Assembly: GCA_013115135.1 (NCBI GenBank)
Contig: JABANP010000292.1
Coordinates: forward strand, 1 to 64,000
Reading direction: 5' to 3'
DNA: 64,000 nucleotides
Origin: Perkinsus olseni
Lineage: Eukaryota > Perkinsozoa > Perkinsida > Perkinsidae
In this document: piece by piece, positions 1-64,000 of the stretch
Layout: every line of letters starts with the position of its first letter
Position numbering within the stretch: position 1 is the first letter of the stretch
The notes under the pieces: generated by a model
Told to the model about the DNA's origin: nothing
Databases searched by the model: none
The model's input: only the letters and a program-made list of their open reading frames with translations
Program-made: the position numbers and the translations under genes

Positions 1-1
1 A

Positions 2-954
2 CAGGGTGGCTGAAATTTCCATTCTTTCTTTCATTCCTCCCAATTTTTCCTGTGAAGGGAAGGAAAAATAGGAATCTATTTTTCCTTCCGTTTGTGGATA
101 GCGCGCGCCCAAAAAATCCATTTTTCTCGGAAACGACTGGATTTGGATGATCGAGAACTGCGATTCTGGCCTCTTCGCAATCAGCGACCTACTCCGATGC
201 ACGGAGGGATCGCCGGTTCTATCCTAGGCGACCGCCTTTTTAAAGCATCTTACACACTCGCATCAACGTGAGTCACGTTACGTGACAATCCGAGTAATTC
301 GACTCGGGTTCAAATGCTGGTGCAAGCTTTTTTTCCAACTTTTCCGACTTGACCTAACCTTTCAAATTCTATGGAAAAATACGAAAGTTCAAGATTGCGA
401 GACTTTACTCGAGAGGTCGACTATTGCGAGAGGTTTTGAATCAGCATCCCCATGAGGGTCGCGGCGAGAACCCCCCGGTACTGGATCTGGGCGTTTCACG
501 TGTAAATTTGGTGTGATAATCACACTGTGATTCGCGAATTAAGATCGTTCATGACACGGGGGTTTGATTCACCATCGTGAATCAATAATCTCTCTCAGAG
601 CTCAGGAATCAGCATCTTGAATCTTGCACATTACTCAGAGTAATATAATCCGACTTGCGTATTCAGCATCACCGCCCGATTTTACTCACGCATCGGGATC
701 AGTGGGTGATTTTACTCAGGGGTAGTGAATCACTACTAGTGTTGCAAGCATCAGGATCCGCATACGGCCTCAGAATTTCTGAGTGCTTTCTGAGTCAGAA
801 AGCACTGCCCTACAAAAGCTTTTTTCGAAGGAGGCGGCCGAAGGCCCAAAACAGTGGATTATTCTTTCCTTCGCAAGTTTCCTTACTTTCCTATTTTCCT
901 GAAAGAAAGAAGTAAAGGAAAGAAAATCTATTTTTCCTTCCGCCAGCCACCCTG
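2..954. mobile_element. Non-autonomous hAT-like element with 11 bp terminal inverted repeats
   Basis: The first bases read CAGGGTGGCTG (2-12) and positions 944-954 read the exact reverse complement, CAGCCACCCTG. A CAGGG start is typical of hAT-superfamily termini (established knowledge). Both ends carry the same C/T-rich subterminal string ending in TTTTTCCTTCCG (about 79-90 and 931-942), and the middle is rich in GTGATTC/GAATCAC and TTACTCA motifs. There is no coding capacity. The 8 bp target duplication cannot be checked because the left flank lies outside the window. Confidence 0.55.
58..89. repeat. Palindrome, 14 bp arms, 4 nt spacer
   Basis: Arms 58-71 and 76-89 are perfect reverse complements around GAAT. 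The palindrome lies just inside the left end of the hAT-like element and may be part of its subterminal structure. Confidence 0.7.
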
Positions 955-3434
955 CCGTTTAAGTTAAACGTTTTAACGGACTGGAATGAACTGCCATTTT
1001 GGAGACTTTGTCGGCAACAGGAATTCACCAATACAAGTGTGTCCGCTTTTTGAAGAGCGGAGCTTCGCCGTTATCGTAAAGAGCGTCTTTACGCGTGTTA
1101 GGCCAGAAAAAAACTTTTTCTGGTAAAAGTTCCTAAGCTTGCTTCGCCGAGAGTGCCCTCCATTTCGTGCTGGCGGTATTCGTTCTAAGACAGCATTCGC
1201 GAAAGCAGGCGCTGTCTTCGCTGTTGAAGGACTCGTCCATCTTCGACACATGATGACAGTGTCATCCTACAGTAGGACTCCTACTCATTCGAACCGGGTT
1301 TTCATTGACTAGGTGGCTCGCTGTTACCGTATCCGGTAATCGCGAAGTTCACGTCATGAGCTTTCGCGGAGATCTTTTGGGGTTTTCATCTTCTTTCTCC
1401 GCTGTATTGCTGCGTGAGGAGCCTGCGTGATATATCGTGATACCTCATTTCTTAGACCCCCGTGCGCTTTGCCATACCCATTGAGCAGAAGGCGGTAAAT
1501 GGGTTTGTTTGTTGCAGCAGTAAAGCCAGCAAACAACTAAAACAAAACGCAAACGCAACAAAACAGCAACTAAACAAATAACTCGGCACCCATGCCCACA
1601 TCCCCATCACTGCGCAGCCTGGGGCAAAGTGTTGACCCTCCCTACTTGCTCAAGATACTCGAAGAAGTTCTTTTTGGCCATCTGCACACCAGGCTCGTTG
1701 TTCGATGAGCGCTTGCCGCCGGAGGACAAGTCGACCGTGCCCTCCTGTCGAGTCGGTAGATGACCCCCGTCGGCCAGGGGACCTCCATGGCACCGTCGTC
1801 TCCAACTCGGCTAGCTGCTCACTTCCTTTCAGTCGCGGCAAACACCGTGCTCACGCGGTAGAGACCCGAGTTATCGCACCTGAGTTCGGCAACAGCCCTC
1901 GTGAGAGTAGTCCTGAAGGTGCTGCCGTCAGCAACGGCCGTTGCCAACGGCGCGACCTGTCAAAGTAGCACCTGACCATCTCCTTCGGACCAGCCCATCA
2001 AGGGACCCTTCGTTACTAAACTTCGGTTGCTAACCCGATCTTCTCACAAACTCGCAGCCTCTCGAGAGTTGTAGGGCGCTCCAGACCATTGCGTTGCGAA
2101 ATTTCATCATGAGTACACGGAGCCGCGAAACAAGATGGTGCTGGATTCCGATTTGAGGCTGATTCGGGAGTTAGCTAGCTTTAGTGATGGGTCGCGAGTT
2201 TCTGATGCCGACTTTGAAACTCCGAGTTTCGTGCCACGCGTTGCATCGCAGCAGACTGGTGTCAGGAGTTGGCTCCGTGAGTTAGGGCTTCAATCTTCTG
2301 CTCCGGCATCGGTATATCCACTGTGCCCACCCAAAACATCGCTAACTCGACGCCCTTCCCTTGGCTACAGAAAACCGGACCATTGAGCGATCATGTATCC
2401 CGGATGCAAACAACGTCCCACTACAGGCGGGCATGGCTTGCAGCGCAGCCATGCTCCGGTCCAACGGGATTAGCAGAAGCCACCCCGCCCAGTTAGTCAC
2501 GAGGAATGCAGACGCGTGCCGCATCACATCATCATGGATCTCGACTCACCATTCATCTTCACCATCAATCTATCAGCCTGCCCTCGCACGCTCTGTAATT
2601 CCTCCATTGCCCTCAGCGCCGATCTTGAACTCTGGAGTAGCAAAGGGCCTTTGCTTTTCCATACTCATCCCGAGTCCGAGGCATTTCTCATAGGAGTGTC
2701 TTGAACACAAGGGAAAATCACCTTAGAGATTCCGAGTCGGAATCTGCAATCTGGGGAATCTGAGTCGTTACGGGGTCCTGCTCCTGGCGATGCTCGCTAC
2801 GTTATCTACGACGAGCCTTTCGCGTAGGAGCATCGTTTCCAGCTACTGGAGCGCCAGCATGGTCATGGTCATCGTCGGGAGTGACGCGTGACCTTCAGAA
2901 TCTGAAGCTCAGATGTCGTTATACTGTAAATTTACACCTTTACATTTTAAAAATATTCAACAAAGATCGAAGATTCTCGATTGAAACTGAATTCCTCGCA
3001 ACAATCGCCGGCGTCTTATACCTGACATACCTTCCAAAGTCTCCTAATGGAAGACAGAACACAGTGTGTCACCCTCCTTTCGCCACACTGTGGCCCACAG
3101 TCGTAATATAACCATTATATTATGGCCGTGTACTGTATGATATTACCGTAAGAACTTATATTACTAACGCTTCCGATTCTTTGAAAGAATCGAAGGCGTT
3201 GTAATATAACGTTTTGAAAGAATTTCTTCCAAAACCCGTTCTATGGCGGCCGAAATGTCGTCTATACAGTGTGGAAGCTATCTGTTCAACCTCACTGAAG
3301 CTCAACAATGATAGTTGCGATTTTCCGGATTATCGCTCGCATGATGTGAGTCACATCTACATCTGTCTTAAATACTTCATGCTGACATGCTTAAGCTTAG
3401 CAGCCGAGCGCCTCAGCTCGAGCCAATAATTGTT
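955..3434. other. Intergenic stretch, no supported gene
   Basis: I see no exon chain here. It holds a degenerate palindrome at 3156-3209, with arms of about 26 bp carrying a few mismatches, and a perfect 14 bp dyad GCAACGGCCGTTGC near 1928-1941. The short reading frames have no recognisable protein character. Confidence 0.5.
3156..3209. repeat. Degenerate palindrome, arms about 26 bp, 3 nt spacer
   Basis: The sequence from 3156 to about 3180 and its partner ending near 3209 pair across TGA, with a few mismatches and one single-base gap. It looks like a decayed version of the perfect palindromes elsewhere in the window. Confidence 0.55.
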
Positions 3435-4929
3435 CTATTTCAGCTTCCATTCTCTCGCTATATCAAGAGCTTTGGAAAGCTTGTGAGGTGACACCCAAGA
3501 TGCTCCGAACGTCGTCAAAGTCTTATCCTTATTCTTGAACTTAGAGAGTTCCCCTGCTGTAGCTGCGGCCACTTCATCCCTCACAAAATCAATGCTTTCT
3601 CGTTTGAGGGGAATACTGAGAGAGAGCCATTTTCCCAAGCTGCGTGGCTGCCAGAGACACTCTGTTACTTGCGTACTTTATCGGCTCGTTCGACTCAAAT
3701 TCAATCGCGCCAATTACAGCACACGCTGATCTGTAGCTCCAATAGGCTGAGCCTGTGACGTATCCTGGTGACGCAAGAGGGTTGCAATGATGATACTAAT
3801 ATCGTCGTACTACTATCGATCATTCTGCAATGACATTATCATAATCACAACCGAGCCCACGTGCGCGAAACTAGTCCTTACACCTTTCAGATAGGTCCAA
3901 ATTTGCCAGGGATGAATTTCTTCCTCATCGTATACTATTGCTTCCTCGAACTCCCTCCGTACAATCCAGGCTATGACTAGCGGAGCGAAGGTCTCAGGAT
4001 GCTCGCTCATGACCTTGTTCATGACTTTGATGTCAGGTATCTCTGTTAATGTTATTCCTGTTGTTTCCAGCTCCTTGAGAACCATCTTTCCCCACTGGAT
4101 TATGGCCTCTTCGCACGACTCGCCACCGCCGATCCTATTCAGTACTCCCGCTATCGGGAGGCTTCCAGGACTGGGGAACCACTGGAGATGGACCCTTTTG
4201 CTTTGCTCTTCCACCAGCACCCATTCATCATCTTCGAGTTCAAAACGCGTTGGCGGCATCCTCTTGCTCATGGCTCTCGCTGCCCTTCAATCTATCGCAG
4301 TGAAACACTCACCCCCAAGGAGTAGCTCGATAAAGACCTACATGGTTTCCCCTAGAGTAGCATGCTATTAGGGTAGTAGTATGTCATCGACTATGCTACT
4401 GTAGCATAGTCGATGACATACTTGCCCTTTTTCTTGTCAAATTTGCCAGCGACCGAAGCTTGCCACTACACGGAGCACTGTAGGAGTTCGAATTTTTATC
4501 TCGACCGCTCGCTTAGAGGAAGTTCCTTTCCCTCACCGGCTCTATGATGCTCTCCAGTTTGCTCGTGCGGAATCCTTTGAAGTCGCTGGTCTCAAGGACG
4601 CAGTCCAAATGACTTCTAATGTGGCGCTCATCGCCTGCCACAATAACGACGAGTCCAAACAATATATGGCTATCTGCGCCAGGCCAGGTACGACATATCG
4701 ACAGGGTTTGCCAGGCAGACGACCCTCAGCCCTGACTGTGTGTGCTACACTACCCACCAGTGCGTGTAGCCCTCGGTCTCGCGGCACGATGGTGAACGGT
4801 CTGTTGAATGAGTGAGGCATTTATTCGTGCGAAACTTGTGACTTCTCAGTGAGAAGTTCTCACCTTGAACAACCTCCCCTCGATTTGAGCGGCCGAGAAG
4901 AGGATGATTGCGACTTCGAAACAGGGCAT
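3435..4929 (-). pseudogene. Secreted seven-exon protein, copy A, disrupted in exon 4
   Basis: First of three tandem paralogues (with 5976-7685 and 8161-9787). Exons on the minus strand: 4864-4929, 4758-4800, 4537-4673, 4342-4465, 3882-4200, 3677-3795, 3435-3615. All junctions are GT-AG, with the same phases as the sister genes. Exon 1 encodes a signal peptide (start MPCFEVAIILFSAAQ). Exon 5 carries the family core, with motifs LQWFPSPGSLPIAG and PETFAPLVI. Exon 6 carries the GSAYW block, and the C-terminus is REWKLK. Exon 4 is 124 nt instead of 80 nt: a 44 nt insertion that inverts the preceding sequence creates a perfect palindrome (4378-4422) and an in-frame TAG. As it stands the full protein cannot be made, unless exon 4 is skipped or the insert is spliced out. 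The function of the family is unknown. The gene has probably been inactive only briefly, because all other exons and splice sites are intact. Confidence 0.7.
4378..4422. repeat. Perfect palindrome, 22 bp arms, 1 nt spacer
   Basis: Arms 4378-4399 and 4401-4422 are exact reverse complements around a single T. The right arm is the original exon 4 sequence of gene copy A (reading minus). The left arm is an inverted copy absent from copies B and C, so this is an insertion and not an ancestral feature. Confidence 0.95.
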
Positions 4930-5975
4930 TTCCCACGGTCCCTCTTCGCCCACGGTGGGCGGACTGTTTCGCGGCCGGAAATGTGATTCTCGTGCACTGG
5001 AAATAGGTGAAGATTTTGTGCGGCGCGATTTGCGCAGCGCGGAGTGGTGGAAATAGTATTTTTCCCCAATAGCCCCGCTTTATGAGAATCATGATGCTCG
5101 AGCTGGTCCTGCACTTCGTCACTCCGTGAGTGCCAAACCGTATAGTGGTCACTTCAAGTGACCACTGTATGGGTTGGCAGTGTCGGCATTGCAACTATAC
5201 GACTGGAATCTGATTGAGTTGAAAGTGAGCGGAAGACCCTTGTACAAATGTGTGCTCTATGAGCTGCCGCTTCACAATGTGATCCCCACCCTCGCCCCTC
5301 GACAATAGCCTGTTCTCAGCAGGACTATACGCCGGGCGTGTTACTCCCGGTTATTCCTGCCAGGCAGGCGCTGCGTGCTCCTAGGCCGAAATCGTGGACA
5401 CCATGAGATGTATTTCCAGCGACTCGAGCACGAGGACGGCAGGTTGGACGGCGATACCCCGATTCCCTCTCGAGGAACTGAATTGGCACTCTCTCGAGTC
5501 GAGAGAACCCAGGGAATCAATTCACATAGATACACTGTTATTCTTTGAGTACAGCCTTCGAATCACTTAGCTGGAGATATAGGGGTCCGTCGTTTCATCT
5601 GATAGCATCGAGTGCCACTCGACGAGTGGTTATCGCTGGACGTTGCCATGCGCATGCGAGTCTGCTAAGCAGACTCTGCTCAGTAAGCCGTGCGTATATT
5701 CGATACTCGCTGCTGCTCGGCTCCGTAATGGAGGGTCACTGAATATCGGTTACTGAAAGGTGGTGCTCTCATCCGGCCTGAGATTCGCATTCCGTCATTG
5801 GTCGAGGGATCAGGCTACCATTCTGCAAGACCAAAACATTGGCCACAACGTTTGGCGCGGTTTGGCAACCTACTCGAACCCAAAAGCGACACTCTCAACA
5901 AACATTCGACACCATACATGTTCATCGTCATCGTCATTTTCTCCGGAAGTTCCAGCGACCGTTGATCGATGGTTG
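4930..5975. other. Gap between copies A and B, containing a degenerate palindrome
   Basis: No gene is supported here. The segment contains an imperfect palindrome at 5131-5179 and, at its right edge, the 3' end of gene copy B. Confidence 0.5.
5131..5179. repeat. Imperfect palindrome, 24 bp arms, 1 nt spacer
   Basis: The inner 11 bp of each arm match perfectly (AGTGGTCACTT / AAGTGACCACT around one C). The outer 13 bp carry three mismatches. This is consistent with an older, decaying member of the one-nucleotide-spacer palindromes. Confidence 0.8.
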
Positions 5976-7685
5976 CTAATGCAACTCCCATGCCTTGACG
6001 ATGCTATACGCTTGAGGAAGCTTTCGAAGTGATTGCCAGAATGTTCCGAGATTCATCAGGGACATGTCCTTCGCCTTGAATCTTTCAACTTTTCCTTTGG
6101 TAGCTGCAGCTACCTCAGACCTCACGAAATCGAGACTACTCCGCTCAAGCGGGATTCTGATCGGAAGGCGGTAGCTCGGCTGCTGTCAGGAATGTGATAA
6201 CTCACGTTATCGGCTCGTTTGAATCCGGATGAGAGAACTGAATTGAATCGATGACAGCATGACCAGCTTCATGATTCCAGTGGGCTGAGCCCTTTACATA
6301 TGCATACTTCTGAGAGATTAGAGAGAGAAGTACGAAAACACCGTATCACTCGATTATGTCACTAGATTGCAATGAGTCGTTATTATCGATCGCAGGCAAC
6401 CCGAACTATAGTCATTGAGTTCAGCCCAATGGATACCATAGATCAACCCGAAACCCCAACACTTGTCAGGGACAAGTGGTAGGGTTGGCTGAGTATTTGA
6501 GTAGTCGGACTACCGTAGTCCTCTGACTCAGAGGCTCTGAGGACAACTCAGGCAAATGCTAGCCGGATCTATTCTGCTGAGTTGAATCACGTCACTTGAT
6601 CCCATCAAGTTGACCAAGTTCAACTTGATCAACTTTATGCGATCAAGTTGATCTTGACAACTTGACAAGTTGATCCGTATGGCGCTGATACGGCCGCTTT
6701 CACCTTCCTCAGGTCTTTCCGCATCGTCCATTGATATCCTGCCTCGTTGCTGATCAGAAGCTGCTCAAAATTCTCCTGAATCTTCCAACCGATGACTAGC
6801 GGTGCAAAAGTCTCAGGTCGTGCGCTCATGAGCTTCTTCATAGTTTCCATGTCGAATACCTCGTTTTCACCCGTCTCCTTCGTCTCCCTCGCCCAGTGTT
6901 CGAGAACCTTTCTCCCCCACTGAATGATGGTCCTCTCACACGACTCATCATCAAGCATCTCATCCAGTATTCCGGCTATAGGTAGCCCACCAGGGCTAGG
7001 GAACCACTGCAGCACAGCCTCAGTGCTGAGAGCTTCCTCATTGGCTTCGTCCTGGGCTCTCACCGACACCGACTCATCTCGGCCCGCCAGAGCCCTTTGC
7101 ACGAACCCTGGTATTGTAATGCGCATTTGACTAAGAGCCGATGAGAATGCAATGGTTCTCGAAGCGAAGTCCTGGGCTTCAACTGTACTGTAACCTACAT
7201 TGTTTCGCCTAGAGTAGCGTAGTCGATGACGTACTTCCCTCTTCTCTCGTCGAACTTAGCGGCGACCGATGCTTGCCACTACAAAGAGTCCAGCGCTGTT
7301 TGCTTCTACGATCCCATCTCCTACAGGCTTTGCTGTTCTGTCGACGGATTCGCCGGCGTAGGTGCTCTGGAAGCCCTCGAGTTCCCGGGCCTCAAGGACG
7401 CAGGGGGAATGTCCTTCAGAGCCCCTACCATTACCTGCGACACATGGCAGCGATGCTTGAGAAAGTGAACAGGAAGTCCAACACAGTGCCACACAGTCGC
7501 GTGTGGTCCCCGCCTGCTACCTGCCGATAGCCTTGACGTTAACCAGCGAAAGACCTATGGAGCAGGCGAGGGATCCTCAAGTGATAGGAAATCACAAGCC
7601 ATCTCGGCTGAAACCTCACCTTGGACGACCTTCCCTCCGCTTGGGCAGCCCAAAGAAAAAGTAGAGCAATTTCCAGGTAAGACAT
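5976..7685 (-). CDS. Secreted seven-exon protein of unknown function, copy B
   Basis: Exons (minus): 7620-7685, 7521-7554, 7325-7455, 7199-7278, 6704-7025, 6206-6309, 5976-6174. The phases close to 311 codons plus stop. The protein starts MSYLEIALLFLWAAQAEG, a short hydrophobic signal peptide. The mature part has no recognised domain. Conserved with copies A and C are the exon 3 end (ELEGF..TY), exon 4 (WQASVAAKFDERRGKYV), the core PSPGGLPIAG, CERTIIQWG and PETFAPLVIG in exon 5, GSAHWNHEAGHAVIDSIQF in exon 6, and a Lys-rich tail. One conserved Cys lies in exon 5. This copy differs in its last residues (KAWELH instead of KKWKLK). The start was chosen because it opens the signal peptide and matches the paralogues. 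A lineage-specific secreted family is inferred; no function can be assigned. Confidence 0.7.
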
Positions 7686-8160
7686 TATCTGTATCTCTAT
7701 GACAGCCCCTAGTCAATGCCCCGAAGGCCCTGCGTAATGCGCGAATGCGTTCAGTCAACGTCGAACTCCACCGGGAATTGCATAATGCAATTTTCGTTTG
7801 TCGGAAAATCGAAGCGCCGGGAGCGACCTTCTGGCGGACTGGCCCGTAACCGGAAATGCGATTCTCGGGCGACTCACGAAAGGTCGTCCCGAGAACTAAA
7901 ACATGGTCACAGTAGCCAGTTTCAGCTCACCGCGTACGGCTCAGCAAACAGGTAATTGTAAACAGTAGAAATATTTACTAATATTTTAGTTGATATTTTT
8001 TACAGTAAAAACTCATCTTATGTTCCTCGCCGAGAACAGATGATGAGTTTAAATTTTCGGCTCAACACTAATACTAGCACGTACACGTTTTGACATAACA
8101 TCGTAGTTCATGGAAAGTTCACTTCTCCAGAAGAAGTTCTTCTGAAGAACCAGCGCCTTT
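7686..8160. other. Gap between copies B and C
   Basis: Nothing coding is supported. Two imperfect palindromes are visible: one near 8008-8050 (17 bp arms, three mismatches) and one at 8123-8149 (13 bp arms, one mismatch, 1 nt spacer). Confidence 0.5.
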
Positions 8161-9787
8161 CTATTTCAGCTTCCATTTCTTGGCTAAATCATAAGCCTTG
8201 GCAAGCTTGACAGGTGATGGAAACGATTGTGACTTCATCAAGCTCTTATCCTTCCTCTCGAACTTATCAACTTTACCCTTCGTCACTTCGGCAACTATCT
8301 TCCTCACAAAATTGAGGTTTTTCCGCTCGATTGATATACTGACAGAGGTTAAACATGTCCGAGCCGCTCTTTGAGCGACCACTTACTCGATCGGGTCAGC
8401 TGAATCCGGATAAGAGAACTGTATTGAATCAATGACAGCATGATCGGCTTTATGATTCCAGTGAGCTGACCCTATGATATACCCCGGTCCCTGAAGGCCA
8501 CAACGACAAGCGTACAATGGCTAACCGTCAGTTGCTCACGAGTACATCTAGCGACGGGTATACATCTCTATGAACATTGTGCGATCCATAGGATGATGCT
8601 ATAAGTCACACAATGTTCATCAGGTTGGCCACGTGCGAACGGAGTGGATTCCGCTCGCAGCAAGCGGCTTGCATGTTACCAGACCGTAATACGTCACGCA
8701 GCATCATACAAGCATCTCAGCGCCCCTTACGCTTTTCATCTCCTTCCGTAGTTTCCATGGATAAGCGTTTTCGTTGCTGATAGTGAACTCCTGTAACTCC
8801 TTCCGAAGCCTCAAGCCAAGAACCAGCGGCGCGAAAGTCTCAGGCTCTTTGTTCATGCGCTCTTTCAGGGCTTTCAAGTCGTACAGTTCGGCGTCCCCCG
8901 TAATCTGTGACTCTTCCTCCCACTGCTTAAAGATTTTCTTCCCCCATTGAGTGATGGTCCTCTCACAGGACACATCGTCAGTTATCTTATCCAGTGTTCC
9001 TGCTATAGGTAGCTCTCCAGGACTGGCGAACACATGCAGAGCAGCATCGGCATGGAGAAAGGCGATTTTGCCAGCCTCGAAGTGACCTCCTGACTGAGGC
9101 AGCTTTTCTTCCCCGATCGCGCCGGAGCCCTCTGGCGTCGCAGGAGCGAGTTTACTGAGATTTGTGCCCGGAGCAAGCCGCGAGGTTGATGGGGACTTAC
9201 GTGGTCTCTCCAAGAGTAGCGAAGTTCATTACGTACTTTCCTCTCTTCTCGTCGAATTCAGCAGCGACAGACGCCTGCCACTGCGAGGGAAGCACGCGAA
9301 GTTGAGCGATCCTCGACACTGACGTGCCACTCCCTACTGGTTGAACTGTCGTGCTGACAAACTTGTTGCCGTAGGTGCTGCCGAATCCCTTGAAGTCACG
9401 AACCATGAGTTCGCAACGGGGGCTGCGCCCCTCAGAGTCACTGCCTTCATCTGCGGTGACAACTTGTGAAAGCATGGCAGCCAGAGTATACTCACTCCGC
9501 AGAGTTGGTACGGAGCACACAGTACGGCTGAGGCTTATTAAGCGTGTGAACGCACTAGTAGTGAACAGACTGTATCGTGTACGCTATTACCTGAGCTGCT
9601 CGATGATAGCCTTGACGCGATGCGCTGTCTTATGCCCTATAGAACACGAGATCAATGTAGAACATGAGGTACTGATCTCCAAGGAGCTTTTCTTCGTGAC
9701 TAACGCGTCACGCCCTACCTTGAATGCCCTCCTTGACTCTGTTTGGGCGACCAAAATAGTGACGAAGGCGATGTGGAGGATGGACAT
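8161..9787 (-). CDS. Secreted seven-exon protein of unknown function, copy C
   Basis: Exons (minus): 9719-9787, 9591-9636, 9338-9462, 9201-9280, 8731-9154, 8387-8490, 8161-8338. They join to 341 codons plus stop with no phase conflict. The N-terminus MSILHIAFVTILVAQTES is a signal peptide. Exon 4 (WQASVAAEFDEKRGKYV) is 80 nt, as in copy B. Exon 5 is longer at its 5' end than in A or B, because the 3' splice site at 9155-9156 lies further upstream. This adds about 34 residues rich in Gly, Ala and Pro. The core motifs SPGELPIAG, SCERTITQWG, PETFAPLVL, GSAHWNHKADHAVIDSIQF and the tail KKWKLK match the paralogues. This is the best preserved member and a good reference for the family. Its function is unknown. 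Confidence 0.72.
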
Positions 9788-10381
9788 CTCGAATCTTGAC
9801 GAGCTGAATTTTCTGAATTCAATGTATTGGAGACTATTCTTGTCGCCCAACTATATTCATTATTATTTTCGTGGAAGTTTCTTTTGTATCGGATGGCTCA
9901 AAGGCTGATGGGTAGGTCCTGCGCTAACCGAACGCCTAATCGACAACATGCCAATCGACAAGTCTGTCGAGACGGCACGGAGAACGTCCGGGTAACTCTC
10001 CAAGCGCCCGGAATTGCACGTCTCGTGCGGTGGTGCGTGTCCCTCCAACTTTGCGCGCGACGTAATTCCGAGTGTGAGAATCCTACTGTTACCGGGTCTG
10101 GCGCGAAAACCCCACCACAGGTCCGCGAGCTCAGCCTCATACCGCGCGCTTCACCTCGATTCAAGGTCCGTGAAAGAAACTCTTTCGTCGGGTTGTACTG
10201 AATTAATAATCTTCTTAGTGAGCGAGTGTTAGCTATACCCGACATGGGTGAGATTCCCATCGGGAAACCCTGAAAAATGAGTGGGTTAGCAGAGCTTTTC
10301 TCACACCTAGACCCCGTCCTTCACCCATATATCGTTCCTACTCAGCGGTCTGCGAATGGGCACCAGTTGGGCTCTAGTCTG

Positions 10382-10400
10382 GCTGCTGAAATTCAGCAGC
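10382..10400. repeat. Palindrome, 9 bp arms, 1 nt spacer
   Basis: GCTGCTGAA and TTCAGCAGC flank a single A. It shares its last base with the first base of the next, larger palindrome. Confidence 0.85.
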
Positions 10401-10464
10401 AATCTCCTCCATGTCACTAGCGGTTGGCATTCAATGCCAACCGCTAGTGACATGGAGGAGATTG
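10400..10464. repeat. Perfect palindrome, 32 bp arms, 1 nt spacer
   Basis: Arms 10400-10431 and 10433-10464 are exact reverse complements around C10432. This is the longest perfect palindrome in the window. No mismatches have accumulated, so it is probably recent. Confidence 0.97.
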
Positions 10465-10942
10465 GGGAAAGTGCTTTGACCTGGTAGGTCCTGCCAGGAC
10501 CATCCTGGGATCACCAGTCGCGGTCTCCAGCTCGGGCACTGTGGCCCACCAACTCGCAGTGGTTGTCACAGTTCTGGCACCTGAGCCGCCGAACCTGTCT
10601 GGGGCAAGCCGTTTGACACGGCTCTCGGCTGCTCTGGGATGCCTCACGAGTGACACCCTGCTGCACAGTGCTCACTGCACTGTTCGGGCTTCGGAACCAC
10701 CTCCTCCCAGTCCCTCGCGGCTACGGTTTTATCCAGAATATCGCTGAGCTGCAGAGAGATATTCATCGCGACAGGTTTGTCAGGTGACACAACTGCACGA
10801 CTGTTGTGTGCGCATGCATCACAAGCAATCGTCTCGCAAGTTGTTCACACGGACTGGCAGTCCAATCGATTTTGCAGTACTCCGAGACACATAGTTCCCC
10901 CTTCTTGATATATCCTCATGGGCTGATCGTGATCGCGTAATT

Positions 10943-10977
10943 CCTGAAGTGACGCCGGTACGTGGCGTCACCTCAGG
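10943..10977. repeat. Imperfect palindrome, 14 bp arms, 7 nt spacer
   Basis: CCTGAAGTGACGCC pairs with GGCGTCACCTCAGG with one mismatch, across GGTACGT. Confidence 0.8.
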
Positions 10978-10979
10978 AG

Positions 10980-11002
10980 GGACACGGTCAATGACCGTGT
11001 CC
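10980..11002. repeat. Perfect palindrome, 11 bp arms, 1 nt spacer
   Basis: GGACACGGTCA and TGACCGTGTCC flank a single A. It follows the 10943-10977 palindrome after two bases. Confidence 0.88.
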
Positions 11003-11588
11003 GTCGGTCATGTCAGAGACACGGACCATCTCGTAGTTATGCTCGTACCGTCTGGGGTGAGTGAGTACTCGTTTTCATCGGTCGCGGGCTCAATGCAGAG
11101 CGCTCATGCAATACATGTGCCCCGATGACAAGCGCTACTTGTCTTGCTGCGGTCGTCTCGCGACCGCGAGAAATATCACACATTTACGTATTGTCACGTC
11201 AAGTATACCCCGAGTATAGCGCATTCATCTCGTTCATTGTCATCCCGAGCTGAGGAGTGGACCGATAGAGCACTTAGCAGTTCACGGACTTCGCCAATGG
11301 AATAGACTGCGGAAACATCAGATGCTACAGCGAAAGTAGATAGAACCGATCAATAGTGCGAGCGAGACCGTCAGGCTGTAGGCGACAGCTTCGCTCACGC
11401 TGTGCATCTTCCGTGCTGCACCGAGCAGATGATCCTCAGTCGTGCTAGTTCTCAGACTCGTAGCTCGTAGCAAGCATACTTCAAATCAGGTGGAAGCTTG
11501 AGTGATCCAATCTCGTATCAGGCGAGGTGACTGCACCCTATTTGATCGGAAGTGGCTGATGTAGCTTCGATATTTTCTCGACAACTAA

Positions 11589-13700
11589 ATGGCAGGGCTC
11601 ATTGGCGACTTGAGAACTTCGTTCACTAAATGGTTGCTGGTGCCAAGTCGAGGGTGCTCCTCCCTGTCGTCAGTAATGACTGCCGTTGCAGCTGGATTCA
11701 TCGGGTTCAAGGTGCTGAAGTTTGTCAAGAGGATCTTAGAGAGGACGCCCTTCCCCGGCCCAGGAGTAAGACGGCAGGCATTTTGGAGCGGCACCTGAGG
11801 AATGCTCTCAAAAGCGTCTTGACGTCTTCAGATAAGCTTCATGCTCCGACTTGCCCTGATGTCGCCCGAAGACCAATTCAAGAAGTTCTTGGAGATGCCT
11901 AAAATGTTTGGAAAGATTTGCTGTTTCAAGTGAGTGAAGCAAAATCTAACCTCTGAGCCTTGATAATTGGGTGGCTTTTGACACTCATAATATTGTAATC
12001 GTGCACTTTTCTCCCGCAGGTCCCCAACTCGTCAAGTACTGGTAGTGTCCGACATGCCCACCTACCGTAGCGTCATGAAGAGGAGACCGAGAGAGTTCAG
12101 CAAGCCCGACTATGAGAATATCATGGACGGTGTTCAAATGGCCGTGAGTGAGGGTGATATGTGGAAGAAGCATCGAAGGATATCCTCGCGACCTCTGACG
12201 GAGACCAACGTCAACAAGCTCTTGCCCATGATCACCGACACTACGCAGAAAATGGTGAGTGCAGCACTCAGAGTCACTGAAGCGGCTCATTGCGCTACCT
12301 CCTTCTCGTGTCAGATTGAAAAACTCGAAGGATCTGCTGACGAAAAAGGGAATGTTCTCTGGCGTCCGGTGGAAGACCTCCGCTTGTGTGCTTCAAGAAT
12401 CGCGTCCGCTGTCTGCATGGGCGAGGAAGATCCGACGGCCTCTGGAGGTCAGCAACTTGTATGGCGTTTTCGGACGATCTCAAATACCTTTCAGATCCTC
12501 TCTACGGCAACGAGATGCAGGACGAGCTTTGGGGCCTCATCAGAGATGCCTTCGTGGTGAGTATGAAGCCAACGCGCGTCTTCTATCACGACAGGTTTCT
12601 ATACAAGCTGATTTTCCCAGGAGTTCGACAGGTAAATGACATCGCCATCCCGGCTTTGTCTGAAGCAGTCTATTCCTCAGTTCGCGAAGCGCTTCAAGTC
12701 TATCGAGTCCAAAGCTATAGACGGGTTCCGTGCCCGTGCCGCGGTCGACCCTGAACGTCCTCGTCTCTGCAAGGGTTTGAAGGAGAGTGCGGGAAACGAG
12801 TATAGCGAGAAGGAGCTTGCGCACACTCTCATTATGTGAGCTGATTTCGCGTTGTTAGCATATGAACGCTAGATCTCTCTGCGGTACTCGCAAGTGTCTT
12901 CATATTTACGCGGAATCGACCTTGACCTCGATCGTTGCTAGCCGTTATTGGTGAAAACAAAATTTCTCAGGTATCTAGGGGGTGGTGGAGAAACTACCGC
13001 CAGCGCCGTGGCTTGGATGCTCCATGCTTTCTGTACCTATCCTGAGGTTCAGCAGAGAGCTAGAGCTGAAGCAGACTCCATTGGAGAAATAACGCCCACC
13101 TCTATTCACAGTATTCCCTACATCGAGGCATGCGCTTTGGAGGCTCTCAGAGTAAGCCTGAAAAGACGAGTCATTCGATAGACGTCTCTTCAGCTCAATC
13201 CCTCCGTGCCGATCAGCATCAACAAAGCCCTCGTCGATACCGAAGTGGCCGGGAAAACCGTCAAGGCCGGCACTCAACTTATCTTCCTGGTCGGCCAGAT
13301 GATGAGGGAGAACTACGACGAGGGAGATAAGTTCATGTAAGTGCCTCTCAGAGTCCGCTGTTAGAGTACTGACTCTCACACTCTCATTATGAGAGTCTCA
13401 TAGTATGCGCGATTCCAGTCTTTGGTCAGGCCTGAACGTTGGCTGTCGACCGATGGTGCTTCGATAGACGTGGAGAAGCGTTCTGAGTTCATCGCATTCG
13501 GCTTCGGTCCAAGACAGTGCCCCGGGAGATTCCTAGGAATCGCAGAGATCATCTGCAGTGCCGCCCTCTTCCTCCGAAACTTCAATGAATTCCGCCACGC
13601 TAAAGGTCAAGAAGGCTCTTCAATGTTCACAACTCCGCTAACGACTCTCCCTCAAAACTTGGTTGTAACCATGCGGTGTCGCTGCAACATTGGCGCTTAG
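11589..13700 (+). CDS. Cytochrome P450 monooxygenase, copy 1
   Basis: Nine exons: 11589-11765, 11832-11929, 12020-12254, 12315-12447, 12495-12631, 12681-12835, 12971-13151, 13194-13336, 13430-13700. All introns are GT-AG and the exons sum to 509 codons plus stop, a normal P450 length. Visible landmarks are an N-terminal hydrophobic anchor followed by the hinge PFPGPG (residues 54-59), the C-helix WKKHRR, an I-helix GGGETT (about 316-321, acid-alcohol pair E-T), the K-helix ExxR (E369-R372), the PERW motif (421-424), and the haem loop FGFGPRQCPG with ligand Cys450. The protein should be a membrane-bound haem monooxygenase working with a P450 reductase. The substrate cannot be inferred. In exon 9 only the splice site at 13428-13429 keeps the frame and restores the canonical F-x-PERW motif. 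A tandem paralogue lies at 18569-20686. Confidence 0.93.
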
Positions 13701-13705
13701 ACGCC

Positions 13706-13744
13706 TGTGAAAGGATGATCCTTTCACAGATCCTTTAAGGATCT
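13706..13744. repeat. Two abutting one-nt-spacer palindromes just after the P450 stop
   Basis: TGTGAAAGGAT/ATCCTTTCACA surround one G (13706-13728), and AGATCCTT/AAGGATCT surround one T (13728-13744). They share base 13728. They lie 5 bp past the stop codon, so the transcript could form hairpins near its 3' end. The one-base loop would have to open for RNA folding. Confidence 0.8.
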
Positions 13745-13989
13745 CACACATTTATCCTATCGATTCACGGTGGCTTGAATGCTCCCGGTTTGAGTCAGAC
13801 CGTTTGACGGTTATAGCTCTAGTATCGCTGACCGGCAGTGGATGAGTAACAAGATAGCGGATACAACGACTGAGTTGCCTTATTGTCGGAAGATACTCCT
13901 ATTATTAGCCCTCTTTTCCCATCCTCGTATGCGATGCTACCATATTCTCCGTACGTTTGATACTTCTATTGTCTACCTTCTGTGCCAGT

Positions 13990-14480
13990 CTACGTGATGT
14001 TTGAATGGTTTAGCCAATATCATTAAAGTGCTGCCACGAAAGATGTTATTATGGTTCATCCAGTATCATTTGATTGCTGTCACAAACGAAAGGCTCAAAC
14101 ATCCATTTTTTTGAATATCGCGCATGACGTTATTACGAAAATCCCTGTACTGACCTCACGAAAGTTGTTATTTTCGTTTGAGTGACGTCTCAAAAAGTAT
14201 CATTCAATTGTTGTCACGACGGATGTTGATATGAATCAACCGTACTATTCACTCGATGTTACAAACCCTCTTTTCATGGCTCAGCCAATATCATTCAAGT
14301 GTTGACACGAAAGATGTTAATATGGTTCATCCAGTATCATTTGATTGTTGTCACAAACGATGTTGGTATGGCTCAACCATACCATTGTATGGATAATATG
14401 CTGAATGTTATTATGACGATCTTTGTATTGACGTCACGAGACTTGTTATTATCGTTTAACCGATGTCCCTTTCATCCCGT
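13990..14480 (+). repeat. Degenerate tandem repeat downstream of P450 copy 1
   Basis: Phrases such as TTATTATGGTTCATCCAGTA, TCATTTGATTGCTGTCACAA and AGCCAATATCATT recur about every 45-130 bp with many substitutions. Similar phrases follow P450 copy 2 (20930-21170), so the repeat was either copied with the gene or belongs to its 3' flank. Confidence 0.7.
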
Positions 14481-17247
14481 GCATCTTATAGTCATGTCGC
14501 ATCATGTCTCGTTAATGCATCGCTCTATTGTGATGACTTCTCATTGTCCCCACGTATTATGGGTCGTGCCCTAATAGTTCAACCGTTATTAGCATAGCGG
14601 TGCGACAGGCGACATCTCTTGAAGTCGGACCCCACGGCACATCCAGATTCGTCCAGGCTTCGGTAGTCCAGGTAGATACGCTCGGTATACGGACTTTAGG
14701 GGCGTATGCCTTAACTTCACTTCACAAGTTAACTCCTTTCCGAAGACTCAGTGAAATGCGTTCAGTCTGGAGGCGGGAGGATGACACCCTCAAGGTGTAA
14801 CTTCGAAAGCGATAGGAGGAGAAAAACCGTCAGACGTGGGGGTGAACGGAAATTCCCCGCGGAAAGCAGGAGCACAGTGCTCCGGGTACTCGTCGGAGGC
14901 GATTCGTCTTCCCACTGGCCCTAGAACTTAGGAACCGCTCCTCGAGGCAGGATGACAAGCTTCGTGAGGAAGGAGGTCTTCCCTGTAACCTTGTAGGCTT
15001 AGGAGCGTAAGATCCTCAATAACACTGATAAAGTCATTCGGGCAGCCAGGACCGGGCTGTTCAGTAAGAGAGCAAGACAGCGATCCTAGGATCGACCTCG
15101 AGGATCCATTTTGAAGATCGATCCAAAAAACTGGTTAAGGGAACTCTGTTCCGAACTTTTCCAGGACTGATCCCGGGACCGCTCTCGAGGAGTGTTCAGA
15201 ACTTATGAACCCGAACTCAGGATTGAACTGGAAGTTTGGAACTTATGAACTATAAATTCCGAACTTCAAGTCCAAACTTCAAGTCCAAACTTCAAGTCCG
15301 ATTCCGAGATCGATCCCAGCCCTGGGGTCTCTTTATAGTCACTTGAGATTCTCAAGTTGAGAATTTGGTAGATCTCAGCCCCGACAGTAGCCTGTGCGAC
15401 TTGTCGAAAATCGGGCTAGCTCTCGTTCGGGTTTCCTGACAGTTGATTTCCTCGTCAGTGCCTTCAATGCAAACGTCTCAGAAAACTGCAATCCTCGCTA
15501 GCTCGGACTGTCCGAAAAGCTACGTTTGTCCGAGTCGGACGTAGATTTTGGTCCGAAAAGAAACTGCAGTCTGCGTTATGCAGTCTGGGCTTTCTAGGCT
15601 CGTAGTTGTTTACTAGACTTCGATCGGTTGCCAGCTTCCTGTGACCCAGCCATGGTGACTGATATCCGGTCGTTTGTTCAGTTTGTCGGAGGCAACCTGG
15701 CGCAATGGCCAAGGCGTATCACTAGTTGCACTGTGAGCCAATACTGCAGAATACTGTATCCTACAGCATTCTGAAGTGCATTCTTCAAGCACTAAATTAT
15801 ACTGCCACCTGACTCGTACGTAATCGATAGCATTGTGTTGCAGTTGACTGGCTAGATCCCAGGGCCACGCTTACTGCTGCGCCACTAAGACTCAGCATCC
15901 TTAAAGACCATGCTTCGGTTTCACTTCCCACATCTCCTCGATGTTATCACAAACTGTGCTACAGCGACTATTATGCTTTTGCATTCCAGCCTGGAATTTC
16001 CGGTTGGGTCTCGGCATGCTCCGCGGCCGAGCCTCAGCCGATATTCTCAGGCTCCTTTGAGGGCGAGAAGACGAGACTGGGCCCCGGAGGCTTCTGCTAG
16101 CGCGAATGGGCAGCCCAGTGTGGCCTCGCATGGGCAAAGTACAAATTTCAAGGCGCCTGACAAAAATTCGAGGCACCTGTTAGTAGTAACACTCGCACTG
16201 GTTGACTCAACAACACCTGGGATGGACATAGTGATTGAGTGTAACGGGAGTCAAAGCTTCTTCTTCTATCCATTCCAGCCGACGGGCTCCAATTGTTTTA
16301 TGCAGCGAATAATGGGCGACCGAGATTGGGCGACCGAACTGTGGCAGCCTGCCACTGGCAGAAGGAAGAGAACTGTGGCAGAGAAGCGAATATAGGGGAA
16401 AAGCCCCCTGCTGGGGTTCGAACCCGGAGATCTTGCGTCGACTTTCTCTTTTTGGTTACAAACTCTTCCTCTTTCTACGTTAAGGCTGGTAGAGGTTAGA
16501 AAAGTTGACTAAGACCTGATGGAGAGCGTACCGTAACCTTCGTGAACCCGAAATCCCATGAAAAGCGCTGCGCGCCTTGTAAAACGGCCACCCGCGCTGG
16601 ATTTTTGTCATCCGCCTTGGATCTCGGTCAGAGTCCTCGGTTGGATTTTTGTCAGGTGCCTTGGATTTTGGGAATCGTCAGCCTAGTGTATTCCCTGTAT
16701 ATCGCTCGCCCACCGTTTCTAGACACTCTGCATGCCTACTGATGGACTGAGATAAGAGCTACCGCTGGCTCCATCTTGTGTTATTGTGATAATCATGCCC
16801 GACACCTGTGACCACCTAGAATCACGTTCTGTCCCGTCGTGACGTGAGCCTCACGTTATTGTAAGGAATCTCCCTATCTCCGCTCCGTTGTCTTTATATT
16901 TCGCCGACGCCCGTAGCGTGATCGATACCCTGCACTATAGCCTGTAAGTAGATCCCAAGTGCAGCACACCCACATTTACGCCCCTGTCGCGTTGCTAGTA
17001 TGGACGGAACCCTTAGAGTTATGGGCGGATATCTTCAACGTCGTGATCGAGTCGTCGATTGATACTGTAGGTAGTCGATGCCAGTGACTCTGGTAACACA
17101 ATCCCAAAGGCAATAAAGATATCAGATTATAGTTGAGCTGCTGCTGACGAGTTGGCAGACGGGCCAACGACAATCCACAAAAGAATCCACGAAAGACTCT
17201 AAATGCAATCGATCCTTTGACGCAGACACATACAAGCTGCGCTTAAC

Positions 17248-17264
17248 AGTGTTAAATTAACACT
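17248..17264. repeat. Palindrome, 8 bp arms, 1 nt spacer
   Basis: AGTGTTAA and TTAACACT flank a single A. Confidence 0.7.
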
Positions 17265-18568
17265 CTCGCGCCCGCCAAATACTGTCTATCTGTCTACCTT
17301 GCACGCGCGGGGCCGCACAGTCAAAAAGTTAAAAGCAGCAAGTATGGCCAAACGGAGTCGATTTACATATAGCGAACAATCGATATCTCGCAGCTAGAAC
17401 ACTGGCCAACAGGAGCGGGCAGATCCTCCTGCCACAACGTCGTGAGGCACGTCACGTCGCTCCCGAGGATAGCGCATTTGTGTTTGTGCCGTTGCACAAA
17501 GGCAAGCGCCCATTCACTGAATTGAATTCAGTGTATCTTTGTTGAATCTGCCACAGTTGAAACTGCCACAAGATGCTCGGCATGAAAGACTTACTAATTA
17601 ACCATACACTTTTCTACTTTTCCATTGTATGGCTCTTGAGTCAACCAGTGTCCCGACCGAAGCTCTAAACAATTTGTTCCAAATCCTCTGTTGTGTCGTT
17701 CGGGTGTATCAGGTGACATAGGACTCAACACACGGGAGAGACGTTAGTAACGTCACGTTACGTCTCAGACGTGCTAAGCCATCTAAAGCCTTGTCTTTCA
17801 TGGAGGAAGTGTCTCGCCTCTAGCACAGCGGAGCGAAGCGCATCATCCTCAAAGCCCGAGGTGGGGCCTCAGTGTGACATCCGGCTCGGGACAATGTCCC
17901 ACATGGAGTGGTCCCGGGGCCTCTCGGGTAAACGCTACTCGTGTAGTCTCCTTTGTCATATATGAAACTCCGAGTATATGGAGGTTGATGACGTTTGGAG
18001 CATCGGAACGTTCTGGAGGCTCACTCTGCCTTGTATACTTACGCGGTGCATGCTCCTGCCAGGAGCCTCCTGGCGTCGGCGCTGTCCCGTTGAAGAGATC
18101 ATCCGACCAGCTGCAACTGAGTTCGAGCTTTCATCTGAATACCATAACCGACCACTCTGTCATCCTTCATGCCGCCGATAGCACTGCTATCATAGCAGCA
18201 CGGGCATGTTGACCTGTACCCGACAAATTCAACAGAATCACGCGAGAAAAGTCTTCATGATGATCTGATGAACCCGCCCGGGTGCAGTGTGTCTCCCCAC
18301 ACTAGTAACGTGTACGCAGACACAAATCCCGTTTATGCTGTGTTGAACGCGGGATTTTCGTGAAGCCAAACTAAGTTTTTGGCAGCTATCGACCCTCAAA
18401 AGATTACCCGTCTCATAGATTCATAGAGGTATCAGCCCGGTGCCCTGTACTGCAGTCACGGTCCCTATGTGCGATTGATTTCTAGGCTGGACTCTCTGGG
18501 GCGCTTCGAGGCGTCATGAGGAGTACAAACACGTTGAAATCTTTACGAGATTCTCAGAAGTTGTAACA

Positions 18569-20686
18569 ATGTTTGGGCTCCTACAATCATTCAGACCCTC
18601 AGCCTCGGGGTGGCTGCTGATGATGAGTCAGAGATACGCCAGTCTGCCTTCGATCATAGCAGCTGCTACAGCTGGGCTGATAGGCCTGAAGGTTCTGAGG
18701 ATCTTCAAGAGCATTTTCGTGAAGGCACCCTTCCCCGGGCCTGGGGTGAGACAACGCTTCGAGTGCCCCGATGATGCTTGACACGGAGCTTATCTGACTG
18801 CATCTCAGATAAGCTTCATGCTTCGACTTGCTCTTATGTCAACTGAGGATACATTCAAGGAGTTCATGGCGATGACGAAGAAGTTTGGGAAGATATGCTG
18901 CTTCAAGTAGGCTGATCGATACCTGGTGAAGGCTAAGGCTGAGACCTAAGGTTCGACGGAATCTTCTATTCTGTCCGTGTAGGACTCCAACTCGTCAAGT
19001 ACTGGTAGTCTCCGACATGCCCACCTACCGTAGCGTCATGAAGAGGAGACCGAGAGAGTTCAGCAAGCCCGACTATGAGAATATCATGGACGGTGTGAGC
19101 ATGGCTACGACTGAGGGTGATGTTTGGAAGAAGCATCGAAAGATATCCTCACGGCCTCTAACGGAGACCAACGTGAACAAGCTTTTGCCCATGATCACCA
19201 GAACTACCCAGAAAATGGTGAGTGCTTGACACGGCTCACCGCGATGCGTCTCTGGTCCGATACCAGGTGAAAAAACTGGAAGAATCCGCTGACGAGGAAG
19301 GGAATATCGTATGGCATCCAGAAGAAGACCTTCGTCAGTGCGCTTCAATAGTTGTTTCGGCTCTCTGTATGGCCGAGAACGACCCGATGGCTTCAAAAGG
19401 TTATTATTGCCCTTGACGTTTCGGAAGTTCTCATTCGTCGTTTCAGATCCCCTTTACGGCGATGAAATGCAAGCCAAGCTTTGGGGTCTCATCGGAGATT
19501 CATTCGCGATTAGTATGAAATTCTCTCGCGTCTTCTACCACGATCGGCTATTGTACAAACTCATTTTCCCCGGAGTGAGACAGGTAAGCCGGGGAGTGCT
19601 TCGGATGCGACCGATCGTTCCAAGCTCAATGTTTCTCAGTTCGCGCATCGTTGGGAACGAGTCGAGTCGGAAGTGATTCAAAGCTTTCGAAGGAACGTCG
19701 TGAACGGACCCAATCACCCTCGTCTGCCTAAAAGCCTCAAGGAAAGTGCCGGCGCTGAATTCAGCGAAAAGGAGCTCGCACACACCCTCATGATGTGAGA
19801 CAACTCACCTGTTTCGGCAGAGCCGTTCCCATTGGATTCCAATGGGAGCGAATTAACGTTCCAATAATTGGAAAGTTGATCCACCGGGTGGATTCCACCC
19901 CCGTAGTTCTCTCATATGAATATGCCAACTCACTAAGTTGAACTTACATTTCTCAGGTATCTTGGGGGTGGCGGAGAAACTACCGCCAGCGCCGTGGCTT
20001 GGATGCTCCATGCTTTCTGTACCTATCCTGAGGTTCAGCAGAGAGCTAGAGCTGAAGCGGACTCCATTGGCGAAATAACGCCTACCTCTATTCACAGTAT
20101 GCCCTACATCGAGGCATGCGCTTTGGAGGCTCTCAGAGTAAGCCTGAAAAGACGGGTCATTCGATAGACGTCTCCTCAGCTCAATCCCTCCGTGCCGGTC
20201 AGCATCAACAAAGCTCTTGTCGATACCGAAGTGGCCGGGAAAACCGTCAACGCCGGCACTCAACTCATCTTCCTGGTCAGCCAGATGATGAGGGAGAACT
20301 ACGACGAGGGAGACAAGTTCATGTATGTGCCTCTCAGAGTCCGCTGTTACACTACTGACTCTCACACTCTCATAGACTATGAGTCATAGTTTGGGATATT
20401 CCAGTCTTTGGTCAGACCTGAACGTTGGCTGTCGGCCGATGGCAGTTCGATAGACGTGGAGAAGCGTTCGGAGCTCATCGCCTTCGGCTTCGGTCCAAGA
20501 CAATGCCCGGGAAGATTCCTAGGAATCGCAGAGATCATCTGTAGCGCCGCCCTCTTCCTACAGCACTTCGACAACTTCAGCTTCGCTAAAGGCCAGGGTG
20601 TCCCTCCGAAGTTCTCTACTCCGTTAACGACTCTCCCTCAAAACTTGGTTGTAACAATGCAGTGTCGCTGCAACATTGGCGCTTAG
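18569..20686 (+). CDS. Cytochrome P450 monooxygenase, copy 2
   Basis: Nine exons: 18569-18745, 18809-18906, 18983-19217, 19267-19399, 19447-19583, 19640-19794, 19957-20137, 20180-20322, 20416-20686. Every exon has exactly the length and phase of its counterpart in copy 1, again giving 509 codons. The same landmarks are present: the hinge PFPGPG, GGGETT, ExxR, PERW and FGFGPRQCPG. The copies differ clearly in exons 1, 2 and 4-6, in the last part of exon 9 and in most introns. Exon 3, exons 7-8, most of exon 9 and the 42 nt intron 7 (two differences) are nearly identical, which suggests partial gene conversion. Intron 1 carries an inverted copy of the exon 2 acceptor region. Both copies look functional. 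Confidence 0.93.
18787..18815. repeat. Inverted repeat spanning the intron 1 acceptor of P450 copy 2
   Basis: Arm 18787-18797 (AGCTTATCTGA) is the reverse complement of 18805-18815 (TCAGATAAGCT), which contains the CAG acceptor and the first bases of exon 2. The spacer is 7 nt. P450 copy 1 has no such arm, so it was acquired after duplication. In pre-mRNA it could hide the splice acceptor in a hairpin. Confidence 0.8.
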
Positions 20687-20929
20687 ACTCCCTTACAGCC
20701 GTGTCGTTTTCTGTTGATTCACGACGGCATAATGTTTTTTACCGACGAGTATAGCACTAGTATCGTTAACCGGCGGTGGGTCACCTTCAGGCTAGCACTT
20801 GTACCAACTGAGGAGCCTTATCGTCGGAAGATACAACAAGTCTTCGTCCTTCTCCTTTTTGGCTATTTCTGGTCCATCATCTGATCGCCATTGCTACATT
20901 CGGGTTACGCCTGGCTGCCCTCCGTCCCT

Positions 20930-21170
20930 CTCAACATTATTATAGTCACGTCAAGCTTTTATGGCTCATGCAATGTTATCCAAATATTGTCTCGAATGAT
21001 GTCATTTCAATTTTGCCTCATCAATGTCAGCAGTCCGCTAACAATCTCCAAATGCTGGCACGAACGATACTATTATGGCTCAGCCAATATAACTCAAGTG
21101 TTGCCACTAACTATGTTATTATGATTCTGCCAGTACCATTCGATTGTTGTAACGAAGGATACTAGCATGG
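20930..21170 (+). repeat. Degenerate repeat downstream of P450 copy 2
   Basis: It contains the same phrases as 13990-14480 (GGCTCAGCCAATAT, TTATTATG, TACCATTCGATTGTTGT). This marks the same relative position behind the second P450 gene. Confidence 0.6.
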
Positions 21171-21660
21171 GAAAAGAGCTCAAGTCGCGAATCGATCAGC
21201 CGGGGAGGAGACACTCCTACCAGGCGACCCCCCCATTGAGGGAGGGACGGGTGGGTCAAAAACATCGACAGGACACCCGGCACTACCGTGCCAGACGCTG
21301 ACCTCGTTCAACCGGTGTCTTTTCATCGACATCGCGTACAATGCACTGGTGAATTTAGCGGTGTCTTCTCAGGCGTGTCATCACGCTGTATGTGTGCTCC
21401 TACAACTTAATCATCGTTCGCGTGACGGCGTGTGACCGGAGGACGACCTCGTGCCTCAGCTTCTCTCGACTTCTAAGCTCCTGGCGGATATGCTACATGG
21501 GCCGATTTGGTGATTCCCGGTAATTACAGTATCCCCACTTCTTACTAAGAAGGTCTTAGTAGGAATTTCTTACGTGAGCTTCTTTCAGCTTCCTCGACGT
21601 CTGGAATGTGTTCAATCTGGTGGGACAGTGGAGCGAAACGTCAACAGCGAAGGTTGGGGC

Positions 21661-21691
21661 GGAGGCGAAGCTTCAATAAAGCTTCGCCTCC
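21661..21691. repeat. Palindrome, 13 bp arms, 5 nt spacer
   Basis: GGAGGCGAAGCTT and AAGCTTCGCCTCC are exact reverse complements. Similarity continues outward for about 10 bp with mismatches (GTTGGGGC against CACACCAAC). Confidence 0.85.
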
Positions 21692-21728
21692 ACACCAACT
21701 TTCCGTCGCTCGGGCGCGCTGTCGGGTG

Positions 21729-21759
21729 TGTGTGCCCATAAAGCTGCCTTATGGGCACA
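21729..21759. repeat. Palindrome, 12 bp arms, 7 nt spacer
   Basis: GTGTGCCCATAA and TTATGGGCACAC flank AGCTGCC. Confidence 0.8.
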
Positions 21760-21879
21760 CCCTTTTCGCGCGCAATCCAGTCCCCATTTGTGAACGAGTA
21801 GACTCCGACCAGAGGCATTACAAACAGCGTGTCCGAAGCTTAGGTATTGAACTACTTGACGCTAGTCTTTACAAAAGAA

Positions 21880-21900
21880 CTCCTTCAAACTTTGAAGGAG
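21880..21900. repeat. Perfect palindrome, 10 bp arms, 1 nt spacer
   Basis: CTCCTTCAAA and TTTGAAGGAG flank a single C. It lies at the left edge of the CCGAAA-repeat element. Confidence 0.85.
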
Positions 21901-22071
21901 CCGGCAAACGAAATTGACGAAAGCGAAAAGTTCGGTTTCGTATCGGTTTCGGTCGAGCAGCGACCGAAACCGAAATCGCGAGCGGACTACTAAACCGAAA
22001 CCGAAAAAAAACCGAAATTTCGCCTTCGGTTCGGTTGATCGCTCTAAAGTACATTATCTTTCTTTAGAAAC

Positions 22072-22090
22072 TCGTAACGAATCGTTACGA
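22072..22090. repeat. Palindrome, 9 bp arms, 1 nt spacer
   Basis: TCGTAACGA and TCGTTACGA flank a single A. Confidence 0.75.
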
Positions 22091-22560
22091 TTCACTTACG
22101 GGCCGTAGGCTACGGGCCGTAACCAGACCTAAGTTAGGTCACCTAACTGGGAAAATGTGTACTCAAATCATGTAACGTTGGGTTGAAGTTCAACCGTTGA
22201 ACCGTGGCATGAAATTGTTGTTATATTTGTAGAAGCTGATTGGTACCGAAATGCAAGCGACTGAGAAATGAGACGCAAACAAACGCTCAGTCGAATGATA
22301 TTATCTGGGTCTTACTGGGAGGTCTTTCGTAACCCGATCTACGTTACCCGATCTTTCGTGAATCGCCAGTCTGGAATTCCGTGGCCTTACCTTGCGCCAC
22401 TCCCGCCATTTCGCCTAGGCATCCTTTTTCTTCGAGCTCCTTTTGATATGCGTTTACAGCATTGCCTTTTGACGTGTGACCCCGCGGGAGTAGTTGAAAC
22501 AACTGATTCGAATCTAGACTATAGAGTCCAGAGCGGAGTCTTCTCGAAAGACCATGATGA

Positions 22561-22601
22561 TCTGACCATCTGAGTATCAAATTGATACTCAGATGGTCAG
22601 A
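22561..22601. repeat. Perfect palindrome, 20 bp arms, 1 nt spacer
   Basis: Arms 22561-22580 and 22582-22601 are exact reverse complements around A22581. Imperfect pairing continues outward for about 10 bp (ACCATGATGA against ATATCATGGT). Confidence 0.95.
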
Positions 22602-22818
22602 ATATCATGGTTCGAATCAAATTCTCTGAGCATCAAAGAGTATTGAGTATCGTCAGAGCGTCAGAATATTAAATCGAAAATTATTACCGAAAATTCAAAA
22701 CGAAAACGAAATTCGGCGACGCTGATCCGAACCGAAACCGATCGAAACGGATGCCCTCAACAAAAAATCGAAACCGAAAAACGAAACCATTTCGGTTCGG
22801 TTGCCGGGGCATGGTTGC

Positions 22819-22837
22819 CGAGTCGCGGCGCGACTCG
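22819..22837. repeat. Palindrome, 9 bp arms, 1 nt spacer
   Basis: CGAGTCGCG and CGCGACTCG flank one G. Confidence 0.75.
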
Positions 22838-23876
22838 CGGTCGCGGTCCGCGACAGGTACGGGGCTGCATTTGCGACTCGACCGCGATCCCTCCAGCGGC
22901 AAGGTTATAAATCAAAAATTGTCGTAAACCTCATGACGTGCTAACGAAGCTCATTATTTCCAGTGGACCCTATGAGGCCTCGGATGAGCAGTGCTCATTG
23001 AGCACAGTTTGTATGGTTCAAGAAGAACGAGCAAGCCTCCTATAGAGTTCCTTGGAGGGACATTACCTATCCTGTCAGCCGGTCTGACTCAGCCCCATGA
23101 TCCCTCCGACCGTCGAAGCCTTTGAGTTTGATGCCTCTTATTGAACGGTTCAACTAAGTTGAGTCAACTTGGGCAGCGATGATTCTGTTTGGATCATCGA
23201 TTTCTAAGCAGGTGACCAAAGATGATCAATGGTGATGAATCATGCCCAATCAGTAGCGCGGGAGTGTCGCGAACTTCCAGAGTTATCGACCCGCTATTGT
23301 GCAAGTCCCGTCAGATGGGATTCCATAGATTCCTGGATCCTCGAACCTGGAACCTGGTTCCAGCTATATGGAACGTTATTCACTTCTATTGTGAAGTTCG
23401 GACTCTTAAGCTCCACACAAGGCCTGAGTCACAGGCCGGTCTGTCTCCAATCCTTACTTCCGTCCACTCTCGCTACTGGGCAGACGTCTAGCGGCTACGG
23501 CCCGTGAAAGCACCACAACGCATTCCTAAATCCTCTCTTCACCCGTTGCCCTCCAGGAAGCTCCAAAAAGGTCAACCTGCGACTGGTCGTTCCATATATG
23601 ACACAAGGGCGAGGGAGTACCCTGTATCTTGGGGCCGACGTCACGTCACGCTAGGTTTGCTGTCACGAAATCTATGAGGCTCACACCAGTTCATTGTCTT
23701 AGTCCCCGCACGCTTCGAACCATGTTGGATTCACTGCGTTGCAGCCTGCATACTCGCGGTTCGGTCGGAGACTTTTCGAATCATTTCTTGTCTCACTGTG
23801 AGACTCTCGCACGGTCCCGACCCATTTTGCCTCTAGGTTTTCCTTCCAAACTTTTCCCAGCTTCTCCCTCTCGCGA

Positions 23877-24891
23877 ATGAGATCCCTGCTCTACGTATCT
23901 GTGTTGTTCTCCCTCACCGTGAGTTGTCTTCCGCAGCGATCAGCAACTCAGTGTCAGAGTGTCAGGTGCGTTTACATGCTCAAAACGTTATCTATCGCCG
24001 TTATTATCATGGCGATGACATGAGCCTTATTGGAGGGCAAGCCAAAGGCTTTTGTGAAGACAACTTTTGCTCCGTGGCAGTGGATGCTGCCTCCCCCGGC
24101 CAAAAGGTAAGAGACTGTGGAGTCCCGATATTCACATAGAACCCGTGACAGTGTGTGTAGCCGGTTCATCAGCTGATGGGGTTTCCTTCATTTCAGTCCG
24201 TTGTTGGGGTGGTCCAGATGGTCATTCCGGCGAAGCATCTCGGCCCGAAAGACCGAAAGGCGATCCTCGCCCACGTGTGAGTTGGGATTGGTTTCTTGCC
24301 GTCAAAAAAGAGGTCCTTGCCTCTCGTGATAAATTGAAGTTTGGCAATTCACCGCGGGAAGGCGGTCGCTGTTTCGAGGGAGGTTGTGTTGCAGGTCAGG
24401 ATCGAGCAACACTCGTCAACTCTTGTCGAGCGTCAAAAAAATCCTCGGCCACATCTACTTCGTAGGTTGGGAGGCGCTATTTAGAGATGCTGGGTCAGCT
24501 CTGTCACTTTCAGGTGAAAGTGGCAGACAATTGGAAACGGAAGGGCATCGCCAAGAATCTCCTGGCGGAGACTTTTAGGGAGGTGAGTTCACCACTTTCC
24601 TCGACGTTCCGAGTTCCGTCTGAGATATTCAGTCTGTTCAGCTCCGATAAATCTGTTCTACCATTCCCATTTATCAGATTGGCAGGACGGAGCCCAGAGT
24701 AGTCGCCATGTTCCTGCATGTGACCTCGGATAATCCAGGCGCTATCGCTCTGTATGAGAAGTCCAGATTCATCAAAATTCGGAGTGAGTCCTATGGGACG
24801 AGCGGAGCGCTAACTAGAAAGTCATCACTTTCTTCTCTTGTCAGACCTCTCACCTACTCATTTCCTCTATGCGCGTTACGATTTCACTTAG
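23877..24891 (+). CDS. GNAT-family N-acetyltransferase with signal-like N-terminus, copy 1
   Basis: Seven exons: 23877-23918, 23966-24106, 24197-24276, 24395-24461, 24514-24582, 24678-24783, 24845-24891. Phases close to 183 codons plus stop. The first exon gives MRSLLYVSVLFSLT, a hydrophobic start that resembles a signal peptide or anchor. The GNAT signature follows: a beta strand VVGVVQMVIPAKHLG, the acetyl-CoA loop in WKRKGIAKNLLAETF (about residues 117-131, R/Q-x-x-G-x-G/A type), and motif B (LHVTSDNPGAIALYEKSRF), as in GCN5-related and Naa50-type enzymes. It should transfer acetyl from acetyl-CoA to an amine; the substrate is unknown. A hydrophobic leader is unusual for this family. I set intron 1 as 47 nt because the alternative 18 nt intron (ending at the first CAG) would be far shorter than any other here. 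Confidence 0.8.
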
Positions 24892-25035
24892 CTCTATTTC
24901 CCTCAAGAGCATATGCTCGCTTAACTGTGGATTCGATTCCACTGAATTTTTTCTTCCAACTATTTCGTCACTCGGTCCAATTACTCATTACAACTGCTAG
25001 ACTTATTTAAAATGAGTTATTCGTAACATGGATCT

Positions 25036-25064
25036 CGGAAGCGCCGACCAGCACGGCGCTTCCG
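25036..25064. repeat. Inverted repeat, 11 bp arms, 7 nt spacer
   Basis: CGGAAGCGCCG and CGGCGCTTCCG flank ACCAGCA. The duplicate locus (30439-30469) has a differently built palindrome at the same place. Confidence 0.8.
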
Positions 25065-27917
25065 TCCTTGGCCCGTGGCCATTCATACTATCGCTACGGT
25101 CAGCAGAGATTTTCTGATCTCTCTTTCCCGCGGCACCAGACTTCTTGGAAAGTGGTAAGCTGATTATTTCTCACAAATTTAATCAGTTTCGTCCCCAATG
25201 AGTGGGACACAAGACTGTCAGCTAAAGCTAGTCAACCAATTCCCTATGTTGCGTTCGGAAGTTTCAGCTGATGATAGGAAAAACTCCCTGAAAATGGACA
25301 GTGCCCCAGGATTTGCATGTTTAACCGCACGGGCAGTACTCGCTCAGCAATACTCTTGAAACACCCTTCGACGAATCAGGATTCGAATGTAATACTTTTG
25401 GGATCGAGTATTCATAAGATACTCTCTCGATTCCAGCTAGCCTTTCGTATGTAGCTGAAACGACAAATATACTCCACAGTGGATACTAATGATTTCACAA
25501 CTCGCGGTGAGTCGTGGGTTGCTAAGAATTTCCAATGAGCTGATAGAGTGAATTCTGCAGTTCTCGTCAACCACGGGGAAATTAACTTGAGAGGAGGGTG
25601 TCTCCAGCGGAGTATGTGCTGACCTCCAGTGGGGCCTCGCTGCGAGATAATTCCCTGAGCCGACAAAATGCAGAAAAAACACGAATCTCTGAGAATTTTT
25701 TGCGCGATGTAGAGCATAGTGCGGCCGCCTTCTATCCTCCGGGTCGGCCTGCTGCAGAACCTAAGGGAGGGGGCCCCTCCGAGGGGCCACTGAGTGGCCG
25801 TCATTCAGGAGGCAGTCATTTGCTGCGAGCGAACGCGCGAATGTGGTTCTAAAATGATGTGGGAAGGAACCTGTCTAGCAGCTGGGCTTCGATGGTCGCG
25901 AACACCAACTCGTCTCAGCGACAGCTGCAAGGCGTCCTCGAAGCTCTCGCTCAACACCAAACAAGCCTGATGTATCATGATGCTAACTAAATGAGACCTA
26001 TTGAAGAGTACTGATGACTGGCTTGCTTGTCGGACAAGCCTTGTCCCCTTCTTTCACTCAATTTGACTGAAGTAGCCACGCGCAGTTGGTTTCCACTATC
26101 TGATCGGTAGTATATACTCATGCGCAGCACTGCTGCTGCAGCTGCGGTATCTTGCGTTCCACGAGTAAAAATAATGCGTAGATTTTCGATACATGAATGG
26201 CATATTTGCCAGATGGATGATGGTGGGCGGAAAACGTCCGAGAACGAGATGCGAGGAAAGCTGGGCTCAGTCAGGGCTGCTGCGGCGGGCCCGAGTATCC
26301 ACCGGTCTGAGCCCGGCCTAACAGTGCAGAATGTCGAATAGCTTTAGCAACAGGAGAAGCTCACCCCTATTCCCCACACGTTATGGCCCAGGATTCCTCA
26401 TCTTTTCCATACACGTTGAACAAGTTGAATCTCCGTGCTCCCCTAGGTACCGAGCATGAATGCCATTCACTGAATGGTCTACTCGCACTCACCTGATACA
26501 AGCGTTGTGGGAGCCACACTTGGCGCAAGATGAACCTTTTCGAGGGGACCCAGAATCTGGGCCCCAGATCCGCGAAGTATTGGAGTCCAAGATTTCTGGA
26601 CACGGACCAGGGTAATAGTGCGGCGTAGGACGATATCAGCCATCTCTTCCGTGGTGTTGCTGGAACCGTCAGAGCGGAGTATTTCCAACGTTCCCCACGC
26701 CAGCTGCGTTCTACATAAAGAACCATATCTCCGAGGCATTGTAGATACCACATCTATCTGGTGACTTCCGGTGACGTCGGTGATAACTACCGCGCAATTG
26801 ACTACGGCAAATATGCCACGAAGGATGCCTGCAAGGGAGCATGACCCTCGAGGACCTTGACCAAGATCAAGCGCGGAAATTAGAAAGTCGGAGCTCTCCG
26901 ACGGCAGCAGCTGGTACGTCAGCAGTCTAGGGCACGAAGATCATGGTACACTAACGGGGATAGTCTCCGGGAGATAAGAGATCCTTGGGTCTGGACTACC
27001 CGAAAGACTGTTCACAGTCGACAAGTGCAAGTACATAGCATAATTGACATATAAGCACTGCAGCACTCCTCGTACGTATTGTCCGAGAATTCATACGAGA
27101 AACTATACCAATTACATATGCCATACTCCCGAATTCGCCCGCGGCAGACACAAATAGAGCGGTAAATAATGCTCTGACACCCTTGATTCAAGGGCCTTGA
27201 ATATCGAACTCGCAACGTCACTCGGAAATAAACCCCCGAAAGTGACGACTAGTCACTGACGAGCGGTATTTTATCTGATTCCACGAGCAAGAAGTATTTA
27301 GAGACAGCTGAGTGCAGATGAGAAGGTAAGATAACCTGCTAGGAAGTCACAAGCTGTGGCTAGCTCGCTGGTGAGCAACTAAGCGTGGATCTGGTTCTCG
27401 AAGCGACCGTGGTAGACCGCCATTGGCGGTGTCCCTACATCATGTGAGAAACAGATCTGAGCAGGGTCAGATCCGGCGGCATAACACGAGGGACAAGCTG
27501 TTAGTGCTTCCTATGCTATCCCTCACGCTGCCTGAGACAAATCTAGCGAACCGATCTACCACATCCTCCACTACTGTGATCGGATGCTCAGACCCATCGG
27601 TGGACATGCGGTGGACTCACCCGGCTCTCGTGATCTCTGGAACTTGAGCCACCGGCTCACGCGGGGTAACCACTGTGCCTTCCGGCGGGAATTTCAGTCA
27701 GACGGACTGAGCAGAGGAGCCCTTAAATAACTGGAACACAGAGTCTATATGACCATGAGGCATCTCCGACTCGGAGACTCCGAGATCTAACGATATGAGA
27801 GGTGATCCAACAGGATGTGTAGAACAGGTCGAGCAATAAAATGTACTTCAAATCGATTGTTCTGCCTATACGGGGGAAAACATGCCCTATATTGACCAGT
27901 TTTGTATCCTCTTAGCG

Positions 27918-27929
27918 TCGACCTAAGAT
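27918..27929 (+). repeat. Dispersed 12-mer TCGACCTAAGAT
   Basis: One of four exact copies in the window. The others are at 59122-59133, at 60978-60989, and on the minus strand at 40360-40371. Confidence 0.6.
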
Positions 27930-27981
27930 GCTTGGAGATCAGGTTCGTCGGAATAATGGCACTATACTAAAAAAGGCATAC

Positions 27982-28024
27982 CGATAGCATGCCGACTATA
28001 AAGTTTATAGTCGACATGCTATCG
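27982..28024. repeat. Palindrome, 21 bp arms, one mismatch, 1 nt spacer
   Basis: Arms 27982-28002 and 28004-28024 pair around G28003 with a single C/T mismatch. Confidence 0.93.
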
Positions 28025-29314
28025 TGTCTGGCATTATGGGAACAAGACTGGGAATCGTTACCGGTACGGTTTATCGCTGAGACGACGACGGACTCTCGTT
28101 CCGATCTCATCAGAGGGATCGGCATAGCGAAGTGACCATAGAAGAGTGCGAACTGCGTAACGCCTACATCTCTTCAGCAAAGAATGGGACGTCGCATGAT
28201 CTAAGAAAATAAGCCGATGGCAATTTGCTTGGACCAAAAATGAAACCAATATTGGTTGACGTTGAGCTCTGGCTTCCAATACTCTACCATTCCGTCCATA
28301 GCACTTCAAGTCGCACTTACCAATGCGATCGTGATTCATAGTGTAACTACCGTACAGTGTAAAGCACAGTACATCCATAACGTAATGCAGGGTCGCGAAC
28401 ACATTACTATTAACTTAAGCCCGTAACGGAATCGCGGAAGAGACACACTCGTTCATTGTCCTGGACCCTACGAGCCAGAGCCCCCACGCTTCGTAGAGAT
28501 TGTCCCTATACTGCACAATACTTGTCTCCGATTTCAAGTTTTTGCTGTGTCGCATATAGCGTGACGCTAGAGCGCATTACTCAGATGTTATTGTTATTCA
28601 AGCTCGTGTATAGCCGAGGACCTTTACTCATAACGAGTGCTTTGGGTTTGGTTTAATTTACTACACTTCGAACCATGTCGGGTTTGCCGCACGTCACGGG
28701 CTGTACCCATATAATCCCAGCTTCGGGATTATTAATCATGCCCGATCTCCAAGACAGGAGTTCCGTAAGCTTCCATTCGGACCGTTACTTTGGAGCACTA
28801 TTCATGTGAAATAGAGACTTACGGCACTACTACGACTGCTGCACGTCACCTTTAGCGCGAAGCTCGGAGCTTCGAGCTCCATATAAAGCGATCTGTCTCT
28901 AACGCTTGCTTCCGTCCGCTCTCCCTTTCGGGTAGAAGTCTAGCTGCTACGGCCCGTAAAAGCTCCTCAACCTATCGTTTGTTCCTCTTTCATCCCCAGC
29001 CCTTCAGTAAACTCGAAAGAGGTAAACTAGCGGTCGATCGCCCCTCAACATCACAAGGGCGAGGGAGTACCCTCTTTTTTGGGCGAGCGTAACCGATAGC
29101 ACTTGTGACGCCGTCACGCTAAGCTAGGTTCACCGTCACAGCCTCTTCGTTCATACCCGTTCGTTGTCTCAGAGCCGGTCCAACCTACGAAGGGTTCGCT
29201 GCATACTTGCGGCTCAGTATACGCATCTTGATAATACTTCGTCTTACAGGGCCTTCACGCATTCTGCCACCATCTTAGTCTTCCTTCACATTTTTTAGCT
29301 ACTTTACCACGCGA

Positions 29315-30329
29315 ATGAGATCCCTGCTCTACGTATCTGTGTTGTTCTCCCTCACCGTGAGTTGTCTTCCGCAGTCATCAGCAACTCACATCAGTGTGAA
29401 AGTGTCAGGTGCGTTTACATGCTCAAAACGTTATCTATCGTCGCTATTATCATGGCGACGACATGAGCCTTATTGGAGGGCAAGCCAAAGGCTTCTGTGA
29501 AGACAACTTTTGCTCCGTGGCAGTGGATGCCGCCTCCCCCGGCCAAAAGGTAAGAGACTGCGGAGCCACGATATTTACATAGAACCCGTGACAGTGTGTG
29601 TAGCCGGTCCATCAGCTGATGCGGTTTCCTTCATTTCAGTCCGTTGTTGGGGTGGTCCAGATGGTCATTCCGGCGAAACATCTCGGCCCGAAAGACCGAA
29701 AGGCGATCCTCGCCCACGCGTGAGTTGGGATTGGTTTCTTGCCGTCGAAGAAAGGGATCCTCGCCCCTCGTGATGGATCGCCCCTCCGGCATTTCACCGC
29801 GGAAAGGCAGTCGCTGTTCCGACAGTGTTCGTGTTGCAGGTCGGGATCAAGCAACACTCGTCAACTCTTGTCGAGCGTCAAAAAAATCCTCGGGCACATC
29901 TATTTCGTAGGTTGGGAGGCGCTATTTAGAGATGCTAGGTCAGCTCTGTCACTTTCAGGTGAAAGTGGCAGACAATTGGCAACGGATGGGCATCGCCAAG
30001 AATCTTCTGGCGGAGACTTTTAGGGAGGTGAGTTCATCACTCTCCTCGACGTTCCGAGTTCCGACTGAGATATTCAGTCCGCTCAGCTCCGATAAATCTG
30101 TTCTACCATTCCCAATTTTCAGATTGGCAGGACGGAGCCCAGAGTAGTCGCCATGTTCCTGCATGTGAGCTCGAGTAATCAAGGCGCTATCGCTCTGTAT
30201 GAGAAGTCCAAATTCATCAAAATTCGGAGTGAGTCCTATGGGACGAGCTAACTAGAAAGTCATCACTTTCTTCTCTTGTCAGACCTCTCACCTACTCTTT
30301 TCCTCTATGCTCGTTACGACTTCACTTAG
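29315..30329 (+). CDS. GNAT-family N-acetyltransferase with signal-like N-terminus, copy 2
   Basis: Seven exons: 29315-29356, 29409-29549, 29640-29719, 29840-29906, 29959-30027, 30123-30228, 30283-30329. Exon lengths and phases are identical to copy 1 and encode 183 residues. Differences are few; the junction of exons 3 and 4 gives Ala instead of Val, and WQRMGIAKNLL replaces WKRKGIAKNLL in the acetyl-CoA loop. Intron 1 is 52 nt here against 47 nt in copy 1, and only the chosen acceptor keeps both copies open. Both copies appear intact, so the duplication has not yet been followed by loss. Enzyme role as for copy 1; substrate unknown. Confidence 0.8.
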
Positions 30330-31376
30330 CTCTATTTCCCTCAAGAGCAGATGCTCGTTTCACTGTGGATTCGAATTCACTCAATCCCCTTTTTTCCAAC
30401 TATTGGGTCCGCTCACTACAAGCAGATTTACTCTTATCATGGACCTCGGAAGCGCCTTCCGAGATCCATGGGCTTCAAGGCTCGAGTGCCATTCATACTG
30501 TCGGTCGGTTCAGTAGAAAGCTGCTGAGCTCGGCCTTCCGGCGATCTGAGTTTGCTCTAGATTTTTTGGAATGTTGGTTGCTGATTATTTCTCACAAATC
30601 AGTTCCGTCTTCGATCGGAGCTACGCAGCACTTTCAAGGACAGCTACTCGGCCAGCTTTTTGTGTTGCGTTTACAAGTCAACTATGATAATACCTGTTCT
30701 TGCAAAGGGTAAGTTCGGCCCTCGGTCTCCACAACAGTACGAAAGAGAGCCTCTAGAGGAATCGTCGGGCTTTTTTAAAAGGTCTAGCAATGATAAAGCA
30801 TGTTTGAAAGACTCGGGCCCGTTGTGTTCTATTGGAGAGAAACACGGCACGGTTTCTTGGAGAAGAAATCGATTAGCTGGGGAAGCTTGGTCCCACTGCA
30901 GTCACGCGCAACCTCTGGTCTGTATTGCCAAACACAGGCCCGGGCCGCGGGTTTGAGGTTTGGTCAATACCTCTCCCATCCTCAGCGACTGTGGGATTTC
31001 TTCGAGAACGGCATGCGCAGTGAGCGAATTCCAAGAATCAAGTACACGGCACCAGCGGCGATGAATCGCCAAGTCGTTTTGTCTCTTTGCCACGGCCAAC
31101 TGGTACGGGTGCAACCGAGACTTCAACCTAACTGAGCATCTCGACAGGAGTCTGTAGGCGTGGGACTGTAAACCCACACCTCTCTCGAGCTCAGTTTATC
31201 GCGACTCGCTAAACCCTCTAGTTGTAACATACGCGAATCAGCCTCATCCGACGACATTCCGAGAATAACCACGGCCCTGAACTGGCTGAGCCGACTGAGC
31301 ACAACACAACCCATCAAGCCTTGGAACGTGTCTCTAGTAATGGTCATCATTATACGGTACAGCGGATGAGGGCCTC
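30330..31376. other. Spacer between GNAT copy 2 and BUD31
   Basis: No supported gene. The left part is still within the segmental duplication and contains the palindrome at 30439-30469. Confidence 0.5.
30439..30469. repeat. Palindrome, 14 bp arms, one mismatch, 3 nt spacer
   Basis: ATGGACCTCGGAAG pairs with CTTCCGAGATCCAT across CGC. Confidence 0.8.
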
Positions 31377-32313
31377 TCACTGATCTCCGGAAGCGCAGCC
31401 ACGGCAGCCACAGTGAGCACACTGAACGACCTTCCCTTCGCCGAGCTGACTGCGCGGTACGCGGCAGATGCAAGTGGTTCCCTGAGGGGAGGGATGGGCG
31501 ACCTCAGCGATCGGAAAAGATTCTCACTTGGTTGTGATTGGTCGATTGGCAACAGAGCATGCAGCAGAGCTGATCGTAGCCGGGTTTCCGCCACTTGTAA
31601 ACCAACTGCTTGTCCGCCCAGCCCTCCTGAGAGAGAAAAAAGTCGCGAAAAAAGGCGGAGCGAAGCAGACCTACATCGAGACAGTATCTGAAGAGCTCCT
31701 TGGAGATGGCCTTCTTTTTATAATACATGTCAAAGACGTATCTAAATCACGCATGAAAGGTCATGATGAACCTCAAGATACCCTCTGCAAAGCCGACGGT
31801 TAGATCTCGCCCAGAATCAAACTAAGATGCCATTCAGATTCAAAGTTTCGTCCCTTAGTCGTTTACGAGTCCACGCAGCGCACAGGTTAACCCGATTCTC
31901 TACGAGCCTCTCTCATCAGCTCCCTCAGGTACGGGCAGGTCAGCGAGGTTTCCACGCTATAATAGAGTTCAACTGCGACCGGCTGATAAAGAGGATCGCT
32001 CTTGGGCGAAACAAAAAATGCAGCACTTAAAAGCATCATGATAAATGGCACGCCGTACTTAGAATCGTCTAAAGCAACGGAGCGTCTAACCTCGATCGTT
32101 GGTGGTTGAGTTTATGTATCGGCCAGAGCAACTCAGTCTTCCTTTTATCCTCATGCGGTTCGTTCTCAGCATCTCTCATCTTCCTGTCCAACTCCATCAG
32201 AGTCGGCTCGATCTCGTCCCAGCCCTCTGAGGGAGGGGAGGTGAGCGGACTACGGCCAAGTCAACGCGCTTACCTGGAGCCTTCTTGGAGCGAAGAGTGC
32301 GAACTTTAGGCAT
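31377..32313 (-). CDS. BUD31: BUD31/G10 splicing factor
   Basis: Five exons (minus): 32274-32313, 32091-32226, 31675-31741, 31528-31626, 31377-31481, giving 148 codons plus stop. The usual BUD31 length is about 144. The order of family motifs is complete. The N-terminus is [16 protein letters not shown]. It is followed by [30 protein letters not shown], the [12 protein letters not shown] block, an [20 protein letters not shown] block and the C-terminal zinc-binding CICRVP...CAHCGCRGC. In other eukaryotes the protein is part of the spliceosome (Bact/C complexes) and supports intron removal in the nucleus (family knowledge). Its presence fits the very intron-rich genes of this window. All introns are GT-AG and short. 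It is divergent from neither metazoan nor plant forms in its core. Confidence 0.95.
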
Positions 32314-33379
32314 GTCTAGGAAGTGACGACCAACTTAGCTGATAGGAAAAAGCGGGTACTAGTGATTGAAGAAATTTTCCCGAAAAATTGATGGAGCTTA
32401 TCCAAGGCTGATCAATGCTCTATTCAGTTCAAGTATAGGTAGAAACCAAAGACTGAATGATAAGTAATGGAATCCTTAAGATTTCGTGCGAGACCCTTCA
32501 CTTGGAGGTTGGCGAAGACTGCCCACAGAGGACCAGCAGCATCGGTTGTTCCTTCCCACACAACACTCGGTGGTAGTGAAACTGAGGGCCGCTGGCGTGA
32601 CCGAATCGTTATTTAGAACTAGCATGCAGGAAGTAAGAGCGTTAAAATGGTGAGGATTATGATACCCACAATAAGTGAATAAAAACTCGAAAAAACGATA
32701 GTTGAGGATATCCTCAACCTCCGGATACTCCCGCGTCGTGTTTGTCATCACTAGTAGTCCTGCTACTACCATATAGCTCCGACAGAGCTACTAGTCTCTG
32801 ATGAACACGTATTACGGATGTTACGGTACCTGACGAAAATACGCCCCAACTCGGGAAGACAGCTTCGATCGTAAATGAAACAAATTAGACTGACATAGCA
32901 TCTTTACTATAAAATTCATACCATAGTCGCGTAGATTCCCATTTTTCTATCAGAAATTTCAAAATTTACCAACGGAAATTTCCCATAATTTCCCTTTCCG
33001 AGTCAACCAGCTATCAGTAGCATTCCACCTAAGATCTCTCAGAATCGGCTAACGGTGATCGCCAATTCTAAGCCTCAGAATTAAACCCGGCAACATTTCC
33101 TACATGCAAAAATACTCGACCCTCGAACCGATCCTGAGTCCTGGGATTTTCCACCGACCACCCCGACCCTATCTTTCTAGAATAACTCCCTTACGACCGA
33201 AAAGACGCCCTCAAAGAACTTCTCAATTACAATAATCGAAAGACTCCATCACTACTCAAGGACTGCTGCTATTGCTATCTCCCGAACGATTCCAATTGCA
33301 CGGAGTTTGCCCAAAAATCGACTTGAAAATGACTCACAGTAATGTGGAAATTCGCGAAACGAAAGTGGGGAAATATCAA
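32314..33379. other. Spacer between BUD31 and the KH protein gene
   Basis: A/T-rich intergenic DNA. It presumably carries the 5' flank of BUD31 and the 3' flank of the KH gene. I see no exon chain. Confidence 0.5.
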
Positions 33380-35757
33380 TCAGGCAAAATTCAGATGAAA
33401 ATCTGATGGCGTTATGAGATGACATGAAACCCCATGCCTCTGGGCTAGCTCAAATACGGCCAAAACAACGTCCTCGGAAGACTTCTGAATCATAGCGGTC
33501 GAAACCGCTCCATTGTTGATAGCCCAGCTGCTGCTACTACTACTTCGGCTGGGTCGAATCGGCAACCCTGTACTACCATCCACGACAAAAGCTCGGCAAC
33601 ACGAATCACCGCCCTTTCCCGCTGTGATATGAACCTGAAAGATATGACGAAAGCGAAGATATCAGACAGAAGTTGCACGACCTGCGCTCCGCACTCCCAT
33701 CCAACCTGTGCTGCATTCAAGTCGGGAAAGATACCCAACTTGAAAGATAATCTTACGGTAACCTCAGAGCAAGAATCTTCCGGTGTCCTGATCATCTGGG
33801 ACCCTCCAAAATCGGGAGCGAATGTTATTATTACTCTTGTGTGGTTGTATATAGAACACCTATGTGCCTTCGGACCAGTGGATGGACTTTCAGGACGTTC
33901 TCGGCGAGATCGCAAACAGCGATGATGATGCGTTCTGAAGGGCCGTAGAGCTCCACCACCTGAGCCGCGCACCAGCTGAACGGCGACACACAATAGACCG
34001 ATCGGGATTGGCAGCAGATCATCGTTTTCATCAGTCTCCAAGCCATAGCGTACAAATTTGCATCGGAAATTACTCGCCTAATTGCCGAAAATCTTTACCC
34101 TTGTTTTGATAAAACAAAAATGATTCTACTAGCACTTCCACTACTCTGTCATCTCAAGATAAAAAAAGTGGGAATAATTACCTATTCGGTTCATCTTCAA
34201 TCTCGCTTATAAAACGACATGGACAATCCTCAGAGACCTCAACACTAATTCAGATCGGACCATCATGACCAGCCCAGACTTACCGCCACCCTAAAGTCGG
34301 AATATTCCTGCCTCACCCGTCCTTTGTATCCTTGTAATAATTTATGTAACCAAGTGAAACAAGCATTTATCGTTATCTCGCTTAACATCGATAATAATTT
34401 CCCTACTCGTTGTGATGAGAACCAGAAGTATTGCGGTATGGAAGTCAAACCCCCTTCCCTACCCGTTCCTGACATCCCTGTATCCTCTCCCCAACTACCA
34501 GGGCGACTCCGGTGCTAGCCTCAAATCTTCGAGCGTGAACTCCGCCGTGGCCGATGATGCTATTTACGGTGCTTTCTGAGAGAAACACCTTGCGGTTCTC
34601 GACGATAATTTTTACTCAATACTGAAATGAGCGATATTTGAAGCGAAATTAATCAATATCTAATACCAATATTTGCCCAAATCCTATAATATGTCGGGCA
34701 CACGGTACTACCCGGAAAGGAAGTCCTTAGGAAGAGATCTCTACAACTTGAAGATCATCATTGCGGCCAAAAATGGGCAACAATAACAACGACTGTGGCT
34801 GAATAAAAATGATGTAATCTATTAATCTAAATGCTTATGAAGATAAACACCCTTTCTCAATTCCAATGATAAAAAATTTTCTCTTCTTTAAACGCAGCCC
34901 TCGACGAAGCAGCTAGCGGCAGGCAGTATCAAAGTAGAGAGACTCAAACGCACAAAATTCAACCAAACTCGTTTCCCGGCAAAATAATGAATGATTACGC
35001 AACGGAGATGAGTTAACCTACATGACCGTACAGGAGAATGATGGGGCGAAATGGAACTCGACTGAGCGGGGATTGGAGAGCCGCAGAGGCACGACTACAA
35101 GAGGAAGTACGATGGTGGCAAGTCGCCAGAGAAAGATGAAGAATAACGTACTAAGCATAAACGTGGATGAATCAACACGTCCACCCCATACAATCCGAAA
35201 ATTCCGATATTATCTCTCCAAGATTTCGCGGAGATGCTCTTCTAAGAATACGCACCAATTGTGATCAACGCAACGGTCGACCCGAACTCACTCGGCACTG
35301 CCAAACGAAGGGCGATAGACACGTCCTTCTGGTGGCCTCGAGATTGTTGCGTTGAATGCAGATGGCAGCCCAGCTTCAATATCGTACCACAAATTCGTCG
35401 AATCGCCCTGGAGGCTCCTTGACTGAGAATGAGAATCCTCCTGCCTGCTCGGGAGTATCTTTTTACCCGTCTTTGGCAGCGATAACCATGACACGGTCGT
35501 GAGTGGTCGGGAAGAACTGGCCCTTGGGAGATATCCGAATGACAGTGGCAGTGTCGAGCTCCAACTTACTCAGTCTGCTGCCATGCGGACCTGTGATATC
35601 ACTGTTGAAGTATCTTAGGTTGAAGCTGACCTATTATGGATCCCGCAAGGGCGTTAGATACTAGAAGTTTGATCCAGTAGGGTCCGGTGGCGAAGGCGAT
35701 GGCCTTGGCGTCGAGATAATCGCGAGAGATGGTATCCGAGGTTGACGGAAGAGGCAT
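33380..35757 (-). CDS. RNA-binding protein with three KH domains
   Basis: Seven exons (minus): 35631-35757, 35467-35590, 35256-35422, 34463-34575, 33860-33959, 33577-33803, 33380-33484. Phases close to 320 codons plus stop. KH1 covers exons 1-3: WIKLLVSNALAGSIIG, then GPHGSRLSKLE with the GxxG loop GPHG, then DRVMVIAAKDG and a helix SRAIRRICGTIL. KH2 uses NSIIGHGGVHARRFEASTG (GxxG = GHGG) and SERIIIAVCDLAENVL. KH3 is degenerate in its loop (VGWECGAQVVQLLSDI) but keeps ERAVIRVAELL and a final helix. The layout resembles PCBP/NOVA-type proteins, which bind single-stranded RNA in splicing or mRNA control (family knowledge). The target is unknown. The exon 3-4 join spans a 680 nt intron, the least certain junction. 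Another small exon there cannot be excluded. Confidence 0.8.
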
Positions 35758-35997
35758 GCAAAATACAAGTTCAGTTTACTTCTCCACAAACTTCTTCGAC
35801 CGACCCGGTGCGTCAAGCAACGTTGACCCCAAAACTCGTAGAAGTTGCGAAGCTCCGATTTTTTGGGCGCGCGCGGTGGTATCGAAAAAAGCGCACGCCC
35901 GATGACTCTACCCGTCTTGTTTCGTGTGGGAGAGTTGCTGTTGTCTCGTTGGTACTGGAGATGGTTCGATCAGTTTGAATTTATTGGGTTAATTTTG
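35758..35997. promoter_or_regulatory. Bidirectional intergenic region of the KH gene and PDCD5
   Basis: Only 240 bp separate the divergent start codons of the KH gene (minus) and PDCD5 (plus), so both promoters must lie here. No TATA-like or other recognisable core element stands out. Confidence 0.45.
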
Positions 35998-36624
35998 ATG
36001 GACGCTAACGAGGAAGCCTCGGCCGTGCAGAACGCTGCGCAGATGAGCTCGCAGCAGCAACAGCAGCAGCGACAGAAGGAGATGCAACAGCAGAAGGAGT
36101 ACTCAGCGCGCTGCAACCTGACCTATTTTGTATCCTGCATGCTTCAACCTTGGCATCTTCAGAGCTATGGAGGAGCGTAGGAGAGTAGCTGTTCGTTCTA
36201 TGATGGAACCAGAGGCCCTGGAAAGATGTAATCGTCCGAGGGTCGGTGGAGTTGAACTCGTCGCTCTCAGTGAATCGCATTGGCCTTGTCAAGCCCGAGA
36301 AGCAGCGTGCTGTGGAGAGCCTCATTATACAGAGCGCCCAGTCGGGAAGGTTACAGCAACGAATAGGTATATGCTGGGGTCTGAACCCGGGTCTGCTGAT
36401 GGATAGACCGAGAGACTTACTCGTTGGACTATCGCTGCTCTTCAGATGAGGGGACTCTCGTGGAGCTCTTAGAGCATGTCGAGAAACAAAGTGGGGGAGC
36501 TGGCAATATTAAGGTGATAGACAAGGCGTGGGCGTGAGGGAAAGTGATCTGGTTTGGTCAGTTTGCCCGGAGAGCCTTCGACGATGACGACGACTCCGAT
36601 ATTGATCTTGATAATCTGGAGTAA
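35998..36624 (+). CDS. PDCD5: PDCD5/TFAR19 family protein
   Basis: Five exons: 35998-36098, 36163-36227, 36271-36366, 36446-36513, 36562-36624, giving 130 codons plus stop. The family is about 125 residues. The core matches the DNA-binding three-helix family: ALERLNRIGLVKPEKQRAVE corresponds to the conserved R-x-R-L-x-N-L-A-L-V-K-P-E-K stretch, followed by LIIQSAQSGRL, the helix GTLVELLEHVEKQSG and a C-terminal FARRAF followed by acidic repeats DDDDDSDIDLDNLE. In metazoa the protein is linked to apoptosis and to Tip60 or chaperonin partners. In protists the role is not settled. The N-terminal part is unusually rich in Gln (residues about 20-33). Intron 3 (36367-36445) contains a tRNA-like string on the minus strand. 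Confidence 0.92.
36367..36445 (-). other. tRNA-like sequence inside PDCD5 intron 3
   Basis: Read on the minus strand, the intron has a box-A-like GATAGTCCAACGAG, a small hairpin (GGTCT/AGACC) and a box-B-like GGGTTCAGACCCC. An acceptor stem does not form, so it is not an intact tRNA. It may be a decayed tRNA-derived element or coincidence. Confidence 0.25.
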
Positions 36625-36943
36625 TTATGACTGACTACCGCTTGGGTGTGCGTGCGTACTCATACCACTCCTCGGTGAAATCGCACTCAGTTTCAAGCGG
36701 CTATTCACAGGCTTGTGCTGCGTTACCGTGGGGGCTTGCGGGAGGTCCCTGGTTCGATTCTATGTGGAGGCGTTTATTCATCTCAAAAAATGCCCATCCG
36801 CGGGTCTCCACGCGCACATGCATTCAGTGGCCCTCGTCGTATAGCCGGCAACAGCAGGAGATCTCCCAGTAGACGGAACAGAGGCGGCGGGGTGACTTCC
36901 ATACCACATTTCCGACAGATCGTACTACCAATACCCCCTTCAG

Positions 36944-37587
36944 GTGGTAACGTACTACCATGAGATCTCGGAGGAGTGGAACTCTTATCGTCCAACTAAA
37001 CGTGAGTATCTTCTCCTTAATACTCTAAGCGAGGTTGTCAATCTCTCAGCTGCGCAGCGATTTGTCGCGTCGAAGAAGTTTGCCCCTTCCCAGCGTATGC
37101 AAGGAGGTGAGTTTTATGCTACTTTGCCAGCTACAACTGTTTTCATTTAGTTTTATGCTACTTTGCCAGCTACAACTGTTTTCATTTAGTTTTATGCTAC
37201 TTTGCCAGCTACAACTGTTTTCATTTAGTTTTATGCTACTTTGCCAGCTACAACCGTTTTCATTTAGTTTTATGCTACTTTACCAGCTGCAACTGTTTTT
37301 ATTTAGTTATATGCTACTTTGCCAGCTACAACTGTTTTCATTTAGTTTTATGCTACTTTACCAGCTGCAACTGTTTTTATTTAGTTATATGCTACTTTGC
37401 CAGCTACAACTGTTTTCATTGAGTTTTATGCTACTTTGCCCGCTGCAACCGTCTTTATTCAGGCACTGCTAATATACAGCAAGTCTACGACCCAGAGCAT
37501 CTGATCGTTGGTGCCAGTCACAGCAAGACCGCCAAGAAACTTGTGGATTCGGTAGTAGAACTCTTCAGGGCAGTGGTTCGGTTGTGA
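36944..37587 (+). CDS. Partial multi-exon gene of unknown function with a minisatellite intron
   Basis: Three 3' exons are supported: 36944-37001, 37050-37106 and 37463-37587, ending in TGA. Phases 0-1-1-0 fit. The residues begin VVTYYHEISEEWNSYRPTKP, continue FVASKKFAPSQRMQGG and end with KTAKKLVDSVVELFRAVVRL. No domain is recognised. The acceptor before 36944 (CCCTTCAG) implies at least one more upstream exon, probably between 36625 and 36935, which I could not settle. The last intron (37107-37462) is GTGAG followed by exactly nine 39 bp units (see the repeat entry). The gene lies co-directionally 0.3 kb behind PDCD5. Confidence 0.55.
37107..37462 (+). repeat. Intron built of nine 39 bp tandem units
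   Basis: After the donor GTGAG come nine units of the form TTTTATGCTACTTTGCCAGC + TACAACTGTTTTCATTTAG, 5 + 9 x 39 = 356 nt. Units 1-3 are identical. Units 5 and 7 share the same changes (TTTACC, CTGCAA, TTTTTATT), units 6 and 8 share TTATATG, and unit 9 ends CTTTATTCAG, the true acceptor. One unit plus the donor would be a normal 44 nt intron for this genome. Each unit ends in a usable TTTAG or TTGAG. Confidence 0.95.
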
Positions 37588-38039
37588 ATGTTTGTCATCC
37601 TCTTAACATTCGTATTGGTTCACGGCTGTTAAAATCTTTCGATGATGATTAATAACATCTGACTAAATGAAAATGAAAAAAGTCTATAGTTTTACGGGAA
37701 GCATGTGAGGGAGTGTGATAAACGGAGAAGGTATCTAGAGAATGCTTCGATCATCGGCGAACATCGGTGGGAATTTCGAGCGGTTGGAGTGAGTGCCCAT
37801 GGAGAGTGAGCAGGAAGGCGATTTTCAGTCGCCGCCCGCTGTCGCATTTTTTTCAATATTGTCGGTTGCAGTCGGGCAGGTTGTGAAAATGAAAGTTATT
37901 TAGTACTGGGTGACTGCCAAGGTTCGATCCTCGAAATGTAGGACTTTTCCAGTGGTCAAGATGCAGGTTTTACTTCCTAGGAGGATGTACAGAATATAGA
38001 ACCAATAGAAATGTAGAGCCCCTTCCGGGTTTGCTACAG
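37588..38039. other. Short spacer, possible first exon of the next gene
   Basis: An ATG at 37799 opens 27 codons (MESEQEGDFQSPPAVAFF...) ending in phase 0 before a GT at 37880. This would fit the exon starting at 38072. The join is not certain. Confidence 0.3.
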
Positions 38040-38582
38040 AGTTGGGAAGCAGCTGGCTTCGATCTTCCCAGGACCCGGTGCTGCACGAGATCGTCGTCGA
38101 TGCAATTCGCTACGCCGCGACCCAGTTCCATGCTCCACGTGGACACACTGCTCAGCTCAAGAAGGGAGTTGGTGGAAATGATGATGCTGGTAGTATGCAT
38201 ACCACTCCTCGCCCAACTCGCAGGATACCCTCCTTCAGGTCTTGCTGGCTACCTTGACTTCTCCCGTCTGGTGTGCTCCTATCTTCATACCCTCGCCAAC
38301 GAGAGCGACCCCGTCCATCGCGAGCTCCTCAACAGCTCGACAGTGGTCGTCGGAAATATGGGCTTCTGCGGCAACATACCGTGCTTCAGGTCGAAGCGTG
38401 CACTTGACGGGTTCGAAAGATACGCTTTTCAGGTACAAACTTGAAATGGGTCTTCCGGAGCACTACGTGGATCCTTATCGTCACCTTACTAATGTCGTAC
38501 CATACATTTGGTGCAACATCTTCTTTGTTGACCCTTATAACAGATAGAAGCGCTTCGCTCCGCCGCTTCGGTTTTGAACTGA
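38040..38582 (+). CDS. Partial multi-exon gene of unknown function
   Basis: Supported exons are 38040 (or 38072)-38189, 38239-38432 and 38544-38582 (TGA). The junctions give G|GT and CAG|ATA with matching phases. The deduced segments are DPVLHEIVVDAIRYAATQFH, LDFSRLVCSYLHTLANESD, ELLNSSTVVVGNMGFCGN, RALDGFERYAF and the C-terminus EALRSAASVLN. The helical, Leu-rich character suggests a soluble folded protein, but I recognise no family. The 5' end is open: either a first exon at 37799-37879 or something further upstream. Other frames across 38242-38547 are open but read as low-complexity Ser/Thr strings and break the exon phases. Confidence 0.5.
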
Positions 38583-38750
38583 AATAAGCAACTAGACTCG
38601 CACATGTCTATGATAACAATGTTGATGTGATAAGCTGTTTTCACTTGCGTTGTAGCTCCTCAGGGTGGTATCTTCCGCACAGCGAAGATTTTCTCGCCTG
38701 CAGCTTGTGGTTTGCAAGATTCCTCGTGATTACTTTCCTCGACATTCTCG

Positions 38751-40531
38751 ATGGGCTGTTCCTGTAGTACAGCCTTCCACCCCCGAGACAGCGTGGATGA
38801 GCCCCACAGCGCCATAAATAACGACTCCACCGTCGGGACCTTGCAGAAGACCGGACGGTCTAAGTCGGCTCAGTTGCAACCGGTGATCGAGGGAAAATGC
38901 CGACAAGCTTCGCAAACGAAAGTTTTGGTAGTACGGGGATGGGCAGGTGTTGTGATATCTTACGTCGAAGCAGGCGCTGCGCGAGTGTGCATTGCGGTCA
39001 CTACCCGAGGATGCGTGTAGCATGGAGGATCTCCGAACTCTTGACTTGGCCTTCAATCGGCTAACAACTTTGCCAAAGGAAGTTGCTTGGCATGCTAGTC
39101 TGCTAAAGCTCAATCTTAGCTCTAATCAACTCAAGGAAGTCCCTTCCTCATTGGTTTTCCTCATAAGTAATAACCTGACCTGTTTCGTATCTTGCAAGGT
39201 TCGAGATAAGATTCCTCTTTTCAGAGTTACAGTCACTGCAGTTGCAGGATAATAAAATTGAGAAGGTCGGCGGATATGCCTTCCCGGGTTCCCTCGTCGA
39301 ACTCAATCTTTCGAATAACAAATTGTCCCATATAGGAGAGGAGGTCTTCGGTGAGTTGCTCGTGTGAAGGCGAATTCATTTTACAATTTTTTCATCAGAA
39401 ACGTTGAATGCGCTTACCGATGTCGATGTCTCGGGAAATCAATTGCAGACCATCCCCACGAAGGTCTTATTCCGAGTAGCCAGCAAAACGTTAACCACTG
39501 TTAAAGCAGAGTACGTTGAGGAATTGCAAGTGGAGCAAGATTCGTTTTCTATTTGATTCTAGGCACAACAAGATTATAGAAATACAGTGGCCTGATAATG
39601 GTGGTGACGTTCAGTTGGACCGACTCACGTAAGGTTGGTGTCGGTTGGCACGGAAAAAAATCCATAAAATGTGAAAAATTCAGTGAAATTTTTGAAACTT
39701 TCTTAAAAATTTCAGCCACTTTCGAAGCCTTCAGCCAGATTTCGAAGGCTTCTCGCGTTGCATTGATGGTGTCTCCTTACACTCGAAGAACACAAAGCGT
39801 TGCAGTGCAGTTGTACGAACTGCGATGGCACTGAAAGCCTCGGTAGGCTCTTAGGAGTATCGGTGTTTGGATAATTTGTCGTGAATTGTTGCTTCCCTGT
39901 CTTCATAGTTTTGCAGCTCTATATTTCACGAAAACTTGTTGATACACGTTGATGATACAGGGACCGCTCCACATGAATTCTGGGAGAGGGAAAAATCTAC
40001 CGCTAAGAAGTTGGTAAAGGCCCACCAGACTCGTTCTTGTGATTTTAATCGATGCAAAAACTATGTGAAATGATTTCGACTGCTAGCATTAGGAAGAAGG
40101 AGCGTTGCACCGTTTTTTCTATAGGGATCGACTCAGACAGAAAAAGCATAGCCGCCTTGCTTTGTTGCATACCGCTATGTGAAAATCTGTCCACCGGAAT
40201 TTTCCCCTACTTCCTACCAGTTTGACCTCGTGTGCTGTTCCTTCAGGCATGTGGATCTGTCGTATAATCGCCTCTCTACTGTTCCGTCCGAGCTCTTCAC
40301 CAATACAGCGTTAGTGGATTTGTGGTTGCAGGGAAACAACCCTGATCGGCTTAACAAGTATCTTAGGTCGAAGCTGGCATTGCATGGAAATATCATGTCT
40401 CTGTTAGGTATACTATAAAGGAGATCCCAGGGTTCAGCGACTATATCGATCGACGGAAGCGTAAAATTGATAAGCGTATTGACAGCAAGGCAGGCAGCAA
40501 GCTGAACTTAGCGATGTGCGGTTTGGAGTGA
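38751..40531 (+). CDS. Leucine-rich-repeat protein with N-terminal acylation motif
   Basis: Seven exons: 38751-38927, 38971-39166, 39225-39350, 39399-39510, 39563-39628, 40247-40357, 40408-40531, giving 303 codons plus stop. The start MGCSCSTAF carries Gly2 and Cys3/Cys5, a typical myristoylation plus palmitoylation signal, so membrane attachment is likely. About eight LRRs follow, for example LRTLDLAFNRLTTLPKEV, LLKLNLSSNQLKEVPSSL, LVELNLSNNKLSHIGEEVF and HVDLSYNRLSTVPSELF. The C-terminal cap (F-x-x-Y-I-D-R-R-K-R-K-I-D-K-R-I ... CGLE) is a conserved ending of small LRR proteins. Such proteins act as protein-binding scaffolds; the partner is unknown. Intron 5 (39629-40246) is much longer than the others, so one extra in-phase exon there is possible. 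Intron 6 contains the dispersed 12-mer. Confidence 0.82.
40360..40371 (-). repeat. Dispersed 12-mer TCGACCTAAGAT (LRR intron 6)
   Basis: Exact on the minus strand, directly after the 5' splice site. A near copy (TCAACCTAAGAT, minus, 35612-35623) lies in intron 1 of the KH gene. Both are embedded in the longer shared context AGCTTCRACCTAAGATACTT. Confidence 0.6.
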
Positions 40532-41200
40532 CTGGCCGTTATTTGCAGCATAATTGCAGCGAGAGCAGTGACATCGTTGATGTTCTTAATGTGGTAGCAG
40601 TGATGACGACACTTGTTCAGTAATGGTGATATTCACGTGATGTTGTCCGAAAGTTGATGATGATTAATACCACACTATTGCCTCTGTGCACCATCCAATC
40701 GCGTCATCATAACATCATCATTTGTGCCGTGTCGCGTGTCTTTCGTTGTTAGTCGTAAATTACGGTAGTCGATAGTCTGGTTTTGCAGGAAGTATGAAGA
40801 GGGAACGCCACACGCCTTTCTGTGGGTTCTTTTCGTTTGATTTTTTCCACATCGAAAAATAAGAAAATCGGGAAAAACAGATCTAAAGGACCCCAGGATT
40901 CGTTATGATCTGATTCTTCCAAAGAATCAATAAAGACAATTTCTTTTTTCGACTCCTCGAGCGGTGTGCATTATGCTGCGGCGGGTCTGAGTGTCCACTC
41001 TTCTCGCTGTTGGTACGTCTGCTCCCTCGCGAGGAAAGTGACGCGTCAGCTGTATCTGAACACAAGAAGTTACATATTGGGTAGCTATGTGTCATCGTAT
41101 AGAATAGCTAATAAGAGGTAATGTTATTTAGGGAACCCATCGTGACGGTTAATCATGAAAGGTCAGCGGGGCGGTAATATATAAATTGACTTGGTCTCAG
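40532..41200. other. Intergenic stretch
   Basis: Apart from a small inverted repeat (TGATTCTT/AAGAATCA near 40910) nothing is recognised. Confidence 0.4.
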
Positions 41201-41430
41201 ACGACGACCAGCCTCCTGTTTTGTTGATGGATTGGAAAACCGCGTCGGAACGCGTGGGAGGAGAGGAGGTGGTACCGTGGCTAAGTCCAGCTCGAGTCGC
41301 GCATATCTTCAACAGGTTTTTCAAAGTGGATAATGACATAGGCCGGATAGGTAGAGTCATGACTCATGAGCGATTTGGTCGCTTGAAGCGACTCGCTTCG
41401 ACAGGGCGTAGGGAGGAGGCAAGGATGTGA
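41201..41430 (+). CDS. Possible terminal exon of an unknown gene
   Basis: After an acceptor (TTGGTCTCAG) the frame reads DDQPPVLLMDWKTASERVGG, then VPWLSPARVAHIFNRFFKVD, then a basic tail ending in REEARM and a stop. It has a protein-like composition, but I could not find the upstream exon. The opposite strand is also open here, which lowers confidence. Confidence 0.3.
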
Positions 41431-41600
41431 CACGTGCAGCAGGGGCGACACATTGACGTTGTTTTGGTCGTCTGATAAGCCTCGCAGTGACTGTGTCTTC
41501 GCGGATATGAAGTAAGCGGTTGGACTCGTTGTGCGTGTGGGTTGGGTACTACCCATTGGGTAGATGGAAGATTGAATAATTCGAATAATTGATACCCTCG

Positions 41601-41942
41601 TCACCGCAACGGTGATGAAGGGCCTTCTTCAGAGAGAGCGCTTCGCAAGAACCTCCTGGTTTCATCATCCACATCGTCGGTAAGACTCAAGAAGGGAATC
41701 CGAATGGGTGGAGTAACAATCGCTGAAGGTGGTGATCTTAGAGCGTCCCCTGGGGGTTGATCGCTGAGCTCCGCCGACACACGGTTTGACCCGCGTAGAG
41801 CCTTGCTAGGGCTAGGGGGCATAGAGGAGCTGCCGAGGTTACCTCGGCGAGGAAGGACCGAGGAGCTTGTCACTAGAAGCAGTGGCAGGCTCGATCCGAC
41901 TGGCTGAGGGGGCTTGCGTTTTCTCGTAGAAGAGAATGGCAT
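41601..41942 (-). CDS. Ser/Pro-rich hypothetical protein
   Basis: 113 codons starting MPFSSTRKRKPPQP, with a basic cluster that could act as a nuclear signal. The middle is low-complexity (Ser, Pro, Leu). The C-terminus (PIRIPFLSLTDDVDDETRRF, then SALSEEG) is more protein-like. The frame stays open upstream to 42032, so the start is a guess. No homologue is recognised. Confidence 0.35.
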   Translation of the reverse strand: MPFSSTRKRKPPQPVGSSLPLLLVTSSSVLPRRGNLGSSSMPPSPSKALRGSNRVSAELSDQPPGDALRSPPSAIVTPPIRIPFLSLTDDVDDETRRFLRSALSEEGPSSPLR

Positions 41943-42871
41943 GATGCGATCATGATGATGGAGGAGAGAAGGAAACGAGACAACTACAGCTCCCCACTTC
42001 GTGCTAATCGAGAACGAGGGACAACGCCGCATCAGCTCTGGACTAGAACGCTGTACGTGAAGGTGAAAACGCCATCCCTCTCATGAGAAAAAGACGAGGG
42101 AATCTCGAGAAGGGGATCCGTTTACCGCACAGAAGCAAAACTGTTACACAGTTTAGACGTCGTATAGAGGTAAGCCTGTAGACAGAGACGCCGTCAGAGT
42201 GATGTTCCTTCTGACACCTCAATGCCGCTTGGGACGAAGTGAACTGTGTCAAAAAGTCCAACTGCAATAATAGCGATACTAGTCCTTCAATTAAGGCATG
42301 GTCACTTAACTAAGACGACCAATTAAGACTATCGAATGTGAACAGTAGTATCGATCGCCCAAGATACACAACTATGCGCCAAGAGACGCATCAGAGCCGT
42401 ACAGGTAACAAACAAGGGGTGCACTCATTTACCCCCTACCGGGTAGGGCCTACCCTCTCATCAGAAATTGTTTTTCAGTGGCGAGTTTACTACCTCGCCT
42501 TCCATCAAAGAACCTTTGGCGGCGGCCCTTGTGCCTGCGTGCGGCTCCTGAAGCGTACGCGCGCACAAACTTCGTCGTGCGCCGCATCACATTGATGACT
42601 CAGGCTGGTTCGGAGTTGCCTACCTCGCTCTCATGTTCTCTCGCCATGTCGTAGGCGTGCTCGCCATGGTCTTGTTTTCTGCAAGGTTCAAGTGATTTAC
42701 CATTGATCTGCGCATACGTTATTGAGAATAACTTCTCCATTATCCTTCTGTTACCCGGGTTACACTTCCCGGATTCGACAGATTCCACCGACGGCGATCG
42801 TGCCTGGCGTGACCTCATCTCATCAGTAGTTCGATTGAGAGGTCTTTAAGAAAAGCAGTTGTCGTTTTAAG
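41943..42871. other. Intergenic stretch before the cysteine-rich peptide cluster
   Basis: Nothing supported; short overlapping frames only. Confidence 0.4.
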
Positions 42872-43066
42872 ATGTCTCCATTGTATCTCTCCCTGATGAC
42901 CATTTCGTGGCTGTTGTGGGCAGCTGAGCCGTTCCTCGACCATCGTCGTGCGCTGGGAGGAAGTGGTAACTGTGACGCTATATTTTGTGACTGTGAGCCT
43001 CAGTGCAACTGCGTAGCTAGCGACCCTAGTCTTGTTAAACCATGCATGTGCCAGTGCCCCTACTAG
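42872..43066 (+). CDS. Small secreted eight-cysteine peptide 1
   Basis: An intronless frame of 64 codons. The signal peptide is MSPLYLSLMTISWLLWAAEP. A basic HRRAL motif follows, then a mature region with eight Cys spaced C-x4-C-x-C-x3-C-x-C-x10-C-x-C-x-C and ending CPY. It belongs to the same family as the peptides at 44542, 48211, 50287 and 52145 and the broken copy at 55596. The constant parts are the hydrophobic leader, RRAL, the EPQC block and the C-x-C-x-CPY end; the loops vary. The even number of cysteines in a secreted peptide suggests four disulfides. No match to a named family is recognised and no activity is claimed. The start is fixed by the signal peptide. Confidence 0.65.
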   Translation: MSPLYLSLMTISWLLWAAEPFLDHRRALGGSGNCDAIFCDCEPQCNCVASDPSLVKPCMCQCPY

Positions 43067-44541
43067 TTGAGCTACAACAGACCCGCTTCCGGCTTCACCG
43101 AAGCGACTCACATTCGGTACTGAAAGAGTTGTATTTCAAAACTCCGCCTGGTTCATATATGCACTGGGTCGAGTCCCAGGCCGCTCGAGGTTCCTCACAC
43201 GTTCGGGCCTCCTGTCATTGTTCCGACCGTCCGGGATTCAGAGTCCTGGTTCCGGTGAAAGCTAATAAGCCGGAAGGTTTTTGTGTATTATTTGATGAAC
43301 TTTGCTGGTGGCTAGACGGCTCTCGACCTTTGCATGCGGTGAGGCTGTTAACAAGATTTATTTCAGTGAGACGGTTCCCGGAGACTGCTCACAATAGAAT
43401 GATTCCTGAACTTGGTATTTCTTGCGTTGAGTACATCGCGAAATGATGAGCACGACTTCTCTCCAGAATGGGGTGAGTTCCTGTGGAGGGAGGGCCTCTT
43501 GGTGTTGAGTTACTCGCTTGCTTGACGAATCGTCGGTGAGATTAGTATTACTAATCCCACAACGCCTGGTGCGCGGCGCTGCGTGACACGCCCCACGACT
43601 TGTGTCTACGTTGCGGTTGTCTATTTCTTCGTGTGTAACTGGCACCCGGTGATACCCGGGATTATAACAATAATTTATTAGGTTTAAGGCTGCATCATGC
43701 CGCTATTCCCGGTACGATTGAAAGGCTATCGGTTGCTTCTGTGCATATGGTCTGCATGTCTTCTGCGACACAATTCTGTCTACCTTTTTGTTAGGTTTTC
43801 TTATGGGACGAAAGTGCACCCATTTTGGCGCTCGCCTGGAAAACCTTTGGCCCGTATATATGGGACATTTCCTGTAATATTCGGGACATTTTCTGTGCTA
43901 TCCCTGTGTGCTGCAATGCGTATCTTTGCTCTGCGCTATTGAGTGCTGCAATAGCTATAGATTCTAATCTATTCGTGAAGTGTAAGCTTGTCACTCGTCA
44001 CTGACAAGTACTATCACTTGTGACGTATTATTGTACGCTGGAACGTGTACTCTAAGGTGCGAGGTCTGGGTTGTGTTATTATCTATAGAACTTGGACAAG
44101 TAGTAGTGCGATCGACTTCCCTACGTACCTTGACAGTTTCTGTACACCAGGGGCCGACATCATAAACCCAACAATAGGGAGCAGAGGCAAAACAGTAGCT
44201 CAGTTTGACTCATCAGATTACATGCAGGGTGTCTAGAAACCGTTGGCCAGCGAAAGACACTCAGGTATATTCGGGTGAGCATAGCGACTTCGAATGCACC
44301 TTTGCCTGAGAACAGTGACGCTCCGTCTGTGTTTACGCGTGCAGAGTAGTCTGGGCTATAACTCTTTCATAGGATCCATCTCACAAGCTCCCTTTGGCCT
44401 TGTGTTCCACGTATGAGTGAGAAGAATACAACACTTTTTTGGCGCGTCGGATCATTTCACGCTAGGGCGTTGCGGTCAAAATATGCAAAATCGGTTGTGC
44501 GCTTCTATTATATATCTAGTTCGCCCCAGGCTCTCTTAAAT
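43067..44541. other. Spacer within the peptide cluster
   Basis: It contains one 8 bp palindrome with 1 nt spacer (43540-43556, GATTAGTA/TACTAATC). No further gene is supported. Confidence 0.45.
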
Positions 44542-44724
44542 ATGGCCAAGGTCTATCTCCTGCTGTTCGGCATGCTATACTTGCCGCTGATGCTGATGGC
44601 TGAGCATTTCCGCGGACAGCCTGATTGCCGGAAGGCCTATGCTTATTGTGGAGGTTGCGAGCCCCAGTGTAGATGTGTAGCGGTCCCCTTTGAAGAGCGG
44701 TGCATATGTAAGTGTCCTTATTAG
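44542..44724 (+). CDS. Small secreted eight-cysteine peptide 2
   Basis: 60 codons. The leader MAKVYLLLFGMLYLPLMLMA is strongly hydrophobic. The mature part keeps the order of eight Cys with loops 6-2-3-1-8-1-1 and ends CKCPY. The RRAL motif is missing (FRGQ instead), so this is the most divergent intact member. The frame is open upstream, but only this ATG opens directly into a signal peptide. It is the second gene of the cluster, on the same strand as all the others. Confidence 0.62.
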   Translation: MAKVYLLLFGMLYLPLMLMAEHFRGQPDCRKAYAYCGGCEPQCRCVAVPFEERCICKCPY

Positions 44725-46145
44725 TTCAGGGTGTTCCAGAGGTTCATCATGAAATTTTAATGCAACGTGACAGCAGCCTGTTGTCGGCAGGTGCAAGCTA
44801 TCATCGTGCTGTCGCTATAGCATATCTCAGTTCATATTTTATTTCAACTACCAATGTGTTGCTTTTCCGTTGTTGCTCGTAGTCAACGCAAGGCGAGAAG
44901 GAGTGCAAAGTCTTCTACTTTCTTCTTCTAAGCTTACCCTCTCGGGAGGAATGAGCTATGCACGCATGCACAAGACGATCGGCGCATAGATTTAGATTTT
45001 ATTTCTGTATTTGCTATAAGTTTGATGGTAGCAAATAGCGGTTGAGGTTCTCGAAGTATTAGTAAGGAGGCTCCCTCGAGACTGTCTTTTCGCGTTGTTC
45101 CAGTGATGGTAAATCATGCGACATACAGTATGTTACATACTGCCAAAAACACAGAGAATCAGACTTCATGAAATTTTCGTCCGTCGTGGACGAAAATTTC
45201 TCGGACATGATGGCCCGAGACTCGAAGAATATTGTGGCTTCAGAAATATTCACGATCGTTCTTCACTGTTTAAACAGGCGATCTTAATTACAACTGCATA
45301 CTTCACGTCCTTGTGATCAAAAAGGAGACGCGTGAGCAATTTCACACATCAAGTGGGGATACTTTAGTCCGAGACGCAGTTGAGGCCCGGAAGAGGCCGG
45401 CCCACTTCAGACTCCCTCTAGCTCTACTGTAGTGAGAGCTGCACGGCTAATCGTCGAGTTATATAGTGGCCATTAGGCAGCTGAGCGGGGGCAGGGTGCC
45501 TGGGTTCACCACAATACTCGGGAAAATAGACCTCGTCGAATTGGCGAAATCGACAATGTCGATTCGACAACGACTCTTGTAAGCTCGTGCAAGAGTACTG
45601 AGTGCGGTGGGGTAACTCACACCAAACAGTGCGTGTTCGTACGTCCAGAACGCTAGTGTGGTCGCGGTGTTCCTCTTACACCCCATTATCCTAGGTCGAA
45701 GCACCTCACCCATGCACCGTTGTTGCACCGTCACCGCTATCGCTTTCCCCATCTCCCAGTCCCCGTCTCGGAGGTATCGTAATCGCGAAGCATTCCCGAT
45801 AGTTGTCAAGAATTCGTGGCGAAGGAAGCTACGCCCTCAGTACTTAAACACTTACGGTTCAGCTTGGTTCAGCGAATTAAGTCTCGTGAATCATGACTCA
45901 GTATGAATTTCATACCATGAAACACTTTGGCTGTTCAATAGACCCCCAGTGAGCTTCAAGAGGGCTCCCAGAATCGCCTAGTAAACGTAAAATTCATTCC
46001 GGGGAGCACTCCTGCAATTCAACACCCCAATGCTCCATTAAAGCAGACTGCTTGAAGCAGTTGCCTCCCTTACTGACTTCCAACCCTATAACAATCGGAT
46101 TATCAAAACATCATCTCAAACACCAACAGTGAGCATGAGAGACAA
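44725..46145. other. Spacer within the cluster
   Basis: Contains a palindrome at 45170-45200 and a smaller one at 45126-45142. No supported gene. Confidence 0.45.
45170..45200. repeat. Perfect palindrome, 13 bp arms, 5 nt spacer
   Basis: GAAATTTTCGTCC and GGACGAAAATTTC flank GTCGT. Confidence 0.85.
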
Positions 46146-46925
46146 CTACGCGGCCAGGTCCTCATAGGTTCCGTGTTTTTTAGCCAGCTCCATGGCCGCG
46201 GCCATGTTATCCTCGACGAAGGTCTTTATCCAGTGCCCTTTCCCACTGGAGCCTCTCGGGTGTTTCTTCTCTATCTCATTGATGAGAGATACACATTGGT
46301 CTTCAGTCATGCCGAAGTCGAACTCGCTCAATGTCGTACTGATTGAGCGTGCGAACGGGAAGACCTCGCGAAATATCTTTCGGACCTCCTGTGGGCGCCC
46401 TTCGACCGTGCCATAAAGTGTACCATCGCGATACACCATCGCCGCTTTGTCATTGAGGGTCCTGATGAGGGATACATCAGCGATGTACCACTACACAGAA
46501 AGACGGAAGCTGGCCATAGCTGTGGCATCTTACCAGTACATGACGCCTTTTTTCTTGTCTTTGCTGTCCCAAGAAACTGCCTTGCCCTCTGGGATGCTCG
46601 GCTCGAAAACCTTCAAAGAACCGTCTAGATAGGTGGCCATGCAGGTCTCGGGGGTACTCAGTATCTTAAACAAGTATGGATTTTTTCGGGTGATTGATAC
46701 CGGAATTGTGATACCTTCCCGTTGTTCTGCGAGGAAGTCCGCAAAGCCATCGCCGTGGCGGAGACAACAGCGAGTGTGAAAGCGTGAAGCGACCATCAGG
46801 GAGCGAAGAATCACTGTCACGGTAGCGTCACCATGAATCTTCCTTCCGTTGAGGAACGGATGCGTCTCGATCTCGCCTGATGCCACACGGAAATCTATAC
46901 TCGGGATGTCGGAAGAGCGCGCCAT
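46146..46925 (-). CDS. Two-exon protein of unknown family, member 1
   Basis: Exons (minus) 46534-46925 and 46146-46461 join through TG|G (Trp) to 235 codons plus stop. The start MARSSDIPSIDF was chosen over an upstream ATG at 47009, because that extension runs into the repeated flank at 46984-47083. Conserved with member 2 (57039-57540) are an ETCMATYLDGS-type strand, the splice-spanning Y-W, VEGRPQEVRKIFREVFPFA, a short acidic helix CVSLINEIEKKHPRG and WIKTFVEDNMAAAMELAKKH, ending in a GTY block. No signal peptide and no known domain are seen. It lies antisense among the cysteine-rich peptide genes and was probably duplicated together with parts of that cluster. Confidence 0.65.
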
Positions 46926-46983
46926 GTTGATAGATAAGCACTCGTATGAGAGCTCGAGTGCCTCCCAACGGTTCCGAGCTGGG

Positions 46984-47083
46984 TGTGTGTGTGTGAGTTT
47001 ATAGTCCAACGCCTACGGTTCCGGCTTAGTTAGACTATTGCCAATGTGCACAGTTGGAGACACTCTGTGGCGTTGATATGCAG
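46984..47083 (+). repeat. 100 bp block repeated at 51924-52023
   Basis: The two copies differ at about two positions. Both contain GTTTATAGTCCAACGCCTAC and CAGTTGGAGACACTCTGTGG. This copy lies 58 bp upstream of the minus-strand gene start at 46925. The other lies 121 bp upstream of peptide 5. Confidence 0.9.
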
Positions 47084-47325
47084 TGCAAACAGACAGAGTA
47101 CCGAGCTGGGACTCCCAGCGCGACGATGGTGTCGAGCGAACAAAATCGGTTGTGGCTGCCATAACGACCTAAACTGCTGCACAGTTGGCGCGAGTCATCT
47201 GATGTTTTTAACATGCAACAGACAACACTCCACCAGCTCGGGGAGCATGAGCCGCGTACTGAGGCTCCGTCAGTATCCGCTCATCGAGTCCGATCTTTTG
47301 CGATTAAAATGCTGCGTCACGAGCT

Positions 47326-47358
47326 TCCGAACTAATTGCGAATCGCAATTAGTTCGGA
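47326..47358. repeat. Perfect palindrome, 16 bp arms, 1 nt spacer
   Basis: Arms TCCGAACTAATTGCGA (47326-47341) and TCGCAATTAGTTCGGA (47343-47358) surround a single A. Confidence 0.93.
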
Positions 47359-48210
47359 CGATGATTTTCTTCGAATCTGTTGTCGTGTCGGCTGTCGCTC
47401 GCCACGCAATATTTTGTGACAACATCTACTGCTAGGCTTAAGTGATCTATCATTGACCTGTTCATATGTGAGATAGGATAAGATAAGTTAAGTTAAGATT
47501 GAGATTAACCTCTCCTATATCTGGGTATTGTCCCTCGATTACAGAGTCGCAATTTGCGATTAACGGAGGTGATTTCTGGGACAGGCGAGCGAGATCGGTG
47601 GTTACACGCTAGCAGCTCTAGCTTAGCACACTCTGTCACAGGTCGTCGACCGGCGCTGAAGTAGCCGATGGAAACCACCCAGAAGGCCTTTGCACGCCGG
47701 AGATGATACGTAGCCTGCGGTAGCCGAGGCGTTGCGGAACCTCCAGGAAATCTACCGAAGAATCCATCTGCAATCGAGTTCGCGACACATACACACCAAC
47801 TTAGCTTAGCCATTGGTGCACGCGCGCACCGCTCTTTCCGGGAAACAAAAGAGACAAACCAAGTGGGCCGAAAGAAGTTAATCATAGATCTGTGATCTAC
47901 TGCTTCTGCTTCGGTGTTAGTCAGCTTCAGAGTGGGACAAATTGGAGGGCTTTGAAGTACTGGTGGTGCAGGACAAGACTGTCTTTAGTACGACAACCCA
48001 CACGTACACCGTGACGTGAGCATCAACCGATGGCCAACGTCAATGCAAGATGGAGATTCTGTATTTTGCATTACAGAATTATGAGCGAGGAAAAAGACAT
48101 AAGAGGCTTCTCACTCCTATACCAACTTGGTAGACCTCTTCGCGCACCCAATCGTCTGATAGGGAAATCATAATTATTGAAGCTAGTTTTTTTATTCAAG
48201 AGTTTCGAAT

Positions 48211-48414
48211 ATGGCTCGGCTCTCTCTTCTGCTCATCAGCTCCTTCTGCTTCTCCCTGTCGTACGGCATTGAGCACTTCCCTGCTCGTCGTCGTGCACTT
48301 TCGAATATCGAATGTGCTTCTTATCATTGTGAAGGGGGTTGCGATCCCCAGTGTTGGTGTAAACTCATTCACTGGGGTTTCCCTGGGGAATGCATGTGTG
48401 AGTGCCCGTATTAG
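48211..48414 (+). CDS. Small secreted eight-cysteine peptide 3
   Basis: 67 codons. The leader MARLSLLLISSFCFSLSYG is nearly identical to that of peptides 5 and 6, then RRRAL and eight Cys spaced C-x4-C-x3-C-x3-C-x-C-x10-C-x-C-x-C with CPY end. Upstream, TTTTTTTATTCAAG at 48188-48201 is a plausible pyrimidine tract plus AG for spliced-leader trans-splicing 9 bp before the ATG (inference; trans-splicing is known in Perkinsus and dinoflagellates). 5' and 3' flanks match those of peptide 4, showing that a unit of about 2.1 kb was duplicated. Confidence 0.7.
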   Translation: MARLSLLLISSFCFSLSYGIEHFPARRRALSNIECASYHCEGGCDPQCWCKLIHWGFPGECMCECPY

Positions 48415-49160
48415 CGGTGCTATTCTACACAATCATGAAGAATCTCCGCAGTAATTGCTCTGGGTGAAGTAAGCAAAAACTAACAGTTTCATTTGAGTCA
48501 CGACCGGTGGATCCATACCGGTATCACCGCGTATCGGCAACTTGCCGTTGCTGTTGTCCGCGCAGATGACTGCCCGAAAGGCCGCTCGGGCCCCTGCGTT
48601 TCTCACCCTCCCTATTTTATTGCTATTTTCTATTCTCTCGCGGCGAGAGTCTCGCCAGCAGCCAACAAGGCTGAAACTTTCTAGTGAATACACGTCTGTA
48701 TCATTCGATGACTCTTTCTGTCATTAGGGCCATTCTCGAGGCCGCTTCGAGTTGAGTATTTTGCCGGGGAATTCCCCCGAGACGCCAATCTCTAGGCGGA
48801 AGCAAAGCTTACGCTAGCCCGAAGAGGCACGCATGGGCACGCTGCGTGCACGGCATTAAAAACTTGGTAACATTCATGAGACCTCGAGTAAATAATGCTG
48901 AGTCAGCATCATGCAAGTTTGAGGAATGTCTCTACGCGCTTGGACCTGGAGCCTGCAGACTGGAGGCACTGCATCCAAGTCTCCGTCAGCATTTCTGACG
49001 TATGAGATCTGGGCTTATGAGAAACTTCTATGAGTGGCCTGTCCGAGAGTACCTCTCATGGGCTCAGCGCCCAGTGTCAGCAACAAGCTCGAATCAAATC
49101 GGGCCTCATCCGTGTTTCCCACGCCACCGTCCATTTGTTCAACTAATAGCCGATAAACGA

Positions 49161-49211
49161 GCAGAGTTGCGATGAACTCTGTGATCATCACAGAGTTCAT
49201 CGCAACTCTGC
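49161..49211. repeat. Perfect palindrome, 25 bp arms, 1 nt spacer
   Basis: Arms 49161-49185 and 49187-49211 are exact reverse complements around C49186. Confidence 0.96.
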
Positions 49212-49216
49212 AACTC

Positions 49217-49241
49217 GGCCACTCGTAGTCTACGAGTGGCC
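49217..49241. repeat. Perfect palindrome, 12 bp arms, 1 nt spacer
   Basis: GGCCACTCGTAG and CTACGAGTGGCC surround a single T, 5 bp after the previous palindrome. Confidence 0.9.
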
Positions 49242-49924
49242 TGTCTGAGAGGATCTCTCATAGGCTCAAGGCTGAATGTCAGGAAAAAGCACAAATCAAA
49301 CCGGGCCTCATCCGCGTTGAACTGCGTCCTAGATTGAACTCCAACTCCACCGTCTATTTGTTGAACTCATTGCCGATGAACGAGCAGAGTTGCGAATGCT
49401 ACGGAATGCTCCTGTTACATTTTGACGCATGGAAAACGCGTGTGGCAGGAAGGGGAAATAGCCGTAGAAACCGCGAATGTACAACCCCTCAGTAGCAGGA
49501 CGTGACGATAGATTTTGTTTGCGTCACTCGACTTTACACTAGCTTGTAGCGAAAAACCGGTAGCCCCCATACTGTAGTATCTGGAAGCTCGATTCGCTAA
49601 CCACGCTGCAAATCAAGGAGTACGTGCTTCCTACTTGTCTTAATCACAATCTTCTCCAGAATAATGGTCCACATACCTGTCTTAGCGGCCGAGCGGGAAA
49701 AGTGACTTTTTGCTAGACGATATAGGCTAGAAGTGCGAAGCTACAACACTGCGTCCTAGGCCTTCGGTCGGGAGCCTAAGGTAGCCGATGGAAACTGTCT
49801 TTGTTGAAGCCGAAGGCCTTAGCAGACTGGAGATGTGGGCTGCAGTAGACGAGACGGTCACGAAAACTCGAGAAAATCCACCGAGGCATCTATCTGCAAC
49901 TACCCTCTGACGCATAGACACACC

Positions 49925-49957
49925 AGCTTAGCTTAGCTTAGCTTAGCTTAGCTTAGC
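49925..49957 (+). repeat. Pentanucleotide microsatellite (AGCTT)n
   Basis: About six to seven uninterrupted units in the 5' flank of peptide 4. The homologous site before peptide 3 (near 47800) has only two units. Confidence 0.85.
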
Positions 49958-50286
49958 TATTGGTGCACGCGCGCGCCTCTTATCCGCGCAAAGAATACGG
50001 GCCGAAGGGAGCAGATTGAGAAACTGTGCTGCCTCGTTGCTGCTCTAGAAGGGTCCGACTGAAACGCGTCGGAGTACTGGTCATACAGGATAGGACTGTC
50101 CCTCGTACCGCAACCCACACGTGCATCGTGACGTGTCCGATCTCTGATGGACAGCATTGATGCAAGATAGAGATTCTACGTTCCAGAGTTAGGAGGAAAA
50201 TCGTAAAACATCTCAATATGATCGATGAAATATTGAGTACGTACACCTCGATAATTAAGGTTTCGATGATTCAGGTCCTTCTCAAT

Positions 50287-50478
50287 ATGGCTCACTTCTC
50301 TCTCCTGTTCATCAGCATGTCTCTGTCGTACGGCTTCGAGGATTTCTCCGCTCATCGTCGTGCACTCTCGGATGCAACCTGTCCTTCAAATTATTGCGAG
50401 GGATGTCGCCAGCCCCAGTGTTCATGCAAACTCGTCTTTGTTTTCCCTGTGAAATGCCAGTGTGAATGCCTGTCTTAG
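50287..50478 (+). CDS. Small secreted eight-cysteine peptide 4
   Basis: 63 codons. The leader MAHFSLLFISMSLSYG is shortened by a few residues relative to peptides 3 and 5. HRRAL and eight Cys are kept, but the third loop reads RQPQ instead of EPQ and the end is CLS instead of CPY. These are the only intact-member exceptions to two otherwise fixed blocks. Flanks are homologous to those of peptide 3. Function unknown; secretion is inferred from the leader. Confidence 0.65.
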   Translation: MAHFSLLFISMSLSYGFEDFSAHRRALSDATCPSNYCEGCRQPQCSCKLVFVFPVKCQCECLS

Positions 50479-51230
50479 TGCCTGCCTGTCCGTAGAATGT
50501 CTAGGGACAACAATTTTGCAGTTGGGAAGTTGCTCCTGGTGAAGCAAAGAAGAAGCAACAGTTTCATTTGTATCACGACCGGTACGCGCCCGGTTGTCAG
50601 TACTGTTGCCTGAGTCGATGACTGACCGATATTCCTTGCGTGATCGTTTTTCTCTGTTTTTGCCCTCTTCATTTTATGGTAATTTTTATTCTCTCGTCAG
50701 CAGCCATCCAGGCTGAAACTCGCTAGTGAATATACCCTGTATCATTCGATGATCATCTCTGTCAGTAGGGCTATTCTCGAGCCCGCTTCGAGTTGAGTAT
50801 TTCTTCGGGAAATTCCCCCGAGGCGCAATCTCTATTGGAGAGTACGAAGCTCATGCTGAGCAGATAATACGAGGTACGCGTGGGCCCCAACGTACTGGTA
50901 AATACAATCTGGGAATCTTCTATGCAACGTCTAGTACAGAAAACACGCGTACAACATTCTCGTTATACTAGCACACTATGCCGCCAAGAGGAAAACTGAT
51001 TATACTTCTATCTGTATGACCCACGAACTTCAAGGCCATGTTCGCATGCTGTGGCTCACACTACCCGTCAGCACATTAAGGCGTGATTTTGCAGAAATCA
51101 TTCTGGTACGTCGACGACGTTCACACAGTACAGCCGGTTTGAATTGCCCTCGTGGATGCAAGAATACCTCGGACAAACACAGGACTATCAAGGGCAGAGG
51201 ATGGGCTCTCTAGTGGTGGTATTTGACCTC

Positions 51231-51530
51231 GTCTGTCGGTATTGAGCAGCTCCTATCGGGGTCTCCGATATTTCAGCCTCCTAAACCGGCCTAACCGTCG
51301 CAGAGTTCGAGTCTCACAACCTGGAAGAGTTGCACTACGGCAATAAGATCGGACGTCTAGCGACCCGAGGGCTCTCTATGCTACACCGCTGAAGAAAGTA
51401 GAAAGTCCAAGACACAGTATAAAACAGACAACACGAGGGAGCCCTGAATAATCCAGTCCCCGAGCCCCCGGCTTCGTCCGTAATCCAGGCTGAATTATGG
51501 GCAAAGCCGGGAACGGGAACCAGGGAGTTT
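51231..51530 (+). mobile_element. Putative tRNA-derived SINE-like repeat, copy 1
   Basis: Related to 57905-58385. Shared are a box-B-like stretch (GAGTTCGAGTCTC here) with the following GGAAGAGTTG block, and a tail with CCCGAGCCCC, CGGCT and GAATTATGGGC. No coding frame. A tRNA origin is inferred mainly from the better preserved box A in the other copy. Confidence 0.4.
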
Positions 51531-51701
51531 GGATTTCAAGAGTTGCCCTCGCCGCAGGGTGTCTGCATCATTGTCTCCCGATGCTCTCTTTCAATGTACT
51601 TTTGAACGCAGCAGAGGGTGCGGTTGACAATATGTGGCCTTATGTCCTATGTGCTAACGATATATTATCGTCTTTCTCGCTGGCTCATCCGTGGAGCCTT
51701 T

Positions 51702-51734
51702 ACGATATTATCACCATCAAGGTGATAATATCGT
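51702..51734. repeat. Perfect palindrome, 14 bp arms, 5 nt spacer
   Basis: ACGATATTATCACC and GGTGATAATATCGT flank ATCAA. Confidence 0.88.
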
Positions 51735-51923
51735 CCTATAGTTGTCATCGGCGCGTAAAGGTGGCGCACTGGTTCATGCGGGCGAGTCGCCTCGGTCAAT
51801 GTGACGCGGCCGATTGTGCTGTAACAGAAAACAGGCAAAACTCGAGAACTACGCCTTCTTCGCCTCGAATCGGTTGCAAGCATCGAGTTGCACATTACTC
51901 CCATCGTGACGTGACCAACCTCT

Positions 51924-52023
51924 GATGTGTGTGTGAGTTTATAGTCCAACGCCTACGGTTCCGGCTTAGTTAGACTCTTGCCAATGTGCACAGTTGGAGA
52001 CACTCTGTGGCGTTGACATGCAG
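51924..52023 (+). repeat. 100 bp block, second copy
   Basis: Near-identical to 46984-47083. It ends 121 bp before the start of peptide 5 and may be part of its promoter or 5' leader region. Confidence 0.9.
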
Positions 52024-52144
52024 CGAGCTTTCCTCAATCTCTGCTGTACAACATTGACCTCATTTCCGAAGGGCAAAGCAGCCCTTCGCGTGCCCAGTCG
52101 TGTGGTAGAGTAATCAGAGCTGGTGCCGTCAGGTTCTCTTCAAT

Positions 52145-52348
52145 ATGGCTCGGTTCTCTCTCCTGCTCATCAGCTCCTTCTGCTTCTCCCTATCGTACGG
52201 CGTTGAGCACCGCTCTGCTCTTCGTCAACCAGTATCGTATGAACCCTGTGATTTTTATGAGTGTGATGGAGGTTGCGAGCCCCAGTGTACGTGTATCGTC
52301 AAATACCCTGGTTTCCCTCAGGACTGCATTTGTAGATGCCCGTATTAG
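52145..52348 (+). CDS. Small secreted eight-cysteine peptide 5
   Basis: 67 codons. The leader MARFSLLLISSFCFSLSYG is followed by HRSALRQPV in place of the HRRAL motif, then eight Cys with loops 4-3-3-1-10-1-1 and the CPY end. Coding similarity to peptide 3 is high in the leader and the EPQC block and low in the loops. This leader-conserved, loop-variable pattern recurs across the cluster. The 100 bp block upstream is shared with the unrelated minus-strand gene at 46146-46925. Confidence 0.7.
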   Translation: MARFSLLLISSFCFSLSYGVEHRSALRQPVSYEPCDFYECDGGCEPQCTCIVKYPGFPQDCICRCPY

Positions 52349-53530
52349 TGGTGCTGTTTCACACGTTCATAAAGTATATCGGTGGACATAGACTTTGTTG
52401 GCGACGTCAAGTTGCTCCTGGTGAAGCAAGTAACGAGCAACAGTTCCGTTTGAATCACGACCGGTACACGCTTTGTTGTCTAGTGTAAGGAATACTGTCG
52501 TCTGAGCGGATGACCGTCCGATAGTCCTTGCTTCATCGAGCTTCTGTTTTTCGCCCTTCTTGATTTTCCTAACTTTTCGTCAACAGCCAGCAGAGTTGAA
52601 CTTTTCTGGTGGATATACGTCTGCATCATTCGATTATTCTTTCTGTCAGTAGATCCGTTCTCGAGCCCGCTCAAAGTTCAGTATTTCTACGGGAACTTCT
52701 TCCGAGGCGCCAACTCCCTCATGCGTACTAGTCGTGCTGTACAGGCATGTTGGTGACGCGATAGGTTACATTTGAATCCAATGTAACTCAACTTATTATT
52801 CCAATGTTCGAATCGCTGTGCTTCTGAGCCGATTCTGTCTTCACCTTTGTTGTACCAGATGATATGTGCTTTATGCGCAAAGTTGATCGATTGCATATAG
52901 CGTTTGAGGTTCTTGCGATAGAAGTAACAGGCTCCTTCCAGATTGCCTTGTCGCGTTCTGTCCAGTCACGAGGAGCTACGTAATACGGAGAGTATGAAGC
53001 TGATGCTGAACAGAAAAATTCGAGGTACGCGTGGGCCCCAGCGTGCTGGAAAATACAATCAAAGTGACTTCAAGTACAGGAGACGAGCGAATAAAATTCT
53101 CCTGGGGCCTATTTCAAAATTCCTTTCAAGGAAGCATTCTCGAGCTCCTTGCGCATGAAACCGCCAAAATTGGCCATGACCGCCTTCAAAATCCTCCTTT
53201 GCGAACCTTAGGGAGAGTCCTTTGAATATACATGGGCAAAATTACGGTTACGGTCCGTAAATTGATAAGAACGTTTACGGGTTCGAAAGCCGTACCGTAC
53301 CGAGTAACTCGGTCCGAGTTACGGTACCGTAAAAGCGTAGAACGTGTATCGCACGCTGGCGAAGCGAGGTTCATTGAAGTACCCCATTGCACGGCGCGCA
53401 ACGTCTCTCCGAGAGACTCTCTCGTATTGTTGATGTGACTACAAACTTGTGACTCCAAGTTGTAGTTGAGTTCGATGTCGGAAGCTATTCTGAGCCAGTC
53501 CACCATAAAGGCTTTAACCGTTTATTAACC
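52349..53530. other. Shared 3' flank and left flank of the hAT element
   Basis: The 3' flank of peptide 5 runs to about 52720. Around 53230-53340 there is a dense run of TTACGG/CCGTAA motifs, typical of subterminal transposase-binding repeats of the hAT element that follows. The left terminus itself is not defined. Confidence 0.45.
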
Positions 53531-55110
53531 ATGTCATCTGCTTCGCGCAAGCGACCCACAAGCCTGGAGAAGCATTTCCCGAAGTGGCGCAGAGTCGATC
53601 CCATGGAGGGTGAGGGCGAAGAGGTTCCGATGGCAGAGTGCCCTCGTTGCTTCAAGAAGATCAAAATGAATCGCGGCAGCTTGAGTGGTGTAAGGGCGCA
53701 CGAAAAATCCTGCACTGTTCGGGAAGCTGAGACCGAGGCGGAATTCGAAAGGGTTTCGAAACAAGAAGGAGCGCGAACTTTCTCTCTCGAAACCCTTATC
53801 GAGCTTGTGGTGGAGGCTGGTCTTCCCTTGAACGTGGTCGAGAACAGTGCATTTCAAAAGTTCGTGAAGTCCTTATGCGTATCGTTTGTGATGCCCTCTC
53901 GGCGTTCACTCGCCCGAGAGATCAAGAAGAAAGTCCATCATCACAGTCAGGCCATCACAGGTGAGAAGCATCAGTCGTACTTTCTGGTACTTTTTCGTCT
54001 TCAGATGAGCTGAGCAGCATCCCAGATATCGGCATCACTTGTGATGTTTGGTCACGAAGCTCACGAAGCTCATTCGTTGGTATCGTAGCTCACTTCTATT
54101 CCGATGCCGAAGGCCTCGGACGACGCCTAATCGACTTCGTAGACCTCAAGGGAAGGCATACCGGTGCTAATATTGCATCATGCATATACACCTCGTTGGA
54201 AGCTGCGGGTTGCTTGGGGAAGATACGGTCCATCACCACGGATAGCGCCAGTTCCAACTTTCGCGCTATGGACCTACTTAGAACTGAGTATGGTATGGGG
54301 GAGACTGGATTCGTGCACTTGACTTGCTTAGCGCATAAATTACATCTGAGTATCGCCAATTCGCTCGGCTTCTGGGCGACGGCTTCCACCAGCGATGAGT
54401 TCAGTGATTCCGGAGAGGAGGACGCAGGCGATAATGCACTGACGTCAACAACAGGGTTGGAAGCACCTCTATGTGAACAGCAGGAACGACTAGACTTGCT
54501 CCGAGACGAGCAATTCCTCGCTGGCGACGACGACGACGGGTCCGAGGCATCTGCTGATATTGACGACTCCTACGACGAAGCCTGGAGAGAAGATGTGGAT
54601 CGGAGTACAAATAGATCGACCAAAGGCATTGGGAGCCTCTTGAAGAAGCTCCGTAATCATAGCCGCTTCATTAGACAATCGAACATCGCGTTCGATCTAC
54701 TTCACCAGTCCGTGGAAGAGTCCCTCCGTGATGCTCATAGGTTCCGGATCATACCTAGGGATGTGGTGGTGCGCTGGAATAGTACCCACAAGTTGTTATC
54801 GTGGTTCTCTACATATAGGGAGGGGTTCGCAAAGTATCAGCGGCAATGTTTGGCTCGTCGTGGTTCGGACAAACTTCGCCTGTACATGAAGGCTAACGCC
54901 TTGTCTCCGTCAGATGAGGAGCTAATCGATACCTTGCAAGATCTTCTTGCTCCATTCGAGCAGGCCACCAGGAAGTTTTCGGGGTCTACATTTACCACTA
55001 TATCTTCTGTAAGGGCAGTTACTCGAGGGTTGAGTCGGAAGCTTAAGACTGGTGCAAGCGGAGAAGCTGACGGTTCAAAGGCTTTGAACCGTCAGCTTCT
55101 TGAGCTTTAA
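53531..55110 (+). mobile_element. hAT-superfamily transposase gene, 3'-truncated
   Basis: Two exons, 53531-53960 and 54005-55110, join in phase to 511 codons. The N-terminus has a BED-type zinc finger (ECPRCFKKIKMN ... RAHEKSC, about residues 37-61). RNase-H-like fold motifs follow: GITCDVWSRSSRSSFVGIVA with the first catalytic Asp, SITTDSASSNFRAM with the second, an acidic insertion, and RWNSTHKLLSWF. The hAT C-terminal dimerisation domain is absent, and full-length hAT transposases are usually over 600 residues. The reading frame ends inside a perfect palindrome (55062-55100), whose right arm supplies the last codons. The protein is therefore probably inactive. The element is inserted between cysteine-rich peptides 5 and 6. 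Confidence 0.85.
55062..55100. repeat. Perfect palindrome, 19 bp arms, 1 nt spacer, at the truncation point of the transposase
   Basis: Arms 55062-55080 and 55082-55100 are exact reverse complements around G55081. The left arm continues the transposase frame. The right arm has no transposase character and leads to TAA at 55108-55110. Confidence 0.96.
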
Positions 55111-55595
55111 GAACCCTTCTTTTTTTTGCTTCCGGCCAGGTGTGATCATCCGATCAGTACCAGGGCCGTAGTCCAACCGACCACAGGTTGCATTGACCGT
55201 TGTGGTCACCGACGGTTAGTCCGCTTCTTGTCAACCCTGTCGTGAGACAGTGTGATGAAAACCCTTCTTGATTGAGCAATTAATTAAGGAGGCCTTCCTG
55301 GAAGAAACTCGCTTTCACACGTTGAAATTCGTGAATAACTTCAAGGAGCTCATAACCAGGTTCGGAAATATTCCGTAAGTTAACGCTTCAATCACGCACA
55401 AAGTGACGTGATTGTTTCTGCTGTAGCGGAAACGTGACGTCTGATGGACAACATTGTTGCGAGACAGAGATTCGGTATCCCGAGTTCCAGAATCAGGAGA
55501 GAGTGCAGCAGTCACTGGCCTCGCTGGCGAAGGGCCTTCGTGTGCCCAATCGTGTGATAGAAAATCATAAATGATCATATCAGGTTCTTTTCAAT
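55111..55595. other. Flank between the truncated transposase and peptide 6
   Basis: No transposase 3' end or right terminus is visible. From about 55430 the 5' flank shared by the cysteine-rich peptides begins. Confidence 0.5.
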
Positions 55596-55791
55596 ATGGC
55601 TCGGTTCTCTTTTCTGCTCATCATCTCCCTCTGCTTGTCCCTGTCGTACAGCTTCGAGCACTTCTTAGATCATCGCCGTGCACTCGTGTTCTGGGGATCA
55701 GAACTGCGAAGATGGTTGCGACCCTCAGTGTACGTGCGAACTCTATCCGAATCACCCTGAGCTAGTTTGCGTGCGTGTATGCCCATGTTGA
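55596..55791 (+). pseudogene. Small secreted eight-cysteine peptide 6, frameshifted
   Basis: The leader MARFSFLLIISLCLSLSYS and HRRAL are in one frame. The cysteine-rich part (with DPQC, C-x-C and a C-terminal CPC) is in another frame, reached by a one-base shift near 55690. The first cysteine of the motif is missing and the last spacings are altered. The flanks match the other members, so this is a duplicate that has lost its frame. Alternatively the shift could be a sequencing error. Confidence 0.7.
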
Positions 55792-57038
55792 TGTTGCTGC
55801 CTCACACGCTCAGAGAATGTCAACAGCCAACGTCAAGCTACCCGGGGTGAAGAGAGCAACAACCAACAGTTTCACTAGAACCACGACTGGTGGACGACGA
55901 CCCTGTTGTTTGGGTTGCTAATACTGTTGCCTGGACGGATGACCGCCCGGTTGTCCTTCTGTGATCGGTCAAGCCGAACCGGCCTTTTGTTATTTCCCCT
56001 TCCCAATCCTCACAGCTTTTCATTTTCTCGGCAGCAGCCAACAGGATTGAAACTTTCAGTGGATAAACGTCTGTATCATTCAATGATTTTCTCGGGCAGT
56101 AGTGAAGCCCCCTTTGGAACTGTGTATCTTACCGGGGGAAAACTTCGGGAGACTTTCCCGAAACGCCAATCCGCTGAGCCGAAGAGGTAAGTGTTTACAA
56201 GCTCGGGAAAGTTAATGAGACCTTGAGCGCCGGAAACAATAACGCGTACACTAAAATCAATCGATCGTCTTATCGTGTACGACTAGGCCTTCAACTCCGA
56301 GCACAAAGGCATTTCTGATACTAGCAAGATGCGAACAGATGAGGTACAGGCTGGTGAAAGGTATCTACGTACAACCTGTCTGAGGATGCCTCTCGCAAGA
56401 GCAGCGCCGCGTGTTAGGAAGAAGCCCGAACCAGGACCCATCCGTGTGCCGATGTGCTATCGGGTTGCGATGAGGTTCGAGACGAGTTATTTGAAACAAC
56501 TCGAAGCACTCGAAATAACTCGGTTAAAAACCGAATAATTGAGTTGGTTTTTTTCGCAAATGCTGTGAAGAGGTATAGTTATCTAGCTCGGCCAATTGTC
56601 CTGTCGCTGCCCTTGGCACTGTCAATTTGACGTGTTGCGTATACATTTGCTGTCCCTGACGGGATCGTCGTAGTGAGGATCTTTCTGCATACAATTAATT
56701 CGCTCGCCAAGATACTTGCATGTGAAACGGTCTGCCCAGCATGAGTTGACACTGATGGATCATAGACTCTTTCGAGTCCACCGCCGTTCTTGAGTTGCGG
56801 CCAGTTCCTATCTAACAACGGTGCCTAATGGGAAATCTCTGGTTTTCTATATCATAATCTCCGCACAATGTCCGGGGAATTTTCCGATCTTGCTGCGTTC
56901 ATTGGCATTGCCGAGTCCGCACCTAGAGCGTCACATAGGGATGAAATCTCTGGTCACATGTTTCGTCATCTTTTAACTGAAGATCACCCTCGATGAACAT
57001 CAACATCGCATGCAACAACAACATAGGTGTCCACGAAG
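55792..57038. other. 3' flank of peptide 6 and diverged repeat
   Basis: Contains the shared peptide 3' flank (to about 56190) and a diverged third copy (56367-56470) of the 49 kb direct repeat. No gene supported. Confidence 0.45.
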
Positions 57039-57540
57039 CTAGTATCTGTCCACGTACGTACCAAATTCCGCAGTCAGACTGAATGCCTCATCTATGTGCT
57101 CATCAACAAATTCTCGGATCCAATTTGGCTCCAACTTGAACCCCCTCGGGGCCGCATCTTCAATATCATCAATCAAGTTAACGCACTCCCTGTAAAGCAC
57201 ACCGTGGTGCATTCGCGATAGGATCTTGTCAATGACATGGGCGAAGGGAAAGACGTTGGAAAATTTTTTCAGAATATCTTGTTGTTGCCCTTCGACTCTT
57301 CCGTCCACTTCACCTTGGCGGTATTCGATTTTCCCTGCGCCACCGTTTTCGGCTGCCCTGAAAGTTGCGAAACGTGAGCAGAGACCGTCCAGAGAACGCC
57401 CAGGTTCACCAGTAGCGGACACTCTTTTCGGTCCTGTCGTCTAGGTAGAAAATCCTTTTTTCGTCCCTTGCCGGGGAAATTCGGATGCTTATGGAGCTAT
57501 CTAAATACTGGACCTCGCACATGTCGAGGTCCGCTTCAAC
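57039..57540 (-). CDS. Protein of unknown family, member 2 (5' end missing)
   Basis: Two 3' exons (minus) are supported: 57410-57540 and 57039-57357, joined through TG|G (Trp) exactly as in member 1 (46146-46925). Shared blocks are MCEVQYLDSSISIRI, SVRYW, GRVEGQQQDILKKFSNVFPFA, ECVNLIDDIEDAAPRG and WIREFVDEHIDEAFSLTAEFGTY. An acceptor (TTCTTCCCAG) before 57540 implies an upstream exon, an intron that member 1 lacks. I could not find a matching first exon before the palindrome at 57846-57900. It is either 5'-truncated or has an unrecognised diverged start. Confidence 0.5.
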
Positions 57541-57845
57541 CTGGGAAGAATGGAAGTGAAAACTCTGAAAGTATTGTATTTTTTCGTACCACACGATTTT
57601 TAAAATATTCCTTTGGCAGGGCGACCGCCGGTGAGAGAGCCAGCATGTACATCAAGCCGCGGGCCATGATCATGATGAGGAGAATGCTGATGGAGAAGGG
57701 CTCCTGGCCTCAGAGGTCGCCCGATGTTCTGCGTCTCTGTCGCTGTCTCGGTCACTCGAAGCACACTATGTGTCCCTCCTGGGTGAAGGAAGCCTTTTGC
57801 TAAGCACATACTTGAAAGATTGTCTACACCGAGTCAGGCCTCGGC

Positions 57846-57900
57846 GAGGCCTTCCCCTGTTATTACACCAAGACTTGGTATAATAACAGGGAAAGGCCTC
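57846..57900. repeat. Palindrome, 27 bp arms, two mismatches, 1 nt spacer
   Basis: Arms 57846-57872 and 57874-57900 pair around A57873 with two C/T differences. Confidence 0.93.
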
Positions 57901-57904
57901 GGGC

Positions 57905-58385
57905 ACTTGGTAACGGGGTGTTAACTCAGTCGGCATATCACTAGTACGTTCCGATCGAGTAACTAATCGCTGAATGAGGATTCCAGAGGTCGAGCCTCGC
58001 GATCTGGGAGAGTTGTGGTATGGCGAACATGATAATACGGTGGTATTAGGCATGATTTTTCGGCCAAACTTCTACGCCATGAGGCTGAGTAGAGGTAAAT
58101 AATTTTAACAACACATCGATCACCGTCTGACTACAATTCGGACTCGCAGTGCGGAAGTTCCGTCGAAAACTAAGCCATGTATTTCATTTTATTTAAGAAA
58201 TGCATTTTCTGCAGCTTTGGACTAGCGAAATCGCACACACTGTAAGATTTTCAAGACGCTGGCCCACACGAAGAACCCGTGAATAAGTAAATTCCCGAGC
58301 CCCTGGCTCCGCCCGCTATTGAGGCAGAATTACGGGCGAAGCTGAGGACGGGGAAGCTGAAACCCCTCCCGAGCAGGAAGCCGAC
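57905..58385 (+). mobile_element. Putative tRNA-derived SINE-like repeat, copy 2
   Basis: It begins with a tRNA-like head. TTAACTCAGTCGG resembles Pol III box A, and about 65 bp later GAGGTCGAGCCTC resembles box B. The block following box B and the distal tail (CCCGAGCCCC, GAATTACGGGC) are shared with 51231-51530. It sits directly beside the 57846-57900 palindrome. Confidence 0.45.
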
Positions 58386-59121
58386 CTGTCACCCAGGGGA
58401 AGCAGAGTGTAAGATGGAATATTCCATCGAGTAGTGGTTATTAATTTAACCACTTTAGTCTGCTATTAGACGAAGGCTCGTATGCCAGTAAGAAATTGTG
58501 AGCGGCCCTGGTCAGGGGGGCTGCATTTTACGTGCGAAAATTATCTTCCAGAATCGATTGTGAGTTTCAAAATTACTCTACTGGAGGAAGGGGAATAAGG
58601 AAAGAGCCTGACTGGAAAATATGCTGATCCTTTGTTACTGGTAATGAGCAAAGGGCCAGTAGAATTTCTTCTGCTGTCGATTCTCGGCTGAGTGGAGACG
58701 GACTCATACACGTCATTGTGAAGTGTACGAATCACAAGTGAAACGTTAATCATCAGCCTCAACCAGCAGCTCGGATCTATCACCTGAGGGCAGTAGAGAC
58801 TTGCTTGCCTTCTACGGCACGCAGGTCAGAAGGTACCGTCGTGAGCTACAGTGCAACAAAGACCGCAGACCAGACGACAACTAGGCGTCTGTTTGCTAGC
58901 GATAAACAGACGACTTCTGTAAACTTACTTCTGCTGCCGAGTTCCATCTCAGCTTGCTTTGGCTGGAAAGATAACCTTATTCAGTGGCACGGAATTACCA
59001 ATTGCATGGTTCAAGATAGAATCTTGCGCTCTTGAAATTCCTAAGCGCATTTTGCCAATTTGCACGCATGCGCACATCGTCGTCTCTTCGTGTCTAGTAG
59101 TTGTTTTGACGAACACCGCCT

Positions 59122-59133
59122 TCGACCTAAGAT
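59122..59133 (+). repeat. Dispersed 12-mer TCGACCTAAGAT
   Basis: Exact copy in intergenic DNA, preceded by CCT as in other copies. Confidence 0.6.
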
Positions 59134-59807
59134 ATGTATTGGAGAGAGCAAGCATCACCGCAAGAAGCGATGAACCCAACTTATCATCAAACTCACAAGA
59201 TACCGCCTGGGCAGTGGAATCTTTCGGGTGAGTAAAGATTCTCTCGGGTGAAACGGCCATGAGAGTATCTTGGGTTGACTCGCGTTTCAGTCAGTACCTG
59301 CGACCCCTCGCCGAGGTCTAATTTCGAGGCGCGTGACGATGATGATGATTCTACAGAGGAGCGGTACTACGTCGGAAGGCCTTTGTTCCGAGGGCAGGAA
59401 AATTGTACTTACTTTTCCCCTCGTCAAGAAGATACTCATTATGAGTGAAGGTCCGGGCTTTGCCTGGAGCAAGTTCAAGCAAGCGTAGCAAGCATCGTTT
59501 GTGCGCGAGCTATTCGCGCGCCCCCGTAATCGACCAAAGTGGTAGCAACGATATGTTGCGTTCGTGGTTGTAAGGAGCGGAACCCGGCGTGAGAAGGTCT
59601 TCCGGGCCGGTTCCGAGGAAATTTTTCTTTTACCCTTGGTTAGTTATCTGGGAGACATTGCCTGTGTGCTTGCGTGCCAGGCAATGTGACTGCGGTGTTG
59701 TATTGGCCGCTGGCCCGAAGTGTGTTGGACATCCTGGCGATGTCTGCTGGTCTTCGGGTCTCGGGCTAATTTACACCACAGTCTCACCCAACACTCCCAG
59801 TTGACTG

Positions 59808-60828
59808 ATGCGATGCGGCGGAGCGCGTCTTGAAACGGCTGATCGATTTGGATTCATCAACAGTAGAGAAGCTTCACCGCCCTTCACGCCCTGTGCTACT
59901 GGTGCACGCGATATTGACGGCGATTTCTGGGAAGATTCCGATTTGCGCACAGCGAAGAATTTCTGTGAACCTCGAGAGTACGAAGATACTCGAGGATTCT
60001 ACCTGAGTATCGAGGTTGATGATGATGATGGTGGTGATAATAACGACCATGTTTATGCGGCAAACTGGGCTCCAGCGGCTACACCGGACTCCTACGGTGT
60101 TTACCCACCTTCCATGCCGGGTGGTTATTACAGCAGGCGTTATGATCCGCGGGAAGAGACTGATGAGGCGAGAAGATATTTTCATGGGGGCTTCGACTAT
60201 GACTTTTACCGGGATTACAATTTTTATCAGTCAGAGGGAAGTGGCCAGGGTGATCACTATGAGGTAGTTAAGGTGGCAGTTTACGCGTTCCAAAGATCCC
60301 TTTTTTAGGTTGACAAAATTTTGGTATGTGCTATTTGTAACGAGGATATCATTGCAAGTGGCAGACGCTTTGGTCTGCTTGAGAATTGCTCCCACCCTTT
60401 CTGTCTAGAGTGCATACGGAAGTGGCGCGATCAGAAGGGCGCTCAGGACCGAAGCAACTTGCGTCTTTGTCCGCTTTGTCGGGTAGAGAGTTTTCTCATC
60501 ACGCCGTCGGAAAGATTCTTGCCGGATGGACCGGAGAAGAGAGAGGTTATTAGAGGCTATAAAGAAGCGCTTTCGAGGATACCGTGTAAATTTGTTATGG
60601 CGGGCGAGGAGTGTCCCTTTGGGAGTTCTTGTTATTATAAGCACAGCGATGATGACGATGAATGGGTTGATGCTGGCGGAAAACGGGAAAAAAGATTCCT
60701 ACACGGTGCAGATGGTAAGATTCGACCTTGTTTGGAATCTGCCAGAGCAACTTGAAGATACTCCTTCAGGTAAAGTCCAGTGCCTACGGAATCCAAAGCT
60801 CTCAGACTTTCTCTTCCCGTCCAAGTAG
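59808..60828 (+). CDS. Makorin-like RING and CCCH zinc-finger protein
   Basis: Three exons, 59808-60272, 60309-60714 and 60746-60828, give 317 codons plus stop. Residues 1-155 are low-complexity, acidic and Tyr/Gly-rich. A C3HC4 RING finger starts at Cys162 (CAIC ... CSHPFCLEC ... CPLC). A CCCH finger follows at about 248-268 (C-x8-C-x5-C-x3-H, with PFGSSCYYKH typical of makorins). RING plus a following CCCH finger is the makorin arrangement, implying E3 ubiquitin ligase and RNA-binding activity (family knowledge). The usual N-terminal CCCH fingers of makorins are absent, so the protein is a reduced or divergent member. The start is the first ATG of the open frame. The exon 3 phase fits, although its short C-terminus (ending DFLFPSK) has no independent support. 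Confidence 0.78.
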
Positions 60829-60977
60829 CGTTGAGGAAGTGCAAGATAGCAAGATTCCGATGCTAACAGGGCATATTGTACATAACACCATACAGTGGCG
60901 GCCTGTATTTTACCAAGCAAAACATGGTCCATCGGTCTGCCGTAATTCTGTAGAGGAAAAAATGAAAGAAGCCATGG

Positions 60978-60989
60978 TCGACCTAAGAT
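60978..60989 (+). repeat. Dispersed 12-mer TCGACCTAAGAT
   Basis: Exact copy about 150 bp downstream of the RING-CCCH stop codon. Confidence 0.6.
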
Positions 60990-61395
60990 TCCTCTGCTGG
61001 AAAGACGCTTCTACCTATTAAATGGAGGTAAACTCCTGGACGTAAAAAGTCTTTTTACTTACTCGAAGAAGCGCTTGTGTTGGTCATACTGGATCATCGC
61101 TCGGGCGTTGTTGTGGCTGCTTCTGAATGGCCTTGTTCTCGGCGAAGAACGGAGGAGTGGGGCTGCCTTCTCCCATGATGGACCATATGCTGGCTCTGGA
61201 TGCTCTTGTGGAGGAGGATAGCCGAATTCTTGAGGTTATCGGAGTACGCGGGGAAAAGGGGATGGTGAAATTTTTTCTGAAAAAAGTTTTTTTCGTTTTT
61301 TTCGGTTTGTTGGGAAGGTGGTGAACGATGAGTTTCTCTGGGTTCGCGGTTGATGAGAGCGTCTTGCTCAGGATATATTTTGCATGATATTTTGT

Positions 61396-61675
61396 AGAAG
61401 TATCTTGTAGAGGTTGATAATAGGAGTATCTTGAAGTTGATAGTAGAAGTATCTTGTAGAGGTTGATAATAGGAGTATCTTGTAGAGGTTGATAATAGGA
61501 GTATCTTGTAGAGGTTGATAATAGGAGTATCTTGTAGAGGTTGATAATAGGAGTATCTTGTAGAGGTTGATAATAGGAGTATCTTGTAGAGGTTGATAGT
61601 AGGAGTATCTTGTAGAGGTTGATACTAGGAGTATCTTGTAGAGGTTGATACTAGGAGTATCTTGTATAAAGATAC
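61396..61675 (+). repeat. Minisatellite, 26 bp unit, about 10 copies
   Basis: The unit is AGTATCTTGTAGAGGTTGAT + AATAGG. The central units are identical. Edge units vary (GAAGTTGATAGTAG, GATACTAGG), and one unit near the left edge is shortened. The AGTATCTT start of each unit resembles the minus-strand context of the dispersed 12-mer. Confidence 0.93.
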
Positions 61676-62609
61676 GCTGTTACAATACAACATAAGTACC
61701 CTGTGAAGCTATACTGTGAAAATTTATGAAAAGATACTTGTTCCAACCCCGAAGAAGCGCATGATAAAAGTAAATGGAGTTGAAGAACCTGCCTTCGCGG
61801 CAAGCCCTCGGCCGGTCCTAAATTAGCGGGGGCGACGCGGTCTTACACGCACAGTGGTTGGCCTCCTCACGAGGGTTTACAACTTTAGGATTCCTGCTGC
61901 TGGTTGGAGCTTTCACTGCAACTGGGAAATAAAACTGAGGAGTAGCGCGAGTTAACGAACGAGTGGTAGGGGAAATGCGAATAATAAATGCATCATAGGA
62001 GAGAAATTTGTTATTACCAATTTTCTCGCAACTTGTCTTCAATTTGATCGGGTTGTCAGGGTTCGTCGGCCAGCGCCATCACTCCCTTCCCTACTACAAC
62101 GCCATCCGTCCCTCCGGGGCTCGGTGGGCCTGTGAAGGGGCCCAGTGTTGGTGATCGGAGCGTTCCGGAAGGAGTGGTACGAAATACGGTGAAGTTGCTG
62201 GCTGGTCGTGGGGGAAATATCCGACTCGGGAAATTCCTGAGTGAATATGAGAAAAAGTAAAAAAGGGTGGCCATTTTCTGACCGATTTTTATGGCAGGTT
62301 CGGGTCGAATTTCGTGGCGCGTGACTATGGATTTGGGTGTCTAAGATTGGCCTTGCTCTCACTGCCGGGCGTCACGTTGACGACTGATCGCGTGTGGCTT
62401 TGGAGTTGTCGAAGTTGTGGTATGATGCCGGATCCCGCTACAGGGCTGTGCAAGTGTGAGAGAGTGTAATTTCGTGGCGCGCGGTAATTTTTCTTCTGGG
62501 CAGCTGAACGAATTTGAATGCATTTTCGAGTCTGTGTACCGTTTTTACCGCGGGTGTTGTGTAAGAGACGCTGCCTTTATCCTGAGTGGTAGTTTTTTTC
62601 CTCATCATC

Positions 62610-63561
62610 ATGATGATGCTGATGATGATAGTCGTACTCTTACCGGCAGTGGTGCTTTCGAGTTCGCCGGAGAAGCGTCTCGTGAGAAAACGACGACGTG
62701 AGGATGCGTCGGCTGATGAGAAGAAATGGTATTTTGCTTTCTCCGCCGAGCGTCTTGGTGAGATGGTGGAAAAAGCGTTTGCTGAGCAGGAGGGCGTGGA
62801 AGATGAGAAGACGCCTCCTGAAAGGTTGAAGGGGAGCCTATCAGAAGGGTCCGGGACGGCCGCCGGTGTGCCTCGGGTGAAGGCGATAGATGACGCGACT
62901 GGGGGAAAAATTGTCGAGCATAAAAGATGGGGAGAAAGAGGATTCCTTTGAAGGGGTTAAAGGGAGCCTGTCAGGAGGGCGGGGGACCACCGACGGCGAG
63001 TTTCTGGGGAAGATGGTGGATGACGCTATTGAGAAAGAGTTTGCCGAGGGCGATGATGAAGGAGAGATGGCGCCCGAACAGAAGTTGAATTTGCTACAGA
63101 TGCCTTTCAAAGAGGATACCTTGGTTGAGGATGGCGTGTTGAGTAGTGGCCGCTACGTGGCGGATATACGTGCGAATAGCGGGAAAGTTGGTATTCTGGT
63201 AGTCGATCTCTCGGCCAGCCTGAGTGCCCCTCGAGTGGAGCTTCGTTACCAGGCGGAAAGGTGTGTTCCCGACTGGAGCGGCGGTCTGCTGTTGTCACCG
63301 TTTTACTCGCCTCGCGGGAAGTGGTACCGGGTTGCCAGCAGGGGAGTCGATGGGATGTTGTCGAGGATGCAGAAGAGTTTCGAAAGGAGTGGTATGGCTC
63401 TGGATGGTCGTAACTTCACTCACTCCACCATGTTTATTGGTGAGGACAGTCTCGACCGGCGTGACGATGATGATGGGAAGCTTTATATCGACTTTGCCAG
63501 GAAGAAAGGCGTCCATAGTGATTATTATAGGATAGTACTCGAGGCTAGTCGACGGAAATGA
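62610..63561 (+). CDS. Secreted protein with internal repeats, frame broken near 62890
   Basis: The first frame starts MMMLMMIVVLLPAVVLSSS (signal peptide) followed by a basic stretch, then a module RLGEMVEKAFAEQ ... KGSLSEG. After about 62890 the homologous continuation is in another frame: RLGEKLSSIKDG ... KGSLSGG, then FLGKMVDDAIEKEFAEGDDE and a C-terminal domain with VGILVVDLSASLSAPRVELRY, LLSPFYSPRGKWYRVA and LYIDFARKKG, ending ASRRK. No GT-AG intron of usual size explains the shift, so it is a frameshift mutation or sequence error within a tandem-module gene. The C-terminal domain is not recognised. Confidence 0.5.
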
Positions 63562-63566
63562 GATGC

Positions 63567-63923
63567 TCAATCATCACCTCCAAACATTCTGCCATTCATC
63601 ATCATCGACACTTCCACCGACCGGGCCGTCGTATTTGATACCATCGATCCAGTCTCCTCGCCTCTTCCCAAGTGTTGGTATATTGACGAATTCTCATCTC
63701 TATTTTTAGCTCTCTTCCTCTGTTCGACATGTGTATCAGCTGTTGTTAACAATAACCCTTTCCAGTGTTGACCATACACCGACATTCCCATGATGCAGAG
63801 GTTGGGAGTGTGAAGAGTGAGTAGCTCTGCTCTGGCCTTTGCCACCATCAATGGTATCAGAACCAGCAACCAGGCTGTAGCCTGTGTCTGCTGCCAAGGT
63901 TCAGGAGAGCTGCCCGACTCCAA
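63567..63923 (-). CDS. Possible small secreted protein
   Basis: 118 codons, convergent with the previous gene and separated by 5 bp. A hydrophobic stretch TAWLLVLIPLMVAKARA near the N-terminus resembles a signal peptide after a polar start. The remainder has no recognised domain. It could equally be a single exon of a gene running off the right edge. Confidence 0.35.
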   Translation of the reverse strand: MESGSSPEPWQQTQATAWLLVLIPLMVAKARAELLTLHTPNLCIMGMSVYGQHWKGLLLTTADTHVEQRKRAKNRDENSSIYQHLGRGEETGSMVSNTTARSVEVSMMMNGRMFGGDD

Positions 63924-64000
63924 ACTCGTCTGCGTCGAGTCAGCAGTCTCTAGTATCCTACATCCGATCCGGGAGGGAAGGGCTGGGTCGAGCTCGCATC

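What the first reader, a model, noticed from the sequence alone, without database searches (positions are those of the whole stretch)
4378..57900. Window-wide set of near-perfect palindromes with exactly one central nucleotide
Seen directly: at least ten palindromes have arms of 11-32 bp and a one-base spacer (4378-4422, 5131-5179, 10400-10464, 10980-11002, 13706-13728, 22561-22601, 27982-28024, 47326-47358, 49161-49211, 49217-49241, 55062-55100, 57846-57900), and several more have 8-10 bp arms. Random DNA of this length should contain essentially none above 14 bp. The odd centre is nearly constant, although a few others have 3-7 nt spacers. A snap-back hairpin cannot turn within one base, so simple fold-back synthesis does not explain them. 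Template switching to the opposite nascent strand, or joining of sister ends, would. Mismatched examples (3156-3209, 5131-5179, 57846-57900) look like decayed older events, suggesting an ongoing process. Function versus mutational by-product is open.
Basis: partly seen in the sequence, partly recalled or inferred. Interest (0 to 1): 0.9.

Follow-up and report, generated by a model that had tools for sequence, protein, structure and literature searches.

The report
Scars left by departing jumping genes
The odd-centred palindromes look like repair scars left where hAT-type jumping genes inserted and later cut themselves out, and in the stretch compared such scars are the commonest medium-sized difference between two homologous contigs of what appears to be a shellfish parasite.

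Summary
In detail: palindromes with arms of 8 bp or more and a one-base centre number 44 in the window against a mean of 1.1 in dinucleotide-model resamples. The interpretation changes. Comparing the window with part of a homologous contig (C216) revealed a shorter, hidden class: insertions of exactly 14 bp with the form T1-7. rc(T1-8). T2-8, replacing a single 8-mer T. The window holds 64 at up to 2 mismatches; with a 7- or 9-base T the form is almost absent. T follows nTnnnnAn, the published Hermes target pattern. This is the expected geometry of hAT excision: 8-bp target duplication, flanks closed as hairpins with a one-base offset, hairpins opened away from the tip, ends joined on shared sequence. 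The long palindromes are read as the same scars with longer P-nucleotide tracts; 8 of 17 with arms of 10 bp or more carry the predicted half duplication. The genome holds a hAT element with 8-bp duplications and unoccupied sites. Template switching and sister-end joining are not needed. The mechanism is known; the density and the 14-bp dominance are the unusual part. Organism: most likely Perkinsus olseni.

The parts
4356..4422 (.). Long-P excision scar: half target duplication AGTAGCAT at 4356-4363, then palindrome 4378-4422 (22-bp arms, centre t)
   Evidence: Five of five paralogous sequences (L043-L047) lack the 44-bp insert and have base A at the centre position, whose complement is t. T1-7 found exactly upstream at 4356. 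The left half is even and altered (against the model).
10382..10464 (.). Two adjacent one-base-centre palindromes (9-bp and 32-bp arms) inserted between flanks that are continuous in paralogs
   Evidence: Pre-insertion sequence with GAATGCC in 4 of 6 printed relatives (L002, L004, L007, L008); L005 and L006 lack it and cannot be tested; both centres are complements of the pre-site bases. The overlap read directly is 4 bp (GAAT), not 8, so tip loss has to be assumed.
49161..49241 (.). Two adjacent one-base-centre palindromes (25-bp and 12-bp arms)
   Evidence: Left flank continues TGATG in L030 and L031; centre c is the complement of G. The right flank does not continue the left one in those copies, so this is not a simple single-site excision.
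769..806 (.). Long-P scar with T=CTCAGAAA; palindrome 782-806
   Evidence: T1-7 exact upstream at 769; other centre is comp(T8)
10980..11011 (.). Long-P scar, T=ACGGTCAT; palindrome 10980-11002, T2-8 at 11005
   Evidence: second centre T = comp(T1)
13705..13743 (.). Long-P scar, T=AAAGGATC; palindrome 13705-13729, T2-8 at 13737
   Evidence: second centre T = comp(T1)
19827..19873 (.). Long-P scar, T=CATTGGAA; T2-8 at 19867
   Evidence: second centre is A where G is predicted, a miss for the model
22549..22601 (.). One-mismatch canonical scar (22549-22570, T=AGACCATC) overlapping palindrome 22561-22601
   Evidence: three other copies at 97-99% over the 401-bp query, each with the inverted self-match; no half duplication for the palindrome itself
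5131..5179 (.). Decayed odd palindrome, no half duplication found
27982..28024 (.). Odd palindrome with 1 mismatched pair, no half duplication found
47326..47358 (.). Odd palindrome, 16-bp arms, no half duplication found
55062..55100 (.). Odd palindrome, 19-bp arms; right arm resembles a repeat; no half duplication found
   Evidence: centre predicts C, three of three repeat relatives have T (against the model)
57846..57900 (.). Odd palindrome, 27-bp arms, 2 mismatched pairs; half duplication not tested
265..286 (.). perfect canonical 22-bp scar, T=AACGTGAC
511..532 (.). perfect canonical scar, T=GTGTGATT
4842..4863 (.). perfect canonical scar, T=CTTCTCAC; C216 has T once
5608..5629 (.). perfect canonical scar, T=TCGAGTGG; 14 bp absent from C216
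6520..6541 (.). perfect canonical scar, T=CCTCTGAG; 14 bp absent from C216
8129..8150 (.). perfect canonical scar, T=AGAAGAAC
13381..13402 (.). perfect canonical scar, T=CTCTCATA
15342..15363 (.). perfect canonical scar, T=CTTGAGAA; 14 bp absent from C216
17740..17761 (.). perfect canonical scar, apparently nested in an older one (28-bp difference from C216)
   Evidence: nesting read by eye
18052..18073 (.). perfect canonical scar, T=GCTCCTGG; 14 bp absent from C216
18177..18198 (.). perfect canonical scar, T=GATAGCAG; 14 bp absent from C216
19879..19900 (.). perfect canonical scar, T=ATCCACCC
20369..20390 (.). perfect canonical scar, T=CTCATAGT
22126..22147 (.). perfect canonical scar, T=GACCTAAC
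22181..22202 (.). perfect canonical scar, T=GGTTGAAC
22984..23005 (.). perfect canonical scar, T=ATGAGCAC
25766..25787 (.). perfect canonical scar, T=GGAGGGGC
26025..26046 (.). perfect canonical scar, T=GCTTGTCC
27180..27201 (.). perfect canonical scar, T=CCCTTGAA
27763..27784 (.). perfect canonical scar, T=TCTCCGAG
41378..41399 (.). perfect canonical scar, T=GTCGCTTC
42434..42455 (.). perfect canonical scar, T=CCCTACCC
48635..48656 (.). perfect canonical scar, T=CTCTCGCC
53299..53320 (.). perfect canonical scar, T=ACCGAGTT
53403..53424 (.). perfect canonical scar, T=GTCTCTCG

Best explanation
The palindromes are excision scars of hAT-superfamily DNA transposons. An element inserts and duplicates an 8-bp target T. 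On leaving, the transposase cuts one base inside the flank on one strand and joins that end to the other strand (offset recalled from the Hermes literature), closing each flank as a hairpin whose one-base turn is the complement of the base next to the element. The host opens the hairpin some distance from its tip and copies the overhang, so each flank gains an inverted copy of itself around a one-base centre (P nucleotides). Often both flanks are opened at least 8 bases back and join on the shared inverted T, giving T1-7 . rc(T) . T2-8, a net gain of 14 bp. When they open further back and join elsewhere, the result is a long one-base-centre palindrome with the other half of T nearby. Shown here: the sequence geometry, the fixed 8-base unit, the target preference, pre-insertion states, and a hAT element in the genome. 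Inferred: the chemistry, the opening step, and that a hAT enzyme rather than an unknown one with the same geometry is responsible.
For: (1) Motif T1-7. rc(T). T2-8: at k=8, 25 perfect + 26 one-mismatch + 13 two-mismatch in 64 kb, and 19 + 7 + 17 in 200 kb of C1; one resample of each gave 0. At k=7 (up to 1 mismatch) 3 and 2; at k=9 (up to 2) 0 and 2. Twenty further window resamples gave 4 hits in all, each with 2 mismatches. (2) T: 75 of 154 places fit T at 2 or A at 7, background 0.241, p=3e-11, from 77 scars with 77 distinct T; Hermes prefers nTnnnnAn (PMC10368747 and PMC2803484, passages). (3) Window against 17.5 kb fetched of C216, 16,094 aligned columns in 5 matches kept: indel lengths 1 (18), 2 (11), 14 (14), every other length 3 or fewer; 14 of the 40 indels of 3 bp or more are 14 bp. 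Thirteen of these 14 fit the motif at <=2 mismatches, 11 perfectly, as do both 28-bp indels and one of two 12-bp indels. (4) Of 70 one-base-centre palindromes (arms >=8), 33 have the exact predicted 7-base half duplication on the other side, inside the arm or within 90 bp beyond it, against 23 of 1400 control searches; for arms >=10, 8 of 17. Thirty of the 70 overlap canonical scars, but only 1 of the 17. (5) Centre = complement of the pre-site base in 4 of 5 testable cases; second centre as predicted in 6 of 8. (6) hAT element, 2675 bp, 668-codon open frame with the hAT dimerisation domain, duplication TAGGGCTT; a second copy with near-identical compared ends and duplication CCTGATTC; unoccupied sites elsewhere. 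(7) Published Ac/Ds scars: palindromic P-nucleotide insertions centred on the complement of the base next to the element (PMC5873905, passages).
Against: No scar was matched to a resident element at the same site in a homolog. The two duplications of the element found do not fit nTnnnnAn, so the family that made the scars is unidentified. The motif also shows a weak excess at k=4 to 6 (k=6, up to 1 mismatch: 11 and 13 against 3 and 4 in one resample each; k=4: 30 and 80 against 18 and 46), and inverted repeats at other spacers are also in excess in the window; I have not explained these in full. 10400 reads directly as a 4-bp overlap; 49161/49217 joins flanks not adjacent in relatives; 55062 fails the centre test (three relatives); 19837 and 4400 fail at the second centre. 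Of the 11 listed palindromes that one search tested, 3 have an exact half duplication and 8 do not; 57846 and 3156 were not tested. One 14-bp indel (5737) does not fit. Raw reads were not seen.
Confidence: 0.9

Rival explanations
1. Replication template switching to the opposite nascent strand and back. Two switches would give X. rc. X with a one-base offset.
For: A pair of opposite-strand switches can make the same letters; pre-insertion states exist; weak excess at other unit lengths and spacers.
Against: The unit is sharply 8 bases with a symmetric nTnnnnAn preference. Switching errors have no reason for either, nor for the strong bias to odd centres.
Confidence: 0.03
2. Joining of broken sister-chromatid ends bearing one-base 5' overhangs.
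For: It also predicts a one-base centre equal to the complement of the next base. The 49161/49217 pair joins non-adjacent copies.
Against: It would give long inverted duplications, not short arms followed by the other half of an 8-bp repeat.
Confidence: 0.01
3. Another transposase superfamily, or a domesticated transposase, with 8-bp staggered insertion and one-base-offset flank hairpins makes the scars.
For: No resident element was found at any scar in the part of C216 compared; the one hAT element followed is low-copy and its two duplications do not fit the scar consensus.
Against: hAT is the superfamily whose published geometry and target preference fit, and 21 hAT dimerisation-domain matches were reported in this genome, a lower bound.
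Confidence: 0.05
4. Assembly or library artefact.
For: Reads unavailable.
Against: Scars carry mutations, one palindrome is shared by four contigs, and scars show an insertion-site preference.
Confidence: 0.01

Closest known systems
Ac/Ds excision footprints in plants, S. cerevisiae and C. albicans (PMC5873905, passages read; the works it cites I did not read)
   Same: Palindromic insertions centred on the complement of the base next to the element; hairpin flanks; joining often on microhomology.
   Different: There the longest palindrome arm quoted is 20 nt (yeast) and many different products are listed (28 in C. albicans). Here arms reach 32 and one product, the 14-bp rc(T) insertion, dominates the indels compared.
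Hermes and Kat1 (hAT): hairpins on flanking DNA, nTnnnnAn targets of Hermes (PMC10368747, PMC2803484, PMC4763223, passages)
   Same: 8-bp duplications and target pattern (Hermes).
   Different: The enzyme here is not identified with the scars.
TcBuster excision in human cells (PMC3499496, passages)
   Same: hAT-type hairpin repair with small complementary insertions.
   Different: Plasmid assay; insertions of a few bases and deletions up to 50 bp.
Excision sites found by comparing two rice genomes (PMC4423477, passages)
   Same: Natural excision scars read from genome comparison.
   Different: 94 putative excisions there, over several superfamilies of which hAT is a small part of the recently active elements, with varied deletions and filler; perfect two-copy duplications in 8 of 94. 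No uniform 14-bp product in the passages I saw.
Amoebophrya introners (PMC7789003, passages)
   Same: Alveolate genome, inverted and direct repeats.
   Different: Those are introns with 8-20 nt inverted repeats and 3-5 nt direct repeats; these scars have an 8-bp unit.

Membership tests
hAT excision footprints | 8-bp target duplication | tested here: met
   k=8 spike; 13 of 14 of the 14-bp indels
hAT excision footprints | Target preference nTnnnnAn (Hermes) | tested here: met
   75 of 154, p=3e-11
[quoted passage not shown]
   4 of 5 pre-site comparisons and 6 of 8 second centres, read by eye; built into the canonical motif
hAT excision footprints | hAT elements present in the genome with 8-bp duplications | tested here: met
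hAT excision footprints | Element seen at the scar site in another allele | tested here: inconclusive
   none seen in the 17.5 kb of C216 fetched, a small part of the genome
hAT excision footprints | Transposase-made hairpin intermediate | not testable with these tools
   needs biochemistry
Template-switch mutations | Variable length of the copied segment, no target motif (recalled) | tested here: not met
   k=8 spike and target motif; weak excess at k=4-6 noted
RAG/Transib-type flank hairpins | Even palindromes, no base at the centre (recalled) | tested here: not met
   spacer 0 with arms >=10: 0 in both samples; arms >=8: 5 against 0.7 in the window, 2 against 4.5 in C1
Introners of the Amoebophrya kind | 3-5 nt direct repeats at the borders | tested here: not met
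   8-base unit
Introners of the Amoebophrya kind | Location at introns | not tested
   genes were not modelled; a few scars were read by eye near or in introns

The most novel reading that the evidence does not exclude
In this parasite hAT-type elements leave so readily, and flank hairpins are opened so far from the tip, that insertion-and-excision cycles rather than resident copies shape the genome: scars outnumber elements by orders of magnitude, sites are hit repeatedly (nested scars), and the 14-bp gain is the main medium-sized mutation. In the boldest form the excision is a regulated, near-complete clearing of insertions, resembling programmed elimination in related alveolates but leaving scars.
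Probability: 0.2. Interest if true: 0.85.

Novelty: new variant of a known kind. Interest (0 to 1): 0.62.

Why it matters
It turns an apparent mystery of DNA symmetry into a readable record of past transposon visits. The motif can be searched without knowing the element, gives insertion preference, rough relative age (mismatches) and repair outcome per event, and lets hairpin opening and end joining be studied from sequence in a non-model alveolate. If the density holds genome-wide (107 motif copies at <=2 mismatches in 264 kb; a non-random sample; about 25,000 if simply scaled to 61.5 Mb), this lineage is an unusually rich natural collection of hAT excisions.

Tried and rejected
Bacterial-type frames, tRNA, RNA-family and Pfam searches of the window gave nothing over a cut-off. 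Introns or introners as the cause: considered because 4378 and 18787 lie at or near exon borders (by eye); dropped because of the 8-base unit and because other scars lie outside anything I recognised as a gene (by eye, genes not modelled). The repeat at about 55121-55253 was looked at as a possible source element in 10 of the copies listed; it is one edge of a longer repeat and I saw no 8-bp duplication by eye. A direct search for resident elements with an 8-bp duplication and similar inverted ends gave 3 in the window, 1 in C1 and 0 in L053; 7-base controls gave 4, 11 and 0, so none is convincing, and elements with short ends would be missed. Loss of end-joining genes as the reason for homology-based joining: not supported, since one weak Ku match (28.3 bits, cut-off 25) and one DRMBL nuclease-family match exist. 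The solved-structure search with the transposase found nothing at E 0.1. On rechecking I lowered the main confidence from 0.93 to 0.9, template switching from 0.04 to 0.03 and the other-transposase rival from 0.1 to 0.05, because the first figures summed to more than one, because the weak excess at k=4-6 and other spacers had been left out, and because programmed excision is now counted only in the novel case.
Full report
What was checked. One-base-centre palindromes are strongly over-represented: with arms of at least 8 bp, 44 in the window against a mean of 1.1 in 10 dinucleotide-model resamples, and 26 in 200 kb of contig C1 (L009-L028) against 4.0 in 4 resamples. Spacer 0 gives 5 against 0.7 in the window and 2 against 4.5 in C1; spacer 2 gives 2 against 0.7 and 2 against 2.75. 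Other spacers in the window also show a milder excess: 117 against about 45 over spacers 0-60 without spacer 1, resample means summed by hand. With arms of at least 10, the window has 14 at spacer 1, none at spacers 0, 2 or 3, 4 at spacer 5 and 3 at spacer 7.

Where the window comes from. It is contig C215 of a 61.5-Mb, 968-contig genome. A BED-finger-like frame at 53531-53962 (label recalled; no BED match over a cut-off) matches two Perkinsus olseni proteins, the best 68% identical. A transposase from the same genome matches a P. olseni protein, 93% identical over 76% of the query, whose contig length, 15,660, equals that of contig C816 here. I take the genome to be P. olseni, an alveolate (lineage) parasite of molluscs (host recalled).

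The key comparison. Contig C216 is a largely collinear homolog of the window in reverse orientation; whether allele or duplicate is not settled. I fetched 17.5 kb of its 65 kb. Over 16,094 aligned columns (96.3% identical) in the five matches kept, with overlapping paralogous matches dropped and unaligned stretches such as about 10330-10430 left out, indels have lengths 1 (18 times), 2 (11) and 14 (14); every other length occurs 3 times or fewer. Thirteen of the 14 have the form T1-7. rc(T1-8). T2-8 at two mismatches or fewer, 11 of them perfectly; the one at 5737 does not. Both 28-bp indels and one of two 12-bp indels also contain a perfect copy. Where I read the other contig it has T once. 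Eight of the 13 scars are on the window's side and 5 on C216's, so both have gained them.

The motif alone. Scanned without any comparison, the window holds 25 perfect, 26 one-mismatch and 13 two-mismatch copies with an 8-base T; C1 holds 19, 7 and 17; one resample of each gave none. With a 7-base T (up to 1 mismatch) there are 3 and 2, with a 9-base T (up to 2) 0 and 2. At 6 bases (up to 1) there are 11 and 13 against 3 and 4 in one resample, and at 4 bases (perfect) 30 and 80 against 18 and 46: a weak excess that I leave unexplained. Twenty further resamples of the window gave 4 hits at k=8 in all, each with 2 mismatches. The scars are clustered: the window has up to 10 per 4 kb but none in 32-40 kb or 56-64 kb, and C1 has 24 of its 43 in the first 20 kb.

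The target preference. The 77 scars with at most one mismatch have 77 distinct T. T at position 2 or A at position 7 occurs in 75 of 154 places against a background of 0.241 (p=3e-11). This was not used in finding them. It is the published Hermes preference, nTnnnnAn (PMC10368747 and PMC2803484, passages).

From short scars to long palindromes. If the right arm of a one-base-centre palindrome is original, T is the complement of the centre plus the next seven bases, and T1-7 should lie upstream; the mirror rule holds if the left arm is original. Of 70 palindromes (arms at least 8; window plus C1), 33 meet the rule exactly, inside the other arm or within 90 bp beyond it, against 23 of 1400 control searches. 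Of 17 with arms at least 10, 8 meet it: 794, 4400, 10991, 13717 and 19837 in the window; 8826, 22998 and 160366 in C1 (centre positions). Thirty of the 70 overlap canonical scars, so that group is not independent of the motif count; only one of the 17 does. In the 8, the second centre is as predicted in 6 (misses: 4400 and 19837; read by eye). The pre-insertion base agrees with the centre in 4 of 5 testable cases: 4378 (five of five paralogs), both centres at 10400 (4 of 6 relatives informative), the left one at 49161 (two relatives); not at 55062 (three relatives).

Mechanism. [quoted passage not shown] An offset hairpin gives X . n' . rc(X). Two such ends carrying the same T share an 8-base inverted T; joining on it gives exactly the 14-bp gain seen. 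The hairpin chemistry and the joining step are inferred from the letters.

An element in the genome. Twenty-one matches to the hAT dimerisation domain were reported, a lower bound. At C941 an open frame of 668 codons with DUF4371 and hAT dimerisation domains lies in a 2675-bp element with ends CAGTGGCGGCGC / CAGGAGCGGCGA and duplication TAGGGCTT. A second copy at C816 matches at 100% as rounded over the 319 and 327 end bases compared, with at least one base different near its right end, and has duplication CCTGATTC (the right border read by eye). Unoccupied sites exist for both (C456 and C323; C462, C72 and two at 96-97%). Neither duplication fits nTnnnnAn, so this family is evidence of hAT presence, not of authorship.

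What does not fit. No resident element was seen at any scar in the C216 sequence compared. At 10400 the flanks overlap by 4 bp (GAAT), which needs loss of the hairpin tip; at 49161/49217 the flanks are not adjacent in relatives; 5131, 22561, 27982, 47326 and 55062 have no half duplication within reach, and 57846 was not tested. These may be older or more complex repairs, or another process.

Novelty. Searches that bear on print: hAT + hairpin + excision footprint + target site duplication (4 papers), P nucleotides and palindromic excision (23 papers, 15 listed), genome-wide excision footprints, Perkinsus + transposase + hAT, inverted duplication + footprints (15 listed), and Perkinsus + transposable element + intron (15 listed). 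In these listings, and in passages of the seven papers that I opened (none in full), I saw no report of genome-wide hAT scars in Perkinsus or of a dominant rc(T) 14-bp product. Most subscription literature is not held. The kind is known; the abundance and the uniform product are what is new as far as I could see.

Noticed in passing
48211-48414, 50287-50478, 52145-52348, 55596 onward: Four copies in a row of a small cysteine-rich protein gene beginning Met-Ala-Arg or Met-Ala-His with a hydrophobic start, perhaps secreted; the fourth looks disrupted. Read by eye only.
   Followed up: no
11600-13690 and 18560-20690: Two tandem cytochrome P450-like genes with short introns (label recalled from motifs, not from a call); scars lie in what look like their introns.
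   Followed up: partly
17740-17761; homolog of 5858 in L053: Apparently nested scars: a second insertion-excision inside an earlier scar (28-bp differences), suggesting sites are hit repeatedly.
   Followed up: partly
37110-37449 and 61395-61666: Tandem arrays of 39-bp (8.7 copies) and 26-bp (10.6 copies) units, both inside stretches without scars.
   Followed up: no
49020-49400: Tandem duplication (by eye) whose junction carries the two adjacent palindromes 49161 and 49217; excision may have triggered it, as published for Ac reversed-ends events (PMC3744419, listing and abstract start only).
   Followed up: partly
window, spacers other than 1; motif k=4-6: Milder excess of inverted repeats at other spacers and of the motif at shorter units, not explained.
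   Followed up: no
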